Shown one piece after another: positions 1-37,959 of a stretch of 37,959 nucleotides of DNA (within the stretch, counting starts at the first letter, position 1; the number at the start of each line of letters is the position of its first letter). The stretch covers positions 1 through 37,959 of IMG/VR virus record IMGVR_UViG_3300033048_000145; one strand, written 5' to 3'. The notes under the pieces were generated by a model, which saw nothing but the letters and a program-made list of their open reading frames with translations, was not told where the DNA came from and ran no database searches. The position numbers were made by a program, and so were the translations under genes. This DNA comes from a virus.

Positions 1-183
1 ATGAGATGCCCGATCTGCAAAAAACAAACCACGCCGAAGGATCGCCCGTTTTGCTCCAAACACTGCGCCGATGTGGATTTGGGCCGCTGGTTTAACGGCA
101 CCTATGCGGTTGCGGCGGATACAGCCGAAGACATGAGTGATGCCGCGAGCGCGCTGGAAAAGTTACCACACGGGCCACACTGA
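1..183 (+). CDS. yacG: DNA gyrase inhibitor YacG (zinc-ribbon)
   Basis: This 60-residue protein has the YacG zinc-ribbon layout: CPIC near residue 4 and a second pair, C-S-K-H-C, near residue 18, followed by the family-typical DLGRW segment at residues 26-30. YacG is a small cytosolic protein that binds a structural zinc ion and inhibits DNA gyrase. The length fits the family. The ATG is the first base of the window, so an upstream in-frame start cannot be excluded. The gene belongs to the host chromosome rather than the prophage and is followed by tRNA-Phe on the same strand, an arrangement I recall from Rhodobacterales. No oddities are seen. Confidence 0.9.
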   Translation: MRCPICKKQTTPKDRPFCSKHCADVDLGRWFNGTYAVAADTAEDMSDAASALEKLPHGPH

Positions 184-266
184 TCTTTTTCATGAAATCC
201 CTCTGGACACCCCACCCGCCCGCGTCTAGAACACCGCGACCCGAACGCGAATTTGCGTTCACCCGT

Positions 267-341
267 GCCCGGGTAGCTCAGGGGTAGAGCAGTGGACTGA
301 AAATCCTCGTGTCGGTGGTTCAAATCCACCCCCGGGCACCA
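267..341 (+). tRNA. tRNA-Phe (anticodon GAA)
   Basis: A full cloverleaf can be folded. The acceptor stem is GCCCGGG at 267-273 paired with CCCGGGC at 331-337, and the D-stem is GCTC/GAGC. The anticodon loop CTGAAAA carries GAA, and the T-arm contains GGTTCAAATCC. A discriminator A and an encoded CCA lie at 338-341. The anticodon stem GTGGA/TCCTC contains one T-T mismatch, which I recall as usual for alphaproteobacterial tRNA-Phe. The prophage remnant starts 38 bp downstream. There is no duplication of the tRNA 3' end, so this gene is a neighbour rather than the integration site. Confidence 0.95.
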
Positions 342-374
342 TTAAATCAAAGACTTACAAGAATTATAAAATTC

Positions 375-379
375 TTAGG
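375..379. repeat. Predicted left copy of prophage A target duplication (TTAGG)
   Basis: The five bases just outside the outer right-end copy (380) are TTAGG. If prophage A transposed here in the Mu manner, these bases should recur just beyond A's far end, which lies off the window. This is inference from the geometry only. Confidence 0.4.
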
Positions 380-433
380 TGTGGCGCGGCGCTACCTTTG
401 ACACAGATTTGCACTACCTTTGACACTCCAAAC
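380..433. mobile_element. Outer right terminus of a second Mu-like prophage (A)
   Basis: Positions 380-426 are identical over 47 bases to 434-480, the right terminus of prophage B. They contain the same TGTGG start and two CTACCTTTGACAC sites spaced 22 bp apart. Bases 427-433 (TCCAAAC) continue, after a jump over B, into 37337 onward, which resembles B's own sequence at 481-530. The segment is therefore read as the last 54 bp of a related prophage, cut off from the rest of its body by insertion of B. Confidence 0.8.
429..433. repeat. Target-site duplication, left copy (CAAAC)
   Basis: CAAAC directly abuts the TGTGG terminus of prophage B at 434. The same five bases abut the other terminus at 37332-37336. 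Mu-family transposases make 5-bp duplications, so this pair fixes the prophage borders. Confidence 0.88.
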
Positions 434-480
434 TGTGGCGCGGCGCTACCTTTGACACAGATTTGCACTACCTTTGACAC
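434..480. promoter_or_regulatory. Prophage B right end with two transposase-binding-like sites
   Basis: The terminus begins with TG at 434, and the 13-mer CTACCTTTGACAC occurs at 446-458 and 468-480. The spacing is exactly 22 bp, or two helical turns, comparable to the tandem R1/R2 MuA sites of Mu. The same core occurs inverted at the other terminus (37306-37318). Their role as A-protein binding sites is inferred from position and symmetry. Confidence 0.8.
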
Positions 481-586
481 ACCAAATTTGAAAATCTAAC
501 GGTCTGGGGTGGTTTCTGCGGATCGCTTTTGTAGCTTGTCGCAAATATCTTCAATATTTGACGAAGATTATTACAGTAGAGCGGTT
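481..586. other. Right-end non-coding strip with shared junction sequence
   Basis: No gene of its own is supported here. Positions 482-520 match the sequence beyond the other end of B (427-433 joined to 37337-37369) with only a few mismatches. The match includes the last codons of a minus-strand reading frame, which end in T-P-D-R-stop at both places. In A that frame belongs to a full HEPN-like gene. In B it is open for only about 23 codons before it meets stops. It may be the stump of an exchanged cargo gene. Confidence 0.55.
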
Positions 587-1165
587 TTAAGTATTGCGGT
601 GTATTCTGTCGCTTAGGAAATACATCCCAAGTACAGTAGTAGTCAGCATATGGCTGAAAATGAAAAGAAAAATTGCCAGCCCAAACCAACCTACGAAATC
701 TGAGGAACCCCCAAGTAGTTCGCTAAGCTTTCCAGCGATAATTGGCGCTAATATCGTGAATAAAAAAAGAGTAAGAGACGCCATGCTACAATATCCAAAA
801 AGCATTGAAAGGAAATGACGCACTGTCAGATACTTTGCTTTCCACTTGCCTCGATCTAGGATTTGTAGCTCTACGGGTTTTGTCATAGAGAACTTTTCAT
901 CAAAGGAAGCTGTCGCTTGAAACGTTGCAACTGCAGCTAGAGAGGCAATGTAAAATGGAGTAAGTATCGCAAGTAGGTTCGCAATCCCTCCGAGCATCCC
1001 GCCCTTCCCATATATGTTCGGATCGTCACCAAGAAAAAATAAGAGCAACATGATGGCCAACGCCAAAACAGACGGAAAGACAAGGTTGAAGCTTACGCTG
1101 TATTCGTGAGAAATGCGCAAGTAGTTTAGTGTCCTAAGAAATACATGTTTTTCTAGTATTTTCAT
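587..1165 (-). CDS. Four-helix membrane protein, second gene of right-end cargo pair
   Basis: This 192-residue protein of unknown family has four strongly hydrophobic stretches at about residues 26-46, 60-84, 117-145 and 157-184. A roughly 30-residue polar segment between helices 2 and 3 is rich in K, E and D. The N-terminus is short and polar with no signal peptide, so it is probably an inner-membrane protein. Its ATG overlaps the stop of the upstream 313-residue gene (ATGA), so the two are almost certainly translated as a pair. The region is AT-richer than the structural genes, which suggests separate acquisition. A soluble sensor plus membrane effector layout is common in anti-phage pairs, but I do not recognise this family. 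Confidence 0.8.
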   Translation of the reverse strand: MKILEKHVFLRTLNYLRISHEYSVSFNLVFPSVLALAIMLLLFFLGDDPNIYGKGGMLGGIANLLAILTPFYIASLAAVATFQATASFDEKFSMTKPVELQILDRGKWKAKYLTVRHFLSMLFGYCSMASLTLFLFTILAPIIAGKLSELLGGSSDFVGWFGLAIFLFIFSHMLTTTVLGMYFLSDRIHRNT

Positions 1166-2103
1166 TCTCTCGGCAGTGCTGAAATCATTTTTGATACGAG
1201 ATCATCTCGAATTACATCTTCGCACATAGTAAGCGGAATATCAAAATCCGTCATATGCACCTGTGAAATGAAGAAGTTTGACGCGATATCTTGGATGCGA
1301 GTATCAATTTGACTTGTTTTTATTCGCCCGCTCAAATCTTCCAGTACCACTTTTGCGCTGTTTATATTTGTTTGGTCGCGGCCGGTCAGATGTCGCCACA
1401 TATTTTGCAGCGTACTGTTTGCATCCTGCCCAGAGGGCCTCCCGATTATATCCATATGTATATCGGAATACTCTAATACTGGATAAGCTAAATCAGCAAA
1501 TGCGTCTTGTTCCACCTTTGTGGTGACCAAGCGAAGTCCATGTAATTTACCACCACCGTTAAGAATGCCTCCAATAGTTTGGGACTGGTGTCCCCTGATC
1601 TCGACATTGGGGCGATATTTTTTTAATTTCCCAGTGTCATCAAAGGCTATTTGAGTGCTGAAACGTTGCTCGCATAGCTGGTTGAAAAACCAGCTAATAT
1701 TCGATTTGGATAAGATTTCTACATTTTCGAATGTCGCAGGATAACCCAACGCCTGATCAAATCTGGCGTCAATATTAACAATCAGGTGAGCCGAAATAGC
1801 GGGGACTTCCTCTTCGTTTCGCTCTAGGGTTCGTAGCGAATGGTCTTCTTGATTTTCGACGATGTTATCTGGAATTCGGGGATCGGTTATTCGAAATAGA
1901 AGCTTAGCAATATTCCCATCGAATCTTAGGTCGTGCAAAGTTATACATTGCTCTCCCTTCTGAAATGATAGGTTTATATCTTGATTTTTGAGTGTCTGAA
2001 TCTCTGTCAAAAATTGCCGTGCTGTTGGCGCTTGAAAGTTATTTCGATATGTTTTCATCCCTAGTTCACACACAAAACAATACCGTTCAAAATTTGATAG
2101 CAT
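1162..2103 (-). CDS. Soluble protein of unknown function, first gene of right-end cargo pair
   Basis: This 313-residue cytosolic protein has no transmembrane segment or signal peptide and I cannot assign it to a family. Visible features are an early C-F-V-C-E segment (near residue 9), a mixed alpha/beta N-terminal half with the phrase ISAHLIVNI near residue 105, and a charged C-terminal half. The ATG at 2103 is preferred to the TTG one codon upstream because AGGG lies about 8 bases before it. It overlaps the following four-TM gene by ATGA. It sits at the extreme right end of the prophage, the usual place for accessory cargo. The size pattern (about 310 plus 190 residues with four TM) recalls Kiwa, but the gene order is reversed and no DUF4868 signature could be confirmed. 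Confidence 0.78.
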   Translation of the reverse strand: MLSNFERYCFVCELGMKTYRNNFQAPTARQFLTEIQTLKNQDINLSFQKGEQCITLHDLRFDGNIAKLLFRITDPRIPDNIVENQEDHSLRTLERNEEEVPAISAHLIVNIDARFDQALGYPATFENVEILSKSNISWFFNQLCEQRFSTQIAFDDTGKLKKYRPNVEIRGHQSQTIGGILNGGGKLHGLRLVTTKVEQDAFADLAYPVLEYSDIHMDIIGRPSGQDANSTLQNMWRHLTGRDQTNINSAKVVLEDLSGRIKTSQIDTRIQDIASNFFISQVHMTDFDIPLTMCEDVIRDDLVSKMISALPRE

Positions 2104-2226
2104 CAAAAACCCTGCCTATTTATTAATTAATAAGCGCAATACAATTATGTCGAGAGTTCAAAGGCAAGGATTCGTTCCCATCACTTCACCCTCTAACCTC
2201 AATTTTGCTGGGCTTCAGGCATCATC
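2104..2226 (-). promoter_or_regulatory. AT-rich leader and probable promoter of the cargo pair
   Basis: The 120 bases between the YfiM-like gene and the cargo pair include an AT-rich block with TATTAATTAATAA around 2121-2133. This is the right distance upstream of the 2103 start to hold a -10 region. A separate promoter would allow expression during lysogeny. No clear -35 box could be fixed. Confidence 0.35.
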
Positions 2227-2451
2227 TCAACCCAGCAACAGCGGCAAAACACCCGCCGCGCCGATTGTCGTTGCGATAAAATCAACAACGTCGCGGTCAC
2301 CGCCCCGGTAAGGGTCCACAATCTCTTTCAGCGCCCCCAATCCTGCCCCAATGGAAAACGCGATGCCGGGTGAAACACCATAAGCGCAAAGCGTTGCTGA
2401 TGTTGCCAATCCGGCCCAAAAATGGGCTTGTTTATCAAGTGGAATATTCAT
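2227..2451 (-). CDS. Small YfiM-like membrane protein
   Basis: This 74-residue protein begins with D-K-Q-A-H-F-W-A-G near residue 6, then has two hydrophobic glycine/alanine-rich helices with K-E-I-V-D between them, and ends D-F-I-A-T-T-I-G-A. The DKxxHF motif and spacing resemble the YfiM/DUF2279 family of small membrane-associated proteins, whose function is not established. A good ribosome site, GGAAGGAACC, precedes the ATG. It is the last structural-strand gene before the cargo cassette and could be a late lysis or conversion protein. The family call is tentative. Confidence 0.65.
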   Translation of the reverse strand: MNIPLDKQAHFWAGLATSATLCAYGVSPGIAFSIGAGLGALKEIVDPYRGGDRDVVDFIATTIGAAGVLPLLLG

Positions 2452-2514
2452 TCACGGTTCCTTCCATGCATTGTTAAATCGCGCGTCTAGCGCCTATTTT
2501 GGCTCTGACTGTCT

Positions 2515-2886
2515 TCAGATGTAGCTTGGTGATCGGCCCAGAGACCAAAGCGCAAAACGACGGCCTCTCATGGCGTTGTAGGCCAGCCAAACACGCAGTG
2601 GTGGGGCGTGCTCGGACATGGCGGCTTCAAACCATTGGCTGTCCGCAAAGGCCTGCCTGAAGCCCTCTTCCAAGAGCATGTCGTGGATGCAGGCAGACTT
2701 GAGAAAGAGCGGATCATCGGGCGAGAAAAGCCAGCGAAGGCCGTGTGGAACGGAGCTTTCAAACTCGCGGCCTTCAGGCACGGTCAGAAGCCACACGCTG
2801 TGCTTTTTACCGATCCGCCATTCAAGCGGGCGCGTGGTAACATAGCCACGCGCACCGCCTTTGATGCACCATTTTGCATCAGTCAT
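2515..2886 (-). CDS. DUF1353 family phage protein
   Basis: This 123-residue protein carries the DUF1353 pattern: a segment V-P-E-G-R-E-F-E-S-S-V-P near residue 40, then P-H-G-L-R-W-L, then the A-C-I-H-D-M-L motif near residue 70. The family is frequent near the tail end of phage late operons and has no proven function. The internal ATG encoding M-T-D-A-K is chosen because the longer reading frame would run well into the preceding gene at 2888. The H-D pair could bind a metal, but this is speculation. Confidence 0.7.
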   Translation of the reverse strand: MTDAKWCIKGGARGYVTTRPLEWRIGKKHSVWLLTVPEGREFESSVPHGLRWLFSPDDPLFLKSACIHDMLLEEGFRQAFADSQWFEAAMSEHAPPLRVWLAYNAMRGRRFALWSLGRSPSYI

Positions 2887-2887
2887 G

Positions 2888-3370
2888 TCAGCCCGCCTTG
2901 GCTGCAATAAGCGCCTGTGAAACCGCTGTGCTACGAGCTTCAATATCGGCTATAACCAATCCAATACCCTTGGCCATCGCCGGAATGATGACCTCGCCAG
3001 TTTTGATTTTCCCAAGGAACGATGTGCTGATAGCAACCATGTCTTGATCACCGGCCAGTTCACCAAGAGCGCCTAAAAACGCATTTTTAAATTCAGTATA
3101 ATTTGCCGAACTGGCGATTGAAACAGTCAGGGCTGCAACCCCAAGAGTTGCTAATGCTGCCGCGTCCGAAGTAGTGCCCAGCATGGACAGTGTATCGCCC
3201 GCTTTCTGCTCGATGGCGTCCCGAACTTGCGTGCGCACCTCTATCGTATCTAAGAAAACTTCAAGGTCTTCTTCGTTTGCGCCACGCTCCGCTAAGATTT
3301 CTTGTTTACACAACTCAAACCGTGACAATGGCCCGACAAATACCGTTACGTTGTTGATCTTGGCTTTCAT
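2888..3370 (-). CDS. Hypothetical late protein downstream of tail fibre
   Basis: This 160-residue protein is not recognised. It starts with a short beta-like segment (K-I-N-N-V-T-V-F-V-G), followed by an acidic helical region and an alanine-rich hydrophobic segment around residues 70-92, which could be a buried helix or a weak membrane helix. A strong ribosome site, AAGGAG, precedes the ATG. Its place between the fibre gene and DUF1353 makes a tail-tip accessory or fibre-assembly role possible, but nothing in the sequence proves it. Confidence 0.7.
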   Translation of the reverse strand: MKAKINNVTVFVGPLSRFELCKQEILAERGANEEDLEVFLDTIEVRTQVRDAIEQKAGDTLSMLGTTSDAAALATLGVAALTVSIASSANYTEFKNAFLGALGELAGDQDMVAISTSFLGKIKTGEVIIPAMAKGIGLVIADIEARSTAVSQALIAAKAG

Positions 3371-3380
3371 TTTAATCTCC

Positions 3381-4064
3381 TTACAGGTTGTAGAACTTGG
3401 CCCACTTGTTTTGCTCTAGAGCGGCAAAACCTGTGACCGTTGCGTGAAGGGCAATCAACATGGAGCCAGAACCTTTAAGCTCAAATGCACCGTGCGAGGT
3501 GAGCATCGCCCCATTGTTTCGATGGCCATACAGACCCCAACCATTTGAACGTGGCGACATAAGCGTGGCCGCGCCCGCAATCTCTCCATTTGTGACATCA
3601 AGGGGCTTGATGTAAGCGGCTGTCGTGAACGGTCCGCCAGATTGGCGAACATCATCAAAGCGGCCAACGCCGCCAGAGTTGTTCCAATCAATCTTCAAAA
3701 CGCGAAATGCAACATTGGTATAGGGTTGGCCAATCTCATTGAGAAACGCCTGTGCGGCTGGATCAAGCTGGCCCGCGGCACCGCCCAAGCCCACATTCGC
3801 GTGTTGTGATACAGTCAGTACCAAACCAGTGTGCGAAAAGCCCTCAACGCCTGTCAGGTCAGCATTCGGAACCATTTCTTGGTTTGCGGTAATTGCGATA
3901 TGCCCATATTCATGCCGCGCACTACCTATATAGTCAGAAATGGCTTGACCATGAGCAACCCGATCACCCTCAAGCACACCCCGATGCCCCTGAAAGAAAT
4001 CCAATAGCTCGCCTGCTTTTTCGGTCTGTGCGACCATGACGTCATGTGTGGTTGTGTTGGTCAT
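3381..4064 (-). CDS. Putative distal tail fibre or receptor-binding protein
   Basis: This 227-residue protein is glycine, asparagine and alanine rich, with many short beta-type repeats and no membrane segment. The ATG at 4064 overlaps the stop of the DUF3751-type fibre gene (TGATG), and the TTG one codon upstream is not needed. Its position directly after the fibre N-terminal protein in a P2-like tail cluster suggests the distal or adhesin part of the fibre. It contains an H-E-Y-G-H segment near residue 52. This looks like a zinc-protease HExxH pattern but lacks the paired E-x-x-H spacing, so I do not assign an enzyme. Confidence 0.6.
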   Translation of the reverse strand: MTNTTTHDVMVAQTEKAGELLDFFQGHRGVLEGDRVAHGQAISDYIGSARHEYGHIAITANQEMVPNADLTGVEGFSHTGLVLTVSQHANVGLGGAAGQLDPAAQAFLNEIGQPYTNVAFRVLKIDWNNSGGVGRFDDVRQSGGPFTTAAYIKPLDVTNGEIAGAATLMSPRSNGWGLYGHRNNGAMLTSHGAFELKGSGSMLIALHATVTGFAALEQNKWAKFYNL

Positions 4065-4624
4065 CAATAAGCTCCTGTGATGTCGTGGATGCGATCTGCT
4101 TGGCGCAGATTTTCCAGCGCGTTGGTGAATTGAAGAGTGGAAAGGACGGCAAATTCACGGCTCATCAACAGATTGAGCGGTGGGCCGTTGGATACGATGT
4201 TGAAGCTGGCGGCATCGCCGTCCTCGATGATGTATTCCAGCGCAAAGAGATTGCGGGTTTGGGGCGATGCCCAATCAAGCGCCAGCGTTGGATGCGAGGC
4301 CACGGCGTAGAGCGTGCCGTCCGCCATCAAGAAGCCGATCTCGCGGATGTAATATTCCTCGGACGGCTCCACGATGAAGGAAATATCCTTCTGGAAATCG
4401 GAGACATTGCGCACGTCTTGAATTTCCGCACGGTCCTTTTCTGACCGAAGTGCTGTCGCTGTGGAGCGCCCCGTCGTTGCGTTGATCGGCACGGTGTAAC
4501 CCGTTGCCCCAAGCGCGATATGGGTGATGTCGACGGCAAAGCCGCCAGCCACCGCCGCCATGCGGGCCACGTGGCCAGCCTCGGTGGTGATTGGTGTGAA
4601 CAGGGCATCAGATGTTGTGGTCAT
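4064..4624 (-). CDS. Tail fibre N-terminal protein (DUF3751/gpH-like)
   Basis: This 186-residue protein resembles the conserved N-terminal segment of P2 gpH-type fibres. It has an early helix ending T-H-I-A-L-G, then R-S-T-A-T-A-L-R-S-E followed by acidic residues, then Y-Y-I-R-E-I-G-F-L-M near residue 90. These are hallmarks of the domain that attaches fibres to the baseplate. The protein is only this domain long, so the receptor-binding part is presumably carried by the next gene (3381-4064). It follows tail protein I, as in P2-type tails. Confidence 0.8.
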   Translation of the reverse strand: MTTTSDALFTPITTEAGHVARMAAVAGGFAVDITHIALGATGYTVPINATTGRSTATALRSEKDRAEIQDVRNVSDFQKDISFIVEPSEEYYIREIGFLMADGTLYAVASHPTLALDWASPQTRNLFALEYIIEDGDAASFNIVSNGPPLNLLMSREFAVLSTLQFTNALENLRQADRIHDITGAY

Positions 4625-4636
4625 GTCTCTTGGACC

Positions 4637-5404
4637 TCACGAGCTGGCGAGGCGCAGCCGCTTCACGGACAACGCTCTGGTGGATTGGGATAAGCCGGAG
4701 ATGATCTGCGGCTTGGGTGGCTGTTGGCCGACGTGAACGCGGTTGCGCTGAACCGAAGTCACACTCAGTCGGGTTGTTTGGGTTTGGGCCATTGGCAGGC
4801 GTGGCGGCATTTGCATCACGCGCATCCGAGCCTTGAGAACTCTCAGGCAGCGCAAGCGTTGCGCCGTGCGGATCGGGCGCAGACGCACCGCCACACCTTT
4901 GTAGATTGTGCTTTCTTGTGACCACCGTTTGGTGACATCAATCATCCGCTTTGCCGCGCGGATTTCACGTGCACCAAAGAAGGTTTGCTCATTTGGGAAA
5001 AGCTGTTCGCCAACATAAAAGATGATGGTGTGCGTGTTTGCAGGGCGCTTTGGCTCAACCTGATGCCAATGCTCAACCACGCCATTCATGCCAAGCAGTT
5101 CCAGACCAAGTTTGACGCCAGCGTCATAGCCCTTCAGCGCTTGTAAGGCCCAAATGTTTTTCAGAATGCGGCGCTGCACATGCTCTGGAAGTTCAGGGTC
5201 AATATAATCCTGCGCTGAAAATTCACGGATCATGAACGGCAATAGCTTTGCATCCACCGTCAACGGATCAGACATCACCAATGACGCGATATCAATCTCT
5301 GACAAGGCATCACCCAGAACGCGGGTTAAGGCCTCTTGGCGAGCGTCTTTGATGCCCGGCGGTAAAAGGGAGAGGGGAACAAGAGGGGCGGCGGGATTAG
5401 ACAT
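4637..5404 (-). CDS. Tail protein I (baseplate, gpI-like)
   Basis: This 255-residue protein has the gpI pattern L-L-P-P-G near residue 13, L-L-P-F-M-I-R-E-F near residue 53, and W-A-L-Q-A-L-K-G-Y-D-A near residue 85. gpI is a P2-type baseplate protein acting with J. The last 85 residues are unusually arginine-, glutamine- and proline-rich, unlike the rest, and may be a lineage-specific extension. The ATG lies inside the end of J (8-nt overlap), showing translational coupling. The order W-J-I-fibre matches P2. Confidence 0.85.
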   Translation of the reverse strand: MSNPAAPLVPLSLLPPGIKDARQEALTRVLGDALSEIDIASLVMSDPLTVDAKLLPFMIREFSAQDYIDPELPEHVQRRILKNIWALQALKGYDAGVKLGLELLGMNGVVEHWHQVEPKRPANTHTIIFYVGEQLFPNEQTFFGAREIRAAKRMIDVTKRWSQESTIYKGVAVRLRPIRTAQRLRCLRVLKARMRVMQMPPRLPMAQTQTTRLSVTSVQRNRVHVGQQPPKPQIISGLSQSTRALSVKRLRLASS

Positions 5405-6536
5405 TTTCCACCTCCTCGATATTTATGGCCAAGGCACCGATTTGCGCAAAGCTGGTTGCTGGCAGGTCAGTGAAATCAAACGCTGGCCCTGTCACGCCGA
5501 CAACACCGGCAATCGCCCGCACGGCTTCCACAAGGGCTGTTGGGGCGATCTGTGCGCCCAATGACAAGCGCCATTCGGCAAAGCGATCACGAATTAAAGC
5601 CTCGGCACGATCCTGCACCCCATCGGCCATGCCTTGCGTGACCTTCAGCGTCATCACCACATCAAAGATGACATTGGTGGCCTTGCTGATTGAAACATAA
5701 TCACCCATTGGGATCATGGTTTCAGCATCAAGGTATGCCAAGATTTCAGCATCCATCAGATTGCTGGAAACGCCATCAATCATCAAAGGCGTGATCTCGA
5801 TATAGCCGGGCTGGGTGCGGATCACTTCTACATCAGAAATCAGAGCGCTGACGGCTTTCACATTCTCGATATAGCCTTGGCGTGATCCACCTTTGGACAG
5901 CCGCTCAAATGCATTTGCAATCCGAATGCGAAACCGATCATCGCTTTCAATGTCGGCACCGCCATCGCTGATCAGAACATTGGCAACAGCAGAAACAAAC
6001 GCAACCGGATCAAGAATATCTTCAATTTGGCCAAGCTGTAGATCGTTGTAAGCCCCGCCCGCCTGATCAGCGGTGACATCAACATCGCCAGTTAGATTGC
6101 CCGCTGCAATCACCAGCTCTTTGGCCGTGGTGAAGATCAGATCACTGCCGGCAGAAACCCGTGTGCCTTGGGCAATGATCACGGCAGTTGCGCGGATGGC
6201 TGATAGGGTGAAGCGAACATTGGATTGCGCGGGTTGTGCCTTCAGGCGGTACGTTGACACATTGGCCCCGACCTCATCCAAATGCCGCCCTTCGGCCCAG
6301 ATCGCCCGATTTTGCAAAACAGCCGCTTGCGCGCCCTCGGCCACCATTGAAACGACGTAGGTCAGCAGATCAATAAAGAACATTTCTGTTTGGGCGGGAT
6401 AAAGGGTGCGGCCCGTTTCAGCCTCAAACTTTGTCACCAAGGATTTTTTGATTTTAGCGGTGTCGCGTTGGAAAAAATCAGGCACGGCAGCGGCGCGCAG
6501 CTCATCCAGCGAAAATGTTGCGGGTTGATCGGCCAT
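5397..6536 (-). CDS. Baseplate assembly protein J
   Basis: This 379-residue protein shows the baseplate J pattern: an N-terminal helix region, then G-A-N-V-S-T-Y-R-L-K-A-Q-P-A-Q near residue 90, then G-A-Y-N-D near 160, then S-D-D-R-F-R-I-R-I near residue 198 and G-G-S-R-Q-G-Y near 217. J-type proteins form the baseplate wedge together with W and I. Its start overlaps the stop of W (TAATG). Length and order match P2-type tails. Confidence 0.9.
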   Translation of the reverse strand: MADQPATFSLDELRAAAVPDFFQRDTAKIKKSLVTKFEAETGRTLYPAQTEMFFIDLLTYVVSMVAEGAQAAVLQNRAIWAEGRHLDEVGANVSTYRLKAQPAQSNVRFTLSAIRATAVIIAQGTRVSAGSDLIFTTAKELVIAAGNLTGDVDVTADQAGGAYNDLQLGQIEDILDPVAFVSAVANVLISDGGADIESDDRFRIRIANAFERLSKGGSRQGYIENVKAVSALISDVEVIRTQPGYIEITPLMIDGVSSNLMDAEILAYLDAETMIPMGDYVSISKATNVIFDVVMTLKVTQGMADGVQDRAEALIRDRFAEWRLSLGAQIAPTALVEAVRAIAGVVGVTGPAFDFTDLPATSFAQIGALAINIEEVENV

Positions 6537-6964
6537 TATGCGACTCTCCGATCAACGCTTGTGCCAACAGACACTTCGGTCACCCGCAGATCATCCAGCA
6601 CGCTTTCGCTTGGTCTCCAATAGATATTGCAGGCAAAATGCGCCTCGCCAATCTGCACAACCTTGACCTCTTGAAGCACAATGCGCGGCTCCCACATGGT
6701 CAAAGCATCCCAGACAACGCGGGTGACGTTCGGGATGGCGATATCGGCATGGCGGTCAATATAGGGCGCAAGATCGCAGCCCTTTTCAGGCTCGGTGGGA
6801 ACCGATCCGAGCGGCGTTAAGATCAGGTTTGAAATGGATTGGTGCAAATCATCAACGGCCACAACGATCTCGCTATAGATCGGCGGCACCACTCCGGTGA
6901 CCGGATCAGCGCGCCCAACCTTATGGGACCAATGCTTAAAAGGGATGGTGTTTTTGTTCTGCAT
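6536..6964 (-). CDS. Baseplate assembly protein W (gp25-like)
   Basis: This 142-residue protein carries the gp25/W signature: I-L-T-P-L-G-S-V-P-T-E-P-E-K-G-C near residue 46, and W-E-P-R-I near residue 91. W is the small baseplate wedge protein that nucleates sheath assembly in P2 and T4-type tails. The ATG encoding M-Q-N-K-N is taken, because a TTG start ten codons upstream would sit inside the terminator-like hairpin at 6993-7016. Its stop overlaps the start of J. Confidence 0.85.
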   Translation of the reverse strand: MQNKNTIPFKHWSHKVGRADPVTGVVPPIYSEIVVAVDDLHQSISNLILTPLGSVPTEPEKGCDLAPYIDRHADIAIPNVTRVVWDALTMWEPRIVLQEVKVVQIGEAHFACNIYWRPSESVLDDLRVTEVSVGTSVDRRVA

Positions 6965-6992
6965 ACAGCCGTGATACGGCGCAACAGGATGC

Positions 6993-7016
6993 AAAAAAGG
7001 CGGACAACTGTCCGCC
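6993..7016 (-). terminator. Hairpin with T-run, copy 1 of 4
   Basis: On the minus strand this reads GGCGGACA-GT-TGTCCGCC followed by six T. It lies between V and W, inside the tail operon, so it may attenuate rather than end transcription. The same stem recurs at 12505, 18666 and 27564. Confidence 0.7.
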
Positions 7017-7025
7017 CGTCAGATA

Positions 7026-7520
7026 TCAGACAGGTGTACCGGTATTGGATAGACCCGACTTGATGCCGCTATGCTTGTGCTTATCACTGATATCAACGCC
7101 GTTATGCGTCAAAGTGGCGCTTACCAATTCAATTGCACTGGCAATGATTTTCAGGGGGCCGGACGTGTTGACGGTTACCGCGCCGCTGCCTGTGTTTATG
7201 TGAACAAAACCGTCTGCCCAGACAAGCCCGATATCACCATTTGATGAATGTGGTGGCGGGTTTTGACTATTATATTTTGACCCGATGATGCTGCCGTCTT
7301 CGCCCTTGGCATCCATCGCACACCAAACTTCTTCGCCCATGGCTGGCATCATGAATGTCTGGGTGCCGATGGTGGATTTTGCCAGCACATCAATCCATGC
7401 GGAAACCATCCCGTCTTCATCTTCAAAGCGCACTTTGACCCGCATCTTGGCAGGATCACGGTCCACAATGATGCCGCGTTTGTTGGTGCTGTTTGCCTGT
7501 TGTTGCTCATTATCGCGCAT
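7026..7520 (-). CDS. Baseplate spike protein V (gpV/gp45-like)
   Basis: This 164-residue protein has an N-terminal OB-fold-like segment (G-I-I-V-D-R-D, then V-R-V-K-V-R-F, then W-I-D-V-L), then the beta-helical P-A-M-G-E-E-V-W motif. It ends with a repetitive beta region and H-K-H-S-G near residue 150. Trimeric V-type spikes carry a C-terminal H-x-H that binds iron at the membrane-piercing tip, and the HKH here fits that. The ATG encoding M-R-D-N-E is chosen over an upstream start deep inside gene D. It overlaps D by 11 nt. Confidence 0.86.
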   Translation of the reverse strand: MRDNEQQQANSTNKRGIIVDRDPAKMRVKVRFEDEDGMVSAWIDVLAKSTIGTQTFMMPAMGEEVWCAMDAKGEDGSIIGSKYNSQNPPPHSSNGDIGLVWADGFVHINTGSGAVTVNTSGPLKIIASAIELVSATLTHNGVDISDKHKHSGIKSGLSNTGTPV

Positions 7521-8508
7521 CGACCAATTCCCCCGTTGAATAATACCCGCTGCGATCCAGACTATGGCTGGAACTATCAATCAGGCGCTTGCCAGAATAC
7601 TTGCCGAACCCCAGCAATTCTACTGTGTTGCCCGCAATCAGGCGCGTGGTGCCAACCATGCTGACGGTGCCGGTAAAGCCTTTTCTGTTGGCATAATGCA
7701 TCTCTGATTTCAGGCGAGCGGCGGCATGGGCTGGGTTTTCAAAGCGCTCGCCTGACAGGCGCAATGTGTCACCGGTTTTGACCCGATCATCGGTTTCACT
7801 GTGCTCGGTGTTTTTTGCGGTGTCTTGATCAAGGTAGGTCGCCTTGCCCTTTGCAAAGGTTCCGGTGCTTTTGAATTTGAAATCATAATCAATCAGGCCG
7901 CTGCCGTGGCGCGACACCTGCAATGCAGCGTTCTGACCATCAATGGATTTGAAGCTGGTAAACACCGCGACATCAGCGCGAATGCCAAAATAATGACCGG
8001 TTTCCTCGGCCAGACGCTTCAGGAATTCCAGATCACGTTCACGGCGTTGGGTGATGCGTTTGAAGAATAAATCATCAATGTCACCTTCTAACTTCAGACC
8101 AAGATCACCGGTCACTTTGGCGATGACGGATCTCAGCTTTTGATTTTCAAAGCCCCTGGTTCTTTTTGTGCGCAAAGCCTTGGTAATAGGGGCCGCAAGC
8201 CCACGCATGGTCATCATATCGCCGGATCGAGACCCGGTTGTGTTTGGTTCATCCATTTCAAAGACCCCACACGGTAGAATGCCGCCCAGACCATCAAATA
8301 TGGTCAACTGCATGGTATCGCCATGTTCGGGCTTCCATGATCCTTGCCAGCGCCCGTCCTTGTCGTGGACCGTAACGTCAATTTCATCGGCCTTGCCATG
8401 GACATGATCCACGTAATTGATTGAGGTGGTCAGCGTGTCCAGATCGCCGCTGATATCAACACCGCGATAGAACAGCTGGAAAGAGGGTGCAGCAATACCG
8501 CTAAACAT
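7510..8508 (-). CDS. Tail hub / late control protein D (gpD-like)
   Basis: This 332-residue protein resembles P2 gpD and T4 gp27-type hubs. It has a beta-rich start (F-Y-R-G-V-D-I-S-G-D-L), then D-G-R-W-Q-G-S-W-x-P-x-x-G-D near residue 55, and the F-L-K-R-L-A-E-E-T-G-H-Y-F-G segment near residue 165 that is typical of the family. It caps the tail tube and holds the spike. The ATG at 8508 has AAAGG about 8 bases upstream, while the longer frame would overlap gene X heavily. It is cotranscribed with X and V. Confidence 0.87.
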   Translation of the reverse strand: MFSGIAAPSFQLFYRGVDISGDLDTLTTSINYVDHVHGKADEIDVTVHDKDGRWQGSWKPEHGDTMQLTIFDGLGGILPCGVFEMDEPNTTGSRSGDMMTMRGLAAPITKALRTKRTRGFENQKLRSVIAKVTGDLGLKLEGDIDDLFFKRITQRRERDLEFLKRLAEETGHYFGIRADVAVFTSFKSIDGQNAALQVSRHGSGLIDYDFKFKSTGTFAKGKATYLDQDTAKNTEHSETDDRVKTGDTLRLSGERFENPAHAAARLKSEMHYANRKGFTGTVSMVGTTRLIAGNTVELLGFGKYSGKRLIDSSSHSLDRSGYYSTGELVDAR

Positions 8509-8761
8509 AATTGCCAACCTTTCGCTTCCAAGGCGGCAAATCACTGTCATCAACCTCGTCGGTATCAATGATTGGAACGATCAGCTTGATGCCAGACGAT
8601 AAGATCATTGGCGGCACTCTGACAGGGTCCAGAAACAAACTGCGGTTGGCTTCCAGCAACACGGATTGTTTGGCCGCATCGCCATAATAGCGGTAGGCGA
8701 GTAAATCCCACCGGTCACCGTCGATGGTCAAATGTTCAAAATGCCCGTTAGATGCACTCAT
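8501..8761 (-). CDS. Tail protein X (LysM-like)
   Basis: This 86-residue protein has the gpX pattern: D-G-D-R-W-D-L-L-A-Y-R-Y-Y-G-D near residue 14, L-L-E-A-N-R near 35, and L-x-V-P near 61. This is a LysM-like fold that may contact peptidoglycan or the hub during tail assembly. The C-terminal W-K-R-K is basic. It overlaps gene D by 8 nt and follows U by 3 nt, so it belongs to the same operon. Confidence 0.83.
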   Translation of the reverse strand: MSASNGHFEHLTIDGDRWDLLAYRYYGDAAKQSVLLEANRSLFLDPVRVPPMILSSGIKLIVPIIDTDEVDDSDLPPWKRKVGNYV

Positions 8762-8764
8762 GTC

Positions 8765-9241
8765 CTAACGCCTCACATTGGGGTTGGTGCTGGCTTTGCG
8801 ACTGATTGCGGGTGCCAGTGCTTTGGCCATTGATGTCAGCAGCCCAAACAGGCTTTTGGTTGGCGCTTCCAGCAAGGTGATGGTTGCTTCAACCCGAACA
8901 ATGCCACCAGACCGGTTGGTTTTTGTGACGGTAATTTCTAGGCTTTCGACCACGTAGCGTTTGCCAACGAACACGCCTGATGTGAACATCAGTGGCAAGG
9001 CTGTTTTCATAGCAAAGGCGAGTTCCAGTTTGTTCAGCTCGGAACGTGGATTGCAGAATTCTTCAGAAAAGAAAAAATCAAAACTCTGGGTGTCCAGCTC
9101 TTCGCCGATTTCATGCAAAACAGGCTTGCCCCGCGTCACGTCATATTGCGCAAACGTGTTGGTGCGGGTGATGCTGTGGCCGGTTGGCCCGGTCAAGGAA
9201 TTTGACCCCATCGGGATTGATCCAAAATGTAGGGCAATCAT
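8765..9241 (-). CDS. Tail protein U (gpU-like)
   Basis: This 158-residue protein shows the P2 gpU pattern: the Y-D-V-T-R-G-K-P-V-L-H-E-I-G segment near residue 33, Q-S-F-D-F-F-F-S-E-E-F-C near residue 52, and G-x-F-V-G-K-R-Y-V-V-E-S near residue 89. U-type proteins act at the tail terminus or tube end. The ATG immediately follows the tape-measure stop (TAGATG), suggesting coupled translation. Confidence 0.85.
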   Translation of the reverse strand: MIALHFGSIPMGSNSLTGPTGHSITRTNTFAQYDVTRGKPVLHEIGEELDTQSFDFFFSEEFCNPRSELNKLELAFAMKTALPLMFTSGVFVGKRYVVESLEITVTKTNRSGGIVRVEATITLLEAPTKSLFGLLTSMAKALAPAISRKASTNPNVRR

Positions 9242-11833
9242 CTAAAACGCCTTCCTGTCTTCGCGGGCTTCTTCATCATCAATCAAGCGTTTAATATCGC
9301 GCTTATGCTCATTCAGTAATTGTTTGAACGAGGCTTGGGTTTCCGGTGTGCCGCCAGTGATGGTGATATTGCCATAGGTTACATTGATGCCACCGCGTGA
9401 CGGCGACCTGCCACCGCCTGATTTGGCGATGCTCGATGATGTGCCGGCAGACCGGGCTTGATCCGCACGGGGCAAGATGGACTGTGCCGCACTGGATGGA
9501 ATGGCGGTGCTAGCGATGGCCATATCGGACATCACAGGGGATGCCGCCGCCATTGTTGCTGCCGCTGCAATGCGCATGGCTTTGACCATTGGTTCGCCGC
9601 GTATGGACATGGCGATGGTTTCGCCAAACTTCAGGCGGTGGATATCTGACAGCGGGCCGGTTTTTGCGGGGGATGATGGCAGGTGGTCACGCACTTGCTG
9701 GGTGGCGGCACGGGTGGCCTCAATCACGGCCCCTGTGCCTTGGCGGATGCCCGCTGCAAGAGTTTTCATCAGGGCGACACCCTGATTTGTGAAATCGGTT
9801 CGATCCAACAAAATTGAGATCGCGCCAACCGCTGTTGCAACACCTTTCAAAGTGGCATCAGCGGCTTTGGTAATTACAGGAAATTGCTTGGTCAATTTGT
9901 CAGCCGCAACAACGGCTTCCAACAATGTTTTAGGGTCTTCAATTAACTTGACCGGTTGCGTATGGCTCGCTCTGAATTGTTCCATTTTTGCCAAGACGGC
10001 CAACTGCTTTTCGCTCATTTGGGAACGATCAAGCGCGCCGGATTTGACCATAGATTGCTTTGTGATTTGCTCAATGTCGATCGGTGGCTTGCTTTCAAAA
10101 AGGGCAAACGCATCCTTTACCCAATTGGGCATCTCAGGGATCATATCCCAAATGCCGGACGCCGCATTGCCAAACCAGCTGGTGACAGATGTCCACGCGC
10201 TGGTGAGGGCATCCAGTGAGATCAGAGCGCCCCAATCAATGCCGGTCATGCCAGCGAGTGCCGTTCCCCACTTTGAAAAGTCAGGCAACCAATCACCGGC
10301 AAATATGGCTTTGATGCCAGCCCATGCCGCGCTGGCCAAATCCTTGGCGGTTTCTAGCGGTTGTGAAATTGCATTGGCAATGCCAGCCCAGTTTTGGATC
10401 ACCATGCCCAGTGGCGTCCATGCAAAGGCTGTTTTCATCCAATCCCAAACTACGGTCGCAGCGGATTTAATGCCATCCCAAATGGCTTTGAAATAAGGCG
10501 CAATCGCATCCCAGTTTTTATAGATCAGGTAAACCCCACCAGCCACAGCAGCAATCGCCAGCATCACAGGATTGGCCATCAGAGCGGCGGACAGCAGCCC
10601 AAGCCCTGTTGCGATCTGCACCAATCCTGCCGCTGTGGCGATCAGCGTTGGCGCAAAAACAATGGCAGCTAAGATTTTTGACAGGTTTTTCCAGCCCCCA
10701 ACATATTCAGCGGCGGTGGACAGATAGCCCGTTAGGGTTTGGATCACCTCTTTGGTTCCAACCGCAAATTTCCAGATATTTGTGAGGGCTGTTTGAATGG
10801 TTTTTCCAATACTGGTCGCCCATTCTTGCAAGCGCCCATCGGCCTCCATGGCGTTGATGGTATCAAGGACCATTCGCAATTTGTCTTTCATCCAATCAAA
10901 CAGGCCTGCATCCATGATCATTAACTGGAACTTTGACCATTGATCAGACATGTTGCCCATCATGCTATCCCAAGTGGCAGACAGGCGAGCCATTGACCCA
11001 CCAAACCTATCGCCCATAATTTTCATAAGGTTTTGCTGGATGGCCATTTTGTCGTTGGCTTTAACGGCTATAGTTGCGGCTTCACCAGCCGCATTGGTGT
11101 AGGCATAGGTAATCATGCCCTTGGTTTTACTGGCCGTGATGGCGAAGGCCTTAAGGCGCTCGTTCTCCCCCATAACAGCATCCGCCATCGCCTCAATAGA
11201 CTGCATGAGCGGCGTTCCCATAGCCGCCGACGTATCCCCCAAAGTTTCCAGAAGTCCTTGCGTCGGGTCAAGACCATAAGCGCGCAATTGCACGAATGCA
11301 CCCGTCACCTGATCAAGCTCATAAGGTGTTTTGACCGCGAAATTTTGAACCCATTTCATGGCTTTCTCGGCTTTTTCTGCGGAGCCTTCCGTGGTCTCCA
11401 GAACGGTTTGAAAGCGCTCAAATTCAGAAGCGGTACCTACCAGATTAGCCGCCGCCAAGGCTGCACCGCCATAGGCCGCAAGGGCTATGCCAGCACCTAC
11501 GGCCACGCCCTTTGCAACACGCTTGCCACCAGCCCCGATTTCCTTGAACCCTTTGCGCCCCAAGGCAACGGTTTTATCATGCAACCGCTTAACGGCGCGC
11601 CCTGCCTTGTCAGCACCGGCGACAACCGTGCCAAATGCTTTCTTTGAACTGCGACCAACTTTGCCCATTGCCCGCTCTGTGGCCTTTAAGGCCCGCTGTG
11701 TTTTAGCATTCGCCCGTGTGGCTTTGGCGGCATTGCCTTGCATCGCCGCCGCCATTTTCTTTTCGGTGGCCATGATTTTACCCATGGTCTTTGTCGCCTT
11801 ATCGACGGCGGAAAAGATCATGGAAAAATTCAT
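9242..11833 (-). CDS. Tail tape measure protein (gpT-like)
   Basis: This 863-residue protein is the longest tail gene. Residues 1-100 are a lysine/alanine-rich helical region. Hydrophobic segments follow at about residues 110-130 and again near 385-440. There is a central tape-measure domain with F-E-R-F-Q-T-V-L-E-T-T-E-G-S near residue 140, and W-D-x-I motifs. The protein sets tail length and is ejected into the cell ahead of DNA. It lies directly downstream of the frameshifted chaperone pair that normally coats it. The ATG is 69 bases after the E' stop. Confidence 0.92.
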   Translation of the reverse strand: MNFSMIFSAVDKATKTMGKIMATEKKMAAAMQGNAAKATRANAKTQRALKATERAMGKVGRSSKKAFGTVVAGADKAGRAVKRLHDKTVALGRKGFKEIGAGGKRVAKGVAVGAGIALAAYGGAALAAANLVGTASEFERFQTVLETTEGSAEKAEKAMKWVQNFAVKTPYELDQVTGAFVQLRAYGLDPTQGLLETLGDTSAAMGTPLMQSIEAMADAVMGENERLKAFAITASKTKGMITYAYTNAAGEAATIAVKANDKMAIQQNLMKIMGDRFGGSMARLSATWDSMMGNMSDQWSKFQLMIMDAGLFDWMKDKLRMVLDTINAMEADGRLQEWATSIGKTIQTALTNIWKFAVGTKEVIQTLTGYLSTAAEYVGGWKNLSKILAAIVFAPTLIATAAGLVQIATGLGLLSAALMANPVMLAIAAVAGGVYLIYKNWDAIAPYFKAIWDGIKSAATVVWDWMKTAFAWTPLGMVIQNWAGIANAISQPLETAKDLASAAWAGIKAIFAGDWLPDFSKWGTALAGMTGIDWGALISLDALTSAWTSVTSWFGNAASGIWDMIPEMPNWVKDAFALFESKPPIDIEQITKQSMVKSGALDRSQMSEKQLAVLAKMEQFRASHTQPVKLIEDPKTLLEAVVAADKLTKQFPVITKAADATLKGVATAVGAISILLDRTDFTNQGVALMKTLAAGIRQGTGAVIEATRAATQQVRDHLPSSPAKTGPLSDIHRLKFGETIAMSIRGEPMVKAMRIAAAATMAAASPVMSDMAIASTAIPSSAAQSILPRADQARSAGTSSSIAKSGGGRSPSRGGINVTYGNITITGGTPETQASFKQLLNEHKRDIKRLIDDEEAREDRKAF

Positions 11834-11902
11834 ATCAGATCACCTTTGGTGGAATGCAGCGGAGGTGGCACATCCACACCCGCTGCTATTGTTATCGCCC
11901 GC

Positions 11903-12405
11903 CTATTTCTGCGCATCGGCCCGCGCCTGATCCAATTCAATCCGGCTTTCCAGAAGGAAGCGGAATTCCTCTTCAGGCATGGCGTTTAGTGCGTCATGAT
12001 CAAAACCATTTTCAACCAAGAAAATGTGATCGACAGGTTGCGACAGACTTAAGCTGCCGCCTTGTCGTTTCCCGCTTCATCGCCGTCTTCATCATCGTCA
12101 TCGCCAAAAATCTCGCCGATCAGAAACAGCATATCTTTGGCGTCAATCAGCCCGGCCTGTACATCGGCCATGGTCAGTTTTTCGCCTTCAAACATCACCG
12201 TTCCAACAATGAACGCCGCTTGTGCCTTGGGCACGTCACCCTTGGCTTGACGTTGCGCTAGCATCCAAGCACCGTGATTTAGGAAGTTTGGGATTTGGAC
12301 CGTAATGCCGCTGCGGGGCAGGGTCGTTTCTTCATTGCCCGAATTTGCATCTTTATATGCGGCCAGTTTTGCGCGAACGCCGGTGAATACTTTTTCTTTA
12401 GCCAT
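11903..12405 (-). CDS. Tail assembly chaperone E-E' (-1 frameshift product)
   Basis: Reading the minus strand from 12405, the zero frame meets G-GGA-AAC at codons 111-113. Slipping back one base there gives a frame that stays open for 54 more codons to TAG at 11903-11905. The extension contains D-A-L-N-A-M-P-E-E-E-F-R-F-L-L-E, like the short second chaperone of P2-type tails. The predicted fusion is 167 residues. The -1 frame has a TGA a few codons upstream of the heptamer and no start of its own with a good ribosome site, so frameshifting is the natural way to express it. E/E' chaperones coat the tape measure before tube assembly. Confidence 0.78.
12049..12405 (-). CDS. Tail assembly chaperone E (zero-frame product)
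   Basis: This 118-residue protein has a helical body with P-N-F-L-N-H-G-A-W-M-L-A-Q-R-Q near residue 38 and an acidic C-terminal tail of D and E (residues 99-113). The size and position between tail tube and tape measure match the P2 gpE family of tail assembly chaperones. The ATG encoding M-A-K-E-K has AGAGG upstream. The zero-frame stop TAA lies six codons after the slippery site, so most ribosomes make this short form. Confidence 0.82.
   Translation of the reverse strand: MAKEKVFTGVRAKLAAYKDANSGNEETTLPRSGITVQIPNFLNHGAWMLAQRQAKGDVPKAQAAFIVGTVMFEGEKLTMADVQAGLIDAKDMLFLIGEIFGDDDDEDGDEAGNDKAAA
12067..12073 (-). promoter_or_regulatory. Programmed -1 ribosomal frameshift site GGGAAAC
   Basis: The heptamer G-GGA-AAC is in the correct phase of gene E: GGA is codon 112 and AAC is codon 113, counted from 12405. 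It fits the X-XXY-YYZ rule. GGGAAAG-type heptamers are well known in phage tail chaperones such as lambda G/T. No strong downstream stem was identified by eye. Confidence 0.8.
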
Positions 12406-12504
12406 GATTATACCTCTGCGGGGTGGCGGCACGTCACACCCCATGCCGCCGATGCAAAAGCCCTTGGTGTGCGGGCTGCTTCATTACTAGGACGGGTTAG
12501 GCAC

Positions 12505-12530
12505 AAAAAAAGGCGGACAAAAGTCCGCCT
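12505..12530 (-). terminator. Hairpin with T-run, copy 2 of 4
   Basis: On the minus strand this reads AGGCGGAC-TTTT-GTCCGCCT with a run of seven T. It sits between the tail tube gene and chaperone E. It would cut expression of the chaperone and downstream tail genes relative to sheath and tube, which are needed in high copy. Confidence 0.8.
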
Positions 12531-12554
12531 CTTCTTATCAATTTCAGTGGATTA

Positions 12555-13067
12555 TCAGCTGGGCCAGACAGGTTCCCCATTGATGTTGTAGATGCCTGAG
12601 AAAACATCAAACTCAATGATCGGGGTGGCTTCGCCGTAAACCTTTTGGATGAACTTTGGGATCGTGATGTCATGGCTTGTTCCCATGGCATCGCCCAATT
12701 TGGCCGATCCGTTTGAGCGTTTCATAACGTGAAACCCGATGTGGGTCACCAATGTGTGTGACTTCTCAACGTTCAACCCATCGGCATCAAACACATCAAC
12801 ATAAGAATGCAGCTGGATATTTTGGCGCTTGGTTGGGTTTAACAACTGGCGCTCAATGACTTCATCCAGCCATTCAAAGCCGATTTTCCCACTGATCGCC
12901 TCAACAGGCCGTCCGGGCAATTTCAGCACCCCGATCATGCCAAGAGTGGCGTGTTCGATTTCTGTGCTGCCGATATCACCCATGTCGAATTCTTCAACCC
13001 GCCCTTTGACATCTACACCGTTCAAATAAAGATCGGCATTTGTGATCTGTCCGATTTTCTGGACCAT
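12555..13067 (-). CDS. Major tail tube protein (gpFII-like)
   Basis: This 170-residue protein matches the P2 FII tube family in size and in its features. It has an N-terminal N-A-D-L-Y-L-N-G segment, then E-F-D-M-G-D-I, the short L-P-G-R-P-V-E motif near residue 50, and a C-terminal I-Y-N-I-N-G-E. It forms the rigid inner tube of the contractile tail. AAGGAG precedes the ATG. A terminator-like hairpin follows. Confidence 0.88.
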   Translation of the reverse strand: MVQKIGQITNADLYLNGVDVKGRVEEFDMGDIGSTEIEHATLGMIGVLKLPGRPVEAISGKIGFEWLDEVIERQLLNPTKRQNIQLHSYVDVFDADGLNVEKSHTLVTHIGFHVMKRSNGSAKLGDAMGTSHDITIPKFIQKVYGEATPIIEFDVFSGIYNINGEPVWPS

Positions 13068-13091
13068 GATTTAGCTCCTTTGAGAACTGTT

Positions 13092-14339
13092 TTACGCTGC
13101 CAACGAAAGCGCGCCTGCGATGAATTTGGTGTCGACATAGGAATGCGTGCTCAAGCGCTCCATGACGGTTGTCGGGTGGCATTCGAGTTTGTAATGGAAG
13201 TGGCCATCAGCGATTTCGGCAGGCGTGCTTCTCTCGCGGTCAAACCGATATGTGCCACCGAATAGAACCCCGTCACCGGTCTTTTTGCGCAAGAAAGCAT
13301 TGACGGCCTCTTCAAGAGCCTCGACATTTTGAGGGGTGCCTAAGCGGTCAACATACTGCATGGAAAAGAAGGTGATGGCGTCATGCAGCTGGTCCAAAAT
13401 ACGGCGCGCATTGATGAAATTTTCAACGTGGCTGGATGTCGGGAACGCGGCAGACCGGTTGCCATACGAGCGAAAACCGGTGCCAAAGCTGCGCATACAG
13501 GTGACGATGCCCGCTTCATTCAAGAAGTTGGTGTCATTGGCGGTGTCGGATGGATAGAAATTGATATCCGTTTCAATGCCGATCACGCCTGCGATTTCAC
13601 GGTTGGATGCAGAGTGATGATAGCCTTGCTCCAAATCAGTTTGGATCATCAGACCCGCAAGGCGCTGCGATAGTGGCTCAAGACGTTCATCGCCGGTGAT
13701 GGTGTCAGCCACTTTGACATGGGGATAGGTCAGGATTGTGCGTGCACTGGATGTGTTGGCGTTCACAACGCCACTGGTGCCGCGCGCTTCAACCGCCTGT
13801 TGCTTGGTCAGGCCAATCGGCAGATCGCAAATTGCCATGGCATTCAGCATGTGGGCCATGGCGTCCATTTCCACCCGAACGCCCGGCACACTGGATTGTG
13901 CCGACAAGATGATTTTGGGGAAATAACCAAACTTATTGTAGCAGGTTTTTGCACCGGACAACCCCGTGGCAATGCCGCTGGCATCAACACCGCCAATCAA
14001 ATCAGCAGCGGTTACCGCGCCGACATTTGCATGGCTGTCAGGATCATAAACATTGTTCACAATGATTGTGCCACCAGCGCCATGATCAAAGATCGCATCA
14101 AGCGCTTGCGGGATTGTGAAGCCAACGGTTTGCGGGCCGAACGCCGCCGCCGCTTCTTCACGGGTGCGCACAATGATCCGTTTGTTCACAAAAGCCGCAC
14201 GTTTTGCAGGCGTGTCATGAACGTCACCAATCGGGGCGGTGCCGTTGATATAGGTAACGGCAGATTTAACATCCCGAACGACAGAAACACCGTCTTTGTG
14301 TTCAATGACTTCGGGGCCGTGATGGAAATTTGCAGACAT
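13092..14339 (-). CDS. Tail sheath protein (gpFI-like)
   Basis: This 415-residue protein resembles the P2 FI sheath. It has the N-terminal H-H-G-P-E-V-I-E segment, a V-K-S-A-V-T-Y-I-N-G-T-A-P region near residue 24, a conserved central part with G-Y-F-P-K-I-I-L near 138 and F-R-S-Y-G-N-R-S-A near 292, and a C-terminal R-I-L-D-Q-L-H domain. It forms the contractile sheath. AAGGAG lies upstream of the ATG. Finding an FI-type sheath behind Mu-type head genes marks the tail as a P2-type module. Confidence 0.9.
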   Translation of the reverse strand: MSANFHHGPEVIEHKDGVSVVRDVKSAVTYINGTAPIGDVHDTPAKRAAFVNKRIIVRTREEAAAAFGPQTVGFTIPQALDAIFDHGAGGTIIVNNVYDPDSHANVGAVTAADLIGGVDASGIATGLSGAKTCYNKFGYFPKIILSAQSSVPGVRVEMDAMAHMLNAMAICDLPIGLTKQQAVEARGTSGVVNANTSSARTILTYPHVKVADTITGDERLEPLSQRLAGLMIQTDLEQGYHHSASNREIAGVIGIETDINFYPSDTANDTNFLNEAGIVTCMRSFGTGFRSYGNRSAAFPTSSHVENFINARRILDQLHDAITFFSMQYVDRLGTPQNVEALEEAVNAFLRKKTGDGVLFGGTYRFDRERSTPAEIADGHFHYKLECHPTTVMERLSTHSYVDTKFIAGALSLAA

Positions 14340-14351
14340 GAGGGCGTCTCC

Positions 14352-14672
14352 TTATTTTGCGGATTTGTCAGAGGCGGTTGTGCGGGGCGGTGTGCGGCCG
14401 TCACCGCCAGAACTGGCGTTAGTTGAATCGGACACCGCTGTTTCTGGCGATACTGGATCTGAAACAACTGGCGTCACCAGCAGTTCATGGGCGATCAGGT
14501 TTTTGATCACGGGATGATCTTTCGGCAGCTCGTCATAGACCTCGCCGGTGATCAGGGGGCGGGTGCTATCATCTGGCACGGCCTGATCATCATCGGGCTT
14601 GGTCGCCATAACGCTGAAGCTGCTAGGCGGTCCGACATATAGTAGGGGGCGCTCGAATTTCTCTTTTGCCAT
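14352..14672 (-). CDS. Hypothetical protein between head and tail modules (gp38-like position)
   Basis: This 106-residue protein is not recognised. The first 20 residues are hydrophobic and proline-containing (R-P-L-L-Y-V-G-P-P). The middle has L-P-K-D-H-P-V-I-K-N-L-I, and the last 40 residues are rich in S, T, P and D and probably disordered. AAGGAG precedes the ATG. Its place just upstream of the sheath matches small gp38-type genes in Mu-like phages. The role is unknown, possibly at the head-tail joint. Confidence 0.7.
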   Translation of the reverse strand: MAKEKFERPLLYVGPPSSFSVMATKPDDDQAVPDDSTRPLITGEVYDELPKDHPVIKNLIAHELLVTPVVSDPVSPETAVSDSTNASSGGDGRTPPRTTASDKSAK

Positions 14673-14684
14673 TGCTGGTTCTCC

Positions 14685-15209
14685 TTAAATGTTGCCATCA
14701 CGCCCGGGGATGGGCGCGGTATGAGTGACGGGACGCATCAATGATGCAGGGTGTTTTCTGTCGCGGGCCACGGCGGGCGCGCCCAGCGTGATGACAATTT
14801 CCCAACGCCATTGCCCCTGCACTTCAGTGACAAGGCCATCACTGACGATTTCAGCAGGGCCAGCGCCTTCAAATGTCACGCCTTGTGTGGCCAAGCGGAT
14901 GTCTTCAAGCGTGTGATATGCCCCACCTGATCCGCGCAAACAGCGAACCAGTAAAACAATGGCAAAGTTCATTTGCCGGTTTTGGTTTGGGGTTACTGGA
15001 CCTTTACGCCCGGCGTATTTCGAGCCTTTGTAGTGAACCAATGCCGCCGCACTCAGGCCCGCGAAATCATAGGCCTTAATGTCAGCCGGAAAGTTATCGA
15101 CCTTCACAGAACCAGAAACGCCTTCTTTCAGGGCGGTGATGATCGCATCTTCAACGCGCTCCAAATAGGACGGCGGGCGGGCGTGATGGGTTGGCTCAGA
15201 CTTGGCCAT
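14685..15209 (-). CDS. Mu gp37-like protein (DUF1834)
   Basis: This 174-residue protein resembles the DUF1834/gp37 family of Mu-like phages. It has an early Y-L-E-R-V-E-D-A-I-I segment, then K-V-D-N-F-P near residue 37, A-L-V-H-Y-K-G-S near residue 55, and the late W-R-W-E-I-V-I-T-L segment. Such proteins are tail-completion or connector proteins by position. The ATG encoding M-A-K-S-E lies just after the upstream stop (TGATATG). Another in-frame ATG four codons upstream is possible. Confidence 0.76.
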   Translation of the reverse strand: MAKSEPTHHARPPSYLERVEDAIITALKEGVSGSVKVDNFPADIKAYDFAGLSAAALVHYKGSKYAGRKGPVTPNQNRQMNFAIVLLVRCLRGSGGAYHTLEDIRLATQGVTFEGAGPAEIVSDGLVTEVQGQWRWEIVITLGAPAVARDRKHPASLMRPVTHTAPIPGRDGNI

Positions 15210-15210
15210 A

Positions 15211-15696
15211 TCAATACCCATCCAATATTCTGACAGCACGGGCAGGGCGGATGATTGCCCCCACCGTGCCGGTCAGGTTTTGCGAACCGGCTAACGTGGC
15301 TTCATGGCCACCATCAGCGCCTTCAAAATCAACATTGATCACATTGCGGGAAACGTCCTTCAGCCAATCCTTGGCGTCCTTGTAGCGGGCGGTCACTTCA
15401 TCGGAGGTGCTGTTGCGGTTTCCGGTCCGCGAGCGCAAACGCCAGCGCACGATATCGGCCACATAACCTTGCAGCAAATCGGGGGTTTGATCGGGGGTGA
15501 CCGTGGCCACAATTGGATAGCGCCGCGCCATGTAGCCTTTGACCATGTCACCGGCAAACTTTATGGCGGCGTTGATCTTGTCTTCATCCAGCGAGCGGCC
15601 TTCAGGAGAATTGAAAGAGCCAATACCTGCGATCTGCTCCAATTCGCTTTGATCAATGTGATCAAGCAATCCGATGATGTCGACAAATTCAGGCAT
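15211..15696 (-). CDS. Mu gp36-like protein (DUF1320)
   Basis: This 161-residue protein fits the DUF1320/gp36 family. It shows I-N-A-A-I-K-F-A-G-D-M-V-K-G-Y-M-A-R-R-Y near residue 42, where the family has a conserved helix ending in Y-x-x-R-Y, followed by a region corresponding to A-D-I-V-R-W-R-L. Members are head-completion or connector proteins in Mu-like phages. The ribosome site AAGGAA is seen. It is coupled to the gp37-like gene downstream. Confidence 0.83.
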   Translation of the reverse strand: MPEFVDIIGLLDHIDQSELEQIAGIGSFNSPEGRSLDEDKINAAIKFAGDMVKGYMARRYPIVATVTPDQTPDLLQGYVADIVRWRLRSRTGNRNSTSDEVTARYKDAKDWLKDVSRNVINVDFEGADGGHEATLAGSQNLTGTVGAIIRPARAVRILDGY

Positions 15697-15730
15697 TGGA
15701 TTTCCTTATGATCAGGGGGTGTGAATAAGT

Positions 15731-15763
15731 GGACGGGCACCGGAGGCAAAACAATGCCCGTCC
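15731..15763. other. Stem-loop between head genes
   Basis: GGACGGGCA at 15731-15739 can pair with TGCCCGTCC at 15755-15763 (nine bp, 15-nt loop). There is no T-run on either side, so it is not a convincing terminator. It may protect or process the head mRNA. Confidence 0.45.
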
Positions 15764-15790
15764 TGTGGCGATTGAGGAGATCGCCGGTCG

Positions 15791-16159
15791 TTACTTCTGC
15801 CCTTCAGTCTGGGCAGTGATTTCAGCCAAGGCGGCGTCAACATCTTTGCGTTTAACGCCGCGTGAATGTGCACCCAGCAGCGCGCCGATGTCGGACATGT
15901 TCATGGATTTGATATCGTGATCAGCTGCGATCAGATCGCTAAGAGCGTTCGCCAAATCAAATTCGCTAAGCCCAAACGGCTCAAGCGGCGCATTTGGTCC
16001 ATCGGCCTCGCCATCAGCTGGGCCGATTGCTTTCACCTTCAACAGCAGCTCGGCTTGTTTTTCGGTCAACTCAATGCCGCCATCACATCCGGCAAGATAT
16101 ACTTTGCCTGAGTGACGAACACGGCTCAAAACAGGATAGGTTTTCTTTGCATCTGACAT
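15791..16159 (-). CDS. Hypothetical head protein downstream of capsid (gp35-like position)
   Basis: This 122-residue protein is not firmly assigned. The N-terminal third is beta-like with V-L-S-R-V-R-H-S-G-K-V-Y, similar to small head proteins that follow the capsid in Mu-like phages. The C-terminal part, with I-G-A-L-L-G-A-H-S-R-G-V-K-R-K-D-V-D-A-A-L, is a helical segment that may bind the capsid or DNA. The ATG encoding M-S-D-A-K is preferred to a TTG two codons upstream. It begins 3 bases after the capsid stop. Confidence 0.68.
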   Translation of the reverse strand: MSDAKKTYPVLSRVRHSGKVYLAGCDGGIELTEKQAELLLKVKAIGPADGEADGPNAPLEPFGLSEFDLANALSDLIAADHDIKSMNMSDIGALLGAHSRGVKRKDVDAALAEITAQTEGQK

Positions 16160-16161
16160 GA

Positions 16162-17100
16162 TCAAGCCCCCGTCACATTCTGGATCAGGAAGCCAGCGCG
16201 ATTGGCAACGATCTTTTCAACCAAGGTTTCGCCAGAGCGCACCAGAACGCCACCACCAAGCCCCATGTTGGCAGGAAGTGTACCAGCCACTTTCTTGCCG
16301 TGTTGGGCCGTGAAGCCAAAGGTCAGGCCACCGGATGTGTCAGCGGTGCGATCAATGAATTGCCCCGCAATCACATTGTCCCAGACGCGGTTCATGACAG
16401 GGTTTTCACCGGGGCGTTTGATGTTGATCCGGCTTTCGCCAACCAAGATGCGCTGAACTTCCAAAAGTTCGGCAATGGCAGCTCGGGACGCACGGCCCTG
16501 ATCGCCAGAATTACCGTGAACGGCTTTGACCACCTTTGGATGTTTGCGCAATGCGCGCCATGCAGCCAGACCAAACACCACCTGATTGGGGCGCGCCCAA
16601 CATGTATCCAGAAGGTCTTCAAGTATGCTGATCGGATCACTTAACGGATCATTGAACAGATCAGTGCCAGACAGGCTTTCGACATGATCGGCGTGATAAT
16701 TGGCAGGGTCAGTCACCAAGGCGGCAACCCGCACTTCACGATCCAGCATCACAATGTTTGTGGCGCGTTCGGTGGCGGCATTGCGCAAATTGTTGCCGTT
16801 ACGAGCGGCTTCATCAATGGTGACATTGTCCAACGGAATATCAATGCCGAAATCATCACAGGACGCGCTTAGTTCGGTGCCTTCAATTTCCACCTGATTG
16901 GGGGTGCCACGGCGACCAACACGGGTGTTTGGCAATGTGAAGGCGTCAGCCTCATTGTAGCTTTGCCATTTGAAATCGCGCGCGGGTGGCGTGATGCGCG
17001 GCAAAACCTGATCGGCGATCAAGGCTTGATCTTGATTGCGATAAGCAATCGCAATCGCCGTCAGAGTTGGGCTTACTGTAAACTGTCCAGTTGCAGACAT
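16162..17100 (-). CDS. Major capsid protein
   Basis: This 312-residue protein has the layout of a phage major capsid protein. Features are L-I-A-D-Q-V-L-P near residue 27, an early extended arm, F-G-I-D-I-P-L-D near residue 84, a helical domain with W-x-x-L-R-K-H-P-K near residue 181, and the late V-W-D-N-V segment. It does not look like the Mu gpT sequence, so the capsid is of another lineage. The strong ribosome site AAGGAA and the position after protease, scaffold and decoration protein support the call. Confidence 0.85.
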   Translation of the reverse strand: MSATGQFTVSPTLTAIAIAYRNQDQALIADQVLPRITPPARDFKWQSYNEADAFTLPNTRVGRRGTPNQVEIEGTELSASCDDFGIDIPLDNVTIDEAARNGNNLRNAATERATNIVMLDREVRVAALVTDPANYHADHVESLSGTDLFNDPLSDPISILEDLLDTCWARPNQVVFGLAAWRALRKHPKVVKAVHGNSGDQGRASRAAIAELLEVQRILVGESRINIKRPGENPVMNRVWDNVIAGQFIDRTADTSGGLTFGFTAQHGKKVAGTLPANMGLGGGVLVRSGETLVEKIVANRAGFLIQNVTGA

Positions 17101-17133
17101 GGGGAATTCCTTCTCAAAAAATGGGGGTCAGAT

Positions 17134-17505
17134 TTAGCCGGTGATTTGTTGCGGCTGGATCAGGATGTCGAGTTGTGCACCAACGCCACCACTTTCCAGC
17201 GCCCGACCAATGACCAGCATTTGAACGCCAGCAGCAGGGGCGGCAGGGATTGCGCGACCATCGGCATCAGCCGTTATAAATTGGCCGGCAGTGACAACCA
17301 CTGCACATTCAACAGGCCGGACGCCATCCAGATAAACATCCAGCCGTTCACCAGACTGCGCACCACGAACACCCGACACGCCAAATGATCCCGCATCACC
17401 GATTGCCTGCTTTACCAAACCAGAGCTGGCACCAAAGGCCACGATACGGCGCTTTTCCACCAGCGTTTCAGTGGTGAAATTCTTAACCAAACCAAAGTGG
17501 TTCAT
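17134..17505 (-). CDS. Capsid decoration protein (DUF2190-like)
   Basis: This 123-residue glycine- and alanine-rich beta protein has G-A-S-S-G-L-V-K-Q-A, then the V-A-T-like G-V-R-G-A-Q-S-G-E-R-L-D-V-Y-L-D-G, then G-x-x-I-T-A-D-A-D-G-R-A-I, and a C-terminal V-I-G-R-A-L-E-S. This pattern is typical of DUF2190 cement proteins that stabilise the capsid. It overlaps the protease/scaffold gene by 4 nt and precedes the major capsid gene, as expected. Confidence 0.8.
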   Translation of the reverse strand: MNHFGLVKNFTTETLVEKRRIVAFGASSGLVKQAIGDAGSFGVSGVRGAQSGERLDVYLDGVRPVECAVVVTAGQFITADADGRAIPAAPAAGVQMLVIGRALESGGVGAQLDILIQPQQITG

Positions 17506-17957
17506 TTTGCGGCTCCTTTCGAGACGTGTTCAACAGCGTCAGAAATTGAAATTTCAATGCCCTTGCTCGCCAGATCAGTCTTATGGGCCAGAGCAAATTC
17601 AGCGATCTTGTCAGGATCGTCAGACAGATCACCCTCGACACCCAAATCGGTCTCGGCGAAATCAACCATTTTAGGCTGGGCCTTCAGGATCGACATCAAG
17701 GCATCGGCCAGCGGTGCGGCTTCACCTTCAGCAAAGGAAACGCTTTGATCGGCGGGCAGGGCATCCAGTAGCGTAACAACGCTGGCTTGCGATGCAGGCA
17801 ACAGCTTGCCGTCTGCCACAAGAGCTTCAGCAAAGGTTACATGATCAGCACCACGTCGCGTGGCCTCACCCGCTGCAAACGTGGCATCGCGCACATTCAG
17901 CGCATCTTCACGGGCTTTCAGTTTGGCCTGTTCAGCGGCCAGCTCTTCAGGGGTCAT
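17502..17957 (-). CDS. Nested scaffold protein (internal start in protease gene, Mu gpZ-like)
   Basis: Codon 220 of the protease gene is ATG, encoding M-T-P-E-E-L-A-A-E-Q. It is preceded by AAAAGGA at about 7-8 bases, which is a proper ribosome site. The product would be 151 residues, helical and acidic, equal to the scaffold part. Mu makes its scaffold gpZ in just this way from within gene I. The internal start is visible in the sequence. That it is used is inference. Confidence 0.7.
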   Translation of the reverse strand: MTPEELAAEQAKLKAREDALNVRDATFAAGEATRRGADHVTFAEALVADGKLLPASQASVVTLLDALPADQSVSFAEGEAAPLADALMSILKAQPKMVDFAETDLGVEGDLSDDPDKIAEFALAHKTDLASKGIEISISDAVEHVSKGAAK

Positions 17958-18614
17958 ATCGGTATCCTTTTCAATAGGGGCCGTAAACACGGTTAGGTCG
18001 GCGTCCTTGGGGTTAATTTCTGTGCGGCCCAGCCATTCAATCCGGTAATCGGGCAAAACCTGATCGGCGGTTTCCTTGCCGAATTTTTCAATGAACCATT
18101 CTCGCAATGCCCGGAACATATCCGCCGTATTCTCAAAACCGGCCTCACCGAACGCGGCTTCAAAGGTGACGCTTTCATCATCCTTGCCTTGTGCGAACTG
18201 GACCGGTGCAAGCCCCGATACGGCAGGGGCCGCGCCCCCAAGAAAACCAATGTGCTTGGCTGACCATTGTCCGGGCGTCGGGTTGTTGGGGGCATCGGGG
18301 GTGTGAAAGGACATTGAGACCTTTTTGTAGCGCCCATCTTCTACCGCCTCGACAAACTCAGGTGCCAGATCACCAATGTCGGCAAACAACAGGTCTGCAT
18401 CAGCGTCATATTCAAAGCCCATAACCCAGCCATAGGCAGGAGTATCAGTTTTGGGGTGACCAATTACGACAGGTGCAGGAGCCGCATCAAAATCATAGCT
18501 CGACGCAATGCCCGCCAGATCAGCGGCGCTGTAGGTGACAGCCACGCCAGACATCGGGGTGAAGGTTCCCGAACGGAAAACCTCAATTCGGATGCTGGTT
18601 TTTGGTTTTGACAT
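17502..18614 (-). CDS. Prohead protease with C-terminal scaffold (Mu gpI-like)
   Basis: This 370-residue protein resembles Mu gpI. The N-terminal 200 residues have V-V-I-G-H-P-K-T-D-T-P-A-Y-G near residue 49 and the Y-K-K-V-S-M-S-F-H motif near residue 96. These hold the likely catalytic His and Ser of the family. Residues 220-370 are helical, acidic and rich in E, K and A, as scaffolds are. The protease cleaves scaffold and capsid in the prohead. An internal in-frame ATG with its own ribosome site lies at 17957 (separate entry). AAAGGG lies upstream of the ATG. Confidence 0.87.
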   Translation of the reverse strand: MSKPKTSIRIEVFRSGTFTPMSGVAVTYSAADLAGIASSYDFDAAPAPVVIGHPKTDTPAYGWVMGFEYDADADLLFADIGDLAPEFVEAVEDGRYKKVSMSFHTPDAPNNPTPGQWSAKHIGFLGGAAPAVSGLAPVQFAQGKDDESVTFEAAFGEAGFENTADMFRALREWFIEKFGKETADQVLPDYRIEWLGRTEINPKDADLTVFTAPIEKDTDMTPEELAAEQAKLKAREDALNVRDATFAAGEATRRGADHVTFAEALVADGKLLPASQASVVTLLDALPADQSVSFAEGEAAPLADALMSILKAQPKMVDFAETDLGVEGDLSDDPDKIAEFALAHKTDLASKGIEISISDAVEHVSKGAAK

Positions 18615-18665
18615 GCTCGCGCCCTTTCAAAGTGATGAAACGACTATGCGATCTATCGGCACACC

Positions 18666-18688
18666 AAAAAGGCGGACAATGTCCGACC
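18666..18688 (-). terminator. Hairpin with T-run, copy 3 of 4 (imperfect)
   Basis: On the minus strand this is GGTCGGAC-ATT-GTCCGCC followed by five T. The stem CGGAC/GTCCG is intact, and an extra base bulges before the outer GG/CC pair. It lies in the leader of the protease gene, so it would act as an attenuator there. Confidence 0.6.
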
Positions 18689-18805
18689 GGATGGTGACTG
18701 ACTGTGATTGGGGGTGGGGAGGCAATGCGCCCAGAAAACGGCGATATCAAGCCTCACCCGAACATTGCACGGCATTGGGCGGACGTGAACGCGGTTTTAA
18801 GCAAA

Positions 18806-18827
18806 TCTAACGGGGGTCTAACGGGGG
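18806..18827. repeat. Tandem 11-bp repeat TCTAACGGGGG x2
   Basis: Two perfect adjacent copies are separated by no spacer, one helical turn apart. The core TCTAACGG also occurs at 495-502, 36892-36899 and 37344-37351. A regulator-binding role is inferred. Confidence 0.6.
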
Positions 18828-18929
18828 GGTAAACAGAATTTAGGTAGTCTGGGCAGGGATCGGCGCTGTGGGTGGCTCTACAGCGCTGTTTTTAAACATC
18901 GGGGTTTTGCCGGATATTCGTGGGCAATC

Positions 18930-19385
18930 TCACTCTGACAAGAAATCTTCAGCCATTTCGGCAATGATTGTTTCATCCTCGCTGGTAGCACCCAAGATTG
19001 GGCGGGCGGGAATGTCTCCCCACAAATTTGGGTAGGCGGATTTGGTGCCGCCGAAATGCATCATGGCGGCGTAAATGGTCGGGGTGCCAATTTCCACTTG
19101 AGCATCATCGGCCTCATAATTGAACGAACCGGCCAGCGTGCCGCTTTCACGCAAGATAGTCAGTTCAGCGCTACCACGGCGGGCAATCGTGGCGGGACCG
19201 TGGTGTGCCCAAGCTGTGCCATCCGGCGCGGTTTCAGTATCAAAGCGATCTTCTGTGGAATTCAGCATGTGTTCGCCAACGCTTTTGTGAAACGCGGCCA
19301 TGTTTTCCATTTTCCCGATCAGCCCCTGAATGCCGGTGCGAATTTCTTCATCTTCAACGCTGATTGTGTAGGTAAAACCGCTCAT
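18930..19385 (-). CDS. Virion morphogenesis protein (Mu gpG-like)
   Basis: This 151-residue protein fits the phage virion morphogenesis family. It has an N-terminal beta/helix part, R-F-D-T-E-T-A-P-D-G-T-A-W near residue 47, I-L-R-E-S-G-T-L near residue 76, Y-A-A-M-M-H-F-G-G near residue 104 and I-P-A-R-P-I-L-G near residue 124. All are signature segments of gpG-like tail-completion proteins. The position between the portal/F gene and the protease matches Mu. Confidence 0.88.
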   Translation of the reverse strand: MSGFTYTISVEDEEIRTGIQGLIGKMENMAAFHKSVGEHMLNSTEDRFDTETAPDGTAWAHHGPATIARRGSAELTILRESGTLAGSFNYEADDAQVEIGTPTIYAAMMHFGGTKSAYPNLWGDIPARPILGATSEDETIIAEMAEDFLSE

Positions 19386-19396
19386 GTCTTGGCCCC

Positions 19397-19636
19397 TTAG
19401 TTTGTTGTTCGTTTTACAAATTGAACCATAAGCGGGCCAATCCAGAAAATCAGGCAGAATAGAACCGTTCCCTTGAATTCTCTAGTAACTCCAAGGAACG
19501 GCCGCGCCTCCCCACCAACAGTCCACGGCGTTAATGATAACCAATCAGTTGACCAAGCGAACCCCAACATCATGGGATGTTTTGCCCTGATCATTATCCA
19601 GTTTATGCTGTCAGCATCTCGCTTAATTCCGGCCAC
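19397..19636 (-). CDS. Hypothetical small membrane protein (GTG start)
   Basis: This 79-residue protein is not recognised. It has one clear hydrophobic segment at about residues 56-72 (V-L-F-C-L-I-F-W-I-G-P-L-M-V-Q-F) and a weaker W-rich one at 21-35. GTG is the start, with AAAGGAG at a good distance. It belongs to a three-gene insert between the portal/F gene and gpG that has no counterpart in Mu. Confidence 0.6.
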   Translation of the reverse strand: MAGIKRDADSINWIMIRAKHPMMLGFAWSTDWLSLTPWTVGGEARPFLGVTREFKGTVLFCLIFWIGPLMVQFVKRTTN

Positions 19637-19648
19637 ACTATTACTCCT

Positions 19649-19930
19649 TTACCAAATGTGTTCGCTGAACAGTTCGGACGTATCGTCAAACTGCTCTTTT
19701 GTGATCTGCCCCCAGTTTAGGGCGACTATGGTTGCAGCTTGGCGGCCCACAAATACCCCCCGATGATCTAGGAAGCCTTGGACTTCTGACGCTTTCTCAA
19801 TTCCCGCTGCCTGCATTGACCACAAAACATCATGGTGACGCGCTGGGGCTGGCATTGAAAACGTAAGCCCGCCAATTTGACACGCGGCGGCAACGATCCC
19901 CCGTTCAGGTTTTGGTTCTATATGCGGCAT
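19649..19930 (-). CDS. Small phage protein of a widespread uncharacterised family
   Basis: This 93-residue protein has the pattern A-R-H-H-D-V-L-W-S-M near residue 30, then Q-G-F-L-D-H-R-G-V-F-V-G-R-Q-A-A near residue 51, and it ends L-F-S-E-H-I-W. From memory this resembles short phage proteins ending in L-Y-S-E-D-L-W whose function is unknown. GGAAC lies before the ATG. Because it occurs among unrelated phages, a counter-host role is possible but not shown. Confidence 0.65.
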   Translation of the reverse strand: MPHIEPKPERGIVAAACQIGGLTFSMPAPARHHDVLWSMQAAGIEKASEVQGFLDHRGVFVGRQAATIVALNWGQITKEQFDDTSELFSEHIW

Positions 19931-19940
19931 GATCGTTCCT

Positions 19941-20249
19941 TCAAATTATATATTCTGTCACTGACAAGCCGCAGTTTTTGGCCAAGGCCAACTCGGCTGA
20001 CACGCCCACGGATTTTTCCCAATCGGGAAGTGGAACAATCTCGTCGGCTTCTTCACAAATAAATTTGCAGTATTCTGCGAACGCTTTTCGGATGGGGAAT
20101 GTTTCGTGTGGCCCGTCATGCGGAAATTCTGCGGGATTATATACGGTATTTCCTTTTGCACGAAGCTCAGAGGCAACCCGCATAAACAAAGGATAGTTGC
20201 TTTCAGCATATCCCTTCATCGGGCCGGATAGGTATATTTTGTTAGCCAT
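19941..20249 (-). CDS. DUF4406 / nucleoside 2-deoxyribosyltransferase-like protein
   Basis: This 102-residue protein starts K-I-Y-L-S-G-P-M-K-G, followed by N-Y-P-L-F-x-R-x-A near residue 18, Y-N-P-A-E-F near residue 37, and V-P-L-P-D-W-E-K-S-x-G-V-S-A-E-L-A-L-A near residue 73. This is the DUF4406 pattern, related to the 2-deoxyribosyltransferase fold that binds nucleotides. AGGAGCG precedes the ATG. Its enzymatic role, perhaps in nucleotide salvage or modification, is inference. It is the first gene of the insert after the portal/F terminator. Confidence 0.8.
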   Translation of the reverse strand: MANKIYLSGPMKGYAESNYPLFMRVASELRAKGNTVYNPAEFPHDGPHETFPIRKAFAEYCKFICEEADEIVPLPDWEKSVGVSAELALAKNCGLSVTEYII

Positions 20250-20344
20250 CAATTTCGCTCCTGTTTGACTGTTTGCATTTGCGCATCTATATTATCCATG
20301 TTGTCAGCTTGCTCGATGATGCAGCCTGAATTCCTGACAATCAC

Positions 20345-20379
20345 AAAACCGGTGGATCATCCCAGCCGGTTTTTTTATT
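20345..20379. terminator. Bidirectional terminator-like hairpin after portal/F gene
   Basis: AAAACCGG at 20345-20352 pairs with CCGGTTTT at 20366-20373, with a T-run to 20376 on the plus strand and TTTT on the minus strand. It overlaps or touches the end of the portal/F gene (20375) and would separate it from the DUF4406 insert. Confidence 0.65.
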
Positions 20380-23260
20380 CCCGCTTGTAAATCAGCACAC
20401 CAGACCGGCGTTTATCAATTTGTGAAACGTCCGTTCGGATGCTGTTTCCCCTCGCCGGTCTAAAGGCCGTTTTGGCAACCCATCGCCCCTTCAACAGCTC
20501 GAAGATTGCCAGAAACCCAGTTTTTGGATCAACGCGGATATACTTTCGATCCAGAACCAATTCGGTGCCGCCGCCTTGGTGCGCCGGTATTTTGACGCTT
20601 GCCACACCAACCCAGATTTCATCAGGATCAGCGATGGTTTCCGCCAGCCGCGCAGAATGAACTTCGCGGCCACGTTTCATCACTTTGTATTCGCCACGGG
20701 CATCCCGGAACAATTCATCCGAGATCGGCACAACGCCGCCCGCCTTGTCAGCAAACAACACAGCCGCGCCACGCTTGGCCCCAAACGGCTTGAGGAAGGC
20801 GTCAATATAGGTTTCGACAGACAAGCCCGATTTCATTTCCGTGGCTTTGAACTTGTGTCCTGATGCAACGAGATCGGCAATCGGGTTGGCCTGATCCACT
20901 GTGAATGCCGATTTTGCTGCCAGCCGATCCATTTGCGATGGCACAAGCCCGCGTTCCCACAAATCGCCGGGCTGATATTCAAACCCGCGACCAATGCCGT
21001 CATCATTGCCGCTGGGGCTTTCGTCTGGCCCTGACTTGCCAAGGCGCTTCAGATCGCGCGCAGAAAGTGTTCTGACACCACAAGAGCAGCCCCAATCGTT
21101 TGGTGGAAAATGGTTGTCCCAGAACGGATCATCCGCCGCCAAGATCAGACCATCCCAAGCCAAATGTTGCGGGCGCGCTGATTTTGGTTTGCGGGTTTGG
21201 GCATGGCGATACTGCCAGAATGGGCGGGCTTTCAAAACATCAGGATCACGCATCTGTTTTAGGCGACCCGCCATATAGGATGTGCGGACGTTGGTTTCAA
21301 AGATCACGCGGGTGCGCCAGCTGCGAGCGCCATTAAATGACCAGCCGTATTTTGCGACGATCAGCTCAAAGTCTTTTCTGAAGGCCCGCAATCCGGTGCC
21401 GTCATGTATTGCTTTTTGGATGGCGTTTTGAAAATCTTCCAACATGGCGAGGTCTTTTGCACCGGCAATCACAAAAGAACGGTCATGGTCGCCATGCATG
21501 ATGTCAGTCCACGTGGATGTTGGCCGTGGTGATTTCTGGCTCAAGAAATCAATCTGTTCTTTGAACGGTTTGCTGAACACATTCAGGCTGGCAAAGCTGG
21601 CATCATCGGCCATTTCAACCATCACCGCGTCACGGCCCGCATATGCACTGGCATTCAAGGCCAGTTTGATGGTCGCGGCAAAGGCGTCCACCTTCCATGT
21701 GGTGTATAGCTTCAGAGCGGCTTTGGCGGCACCTTCCAGCGTGTCGGCTTTGGTCAGCACATCAAACAGATCATCTAACCGGCGCTGATCCCAATCGGCC
21801 CCGAAATCCTGCAAATGCGAAACCAGCTGGGTTTGAATGTCCTGATCTGAAGCATCGGCAAAGCTGGTGGTGTCGGATCTGTTTTTACCCGCGCTCGGCT
21901 GGCTGGATTTCAGGGCTTTTTTTTTAGGCTGTTTTTGTTCGGATGCCGCAAAGGCCGTGCGGCTTTTCATCAAGGTATCAATCATGTCAGCGCCCAGATC
22001 ATCCGGTGCCATTGTTTGAATATATTGGCGAGCGGCCTCATCATCCGCAAACAACGAGGCTGTGGCAACCACGGCCCGTAGTGCTTTGTTGTTTTCAATG
22101 GAAGCGGTTGCTTTTGCTGTGAGCGTTTTCGCATTGGCAAGCTCATTGGCCGCGCGCACCCGCCAGACATTTGGCACAGCTGCACCGGGGAAATTGTAAT
22201 CAACCATCCATTGGATCAGGGTTTCCCGCAAGGTGACGGATAATAGGTCCGCATCCGCATCGACCAGCATTTGCAAAATATCGGCGTGGACCTCACCAGC
22301 CGCACGCGATCCATTGCCTTGGATGTCTGTGGTTAAGGTTTCGCCCAATGTCGTGATGGACATCTGGCTGTCCCAGTATGCGCACCACTCTTTATAGGAT
22401 GCCGATCCAGCTCGGGATGCTTCCAACAGACTGACTTCGGTCCCAACTGGAACTCTGATCGCACCCGCAGTCACCATGTTTGCAATCGAGTTTAAAAGCT
22501 TATCCTCTTCACCGTTGCCCAGTCCAAACGGTGTCTTGGCAATTACTGTTGGGGCAGCGAACTTATCAAGGAAGGTCATCCAAAAGGCAACGCCCTCACG
22601 TTTGAACAAAACAGCCCAAAATAAGCGAGTGCCAATACCCAAGCCATAGGCATTGTTTCCTTTGACACCGTGGCGATGCACAATAAATTTACGGTCAAAT
22701 AACGCAATGCCATCTTGCATGTTTTCCACCGTCAACAGGCGTGGCTTCCAATCCAGATCAAAAACAAACCGGCGCTGATCATGTGTTTTGATTTGGACCG
22801 GAACAATTCTGTTATTCTTTCGGCCCCAAACCACTTCAGAGACCGCATAACCCTTTAAGGTGGCATCCAGTAGGTTTTCGCAGATCAGATCAAACGGCAA
22901 GGCTTCCAGCTGTTCGGTGACAAATTCAGCCGCATCAAGATCAATCTGATCCGTTCCACCCGGCTTCACTTCCCATTCCCGCGCCACAAGGTTTTTCTTG
23001 CGCTTTTCCAAAACGGCGGCGGCGTGGGTGTCACGTTCGATTTCATCATAAATCGCCAAGCCTTTAATGCCGCCCCTTTTCACCAGCGTGTCATCAACGG
23101 GCTGCAACACACCTGTAAAGTTCGGGATCGTGATGTCATTTCTGGCATTCGCCACCAGCATTTTGGCAGCGGCAGGCAAGTTCTTTTGCGGCAGATTTTT
23201 GTCTGTGTCAGCCGATTGGGCAAAATCTTCTGATGCTGAAGCGGTGTCTGAATGGGTCAT
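20375..23260 (-). CDS. Fused portal (Mu gp29/DUF935) - head morphogenesis (gp30/F) - PBECR2-like nuclease
   Basis: This 961-residue protein combines three parts. Residues 1-440 are the DUF935 portal, with R-D-T-H-A-A-A-V-L-E-K-R near residue 76 and W-G-R-K-N near 145. After a lysine-rich linker (447-451), residues about 555-740 are the SPP1 gp7/Mu F-type part, with F-E-T-N-V-R-T-S-Y near residue 654 and W-G-C-S-C-G-V-R at 723-730. Residues about 815-961 look like a phage-Barnase-EndoU-colicin-RelE nuclease (PBECR2-like), with V-H-S-A-R-L near residue 867 and a C-terminal segment rich in R, S and T. In Mu, gp29 and gp30 are separate, so this is a fusion. The frame is open throughout with no break. 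Confidence 0.85.
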   Translation of the reverse strand: MTHSDTASASEDFAQSADTDKNLPQKNLPAAAKMLVANARNDITIPNFTGVLQPVDDTLVKRGGIKGLAIYDEIERDTHAAAVLEKRKKNLVAREWEVKPGGTDQIDLDAAEFVTEQLEALPFDLICENLLDATLKGYAVSEVVWGRKNNRIVPVQIKTHDQRRFVFDLDWKPRLLTVENMQDGIALFDRKFIVHRHGVKGNNAYGLGIGTRLFWAVLFKREGVAFWMTFLDKFAAPTVIAKTPFGLGNGEEDKLLNSIANMVTAGAIRVPVGTEVSLLEASRAGSASYKEWCAYWDSQMSITTLGETLTTDIQGNGSRAAGEVHADILQMLVDADADLLSVTLRETLIQWMVDYNFPGAAVPNVWRVRAANELANAKTLTAKATASIENNKALRAVVATASLFADDEAARQYIQTMAPDDLGADMIDTLMKSRTAFAASEQKQPKKKALKSSQPSAGKNRSDTTSFADASDQDIQTQLVSHLQDFGADWDQRRLDDLFDVLTKADTLEGAAKAALKLYTTWKVDAFAATIKLALNASAYAGRDAVMVEMADDASFASLNVFSKPFKEQIDFLSQKSPRPTSTWTDIMHGDHDRSFVIAGAKDLAMLEDFQNAIQKAIHDGTGLRAFRKDFELIVAKYGWSFNGARSWRTRVIFETNVRTSYMAGRLKQMRDPDVLKARPFWQYRHAQTRKPKSARPQHLAWDGLILAADDPFWDNHFPPNDWGCSCGVRTLSARDLKRLGKSGPDESPSGNDDGIGRGFEYQPGDLWERGLVPSQMDRLAAKSAFTVDQANPIADLVASGHKFKATEMKSGLSVETYIDAFLKPFGAKRGAAVLFADKAGGVVPISDELFRDARGEYKVMKRGREVHSARLAETIADPDEIWVGVASVKIPAHQGGGTELVLDRKYIRVDPKTGFLAIFELLKGRWVAKTAFRPARGNSIRTDVSQIDKRRSGVLIYKRE

Positions 23261-24924
23261 CTGATCCGGTAGCCTTCTGTTACTGATGTGGATGGGCGGC
23301 GACCTGTTGTGGCAATCTCACCACCTGATGATGCGCCGCCTGAATACTGAATGCCAAAATGCCACAACATATCCAGACAATCAGGTCCGTCATCATGGTC
23401 GGCATTTGGCCATTGCTGAAGCTGATCAATCAATGTCGTCTGCGTCGGATTGATGCGGATCAAACCTTCCTTGATCGGAGGCTGCAAGCGCTCGATGCGC
23501 AAATCTTTATCTGTAAATGGAGTGACCGGCATTGCAGGCAACGACACATGGTTTTTCGCAGCTTCTTTCATCAGGGTTGTGCGCAAGAACTCTTGAAACT
23601 GCACCGCTTCAACGAACCACAGGTGGCACTGATATTCCCGTTGCAGCTGGATCGTTTCGCTGATGATGACATCGGGAAGGCGTTTTCTGATTGAGGCAAC
23701 CAGAAGATCCATGGTGCCATTGTCTGGATTAAACCCGCCGATTAGAATTGCGGATGGGTCACGGCCTTTGGACTTCTTTCCCAACGATGGATCAATTGCA
23801 CCAAAATGGATCAGCTTGGGCAATCGCTGCACCCAATAGACGATATCGCCAAATGGGTTGTTCTCTGAAATCGGTTTGTTCTGGTATTCGGTTGCAAAGC
23901 TGGAATGGCTGTTGGCGCGCTTGGCCATCAAAAAATGCAGTGGTTGCATGGACGGCCAATTGACCACAGCACCTTTGTCCATTTCAGATTGTCGGTGCTT
24001 GTAGAATGCATGTGCCGCATCTGGCCCGTCATTGTGGTAAACCTCTTCAAAGGCGTCCCACAAATCCATGCGATCCGGCCAAGACATGATCGCCTGAAAC
24101 TTGGTGGTGTTCCATGCAGCGGCTTTTGCCTTGCGCGATAGTACGGCGTCAAAATGCAAAATGGTGCCGACATAAATAATCTTCAAAGAGCCATCGGGCG
24201 GACCCACTTCAGAGACCGCCTTATCAACCCAGCTTTCTAACTTTCTGCGCTGTTCTGGCGATCTAACGCTATCGTCATTTTCCAGATCATCCAGAAACAC
24301 CAGACCGGGGCGAAACGGGCCATGGCGACGACCACGCACTTTTTGGTTCGCGCCCAACCCTTCAACGCGAATATCGTTTTTGGTGACAATTTCACCCTCA
24401 CGCCAAACGCGGCCAGCCCCACAGGCGGCGGGGAAATCATGTGCAAGACGCGGATTGGTGGTCAGCTCGGATTTGATCGCCTCAATCAACAAGGCGGCTT
24501 GGCTGTAGACATCACAGATTTCGAGAATGTATTTTTCCAAACCCAAGGCGATCACATAAAGCGCGCCACCCAAAGATAGGTGGGTTGATTTGGATGATCC
24601 ACGCGGGGCAACAAAGCATTCCTTGGCACCCTTTTGCTTGTTGCCGTCCATGGCATACATCACTTCAGGAAACCGCTTGAAAACAGAGGTGTGGAATAGG
24701 CTGGCATCGCCCTTCACATAATGGGGCAAATAGGTTTCTACAAAAAACTGAAACCCAGTCGTTTTGTCGTTAACTTTTTTGATCCGCTCCGATCTGCTTT
24801 TGGGATCAGACGGGAAGGCATCAACTGACAGCTCAACCCAACGATCCAGTGACGCGGCATGTGCGGCCACCGCTTCCCGAAACTGTGCGGGCGTTAGATT
24901 GGATTGTAATTTGGGGCGCTTCAT
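23257..24924 (-). CDS. Terminase large subunit (Mu gp28-like)
   Basis: This 555-residue protein is the packaging motor. Walker A is A-P-R-G-S-S-K-S-T at residues 106-114 and Walker B is L-V-F-L-D-D at 208-213. The nuclease domain begins with G-A-I-D-P-S (D378), and a late H-D-D-G-P-D-C-L-D segment supplies acidic metal ligands. It cuts and pumps DNA into proheads. In Mu-like phages this is headful packaging starting in host DNA next to the prophage end. It overlaps the DUF1804 gene and the portal fusion by 4 nt each (ATGA). Confidence 0.92.
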   Translation of the reverse strand: MKRPKLQSNLTPAQFREAVAAHAASLDRWVELSVDAFPSDPKSRSERIKKVNDKTTGFQFFVETYLPHYVKGDASLFHTSVFKRFPEVMYAMDGNKQKGAKECFVAPRGSSKSTHLSLGGALYVIALGLEKYILEICDVYSQAALLIEAIKSELTTNPRLAHDFPAACGAGRVWREGEIVTKNDIRVEGLGANQKVRGRRHGPFRPGLVFLDDLENDDSVRSPEQRRKLESWVDKAVSEVGPPDGSLKIIYVGTILHFDAVLSRKAKAAAWNTTKFQAIMSWPDRMDLWDAFEEVYHNDGPDAAHAFYKHRQSEMDKGAVVNWPSMQPLHFLMAKRANSHSSFATEYQNKPISENNPFGDIVYWVQRLPKLIHFGAIDPSLGKKSKGRDPSAILIGGFNPDNGTMDLLVASIRKRLPDVIISETIQLQREYQCHLWFVEAVQFQEFLRTTLMKEAAKNHVSLPAMPVTPFTDKDLRIERLQPPIKEGLIRINPTQTTLIDQLQQWPNADHDDGPDCLDMLWHFGIQYSGGASSGGEIATTGRRPSTSVTEGYRIR

Positions 24925-25439
24925 CCGTATGCCTCAACAAGATGTTCCACGAATGGTTCGGAAATTTGCAGCATGATTGACGCATGTTCGGGGTAATCAT
25001 CCCGGACAAACTCCATAAGGCGCTTGATCACATCTTGTGCCACACCCAACTCTGAAATCTTTGGCGCGAGCTTGCCCGCTGATGTGGTCATCTTGGTCAT
25101 GGCATCGGCCAGCGATGTCATCATCGAAATCCGATCCTTGATGGACATCCGGTCATCAGGTTTTTTCAGGCCATCGGCTTTCAAATCTTCAATGGCCGAT
25201 TGCGCCATGATCATGAACTCTTCAACCACAGTGGTGATCACAGCATCCAAGCCTTGGCCCGCGATCATATGGGCGGCGCGCGCGGTTTCCCAATCATCGC
25301 CAAGCTTCTTGGCCGCGCGTTTCCAGCGGCCAATCGTGTTGGCCGATACGCCAACTTTCATGCCGATCATGCCCAAAGGTTTGCGCTTGTAAATGAATTC
25401 GGAACGGGCGGCCCGTTTTTTGTCACTGTCAGTCGCCAT
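24921..25439 (-). CDS. DUF1804 protein, probable terminase small subunit (Mu gp27-like)
   Basis: This 172-residue protein begins with a basic helix-turn-helix segment (residues 12-45, with G-V-S-A-N-T-I-G-R-W-K). It is followed by a helical region with a D-A-M-T-K-M-T-T-S region near residue 115 and an acidic C-terminal helix. This is the DUF1804 pattern found directly upstream of the large terminase in Mu-like phages, where it acts as the DNA-recognition subunit. The internal ATG encoding M-A-T-D-S is chosen. It overlaps the stop of the preceding small membrane gene by 11 nt. Confidence 0.82.
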   Translation of the reverse strand: MATDSDKKRAARSEFIYKRKPLGMIGMKVGVSANTIGRWKRAAKKLGDDWETARAAHMIAGQGLDAVITTVVEEFMIMAQSAIEDLKADGLKKPDDRMSIKDRISMMTSLADAMTKMTTSAGKLAPKISELGVAQDVIKRLMEFVRDDYPEHASIMLQISEPFVEHLVEAYG

Positions 25440-25614
25440 TGGCCACCACCTCGCGTTCAAATAAATCTTTCATGCACTCATATTGAGCGCCGGTGATGGT
25501 GAGTGTTGCGGGCGATGCCGTATTGCTCACCCCTTGGAAATACCCGCCCCACGCCGCAATGATTGCCAGCCCAATTGCGGTGCCGATTGTCACTTGTGAA
25601 GCGCGGGTTTTCAT
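25429..25614 (-). CDS. Small single-helix membrane protein of the lysis region
   Basis: This 61-residue protein has a basic start (M-K-T-R), one hydrophobic helix at about residues 9-25 and a soluble acidic tail with one cysteine. The start ATG overlaps the stop of the holin-like gene (TGATG). It may be a second holin component or antiholin. No family was recognised. Its tail could face the periplasm (N-in topology, by the positive-inside rule). Confidence 0.6.
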   Translation of the reverse strand: MKTRASQVTIGTAIGLAIIAAWGGYFQGVSNTASPATLTITGAQYECMKDLFEREVVANGD

Positions 25615-25868
25615 CACTCGACACCTGCCAATTTTTTGATCCATTCAGCCAATGCGCCGGTGACGGCTCCATAGGCGGCAAGGATTGATCCAACAATCAG
25701 CAGGATGTTGCGGATGGATGTTCCAAGCCAACCCAAGGCGATTAAGCCCTGATGTGCGCGAACGAGCATCTTTAAAGCTTTGGCTTCATCTTCGGTTAGA
25801 ACGTGGCCAGCCGTCCGATCCTTCAATCCTTTGATTGTGGTTTCTTCTGAATTTGTGGTCATGTTCAT
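25614..25868 (-). CDS. Putative holin (single-TM)
   Basis: This 84-residue protein has a soluble N-terminal helix region of about 40 residues, followed by one hydrophobic segment at about 51-72 (I-L-L-I-V-G-S-I-L-A-A-Y-G-A-V) and a short basic end. Size, position next to the spanins and endolysin, and coupling to another small membrane protein suggest a holin that permeabilises the inner membrane at lysis. No specific holin family could be assigned. Confidence 0.6.
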   Translation of the reverse strand: MNMTTNSEETTIKGLKDRTAGHVLTEDEAKALKMLVRAHQGLIALGWLGTSIRNILLIVGSILAAYGAVTGALAEWIKKLAGVE

Positions 25869-25876
25869 TCCAATAG

Positions 25877-26167
25877 TTAAAGTTTTTCAACGGCGCGATA
25901 TTGACGGACAACGCGCTGATGTTTTTGGGTGCAATCAGCAAGGGCAACGCGGGTATCGGCAAGGATTTCCCGAGCATCTACGCCCACAGGAACGCCGGGG
26001 TCAGAGCAGTGTTTTTTGTCGGCGGGCAAAAGGCGAGGGATTACGATCTTGATTGGTTCCACCAGTGGGGCTTGGCGTTCACTTTCCGATGCGCCGCAAC
26101 CGCCCAGCATCATCATCGCTAAGAAAACAGCCATTTGGCCGCTCGGAAATATCTTGTTTAAAGGCAT
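25877..26167 (-). CDS. Putative outer-membrane spanin (Rz1-like lipoprotein)
   Basis: This 96-residue protein has a signal sequence ending in M-M-M-L-G-G-C, a good lipobox, with the modified Cys near residue 24. A proline-containing periplasmic part follows. Its start lies inside the Rz-like gene in another frame (88-nt overlap), which is the classic Rz/Rz1 nested arrangement. o-spanins join i-spanins to fuse the two membranes at lysis. The ATG encoding M-P-L-N-K is preferred to the upstream GTG or ATG. Confidence 0.75.
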   Translation of the reverse strand: MPLNKIFPSGQMAVFLAMMMLGGCGASESERQAPLVEPIKIVIPRLLPADKKHCSDPGVPVGVDAREILADTRVALADCTQKHQRVVRQYRAVEKL

Positions 26168-26474
26168 TGGCTTCACCTCTCCATTGTTCAATCGTTGCGG
26201 CGTCTTCTGTGCCTCGTTGCTCTGAGTTCAGACGCACATTTTCCACAGCCGCCAGCGACCCAGAAAGGCGCTCAAGCTCGCGACGTTGGGCCGCAACCGT
26301 GTTTGTGAGGGTGGCCGTGGCGCATTTGGTTTTCTGATGTTCTACGCCCTTGAAATAGGCCGCGCCCGTTGCTGCCATAAACACGGCAACAGCCAGAACC
26401 GGCAAGGTGCCGCCACCAAGAACGGACTTGAATGCGGTCCCTGCAAATTGGCGTAAGGCGAGGGCGGCAATCAT
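26079..26474 (-). CDS. Putative inner-membrane spanin (Rz-like)
   Basis: This 131-residue protein has an N-terminal transmembrane helix at about residues 23-42, then a long helical periplasmic part with heptad-like A/L/E/R repeats (residues 45-105), and ends with G-C-F-L-S-D-D-D-A-G-R-L-R. This end is similar to that of many Rz-like proteins. It overlaps the amidase by 4 nt and carries the Rz1-like gene in another frame. Together the two would form the spanin complex. Confidence 0.75.
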   Translation of the reverse strand: MIAALALRQFAGTAFKSVLGGGTLPVLAVAVFMAATGAAYFKGVEHQKTKCATATLTNTVAAQRRELERLSGSLAAVENVRLNSEQRGTEDAATIEQWRGEANAFKQDISERPNGCFLSDDDAGRLRRIGK

Positions 26475-27511
26475 AGTGTTTTACCTGTGCGGGCATCATC
26501 ACGCCGTGCGCGCCCCGCCTTGATGGCTTGCAGCAAGACGATAACGCCGCCAACGACGACAACCACGCCGATCCACGGGCCAAGTGATTTAAGGATGCCT
26601 TCATAGACCCCGACATTGCGCGCTAGGCGTGACACCATGCCGGTGTTTTCTTCAAGGACGGCCAAGACACCACCAGCGGTGAAGGTGCTGCCCATCAAAC
26701 CCTGTGCCATTGAGGCTTGGGCAATGCGTGATCCATCCAGCGCCAGACCAGCAACCGTTTTGGATGTGCGGGCCTGACTAAGCACACGCGGGCTTGCCTC
26801 TGAGAGGGCTTCATAGGTGGCGTCACCAACCTTGCCATCCTCAATCAGGTGGTTGTCAGCTTGGAACGCCAGAACCGCCGTGCGGAGCAAGCCACCAAAG
26901 TCACTATCAATGGCACCAACCGGATAACCCAGCTGCGTCAATTCCTCTTGCAGGAAACGAACCGCAATGCCCTGCGCTCCATAAACCAGCATTGGACGCC
27001 CAGACGGGTTCGCTTCGGGTTCCTCAAGATTAGACAAATCACCCAGATCAACGATGCGGGCACCTTTTTTCGTGCGCACATCACCCAAGCGCCCGGCGTT
27101 ATCAAGCTTCAGGATCGACGTGTAATCAATCACAGGGCAGGTCTTATTTGCCACCTCACGATGCCCGTGAAACGTCACCTTGCCGCCATAGGCTTGATTA
27201 ATCTGGAAACAGACCTCAATCAGCCAATCCGTTTGAGCTTTGGTGAATTTACCTTCCACCAGACCATGCAGACAGATAGCGATTGATCCGCGATTGTGAC
27301 CTTTTTGCGCTGCCGGGGTTTTGTTCATGGGGCGACCGATTTCACCCTCGCCACTTTTGCGGCAGAACAGGTGATAGCCAACGCCAGACCATCCATTCGC
27401 CTTGTGCCAAGCATCCATGGTTGCAACATTGTCATGATCGGGATTGTCGCTGGCCGAACAGTGGATGAACACTTTTGTGACGGGGCGGTTTGGTTTTTTG
27501 AACTGAAACAT
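26471..27511 (-). CDS. Endolysin: N-acetylmuramoyl-L-alanine amidase with PG-binding domain and C-terminal TM
   Basis: This 346-residue protein carries an amidase_2 domain in residues 1-140, with F-I-H-C-S near residue 15 and F-H-G-H-R-E-V-A-N-K-T-C-P near residues 122-134 supplying the zinc ligands. A peptidoglycan-binding repeat follows at about 175-240 (V-R-F-L-Q-E-E-L-x-x-L-G-Y). The C-terminus has a strong transmembrane helix at about residues 310-330 and a basic tail. There is no signal peptide, so a C-terminal anchor may localise it. It cleaves the cell wall at lysis. The ATG encoding M-F-Q-F-K has AAAGG upstream. Confidence 0.88.
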   Translation of the reverse strand: MFQFKKPNRPVTKVFIHCSASDNPDHDNVATMDAWHKANGWSGVGYHLFCRKSGEGEIGRPMNKTPAAQKGHNRGSIAICLHGLVEGKFTKAQTDWLIEVCFQINQAYGGKVTFHGHREVANKTCPVIDYTSILKLDNAGRLGDVRTKKGARIVDLGDLSNLEEPEANPSGRPMLVYGAQGIAVRFLQEELTQLGYPVGAIDSDFGGLLRTAVLAFQADNHLIEDGKVGDATYEALSEASPRVLSQARTSKTVAGLALDGSRIAQASMAQGLMGSTFTAGGVLAVLEENTGMVSRLARNVGVYEGILKSLGPWIGVVVVVGGVIVLLQAIKAGRARRDDARTGKTL

Positions 27512-27563
27512 GCTGGACCTTTCGCGGAAAACTTCCCCGCCAAGGTCGCTTATTTTCGGACAC

Positions 27564-27587
27564 AAAAAAGGCGGACGTTTGTCCGCC
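27564..27587 (-). terminator. Hairpin with T-run, copy 4 of 4 (end of early/middle operon)
   Basis: The minus strand reads GGCGGAC-AAAC-GTCCGCC followed by six T. It lies between the Mor-like activator and the lysis cassette, where an early operon should end and middle or late transcription begin. Confidence 0.8.
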
Positions 27588-27614
27588 CGCCAGTTGGATC
27601 ATCTGGTTAGGAGA

Positions 27615-28013
27615 TCAATCAAACATGTCCAGCTGATTGCTTTCTTTTGGTTCTGTATTGGCCAAACGCCGCACATGGCGTTGGGTGATGTTCAGTTCCA
27701 GCGCAATTTGCCAGCGCCTAAAACCACGGCTCTGTAGCGCGTCAATTTGCACCTTCAGCCGCTTGCCTGACAGGGACATCGGAACATGAATTGTATCCTC
27801 TGGGCAGAACCTGCACAGCATCAATGCGTAATCTTCACCCAAGGCCATCAACTTGTGATCAGGCTTCAATTTGTGAGGGATGCGCAGTTCGACCCCGGCG
27901 AAATGTTCAACCAGAGCAAAGACCACGCCCATGCCCAAGCTTTCCGCAATATCTTGGATGGATTTCGGCAACGTGTCGAAATCCGGTAGACCTGAATTAT
28001 GACCAATATTCAT
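27615..28013 (-). CDS. Mor-like transcriptional activator
   Basis: This 132-residue protein has the Mor/C-family layout: an N-terminal helical part (G-M-G-V-V-F-A-L-V-E-H-F near residue 27), the short beta strand E-L-R-I-P near residue 42, and a C-terminal helix-turn-helix with F-R-R-W-Q-I-A-L-E-L-N-I-T-Q-R-H-V-R-R-L (residues 98-117). In Mu, Mor and C activate middle and late promoters. Only one such gene is present, so it probably drives the lysis, head and tail genes. It is the last gene of the early operon and overlaps its neighbour by ATGA. Confidence 0.8.
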   Translation of the reverse strand: MNIGHNSGLPDFDTLPKSIQDIAESLGMGVVFALVEHFAGVELRIPHKLKPDHKLMALGEDYALMLCRFCPEDTIHVPMSLSGKRLKVQIDALQSRGFRRWQIALELNITQRHVRRLANTEPKESNQLDMFD

Positions 28014-28213
28014 AGCTGTACCGCTCGCGATAATTCGTTTTCAAGTTGCAATATTTCGGTGGTTAATCGGGTTAGCCGATCTTGCATGATCACCCGTCTG
28101 TGCGCCATTGGGCCAAGGCACGACATCCGGTCTGATAACAGCACACGGCGCGTTTCCAAGCTTTCCAGCTTGCGGATCGTTTCCCGATCAAAAAGGGGAA
28201 GCGATCCAAGCAT
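28010..28213 (-). CDS. Hypothetical small coiled-coil protein
   Basis: This 67-residue protein of unknown function is largely one basic helix with leucines at heptad spacing (R-L-T-R-L-T-T-E-I-L-Q-L-E-N-E-L), probably a coiled coil. It has stop-start overlaps on both sides (TGATG upstream, ATGA downstream), showing it is translated. Its place beside the activator suggests a regulatory helper, but that is only positional inference. Confidence 0.65.
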   Translation of the reverse strand: MLGSLPLFDRETIRKLESLETRRVLLSDRMSCLGPMAHRRVIMQDRLTRLTTEILQLENELSRAVQL

Positions 28214-28488
28214 CAGCCCAGCACCTCAAACATGTCAGGGGTGTTTAGGCATCGGGGTGTTGGTGCTTCCTGATTATCAGTAAACTGATATCCGGTGCAG
28301 GTTGGGCGATTATCAACATAGCACCATTCCAACGGATATTCATCGTCGTAAGCATCAAAATTCATAGCCGCACCATGGGTTGGGCAACCTTCCTCCTGAT
28401 CCCACCATTGGCAAGACGCACACCATGCCGCGAAAAAGGTATCACCTTCGGTCGCATTGGATGGGCTATATGGCAGATCGCCACTCAT
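28213..28488 (-). CDS. Cysteine-rich hypothetical protein
   Basis: This 91-residue acidic protein has six cysteines: C-A-S-C near residue 23, G-C-P-T-H near residue 34, C-Y near 56, C-T near 64 and C near 80. The spacing C-x2-C-x8-C-x2-H suggests a small zinc-binding fold. It is tightly overlapped on both sides within the early operon. No family is recognised. Small acidic cysteine-rich early proteins often act on host proteins, but no target can be named. Confidence 0.65.
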   Translation of the reverse strand: MSGDLPYSPSNATEGDTFFAAWCASCQWWDQEEGCPTHGAAMNFDAYDDEYPLEWCYVDNRPTCTGYQFTDNQEAPTPRCLNTPDMFEVLG

Positions 28489-28919
28489 TTGCCCTTCACC
28501 TTCCCACGTTTCTCCATGGATTTCAGGGTTTCGATGATCGGCGATGCCTGATCGTATGTGAGGAAATCAGGATCATCTATCCGCGCCCCGCGCTTTTCGG
28601 TTTGGGCCGCAACAAAGCTGCGCAGGGCTTTTTTCGAGCCATCATCAATTACACCCAATTTGGCACATGCCGACCAGAGCGCGTGGATCAGGCGAACATA
28701 TTTCTTGCTTGAAAACCCAGCTTTATTACCCACTGATTTACCACCGCGTTTGATTTTAAAGCCCTTGGCCTTGAAATCATCCACAACGGCCAACCGCTGG
28801 GCTTCGGACATGGCGCGAAGTGACCGTTTTCCGGTCACCCGCTCCAAGGCGTCACGATAGGTTTCATCATCAAGCCCCAAGTCTTTCTTGGCGATGTTGA
28901 TCACGGCAAAGGTGTTCAT
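28485..28919 (-). CDS. GemA-like regulator (Mu gp16, DUF1018)
   Basis: This 144-residue protein has the family pattern I-N-I-A-K-K-D-L-G-L-D-D-E-T-Y-R-D-A-L-E near residue 6, then A-M-S-E-A-Q-R near 33, and Y-V-R-L-I-H-A-L-W near residue 74. GemA of Mu alters host gene expression and DNA topology early in infection. A much longer reading frame extends upstream, but the ATG encoding M-N-T-F is chosen because it overlaps the stop of the small upstream gene (ATGA) and the upstream extension covers two other small genes. Confidence 0.88.
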   Translation of the reverse strand: MNTFAVINIAKKDLGLDDETYRDALERVTGKRSLRAMSEAQRLAVVDDFKAKGFKIKRGGKSVGNKAGFSSKKYVRLIHALWSACAKLGVIDDGSKKALRSFVAAQTEKRGARIDDPDFLTYDQASPIIETLKSMEKRGKVKGK

Positions 28920-29080
28920 TCGGCCTCTCCTTTTTTCCACCCGTCCCAAGCGGCCATCAATTTCGCAAGGCCGAATGACATTAGCCAGACAGCGGCTTCG
29001 ATCCCGCACCAACCAATGCGCAAACCGGCACCGGAACATGTAGCAATCGTTGCAATTTTCATCATCAATTCCGGCGTCAT
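28916..29080 (-). CDS. Hypothetical small protein with one hydrophobic segment
   Basis: This 54-residue protein is not recognised. It has a moderately hydrophobic stretch of about residues 8-38 with two cysteines and a W-rich lysine-containing end. GGGAAAGGTGG precedes the ATG, and the ends overlap the neighbouring genes (ATGA on both sides), which supports translation. Confidence 0.6.
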   Translation of the reverse strand: MTPELMMKIATIATCSGAGLRIGWCGIEAAVWLMSFGLAKLMAAWDGWKKGEAE

Positions 29081-29208
29081 TTTTCCACCTTTCCCTGACA
29101 GGCCAATTGGTGCGCGGCCAAGCCCTTTTGCCCGCGCACAGCTTTGTTGCAATTCGGACAAACTGTTTTCTTGCCCTTGCTATCCATTTTTGTGGTTCTC
29201 GCACCCAT
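29077..29208 (-). CDS. Mini C2HC zinc-finger-like protein (43 residues)
   Basis: Between DUF3164 and the next small gene, the minus strand encodes 43 residues starting M-G-A-R-T-T-K. They contain C-P-N-C near residue 17, then H and C five residues apart near residues 33-37 (H-Q-L-A-C). The pattern C-x2-C-x12-H-x3-C plus many lysines suggests a tiny nucleic-acid-binding zinc finger. Its stop overlaps the next ATG (ATGA). It starts two bases after the DUF3164 stop, so it sits perfectly in the operon. Confidence 0.72.
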   Translation of the reverse strand: MGARTTKMDSKGKKTVCPNCNKAVRGQKGLAAHQLACQGKVEK

Positions 29209-29210
29209 GA

Positions 29211-29843
29211 TTACACCTTCGCCAGATCAAGAAGAATACGCTGTTCACGCTCTTCATTCGGCTTGGAATTAGGATCGACATTGTAGAAGTTCACATAGGT
29301 GGTGGCGCTATCGCGACAAATAGCTTCATCAATTGCGAGCATGGCGCGTTCCCAAAGCGGATCATCGAACCGGTGTTCACGCAATCCCAAGATGCCGCCC
29401 GTATCAATCCGGCCTTTGGTGTTCAGCTTGAACACCTTCTCAACGATATCGCGGATAGCATCTGATCCACCCTTGGCCAATTCAGCTTCCATAAACTCTT
29501 CGATCAGCGCCTTGGCCGCTTCCAGTTCGGGGCCAAACGAGATGTGCTTTGAAACCGTCATTTTGACCATCAACCGACCACAGGCAGAACGTAAAGTGAG
29601 GTTGCCTTCAGCACCGCCTTTTTTCACGCCGTGATCTTCCAGCATCATCACCCGTGCGGCAATCATTTCAGCAAGAGCGGTGTGTTTGAACTTGGTCAAC
29701 CACTCACTGTATCTGGTGGCCCTTTCACAAAGCCCAACAACAACGTCATGCTCGATCTGTTTTTCTGGTGGTAGCTTGTCATAAGAAATCATGCTGCCAT
29801 CTGGACGTTCAATCATCCCGTCAGGGTCTACATGGGTGTTCAT
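29211..29843 (-). CDS. DUF3164 family protein
   Basis: This 210-residue protein fits DUF3164. It has an N-terminal polar part, a central helix with E-M-I-A-A-R-V-M-M-L near residue 59, and a conserved G-N-L-T-L-R-S-A-C-G-R near residue 79. The late region D-T-G-G-I-L-G-L-R near residue 145 is followed by A-M-L-A-I-D-E-A-I. The family is common in the early operons of Mu-like phages, with unknown biochemical function. It overlaps the upstream gene by 4 nt. Confidence 0.85.
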   Translation of the reverse strand: MNTHVDPDGMIERPDGSMISYDKLPPEKQIEHDVVVGLCERATRYSEWLTKFKHTALAEMIAARVMMLEDHGVKKGGAEGNLTLRSACGRLMVKMTVSKHISFGPELEAAKALIEEFMEAELAKGGSDAIRDIVEKVFKLNTKGRIDTGGILGLREHRFDDPLWERAMLAIDEAICRDSATTYVNFYNVDPNSKPNEEREQRILLDLAKV

Positions 29844-30058
29844 AGGGTCTCCAATTCTGTGTTGTGGGGGTGGGGGTGATAATCATCGGCACCGCGTGTC
29901 ATCGGGCCGGTGTAGTCTTCAAGGTAAACGTCAGCGATGAACGCCAGCGCCATAATCTCTTCCATGGATGTCTCGGATACACCTTGGACACCGCGATGTT
30001 TGATCCGCGTTTTTGCGCGGGCGGCCAAGAGCGTTAAGGTCAAAGGATCAGCGATCAT
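29840..30058 (-). CDS. Hypothetical early protein
   Basis: This 72-residue protein is not recognised. It has a helical N-terminal half with arginines and lysines (A-A-R-A-K-T-R-I-K-H-R) and an acidic, histidine-rich end (H-P-H-P-H). It overlaps both neighbours by ATGA, which supports translation as part of the early operon. Confidence 0.62.
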   Translation of the reverse strand: MIADPLTLTLLAARAKTRIKHRGVQGVSETSMEEIMALAFIADVYLEDYTGPMTRGADDYHPHPHNTELETL

Positions 30059-30312
30059 TGTGCATCCTCTTCATGGTCTGTGCCGCCAATTACTAAAAGT
30101 TGGGGGGCCACTTTGGGCTTGTTCAAGACATGCGGGATGCCTTTTTCCGCACAAAGCGCGGCTTCAAGGTGGACCGCACTATCAGCCAACAACATCATCA
30201 TGCCGACAAATTTTGCGACATCATTTGGATAATATGGCATGTCGTGCTGGCATTCATCTTCCATCATTTTTGCGACAGCCAATATTTTGGAGCTAAGGGC
30301 GCGATCAGGCAT
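30055..30312 (-). CDS. Hypothetical early protein
   Basis: This 85-residue protein of unknown function starts with M-P-D-R-A-L-S-S-K, preceded by GAGGAGA. A helical part containing C-Q-H-D-M-P-Y-Y (residues 22-29) and a methionine-rich helix (V-G-M-M-M-L-L-A) follow, with an acidic end. The longer frame upstream is excluded because it would lie inside the helix-turn-helix gene. It overlaps both neighbours. Confidence 0.62.
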   Translation of the reverse strand: MPDRALSSKILAVAKMMEDECQHDMPYYPNDVAKFVGMMMLLADSAVHLEAALCAEKGIPHVLNKPKVAPQLLVIGGTDHEEDAQ

Positions 30313-30667
30313 GGCATTTCTCCTCTTCAAGTGAATGAAAGCTATTGGGGCATCCTGAGCGACAGGCCACCCAATGGCGTAAGGCATTGGGATCAGATGT
30401 CGGCATCGGGCGGGATTGAAAATCGCCACATTTTGCTTGTGCCAATTCACATCCCAAAAACGGGCATTGAACCAATTCGGTGAAAGCGGCGATCACTTTG
30501 GCGGCAATCCGATCTGTGCCGCCGTTGTATGCGCCAGAAAGCACCAGCGAGATGGTTGGGCGGCTGTAGCCCAGCTGGCGGGCAACATCGCTAATAGATG
30601 TCTTTTTGATCTCGTCTTGCAAAACCTGAAACCAAGGCTGGGCGCTCAATTCTTCTAAGCGTGACAT
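30305..30667 (-). CDS. Helix-turn-helix protein with cysteine cluster
   Basis: This 120-residue protein has a clear helix-turn-helix at residues 25-45 (I-S-D-V-A-R-Q-L-G-Y-S-R-P-T-I-S-L-V-L), of the Cro/LacI type. It then has a cysteine-containing tail: C-P-F-L-G-C near residue 68, C near 80, and C-R-S-G-C near residues 101-105. The cysteines could hold a zinc ion or iron-sulfur cluster. It overlaps its upstream neighbour by 13 nt. It may tune early transcription or respond to redox state. Both ideas are inference. Confidence 0.75.
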   Translation of the reverse strand: MSRLEELSAQPWFQVLQDEIKKTSISDVARQLGYSRPTISLVLSGAYNGGTDRIAAKVIAAFTELVQCPFLGCELAQAKCGDFQSRPMPTSDPNALRHWVACRSGCPNSFHSLEEEKCHA

Positions 30668-31242
30668 GGCATCACCTCGCGAGAGTTATGGTCAAACACC
30701 TCGTTTTTCTTCCCGCGATATGTCGGGGCAATCTCACCCAAATCATCAAACAGGCGATACCGTTTAAATCCATTGGATGATTGGGCGTAGCCGCGTTCAC
30801 GGGTTGGCATGTCAAAAAGTATTTTTGCTTTTCTCAATGCCAGACAATAACGCCGGATATTCACATGATCTTGTTTGGTGGGATCATCAGAGGCGACAGC
30901 CACCAGATCATTGATTGAAAACACGACCATGATGCGCATGGCTGACCATGCTTTTTGGCGCAGGGTGTTCTTGAACGGAGTGCGGCCCTTGCCTGTGTCT
31001 GGCCCCATCGGGCCTGATTTGATCACAACACCTTGCGCTTTGGCCTCAATCCCCTTTTCAGTCAGGGCGAACACACCGTTTTCAAGGCGTGCCAAATAAC
31101 CACGGTTCACCAAATACCCAGCGGTTTTGATGGTTTCGTGATAGCTGATGTCACTCTGCTCACTAAGGGCGGTCAGCTCCAATGCGACGCCATCTTCAAA
31201 CAAAGCAAATATCGCATTCTGGTTCTTTGCTAAACCACTCAT
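30655..31242 (-). CDS. Winged-helix-like early protein
   Basis: This 195-residue protein of unknown family begins with a probable winged-helix fold (residues 15-70: L-T-A-L-S-E-Q-S-D-I-S-Y-H-E-T-I-K-T-A-G-Y-L-V-N-R-G-Y-L then V-F-A-L-T-E-K-G). A second similar unit with R-I-M-V-V-F-S-I-N-D-L occurs near residue 105. This suggests a two-domain DNA-binding protein. It lies right after the MuB-like gene with a 4-nt overlap, so a role in transposition or its control is possible. Confidence 0.68.
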   Translation of the reverse strand: MSGLAKNQNAIFALFEDGVALELTALSEQSDISYHETIKTAGYLVNRGYLARLENGVFALTEKGIEAKAQGVVIKSGPMGPDTGKGRTPFKNTLRQKAWSAMRIMVVFSINDLVAVASDDPTKQDHVNIRRYCLALRKAKILFDMPTRERGYAQSSNGFKRYRLFDDLGEIAPTYRGKKNEVFDHNSREVMPCHA

Positions 31243-32006
31243 ACCGTCACCGGCACATTGATGGGCTGACCCGTGGCGCGATCATTGACCAACAGCTGAC
31301 CTGACATGTCCGCCATTGTTAAGCCGCCTTCAGCGGGCGCATTGCGCCGCCCAAAGCGTTCAATGATTGCCATGGCTTCCTTTATTTCGCGGTTCATACC
31401 ACCGGTAATTTTGTGAACAAACCCCACCAGATCATCAGCAACCGGAACTTCACAAAGCTCGTCAAAAAACATGCGAACATCTTCAAAGGTTGCCGGGTGG
31501 AAATTAACATACTGCGAAATCCGCGATGCGATTTGCGGGAACCGAACAAGGTTGTTTCTGATCTTGCCCATGCCAACCAGAATGACTGGCATTTCGATCA
31601 TGTCCGACAGATCACGGATGGTTTCCATGATCCTTGCGTTTGATGAAATGTGATCGGCTTCATCAATGATCAGCGCGAACGTGTTGCCAGAATGAATGGT
31701 CGATGCTTGGCGCTGTACAAGGGTTTTAAGCGCCAGTTGATATTTTTTCTCAAACGAATGTGGCGGTTGCTGGCGCATTTCTTGCAACAACTCATTCATC
31801 ATCCATGCGGGTTTCCATTCCTTTTTTGCCCGCAAATATATAGCCTGATTTTTAATGGCGAACCGCGACAGTGACGTGGTTTTCCCCAAACCGGCCACCC
31901 CGTCCACAACAACCAAACAGGCTTCACTTGCGCCACGACGTTTCAAAGCAGTCATTGCCGCTTCTAGTGCCAATACGTTTGATGTTTTTACAAACTTCGT
32001 TCTCAT
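31239..32006 (-). CDS. Transposition ATPase (MuB-like AAA+)
   Basis: This 255-residue AAA+ ATPase has Walker A G-V-A-G-L-G-K-T-T at residues 36-44 and Walker B A-L-I-I-D-E-A-D at 111-118. A sensor-like R-I-S-Q-Y segment and a C-terminal winged region follow. MuB-type proteins polymerise on DNA, choose targets, activate the transposase and give target immunity. The ATG encoding M-R-T-K-F has GAGGAGA upstream. A longer frame runs into the transposase gene and is not needed. Confidence 0.9.
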   Translation of the reverse strand: MRTKFVKTSNVLALEAAMTALKRRGASEACLVVVDGVAGLGKTTSLSRFAIKNQAIYLRAKKEWKPAWMMNELLQEMRQQPPHSFEKKYQLALKTLVQRQASTIHSGNTFALIIDEADHISSNARIMETIRDLSDMIEMPVILVGMGKIRNNLVRFPQIASRISQYVNFHPATFEDVRMFFDELCEVPVADDLVGFVHKITGGMNREIKEAMAIIERFGRRNAPAEGGLTMADMSGQLLVNDRATGQPINVPVTV

Positions 32007-32041
32007 TTTTGCTCTCCTCTTTTTCCCGTGGTATTTTTTTG

Positions 32042-34162
32042 TTATTTGTATTGCTGAATTATGGTGGTTAGCCGCTCGACATCGACGCCTTGATCTTTGA
32101 ACAATTGCCGCTCCGATGGATCGGACAGGCACTCCCTCAAGATTTCACAGCGGCCCTCCTGAAGATCATCGGGGTTTTCGACAATCCATAAGGCCAGCTC
32201 TAAATCGGTGCCAAATTTGGTTACCGTTCCGACAACTGACGCTGATGCTTGATTTATGCTGGTGGTATATTCGGCATCCACAAAGTCAGGTTTTGGTTCA
32301 TTGTTCAGCGGCGTCATTGGAACCGATACCTGACCTTCAAGAAACCTATGTGGGCGCAACTCTTCGTCAATTTCCACAATCTTGTCTGTGATCCGTTTCT
32401 TGCGAGATTTGGCGCGGTTCTCGTCGGCAAGGCGTTGCATTGTGACCGGAACGTATCGTTCAGTATTTCCGGCAAATTTGGCAACACATATCAGGCGACC
32501 TGCTTCTTCTTCGCCATCGACAATATCAATTTCGCGCACCCAAACATGGTTGGCATCATGAATGTCGTAACCAACCAGAACATAATCGCCGTTAAACTCT
32601 TCCAGTGCGATGTGGAAATATTCATTAGTCCGGTATTCGATCAAGGCGCGGCGCGTTTTGCGCTTCACGTAGGGCCGGAACAGATCGTTGCTTTCCGATT
32701 TTGTCACAACGACAGGTTCAAATCCGTTATCGACGTGCTGCTGCCAGTATTGATCTGGTGACATGCGGTTTGGCAAAGACGAATGCGATTTGGCATTATA
32801 AACCTCAATCGCCATGTTGCAGCGCTGCATGAAATCATCGAAAGAGGGCAGGGACGCGCTTGCGCCCAATTCCCGCTGTTCTTTGCGTGTCACCTTGAAT
32901 GACTTCTGCCGGGCTTGGCGGTCCATTTCTGGATTAACATAGGTGGCGAATTCACGCGCTAGGGGGTTCCAGACCGACCCGTGAAAGCGCTCAATAATGC
33001 CACGCGCCTGACTGTTTTGGGGCAAGGAGTGATGCTTGGTGATCCCCAATCGGCCCATGAGGCCTGTCAACTGCGCATCAAGGCGTTTGTTCTTAAACCC
33101 TGACCCGCGATCCACATAAAAGATTGCAGGCACACCGAACACCTCGCAAGAATGGCGCAGGGCATCTACAACCCCTTCGGCATTTTCGGCCAAGCCAACA
33201 GAAAACCCGACGCACTTGCGGGTTGCCACATCCACCACGGCGGTGATTTCAGGGCGGAAAGGTCGTCCATGGATTGGGTGCTGAATTTCAGCATCGAAGG
33301 TTTTGCCATCGGATGTGTAAACACATGTTGGCAGCAAGTCGCCGGTTGATCTGGTCACATAGGCTTGACGGGATTTCAGGGTCAGTGAGCCTTCACGGCC
33401 ACGGTGCTTTTCTACATTCCCCAGCTTGCCGATCAGGTAGCGTATTTTTGTATAGGTCACAGGCTCGTTTGGCCGTTTGTCTGAACTCATATAAGCATTC
33501 ATTGCCTCTGTGATGCAGGGCTTTTGGGGGCGGGCGTAATGTTTCAGAAAGTCCCAGAACCACGCGGGGATATCTGCCCGCTCTTTGGTGGCCTTTGGGG
33601 CCAGTGCCCCTATGCCTGTGCCATCCCGAAACCGGAACCAGCGCAATAATGTGCTGCGCGAAATAACCCGTGATCCGCCTTTGCGATCATTGGCGGCGGA
33701 TACTGTTTCGATCTCCAACCCAAAATCAACGGTGCCTGTGATAAACAGATCAACAGCCTGACTGCGCGAATATCCACCATCAACGCGCACGTTCTCTATC
33801 GCCAACAACACCGTTGAACGGGCATTCATCACCAGTCGTTGGCGGGCCGTCAGGATCGTGGTGTCCAGCGCCTCACGCTTGACTATATCAACCGCGCAAT
33901 CTTCTTTGGTGTTCGCCACAGTGACCTCGCGACCCATCTCACTTCTAAGGGCGCGCTGCATTTGTAGCGGCAATAATGAAATGTGGTATTCCATCCCCCC
34001 GCCACCCTTGGCCCCTTGCTGTTTGCGCGCCAGCTTTTGGTTATCGGCCCAGCCTTCGTTTTTTGCACGATTTCTGACACCCCGCTCGCTATGCGGAATA
34101 TCCGACTGATGCAGCCGTTTCCCAGCATCGGCGATTTCACGGGGTGTCAGGAAATGCTGCAT
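32042..34162 (-). CDS. DDE transposase (MuA-like)
   Basis: This 706-residue protein is the phage transposase. The N-terminal 70 residues form a Mu-type helix-turn-helix (F-L-T-P-R-E-I-A-D-A-G then R-N-R-A-K-N-E-G-W). The catalytic core has D285 (T-S-D-G-K), D351 (Y-V-D-R-G-S-G) and E391 (I-I-E-R-F-H-G). The D-D distance of 66 is as in MuA. A mu-transposase C-terminal beta-barrel region follows at about 480-560. It joins phage ends to target DNA in integration and lytic replication. It overlaps the ParB-like gene by TAATG. Confidence 0.94.
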   Translation of the reverse strand: MQHFLTPREIADAGKRLHQSDIPHSERGVRNRAKNEGWADNQKLARKQQGAKGGGGMEYHISLLPLQMQRALRSEMGREVTVANTKEDCAVDIVKREALDTTILTARQRLVMNARSTVLLAIENVRVDGGYSRSQAVDLFITGTVDFGLEIETVSAANDRKGGSRVISRSTLLRWFRFRDGTGIGALAPKATKERADIPAWFWDFLKHYARPQKPCITEAMNAYMSSDKRPNEPVTYTKIRYLIGKLGNVEKHRGREGSLTLKSRQAYVTRSTGDLLPTCVYTSDGKTFDAEIQHPIHGRPFRPEITAVVDVATRKCVGFSVGLAENAEGVVDALRHSCEVFGVPAIFYVDRGSGFKNKRLDAQLTGLMGRLGITKHHSLPQNSQARGIIERFHGSVWNPLAREFATYVNPEMDRQARQKSFKVTRKEQRELGASASLPSFDDFMQRCNMAIEVYNAKSHSSLPNRMSPDQYWQQHVDNGFEPVVVTKSESNDLFRPYVKRKTRRALIEYRTNEYFHIALEEFNGDYVLVGYDIHDANHVWVREIDIVDGEEEAGRLICVAKFAGNTERYVPVTMQRLADENRAKSRKKRITDKIVEIDEELRPHRFLEGQVSVPMTPLNNEPKPDFVDAEYTTSINQASASVVGTVTKFGTDLELALWIVENPDDLQEGRCEILRECLSDPSERQLFKDQGVDVERLTTIIQQYK

Positions 34163-35013
34163 TACTTGACCCCACCGATCCGGCCTTCAACCCAAGCCAT
34201 GATCCGTGCCTCATGTGACAGTAAAAGCGCGCCAAAATCTTCATCGCTAAATGAATTAAACACCCTGTCAGCCGCCGCAAATTGCTTTTGATGTGTTGTT
34301 TCCAGTAGCTTCCCTGTCGCAAGGATCAACGCATCCGGCACATTCATGGCGCGAACAGGTTTCCCATTGGTTGGGAACATCATTTCCAATGCCTTGGCCT
34401 GCACCGTGGGCTTTTCCTTGGCCATCGCCATTAGGCCCGCCTGATGATCGGCCAGCCATGTGCCTTTGATGATGGATATTGCACCGGGGGCTAGGCCGGT
34501 CCACATGGCAACGGCCTTGGTGATTGAACTGTCTGACAGGCCCGTTTTTTCGGCGGTGTCAGTGCTAAACGGAACAATTCCGTTTAGCTTTTCACGCCCC
34601 TGTTCGGTTTGCTTATCACCACCCTTTTTGGTTTCAGGATACTTGGCCTCATAAGCCTGCTTCAAATCAAACAAATGTTGGGCGCGATCCAAGGCGGTCA
34701 ACTCATGCCGACCGATGTTTTCCATGATCTCTAGAACCTTGGCATCGGCCACCGTTTCAGCCTTACTCCAGCTGGCCGCAATGTGCGTTTCGCCGTTGAT
34801 CACATGGGCAGCAAGCCGGTGCGCACCCGCCACTAAGAATGGCCCGTCAGCACTCTGCCAAATGGTGATTGGGTTCAGCATTTCACTGGCCTTGAACATC
34901 GCGGCCAAAGCTTGCGCCCAGCCCTCGTCAACATCCCGCGAGCGGCCTTCAATAAGGATGCTGGAAATTTCGATCATTTCGGTTTTCGGTGTGGTGTTTT
35001 CTTTGCCTATCAT
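34162..35013 (-). CDS. ParB-like N-terminal domain protein
   Basis: This 283-residue protein has a ParB/Srx-type N-terminal domain: I-E-I-S-S-I-L-I-E-G-R-S-R near residue 14, L-N-P-I-T-I-W near residue 46, and the L-V-A-G-A-H-R-L-A-A motif near residue 60, followed by M-E-N-I-G-R-H-E-L. The C-terminal half contains a helix-turn-helix-like G-L-S-D-S-S-I-T-K-A. Similar genes precede the transposase in Mu-like phages of Rhodobacterales (recalled from RcapMu). It may help replication or regulate early genes. Confidence 0.85.
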   Translation of the reverse strand: MIGKENTTPKTEMIEISSILIEGRSRDVDEGWAQALAAMFKASEMLNPITIWQSADGPFLVAGAHRLAAHVINGETHIAASWSKAETVADAKVLEIMENIGRHELTALDRAQHLFDLKQAYEAKYPETKKGGDKQTEQGREKLNGIVPFSTDTAEKTGLSDSSITKAVAMWTGLAPGAISIIKGTWLADHQAGLMAMAKEKPTVQAKALEMMFPTNGKPVRAMNVPDALILATGKLLETTHQKQFAAADRVFNSFSDEDFGALLLSHEARIMAWVEGRIGGVK

Positions 35014-35261
35014 CAGACGGCCCCTTCAAATATATTTCTGTTTCCGCGACACGGATCACACATCCGATTGTGTGCGCCCTCGCTCATGAACAGATCATCG
35101 CAGGTCATGCAGCGCCGCTTTTTCATCTTGGCGCTACGCTCAAAATCTTCCCGCGCGTTTTCGGCTTGATCATGGTTGTAATAAGGTCCGCCAACTTGGG
35201 TGCCATCTGGCCCCGCGACCATGTAGGAAACCCCGCATCCAATAACTTCAAACTTGGCCAT
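35013..35261 (-). CDS. Small zinc-ribbon-like protein
   Basis: This 82-residue protein has a beta-like N-terminal half (F-E-V-I-G-C-G-V-S-Y-M-V-A-G-P-D-G) and a C-terminal R-C-M-T-C-D-D-L-F, then M-C-D-P-C-R. This gives C-x2-C-x12-C-x2-C, a treble-clef or ribbon pattern. ATG at 35261 is preferred to GTG three codons upstream, because it overlaps the preceding stop (TGATG). It is probably nucleic-acid- or protein-binding. The exact role is unknown. Confidence 0.75.
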   Translation of the reverse strand: MAKFEVIGCGVSYMVAGPDGTQVGGPYYNHDQAENAREDFERSAKMKKRRCMTCDDLFMSEGAHNRMCDPCRGNRNIFEGAV

Positions 35262-35479
35262 CAACCGCACTCCGCATTAAAAGCTGCGCGGTTCAAAGTG
35301 GTGGCGTGTTCCCCCACCCGCCGTGCTGCAAAAGACAGTGCGCCAGCGGCATTTTCATCTTCGATATCCAGCATAAGTTTCAGGGCGAAATTCACCCGAT
35401 CCTTGCCCGATACACCTTCAAGCGCCAGTTCAGCTTGAAACTGCTGGGCTGTGGTAAATTGTGAATGATTGGGGGTCAT
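35261..35479 (-). CDS. Hypothetical early protein
   Basis: This 72-residue helical protein is not recognised. It has V-N-F-A-L-K-L-M-L-D-I-E-D-E-N-A near residue 29 and A-A-R-R-V-G-E-H near residue 51. It overlaps the upstream gene by ATGA and the downstream gene by TGATG. It is the second gene of the early operon. Confidence 0.65.
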   Translation of the reverse strand: MTPNHSQFTTAQQFQAELALEGVSGKDRVNFALKLMLDIEDENAAGALSFAARRVGEHATTLNRAAFNAECG

Positions 35480-35751
35480 GCTGCCGCTCCTGACTTAAGG
35501 CGGTTCACATGTTGATCCATGCGCTTGCGATAGGTCATTTCAACCACATCACGGCCCGCTGCATCTATGATCCGTTTCAACAAAGCCTTGCCTGTGTCGC
35601 CGCCTGTCAGGCCGAAGGTTGCTTGCCGGGCGCTGGTTTGGTGCACCTTGTTATCTGTGCACCATGCACCAAAGGTGGTGCCCTGTGATCGGAACGCGCC
35701 AACGATTACCTCCTGCAAGATAACTCCGGGCTGGAAAACAGTTTGTTTCAT
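35476..35751 (-). CDS. Small DNA-binding regulator, Ner-position (BcepMu gp16-like)
   Basis: This 91-residue basic protein is transcribed divergently from the repressor, the position of Ner in Mu. It contains V-G-A-F-R-S-Q-G-T-T-F-G-A-W-C near residue 17, then K-V-H-Q-T-S-A-R-Q-A-T-F-G-L-T-G-G, resembling the helix-turn-helix of BcepMu gp16-type proteins. It would turn down early or repressor transcription. The ATG at 35751 has AAGAGG upstream and follows the putative early promoter. The family call is moderate. Confidence 0.7.
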   Translation of the reverse strand: MKQTVFQPGVILQEVIVGAFRSQGTTFGAWCTDNKVHQTSARQATFGLTGGDTGKALLKRIIDAAGRDVVEMTYRKRMDQHVNRLKSGAAA

Positions 35752-35790
35752 GTTAAACCTCTTGTGTTTTGTTGTTATGCTCTGGCAACA

Positions 35791-35820
35791 TGTATACGAC
35801 CAAATGCTCACATCAGTCAA
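35791..35820 (-). promoter_or_regulatory. Putative early promoter (leftward)
   Basis: On the minus strand, TTGACT (35820-35815) and TATACA (35796-35791) are separated by 18 bases and lie 40 bases upstream of the first early gene. The match to sigma-70 boxes is 5/6 and 4/6. An operator-like repeat lies within it. Confidence 0.6.
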
Positions 35821-35842
35821 GAAGGATACGTCCAAATGCTCG
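35794..35842. promoter_or_regulatory. Two operator-like direct repeats at the lytic/lysogenic switch
   Basis: ATACGaCCAAATGCTCaC at 35794-35811 and ATACGtCCAAATGCTCgC at 35826-35843 are 32 bp apart, three helical turns. The first overlaps the early promoter and the second overlaps the repressor start codon. A third CAAATGCTCA occurs inside the repressor gene at about 36038-36047. They are probably repressor-binding sites. Confidence 0.6.
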
Positions 35843-36492
35843 CAAAAGACCGGCTACAAAAGGCAATTTCTGATAGTGGGCTGAATTTAAAGGATTTTTC
35901 CGTTCGTTCGGGGGTAAATTACCGCACGCTTCAGCACTATATTGCGGGTGAAAGGAAGATCGGGACTAAATTTCTTGCGCAAATAAGCGAGCAAATGGGC
36001 ATATCTGCATCGTGGGTGCTGGCTGGAATTGGCGAGCAAATGCTCATTGGTGGTCGCGCGGGCATGGAAGATACTGAAGATTTTATACAAATAAAACGCT
36101 ACACAGTCGAAGCTTCAGCAGGTCATGGCGCACAAGTTTCATGCACTGATGGAACCGGCTATTATGCATTCAATCAACGGTGGTTGGATCGGCGCGGGCT
36201 GAATGCTAATTCGCTATCTGTTATTTCCGTGCGTGGCGATAGTATGGAGCCGGACCTATACGAAAACGATCTGCTCTTGCTGGATCACGCCCAAACAGAC
36301 CTGAAGGACAGTCACATATATGCAGTGCAGTTTTCGGATGGTCTCTATGTCAAACGCATCCAGCACCTGCCAGAAGGCCAGATACATCTGATCAGCCGCA
36401 ACACCAATTACCCGCCAATCACGGTAAAGCATCCCGTGGCTGATGGTGTGCAAATCATCGGGCGTGTTGTGGCATCTATGCATGAATGGTAG
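35836..36492 (+). CDS. Phage repressor (XRE helix-turn-helix + S24/LexA-like)
   Basis: This 218-residue protein has an N-terminal helix-turn-helix (about residues 17-40: L-K-D-F-S-V-R-S-G-V-N-Y-R-T-L-Q-H-Y). The C-terminal S24 domain has G-D-S-M-E-P (Ser136) and Y-V-K-R-I (Lys173), the usual Ser-Lys dyad. An A-G pair at about 95-96 is a possible self-cleavage site, so the switch may be DNA-damage responsive. ATG at 35836 has AAGAAGGA upstream, and the longer frame from 35743 would cross the operators. It keeps the early promoter off in the lysogen. Confidence 0.88.
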   Translation: MLAKDRLQKAISDSGLNLKDFSVRSGVNYRTLQHYIAGERKIGTKFLAQISEQMGISASWVLAGIGEQMLIGGRAGMEDTEDFIQIKRYTVEASAGHGAQVSCTDGTGYYAFNQRWLDRRGLNANSLSVISVRGDSMEPDLYENDLLLLDHAQTDLKDSHIYAVQFSDGLYVKRIQHLPEGQIHLISRNTNYPPITVKHPVADGVQIIGRVVASMHEW

Positions 36493-36528
36493 ACGTTAAT
36501 TTCAACCGTACATTTAGAGAGTAGCATT

Positions 36529-36852
36529 ATGAAATACCTTATCGCCGCTGCATTATTGGCCATGACCTCAACAACTGGAATGGCAACCGAGTTGGAGCCT
36601 TGGCAAATTAAAGGTGCTGAACTGGCCAAGGCTGAACCAACAATCTACGATGCATATTGGAACCAAAACATCAGCCTGTGGCTCTCCATGGTTGACGATG
36701 GCTCCAGTCGAAATGGATATGCTGAAGTTGTTTGCCGTTTACTAACGGATGCAGGGCGACCCCAAGGGGAATTTGTTGCCATCAGAGTTTACTCTTATAG
36801 CTCAATTCGGAATGGAGAGCTTAATCAGATTGGCAAAGCGATCTGTCAGTGA
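36529..36852 (+). CDS. Small secreted protein of the lysogeny module
   Basis: This 107-residue protein has a clear signal peptide (M-K-Y-L-I-A-A-A-L-L-A-M-T-S-T-T-G-M-A, cleavage after about residue 19). The mature part of about 88 residues has two cysteines that may form a disulfide. It follows the repressor on the same strand and is followed by a terminator, so it is probably expressed in the lysogen. It may be a lysogenic-conversion protein in the periplasm, for example blocking superinfection. No family was recognised. Confidence 0.75.
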   Translation: MKYLIAAALLAMTSTTGMATELEPWQIKGAELAKAEPTIYDAYWNQNISLWLSMVDDGSSRNGYAEVVCRLLTDAGRPQGEFVAIRVYSYSSIRNGELNQIGKAICQ

Positions 36853-36860
36853 GTAAGACA

Positions 36861-36904
36861 ACCGTTAGGGGCAAGGGTGGCATTGCACCATTCTAACGGT
36901 TTTG
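36861..36904 (+). terminator. Terminator of the lysogeny transcript
   Basis: ACCGTTAG at 36861-36868 pairs with CTAACGGT at 36893-36900. GGTG/CACC can add an inner stem, and TTT follows. It lies 9 bases after the stop of the secreted protein gene. Confidence 0.65.
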
Positions 36905-36995
36905 CAGAATGCCGACCTTAAACGCCATTTGATGAAACTGTCGGATACCCAAGTAATTGCTTTAACTGACTTTATTTAAGGTCGGCACTACTTTT

Positions 36996-37025
36996 CCAAG
37001 GTCGGCATCTGTGTGCCGACCTTGG
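36996..37025. repeat. Perfect 12-bp inverted repeat
   Basis: CCAAGGTCGGCA and its exact complement TGCCGACCTTGG are separated by six bases (TCTGTG). There is no T-run on either strand, so it is more likely a protein-binding site than a terminator. Confidence 0.7.
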
Positions 37026-37033
37026 CACATTTG

Positions 37034-37054
37034 ATTTGCACCACCTTTGGCACA
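37034..37054. promoter_or_regulatory. Internal transposase-site-like sequence
   Basis: ATTTGCACCACCTTTGGCACA matches ATTTGCACTACCTTTGACACA of the right end with two differences. It corresponds in position to an internal L-site of Mu, about 280 bp from the left terminus. Confidence 0.6.
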
Positions 37055-37292
37055 GGTTCGCACTATCTGGGCGATCAACTGGCCCACTCTAAGTAGCCAC
37101 ATAGCCATATGAACAAGGTTTCAATGGCTTCTTACCTCATACACCACAATCACACCATTAACGGCGCTTTTTGGTGCCGACCTGTGCCAAGTGTGGTGTC
37201 AAACCGTCGTGTTTTCACGTTGTTTGTGCAAACCCAGTTATCACGCGAATTTTGCGTTGCGCCTTATAATAAAGGCCTTTTCCTCATTTTCT

Positions 37293-37331
37293 TGTGTCAA
37301 AGCGTTGTGTCAAAGGTATCACCCCCCCACA
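37293..37331. promoter_or_regulatory. Prophage B left terminus with transposase-site-like repeats
   Basis: Read inward from 37331, the complement begins TGTGG and reaches TACCTTTGACACA at 37318-37306. This matches the right terminus at 22 of 26 positions in inverted orientation. A second CTTTGACACA lies 13 bp further in (37302-37293). It is followed outside by CAAAC. Confidence 0.82.
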
Positions 37332-37336
37332 CAAAC
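37332..37336. repeat. Target-site duplication, right copy (CAAAC)
   Basis: CAAAC directly follows the left terminus of prophage B and equals 429-433. The next bases, TTGAAATTCTAACGG, continue prophage A's interrupted right end. Confidence 0.88.
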
Positions 37337-37344
37337 TTGAAATT

Positions 37345-37959
37345 CTAACGGTCTGGGGTGGCTTCTGCCAAATACTGCATGAGGGATCGCGCATCACCAA
37401 ATATCCGCTTTGCATCCTGTTCATCGTATTCGGAGTGAGAATGCATTGCTTGGTTGCGGTAAGCATTTTTAATGAAACGAAGGTGCGTACCGGCTTCGGC
37501 AGCCTTTTGGGCTGCACTGTCACCGTCAGTTTTCTTATTGATTTTGCGTAGCGCGTTTTCGATGCCGATCAAGGTTTGGTTCCAATTTTCAGAGTGTACG
37601 ACATCCACGCTCAGAGCTAAGGCCCGCAAACCGATCTCCAGCACTCGCATCGTGTGCATCACACAGGCGGTCCAGAGACCAAAGGACAAGCACTTGCCCG
37701 CTTCTGAAATATCAAATTCTGCATGAGGAAACGCATCCACGACATCAGCCCCGAATAGGGTGTCAGCGTCGTCGTGCTTTTCATCTACATTGCTGGAGAG
37801 GACATAAAGCTGTCGGCTCTCGGCTTCGGTAACAGTAACTTTTAGCAGCTGTTCTAGTGAGGTGGTAACCGTTTGGAGATTGTGCGGGTGGGACCAATGT
37901 TCTCCAGCAAGAGCTTTGATACAGTCTTTATGCGCGGTTACTGCAAACTTTTCGGACAC
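37345..37959 (-). CDS. HEPN-like cargo protein of prophage A (5' end outside window)
   Basis: At least 204 residues are encoded, and the frame is open to the window edge with only a GTG there, so the true start may lie further upstream. The C-terminal half is helical, with F-G-L-W-T-A-C-V-M-H-T-M-R-V-L-E-I-G-L-R near residue 93. The motif R-N-Q-A-M-H near residue 169 has the R-x4-H spacing of HEPN RNase domains. Such domains occur in toxins, abortive-infection and RNA-degrading defence proteins. The gene ends about 60 bp inside prophage A's reconstructed right end, the same cargo position as the two-gene cassette in B. The HEPN call is by motif only. Confidence 0.6.
   Translation of the reverse strand: MSEKFAVTAHKDCIKALAGEHWSHPHNLQTVTTSLEQLLKVTVTEAESRQLYVLSSNVDEKHDDADTLFGADVVDAFPHAEFDISEAGKCLSFGLWTACVMHTMRVLEIGLRALALSVDVVHSENWNQTLIGIENALRKINKKTDGDSAAQKAAEAGTHLRFIKNAYRNQAMHSHSEYDEQDAKRIFGDARSLMQYLAEATPDR

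Follow-up and report, generated by a model that had tools for sequence, protein, structure and literature searches.

Nesting of a Mu-like prophage within a relative's right end beside tRNA-Phe: the probable reuse of one landing zone

Introduction

How does one Mu-like phage come to lie inside the very end of another? Phage Mu has TGT ends, leaves a 5-bp duplication and takes near-random targets. It also avoids its own ends, according to the available text of PMC2837660. The window discussed here (the whole stretch of DNA analyzed, 37,959 nucleotides of the viral record IMGVR_UViG_3300033048_000145) holds a full-length Mu-like prophage, B, placed within the right end of an element A, 54 bp from A's tip. 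The original prediction called an insertion so close to identical transposase sites surprising, and proposed either that the immunity specificities of A and B are different or that immunity had failed. The explanation we favor, and consider probable, is that a branch of Mu-like phages often inserts about 17–130 bp after a tRNA, with the right end toward its 3′ end, nesting being a by-product of the reuse of one zone.

Architecture of the nested insertion

The 47-mer at 380–426 occurs exactly twice in the window when both strands are searched, at 380 and at 434, both times on the plus strand, which bears out the predicted exact repeat of B's terminus. The CAAAC predicted on either side of B is also present, as a 5-bp target duplication. 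Once B and one CAAAC are removed, 427–433 joined to 37337 onward aligns gapless with B's own 482–519 at 35/38 identities and diverges thereafter, in agreement with the few mismatches announced. The left end of B, read as the reverse complement from 37331, starts TGTGGGGGGGTGATACCTTTGACACAACGCTTTGACAC, and the site TTTGACAC is common to this end and to both right ends, A's and B's (Table 1). The target duplication, the shared subterminal sequence and the empty site of a second genome described below strongly support the reading, made from sequence comparison, that B is nested in a related element, inside its right end, as first proposed.

Table 1. Features of the window and the basis of their assignment.
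Feature	Position	Strand	Basis or remark
tRNA-Phe (GAA), host DNA	267..341	+	ARAGORN; 3′ end toward A and B
CTTAC, target site of B in NORP109	354..358	.	Copies flank B there
TTAGG, presumed target duplication of A	375..379	.	Sequence, interpreted; other copy outside the record
A right end, terminal 54 bp	380..433	+	Presumed transposase sites 392–404, 414–426; 380–426 identical to B's end
CAAAC target duplication, B right-end side	429..433	.	Sequence comparison
Right end of B	434..480	+	Presumed transposase sites 446–458, 468–480
Prophage B, full-length Mu-like, transcription mainly leftward	434..37331	-	
PDC-M53B candidate anti-phage gene, right-end cargo of B	587..1165	-	PADLOC 4.6e-35
PDC-M53A candidate anti-phage gene, right-end cargo of B	1162..2106	-	PADLOC 5.5e-25
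Tail sheath	13092..14339	-	phrog_23 1.8e-80
Portal/minor head protein and large terminase, two genes	20375..24924	-	phrog_113, phrog_220, phrog_38
GemA-like protein	28485..29204	-	PF06252 1e-29
MuB-type AAA ATPase, DNA transposition protein	31239..32132	-	phrog_296 1e-44; PF13401, TniB above cut-off
MuA-type DDE transposase	32042..34162	-	HTH_Tnp_Mu_1, Mu-transpos_C above cut-off, rve below; phrog_310 7.3e-140
ParB-like protein	34162..35013	-	phrog_3264 3.1e-39
S24/HTH repressor	35743..36492	+	Domain/phrog matches
Left end of B, TTTGACAC sites	37295..37331	-	Sequence comparison and left-end profile
CAAAC target duplication, B left-end side	37332..37336	.	Sequence comparison
A subterminal sequence, collinear with B 488–519	37337..37368	+	35/38 identities including 428–433; unbroken in NORP109
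A right-end gene, 204 aa, GTG start at 37959	37345..37959	-	PF05168 (HEPN) E 0.0041, below cut-off; phrog_32483 3.6e-9

A second insertion at the same locus

Contig NVTS01000013.1 of the MAG NORP109 carries the same phage as B (9 mismatches in 36,703 bases), at the same locus and in the same orientation, 75 bp from its position in the window. There A's end is uninterrupted, and the phage lies 26 bp outside it, bordered on both sides by CTTAC, a duplication of its own. Window positions 1–356 match NORP109 contig C68 from 2102 with 0 mismatches, and from 39385 the A end and the TCCAAACTTGAAATTC junction are unbroken: a genome in which A's end is free of B at this site, which had been suggested as a check, therefore exists. 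Phage B has entered the same locus twice, in a single orientation. Measured from tRNA-Phe (GAA), A is 38 bp away, and B 92 bp away in the window and 17 bp away in NORP109.

Could the arrangement be an assembly artefact? Both sequences are metagenome contigs, a 47-bp repeat is present, and the NORP109 assembly is merged and carries Ns at one of its junctions. The N run fits a consensus built from the left end of B and from the tRNA flank at 36/36 positions with one gap (26 ungapped), against a best of 32 and a mean of 23 for 2,000 other window segments, so that the merging of a B-free allele is probable. However, the two junctions of B in the window (TCCAAAC/TGTGG and CCACA/CAAAC) both fall outside the shared 47 bp, and misassembly through the repeat would therefore not explain them; the 5-bp duplications match, and the CTTAC/TGTGG junction of NORP109 is free of N. 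We regard an artefact as very improbable.

Failure of immunity at A's end is possible. A difference in immunity specificity between A and B, the other option originally raised, is unsupported as far as the transposase sites are concerned: over the 47 bp that contain both presumed sites, the two right ends do not differ. Two insertions of B at a single A end, together with the stacked ends described below, speak against a strong depletion of the Mu type near the ends. Leaky immunity combined with chance finds a precedent in Ab30, 0.4% of whose insertions fall in its own copies (PMC5977238, available text), but two random insertions in the same orientation within 80 bp would have a probability of about 2–3e-5 for 2.7–4 Mb. 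Moreover, Mu in vitro gives no insertions at MuA sites near its ends (PMC2837660, in the text available), and the Ab30 end domains look sparse, the right end being called unclear owing to an NsiI artefact (PMC5977238, same limit). This combination is hardly credible. The insertion itself is real, but the surprise expressed at its position shifts to B's two arrivals and to the tRNA-proximal tendency of its family.

The two elements

B has a MuA-type DDE transposase (two of three domains above cut-off, and phrog_310), a MuB-type ATPase (phrog_296, PF13401), TGT...ACA ends in which transposase-type sites recur, a 5-bp duplication (a second duplication being seen in NORP109), and both head genes and contractile tail genes. 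Near-random target choice is a Mu-like trait that it fails to show, from the family-level tRNA bias described below. The ParB-like protein has no Pfam match at E 0.1, and an exact pattern of B's right end gave zero matches in viral_contigs, from which near-identical records may be absent. A Pfam scan of B proteins, covering a subset of its ORFs, detected no TniQ, and no selector gene was identified.

A possesses a right end of the family, as its 47 bp identical to B confirm. The visible A amounts to 0.6–0.7 kb on both contigs, that of NORP109 stopping 100 bp beyond the position equivalent to 37959. Its right-end gene has an in-frame stop upstream in NORP109; no homologues were found in phages, in viral_contigs by peptide patterns, or in the fetched loci apart from the same locus. 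A might be a solo end, a remnant or a short cargo element instead of a prophage, which is quite conceivable and compatible with a reused landing zone. The NORP109 bin, said to be 2.7 Mb, has a single transposase of the family and a single tail sheath of B's type; both are B's, and no second MuA or sheath occurs in it. The contigs from both genomes end inside A. Elsewhere, both family ends can lie only 1,277 bp apart (G230), and one locus with two right ends (G876) has ~43 kb inside that match none of 30 of B's proteins. On the other hand, A is visible over 0.7 kb; part of the bin could be missing, or the core of A could have collapsed into that of B.

Right ends beside tRNA genes

Relatives were found by alignment searches, MuA alone as query having given nothing. 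An end was counted only if its profile score was at least 22 bits, and the right-end table, made without the last five loci added, requires a start at profile position 1–3; L188, unmatched by the end profile, was dropped, and some hits that by eye looked like chance matches were left out. The 30-locus set includes L004, the RR1-B record, omitted from the tRNA count (n = 29) with its 4-base flank. L220 (27 bits) is in both sets and outside the inner-end search, in which 17/29 loci had 3 kb inside and 12 were shorter (L216, with just 95 bases, being too short for a second end).

Outside the window/NORP109 locus, a tRNA is present at 9/29 right-end loci, always with its 3′ end toward the phage (9/9, p 0.004 two-sided). 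Eight of these tRNAs stand within 130 bp outside the end (at 84, 65, 118, 99, 45, 128, 40 and 50 bp) and the ninth at 443 bp. The first 3,766 bases of right-end flank hold 8 tRNAs and the other 62,531 hold 1 (p about 1e-9), in a test that is post hoc, the pattern having emerged late, when the right-end loci were checked again. None of 23 left ends has a tRNA (right versus left end, tRNA alone, p 0.015), and where both ends are seen (G005, G006, G008 and the Loktanella phage, G002) the tRNA is at the right and none at the left. Targeting of tRNAs had at first been dismissed, no tRNA having been found near the left-end side of 17 relative loci, and was restored after the right-end loci had been re-examined. 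Insertion of right ends near tRNAs is a statistical pattern in lysogens, with a distance that varies from 17 to 128 bp. Sister transposases go with the same tRNA species: G005 and G006 with tRNA-Arg(CCG), the window phage and the Loktanella phage with tRNA-Phe.

Since the same phage struck this spot twice and its family tends to set its right end beside tRNAs, it was probably a landing zone common to both that brought A and B together; the reason for B's double entry is likely the neighboring tRNA-Phe and not A's end. A sits 38 bp after tRNA-Phe, and B made two entries into this zone: in NORP109 outside A, 17 bp from the tRNA, and in the window within A's right end, 92 bp after the tRNA. The zone would thus stay open to siblings whose transposase sites are the same. 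At the tRNA, some factor or a feature of the DNA may hold the transposition complex in one orientation, like the target selector of Tn7-like elements.

Is the tRNA itself what matters? The remaining 20/29 right-end loci are tRNA-less in the flank examined (the shortest such flanks being 126 and 175 bases), and Rfam, run on 18 of these 20, gave a single match, a P10 sRNA on the phage side of L191. DNA shape or folding could be the attractant, the complex being drawn to hairpin-forming or AT-rich DNA. Five of the 20 (L131, L187, L191, L214 and L215) fold strongly in the last 120 bases, with z of -3.3 to -7.8, against 0/21 left flanks and 0/25 stretches further out (p 0.02 and 0.013, the -3 cut having been chosen after viewing the values), and tRNA or hairpin combined gives 13/29 versus 0/21 (p 2e-4). 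Positions 342–379 are 79% AT, and Ab30 hotspots lie 55–61 bp from a palindromic BIME motif (PMC5977238, available text). The same text, however, pictures the hotspot without orientation bias and describes AT-rich DNA as cold for Ab30; nor would shape alone predict sister phages at the same tRNA species. Folding in place of tRNA seems rather unlikely. Survivorship, in which insertion is random and lysogens persist at harmless sites after tRNA genes, is improbable: the dataset does consist of standing prophages and not of fresh insertions, but harmless sites are plentiful, and persistence predicts neither the 9/9 orientation nor a tRNA common to sister phages.

Stacked right ends

Same-orientation right ends are stacked at 3/30 loci, with a decayed fourth. 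They may be fossils of the repeated use of a landing zone, which would leave such stacks behind. The outer end may afterwards serve a nested phage, which would thereby capture a right end. In G017 an old-type end is buried within a new-type end. Replacement of its whole left arm is ruled out, the first 1.66 kb being 91% identical to L095, a CTTCTGG relative (L065, a CTTCTGG-type row, was left out of one alignment).

Stacking, together with B's two insertions beside A's end, could also mean that sibling right ends attract insertion, the reverse of Mu target immunity, and at the stacks of G017 and G321 the flank examined, 809 and 3,000 bases, is free of tRNA. Yet 26 or 27 of the 30 right-end loci are not stacked, and a tRNA zone alone covers the pile-ups of the window/NORP109 locus and of G876, which leaves attraction by siblings a poor candidate.

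Comparison with known systems

The prophage of Loktanella sp. 3ANDIMAR09 (L088, L225) has the closest other transposase found (66%). Its end layout is that of B, and it sits 40 bp after a tRNA-Phe matching the window's at 70/75 bases; its sites are TTTGAGAC where B has TTTGACAC, and L225 shows one right end. Its ends are on two contigs, with the duplication GTTCG common to both. Rhizobium phage RR1-B (JF974315) resembles B by its MuA (46% identical), its sheath gene and its right end TGTGGCGCGCCGC with two CTTCTGGACA sites, although the site type differs; its relatives L187 and L191 adjoin a hairpin repeat and are tRNA-less in 687 and 175 bases, respectively. Rhodobacter phage RcapMu (JN190960) has a MuA 44% identical to B's and ends TGTAGGGGGGG and TGTAGCGCGCG, like B, but CTTCCGGAC sites and no annotated sheath; its right end was not scored by the end profile.

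Pseudomonas phage Ab30 is Mu-like, and its hotspots keep a set distance to palindromic repeats, so that near-random targeting is not a strict Mu-like hallmark; in contrast to the B branch, its hotspot is pictured without orientation bias, and tRNA genes are unnamed in the text available (PMC5977238). Mu itself, which has MuA and MuB in common with B, is the reference for near-random insertion and own-end avoidance. A branch landing right-end-first after tRNAs would, if real, represent a second, independent choice of harmless sites for a MuA/MuB-type machine. An open zone would explain the nesting of phage in phage, and stacked ends such as those of G017 give a clue to how specificity can change in a transposase together with its two ends.

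Tn7-like elements, including those homing to tRNAs, insert in one orientation right after a fixed gene, and several may share a site. They use a dedicated TnsD/TniQ selector and a near-fixed distance. The B branch is similar in its oriented insertion beside a target gene (9/9 tRNAs face the right end), but differs in that its distance varies where the Tn7 point is fixed, and in that TniQ was not seen in the B proteins tested. By analogy, one might tentatively imagine a lineage-specific, oriented selector of tRNA genes (Phe, Arg-CCG, Met), resembling that of Tn7 but lodged in a phage, lacking TniQ and turning the right end toward the tRNA, with an open zone letting phages pile up, nest and take borrowed outer ends. 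If so, a borrowed outer end would let phages switch transposase-site specificity and gather right-end cargo.

A nested prophage in the window

The window, a virus record from IMG/VR, contains a Mu-type right end, that of element A, which starts at 380 with TGTGGCGCGGCG and two CTACCTTTGACAC repeats. A second copy begins at 434, 54 bp after the first, and is the start of prophage B (Table). The original prediction of an exact 47-bp repeat of the right terminus was borne out, as the 47-mer is present exactly at these two places; the CAAAC said to lie on either side of B was likewise found, and the claimed collinearity past B stood, with resumed A matching B's own subterminal sequence at 35 of 38 positions before diverging into a different gene. 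B belongs, as a new member, to the RcapMu/RR1-B branch of Mu-like phages. Its right-end cargo (587-2106) is PDC-M53A/B, a two-gene candidate anti-phage system, and the same slot in A holds a different, weakly HEPN-like gene. A short CTAACG motif lies just inside several ends of this phage family (window 37345-37352; left ends in loci L177, L183 and L184).

Table. Features of the window, tRNA genes outside right ends of relatives (G, genomes) and stacked right ends
Feature	Source	Position or distance	Remarks
tRNA-Phe	window	267-341	host DNA at window start
Prophage B gene content	window	434-37331	MuA and MuB-type proteins, S24 repressor, ParB-like protein, GemA
Prophage B virion genes	window	434-37331	terminase, portal, protease, major head, sheath, tape measure, baseplate
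tRNA-Arg(CCG)	G005	84 bp from right end	
tRNA-Arg(CCG)	G006	65 bp from right end	
tRNA-Met	G008	118 bp from right end	
tRNA-Arg(CCT)	G105	99 bp from right end	
tRNA-Lys	G105	443 bp from right end	second end
tRNA-Met	G159	45 bp from right end	
tRNA-Met	G301	128 bp from right end	
tRNA-Phe	G002, Loktanella	40 bp from right end	
tRNA-Arg(CCG)	G876	50 bp from right end	
Stacked right ends	G017	68 bp	IMG/VR 2855507120
Stacked right ends	G321	113 and 62 bp	IMG/VR 2721755529
Stacked right ends	G876	66 bp	

A second insertion at the same locus

A transposase-alignment scan of 84,980 species genomes gave 11 relatives, one with a 100% identical MuA on contig NVTS01000013.1 of the MAG Marinosulfonomonas sp. 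NORP109. This genome has the same locus (window 1-356, 0 mismatches), and comparison of its B with the window's over 36,703 bases, not counting 49 N positions, shows 9 differences; about 116 N-rich bases and B's last 30 bases fell outside the aligned pieces. There, B's right end comes directly after CTTAC (window 354-358), and CTTACAAGAATT stands directly after its left end. A's right end starts 26 bp further on and is uninterrupted. Since B lies outside an intact A end in NORP109 and inside A in the window, this locus has received B twice, at sites 75 bp apart and in one orientation. Roughly estimated, two such hits within 80 bp would occur by chance with a probability of about 2-3e-5 for 2.7-4 Mb.

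A run of N before the NORP109 left junction fits a consensus built from B's left end and the tRNA flank at 36/36 positions with one gap (26 without it; at most 32 for 2,000 other window segments), from which we infer that a B-free allele was merged into the assembly. The other B junction is without any N. In the tape measure gene (window 10636-10751), NORP109 has about 117 N-rich bases, as if two B variants had been merged. The contig extends A by 100 bp; A's 204-aa gene, which has a weak HEPN match, has an in-frame stop upstream in NORP109, and the one transposase of this family and one sheath in the genome are both B's.

tRNA genes beside right ends

In B's family, left ends read TGTAGGGGGG and right ends TGTGGCGCG, with transposase-type sites in each. 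The 5-bp flanks of both ends match in G003, G006, G007, G008, G009 and G017, and at 4/5 positions in G005. In Loktanella, the two ends are on separate contigs and have GTTCG in common, which assigns them to a single element; this genome has three transposase matches, two near full length and one short. Between a right and a left end of B's kind, G230 (L214, 4355-5631) has a 1,277-bp stretch, without clear target duplication, of three small genes with a signal-like start and cysteine-rich tail, two of them matching defensin or short-toxin families weakly, below cut-offs.

When the DNA outside right ends was scanned at 29 loci, excluding that of the window and NORP109, a tRNA gene was found at nine, in every case transcribed towards the phage. 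Eight lie within 130 bp (3,766 bases) and one beyond (62,531 bases), p ~1e-9, in a post hoc test; left ends have none in the 23 flanks available, 20 of them at least 130 bases long (right versus left by tRNA alone, p 0.015). At our locus, A lies 38 bp and B 92 bp past tRNA-Phe in the window, and B 17 bp past it in NORP109. In the transposase tree, the window and Loktanella form a pair, as do G005 and G006, with full support in each case, and each sister pair has a common tRNA. The tRNA-Phe genes of the first pair match at 70/75 bases, and over 77 bases there is no difference between the Arg(CCG) genes of G005, G006 and G876.

Among the 20 right flanks lacking a tRNA, five fold strongly in their last 120 bases (z <= -3.3, a cut-off chosen after the values were known), as against 0/21 left flanks and 0/25 stretches further out; the other 15 have neither tRNA nor strong fold. 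L131 and L215 carry the same palindrome around ATTCCTGTGACAAGCACAGGAAT just outside their right ends, and the L187 and L191 flanks a different hairpin repeat.

Stacked right ends

A right-end profile found 38 distinct ends, four at the window/NORP109 locus and 34 at 30 loci. At three of these 30, two or three right ends point the same way (Table), where chance would give about 0.005 second ends under rough assumptions. The G876 stack is at a tRNA; G017 and G321 have none in 809 and 3,000 bases of flank. G009 has a decayed end (12.5 bits) 897 bp inside the used one, with an alignment score of 42; the best separate place in ~5 kb scores 29, and 300 shuffles reach at most 30. Between the two ends is an ORF that weakly matches MtlR. 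The reversed control of the inner-end search gave 0 hits at 11 bits. Stacking was seen for 2/6 ends in viral_contigs (7 hits, one unmatched by the profile), 0 of 10 profile-scored ends in 297 Rhizobiaceae genomes, 0 of 5 (strictly) in 39 genomes of G009's genus, 1 of 4 in 148 of G003's genus and 0 of 1 in 394 of Loktanella's family. One pair of sibling left ends, both CTTCTGG-type, stands head to head 93 bp apart in G024 (L137, 7403-7496).

A probable change of site specificity

In G017, the left end and the outer right end share the duplication GGGAC. Sites in the outer end are TTTGGCGCA and TTTGGCACA, and those in the left end TTTGTCACA, a combination similar to the one in G006 and G007. The inner right end belongs to the CTTCTGG type and matches the right end in L189 at 45/47 positions; the outer one matches both at 36/47. 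G017's transposase, compared in blocks of 20 residues, is 0.70-1.00 identical to L095 and L014, both CTTCTGG relatives, with two exceptions: the last residues (0.40 to L014) and residues 141-180 (0.42-0.53), where TTTGTC relative L093 is closer (0.72-0.74). G017 thus seems to have changed specificity, with its old right end left buried inside an end of the new type. This layout would result from right-end capture, the departure of a nested phage with the resident's outer end; the suggestion comes from one phage-length case. G321's sequence ends 2.9 kb inside, and in G876 none of 30 B proteins finds a match within ~43 kb.

At about residues 160-176 of MuA, a short motif co-varies with end-site sequence in several branches. 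In the alignment rows shown, RT[IVA][QK]RW accompanies TTTGTC sites in 5/5 (L013, L092, L093, L015, L027) and [AS]T[LIV]Y[DE]W accompanies CTTCTGG/CTTCTAG sites in 9/9 (L095, L014, L089, L009, L034, L090, L091, L064, L004); B's version is STLLRW. The motif is possibly a recognition code.

Proposed mechanism and comparison with known phages

A MuB-type filament, or some other factor from the phage, may nucleate at the tRNA gene or at its hairpin and hold the transposition complex with the right end facing the tRNA; the 17-128 bp spread would be easier to explain by a filament or loop than by a fixed contact. Nesting would follow if a sibling with identical sites can still use the landing zone. 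A scan of B proteins from part of its ORFs found no TniQ; the ParB-like protein adjoining MuA and the small early genes are no more than candidates. A narrow title and abstract search of the open-access literature found no mention, for Mu-like phages, of insertion near tRNA genes or of stacked right ends. In the parts of the sources consulted, Mu is described as making no insertions in vitro at MuA sites near its ends (PMC2837660), and Ab30 as placing 0.4% of insertions in its own genome, with end domains that look sparse, the right one unclear owing to an NsiI artefact (PMC5977238). The hotspots of Ab30 are 55-61 bp away from a palindromic motif, with no orientation bias at the one hotspot pictured (PMC5977238).

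Follow-up and report, generated by a model that had tools for sequence, protein, structure and literature searches.

Among virions that lack the low-copy MuF-type protein, only ~25% are infectious, and in phage Mu gp29 and gp30 are separate proteins. Fused arrangements are also on record: Iyer et al. (2017, PMC5512222) described a PBECR domain joined to MuF and portal, and Microbacterium phages have portal-MuF fusions (PMC7302621). These share the architecture of the locus analysed here; in the portions of both papers available to us they appear as fixed fusions, with no mention of a slippery run or of an alternation between fused and unfused states. The production of a short and an extended protein from one gene is exemplified by Thermus dnaX (tau/gamma), which combines a run of nine, a genomic-frame long product and closely following stops in the shifted frames, much as seen here. 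According to PMC5009743, the run of Thermus thermophilus dnaX lies in frame, mRNAs of several lengths are made, near stops exist in both shifted frames and the products stand at ~1:1; some other dnaX genes have the opposite phase. Runs of nine A or T slip efficiently in bacteria (PMC5009743), and selection against A/T runs in coding regions commonly begins at nine (PMC1088944). Whereas dnaX is a cellular clamp-loader gene for which slippage is known, the present case concerns a phage portal gene to which a minor head protein and an RNase-like domain are added, with slippage deduced from sequence. Phage genes that yield a short and an extended virion or assembly protein in a set ratio include those of Listeria phage PSA, the T3 and A2 capsids and lambda G/GT; as presented in the same text (PMC5009743), these employ ribosomal frameshifting for capsid or tail proteins, and none concerns a portal.

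In the nearest named phages—RcapMu, RcWaterboi, Rhizobium RR1-B and EBPR siphovirus 4—portal and F are encoded by separate ORFs, F being in the -1 frame. Each of these four has A8 or A9 at the end of its portal gene, and its F frame continues without a stop back across the run. RcapMu genes 36/37, among the closest named relatives (~52% identity), have the same junction, with F in -1 and a run of A8. In GenBank, gene 36 carries the remark 'possible +1 frameshift would allow readthrough', and for gene 37 the lack of a good ribosome-binding site is recorded. The annotation nevertheless gives two separate genes with a downstream F start, which is contradicted by the conservation described below. 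Annotated F starts in L001 (RcapMu, 4425-5906), L002, L003 and L004 lie ~80-125 nt 3′ of the run, inside the conserved F-frame peptide. These starts are probably mis-annotated, F being an extension of the portal.

The stretch of DNA analysed here, hereafter the window, comprises the 37,959 bases of a virus record, and its genes form the set of a Mu-like transposable phage. Upstream of the portal gene lie a terminase large subunit and a DUF1804 protein; downstream follow a Mu G-like protein, a protease/scaffold, a decoration protein and the major head protein, and the window also carries tail sheath, tape measure and baseplate genes, a transposase and a DNA transposition protein. A small ORF resembling DUF4406 / nucleoside 2-deoxyribosyltransferase (19941-20252, minus strand) is situated between the fusion and the Mu G-like gene. 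The head maturation protease gene (17502-18614, minus strand) has a homologue in RcapMu annotated with an internal start, so the head module may hold a second arrangement in which two products derive from one gene. The tail sheath gene (13092-14339, minus strand) marks the window phage as contractile-tailed, whereas RcapMu has a flexible non-contractile tail and yet the same head junction, head and tail modules having been exchanged. The features of the junction region are as follows.

23257..24924, minus strand: terminase large subunit, upstream, with an ATGA overlap with the portal start
20375..23260, minus strand: portal-F-PBECR2 fusion ORF, 961 aa (zero-frame product), open throughout
22127..23056, minus strand: Portal_Mu domain, residues 69-378 (PF06074, E 1.6e-96)
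21917..21925, minus strand: A9 slippery run, codons 446-448 (KKK), candidate site
21910..21912, minus strand: TGA reached at once on loss of one A, giving a portal-only end at 449 aa
21885..21887, minus strand: TAA about ten codons on after gain of one A or a ribosomal -1 shift, ~459 aa
21854..21925, minus strand: linker of predicted disorder, residues 446-469 (pLDDT <50, residues 1-24 of the F model)
21074..21436, minus strand: Phage_Mu_F domain, residues 609-729 (PF04233, E 9e-13)
20384..20800, minus strand: PBECR2 predicted RNase domain, residues 821-959 (PF18810, E 4e-27; model pLDDT 87, pTM 0.82)
20666..20668, minus strand: Arg865, candidate catalytic position in the N-terminal helix (Arg/His in 45 of 46 relatives)
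20468..20470, minus strand: Thr931, candidate catalytic Ser/Thr in strand 4 (Thr in 44 of 46 relatives)

An earlier reading of the window, here called the original prediction, had proposed that portal, head-morphogenesis and nuclease-like domains are fused in a single frame of 961 residues. Profile searches confirm this, the frame lying on the minus strand. Portal_Mu scores 324 bits against a curated cut-off of 23.9, and the portal part is also matched by sequence to the PDB portal chains 9khx and 8rka; PF04233, the MuF minor head protein family, adjoins portal and terminase and scores 49.4 bits (cut-off 29.6), and PF18810 (PBECR2) scores 95.2 bits (cut-off 27.1). The lysine-rich linker proposed between portal and F is likewise present (KQPKKKALK), and it is encoded by an uninterrupted A9, the coding sequence reading CCT AAAAAAAAA GCC CTG.

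The A9 is the sole homopolymer of at least eight bases within the window. Two profile-based scans of viral contigs combined with a BLAST frame analysis yielded 137 clade loci, defined by a portal at least 44% identical to that of the window, of which 89 were left after those at least 95% identical to one another had been dropped. A junction run of A8 to A10 is present in 68 of these 89 non-redundant relatives (64 A9; two A10, L015 and L017; two A8, L001 and L029), and no further homopolymer of eight or more occurs across the 192,623 bases of paired portal/F genes in the run-bearing loci. The gene pairs have a mean GC content of 61% and elsewhere write lysine as AAG rather than otherwise at 2122:819, and the run is never interrupted by AAG. 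It is found in codon phases 0, 1 and 2 with its length unchanged, which indicates that the DNA run, and not the lysine residues, is conserved. A search of 2.9 million viral contigs for the pattern GCTC-A9-NN-CTGA returned 31 occurrences, 25 of them at a portal/F junction. The 395 genomes of the family to which a metagenome-assembled (MAG) copy of the window belongs contributed extra -1 loci with A9 (L195, L196) and extra in-frame loci (L199 with A9, L200 with A10); loci with distant portals (24-32% identical) in the same genomes have no run.

Relative to the portal, F lies in the -1 frame in 53 of the 68 run-bearing loci, in frame in 14 including the window, and in +1 in a single locus. The latter, L029 (position 4042), combines A8 with F in +1 and fits neither main phase; it is possibly a one-base sequencing error or a recent contraction. 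In the 53 loci of the -1 state, the portal stop is located directly behind the run. In the window, loss of one A would give AAA AAA AAG CCC TGA and hence an immediate stop. In each of the 14 in-frame loci, one or both shifted frames meet a stop no more than four codons past the run, reached by loss of one A in, e.g., the window, L005, L016 and L027 and by gain of one A in L018, L056, L061 and L129, against a background of 0.28 for such a near stop at other codons of the same genes. Assuming six independent origins—related loci not being independent—the chance of near stops in all is ~5e-4. In L199 and L200, the in-frame loci of bacterial chromosomes, a shift in either direction soon meets a stop (within 3 and 5 codons). 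When substitutions are counted over disjoint pairs of -1 loci, codon positions 1/2/3 of the portal frame receive 100/78/170 before the run and those of the F frame 65/57/142 after it, the latter differences reading 57/142/65 in the portal frame. By this sequence measure, the translated frame changes at the run, and selection acts on both frames at the junction. Among A9 loci, a portal-domain tree requires at least six changes between the in-frame and -1 states, with the run retained; inner support of this tree is moderate, and its branches with strong support demand no fewer than three changes of the in-frame label.

A conserved F-frame peptide resembling RHVCFAE begins a few codons behind the run. 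In A9 loci, usually no ATG, GTG or TTG precedes this peptide, and no Shine-Dalgarno sequence is found; exceptions among the -1 loci are L008, L015, L017 and L064, with GTG or TTG within 40 nt. Because starts before the conserved peptide are usually missing and Shine-Dalgarno sites are absent, independent translation of F was rejected for most A9 loci. The 21 loci without the run are organized differently. Here, F is a separate gene in 19, and the portal stop mostly overlaps the F start as ATGA or GTGA (e.g., L048, L052, L055, L067, L140, L154). This ordinary type of coupling is present in the window between terminase and portal and missing at its portal/F junction. In the genome locus L197, which is of the ATGA type, F begins M-K-H-V-C-F-A-E, and in many A9 loci the HVCFAE motif is placed a few codons past the run with no start codon between; the run thus occupies the position of the relatives' start codon. 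In the two remaining run-less loci, L007 (4001-5515) and L142, portal and F are fused in frame. As L007 is ~62% identical to the window, the slippery site can vanish while the fusion persists. The comparison with related phages suggested in the original prediction gives both answers, the proteins being fused in some relatives and encoded by separate ORFs in others, among them the nearest named phages and most run-less loci.

The assignment of the C-terminal region to the PBECR2 group is upheld by the PF18810 match, by an AlphaFold model with the expected order of elements and by conserved Arg/His and Thr positions. Structure prediction, proposed as a check, was carried out on residues 813-961 and produced a confident model, a helix followed by four strands and a final strand (helix 50-65; strands 69-78, 87-97, 104-111, 114-121 and 143-147 in model numbering). 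Position 865 is Arg in 38 and His in 7 of 46 relatives. By the description in PMC5512222, rather than by superposition, Arg865 and Thr931 fit the active-site pattern, including a class with Arg in place of His, and are candidate catalytic sites. Ala873, Glu874, Pro879, Asp880, Glu881, Trp883, Arg905, Tyr907, Arg909, Asp911 and Trp927 are invariant in the alignment, which comprised the window and viral-contig loci only. Neither F nor PBECR2 alone had a clear PDB match by Foldseek or VIA-align 2, an absence that does not count as evidence; two chains of CDI systems appeared at Z 2.6 amid noise. PBECR2 was detected in all 47 relatives scanned, and judged by these sequences the PBECR tail is the standard C-terminus of the F family and not a special cargo. 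Mu gp30 is reported to bear an inactive C-terminal PBECR domain, some orthologs being considered active (Iyer et al. 2017, PMC5512222), so a nuclease-like tail is no addition peculiar to the window phage. In polymorphic toxins of the MuF class, a variable C-terminal toxin is accompanied by an adjacent immunity gene; the C-terminus of the relatives scanned is a constant PBECR2. By analogy to MuF biology, delivery of the predicted RNase into the host is plausible.

What the sequences establish is the conserved run, its phase relations, selection acting on the two frames and, for most members, the absence of a separate start for F. On these grounds, the window ORF is probably one phase state of a conserved recoding cassette, in which slippage of the dnaX type yields a portal and a portal-F-PBECR2 protein. 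As in Thermus dnaX, the polymerase would slip while transcribing the nine A's that close the portal gene, and ordinary translation of transcripts with A8, A9, A10 and so on would give two proteins: a plain portal of ~450 aa, terminated just behind the run, and a portal joined via a flexible linker to the MuF minor head protein and the PBECR2 RNase-like domain. In most relatives the unslipped product would be the plain portal; in the window it would be the fusion, with slipped transcripts supplying the plain portal. Slippage is probably performed by RNA polymerase and not by the ribosome, as the analogy to dnaX suggests. Programmed -1 ribosomal frameshifting is an unlikely source of the second product, although A AAA AAA in portal phase is contained in every A9 run, F occupies the -1 frame in 53 of 68 loci and RNA structure just 3′ of the run slightly exceeds that of controls (mean z -1.06 vs -0.26). 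A heptamer would suffice for frameshifting, yet the length is held at nine and AAG never breaks the run; Shine-Dalgarno-like motifs upstream—a common, not an obligatory stimulator—are depleted (1 of 68 loci vs 9% in controls), and no strong conserved hairpin was found at the usual spacing, 5-9 nt downstream, the consensus structure being weak. Moreover, the nearest stop is in +1 in some in-frame members and in -1 in others, and near stops in either direction fit two-way slippage better than -1 frameshifting. From the sequences, polymerase slippage is estimated to be roughly three to four times likelier than ribosomal frameshifting.

A constitutive fusion in the in-frame members including the window, with the A9 as a relic and portal and F split, if at all, by proteolysis, has a slightly smaller chance than ribosomal frameshifting. 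In its favour, no stop interrupts the frame across the three domains, a gene for a head maturation protease is situated downstream, and portal-MuF fusions exist elsewhere (PMC7302621). L007 and L142, as in-frame fusions without any run, speak against slippage and indicate that a constant fusion can be viable. However, of the 16 clade members in which both domains are joined in frame, 14 keep exactly A9 despite the AAG preference for lysine, all 14 run-bearing in-frame members retain a near stop in a shifted frame, and the in-frame state arose several times on the tree. That the fusion is an error of sequencing or assembly at a homopolymer is hardly credible. Homopolymers are prone to such errors, and A8 (L001, L029) and A10 (L015, L017) are recorded. 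Yet the run in the window has the consensus length, and the frame is set by bases outside it (A9-GCCTGA in RcWaterboi vs A9-GCCCTGA in the window). A second, diverged assembly has the same in-frame A9: NVTS01000013.1, the MAG contig (Marinosulfonomonas NORP109), is near-identical to the window (99.7%, no gaps) and not identical to it. The in-frame state with a run also recurs in 13 other relatives in viral contigs and in L199 and L200 in bacterial genomes. Given the consensus run length, the second assembly and the many independent in-frame records, a sequencing error joining two genes was rejected. The MAG copy (L006) has an N directly behind A9-G at the recoding site (position 4346); the other positions at which it departs from the window along this stretch are mostly N as well, the remainder being true substitutions.

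The original prediction had further argued that portal and F are made one-to-one, which would imply proteolytic processing. This is not supported: the linker is a slippery A9 whose sequence and location are both conserved throughout the clade, and both frame states appear to encode both products, so that polymerase slippage is a simpler route to unequal amounts than proteolysis. As the leading idea, a forced 1:1 portal:F ratio coupled to proteolysis is weakened by the A9 evidence. The probable use of slippage would be to equip the portal ring with F domains in limited number, to be packaged with the head and perhaps released into the host; carried by a fraction of the portal subunits, F would have a similarly low copy number and a defined place. 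If unslipped transcripts are dominant, members of the window type would make mostly fusion, the opposite of SPP1 with its reportedly known one to two F copies, and efficient slippage, proteolysis or a tolerated ratio would then be needed. The portal:F ratio of the window phage would accordingly be either inverted or equalised through efficient slippage. We give about an even chance to the broader proposal that slippage at A9 sets the number of portal subunits with a covalent F-RNase arm, resulting in a mixed ring whose cargo load is fixed at transcription, and that phase flips in evolution keep both products.

While the architecture is known, the conserved slippery run at the portal/MuF junction, the phase switching and the replacement of the run by ATGA restarts are new. 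Searches of the open-licence literature turned up no earlier description of slippage or frameshifting in portal genes, nor of a conserved slippery run where portal and MuF meet, of phase switching or of ATGA restarts taking the place of the run. A slippage origin of F would explain the apparent lack of a good F start in RcapMu and its relatives; many public annotations of the portal/F pair are therefore probably wrong. If the proposed mechanism is true, the portal, the nucleating part of the tailed-phage head, would join the short list of genes with programmed slippage, and these phages would possess a genetic means to set the ratio of a symmetric ring to a low-copy internal protein.
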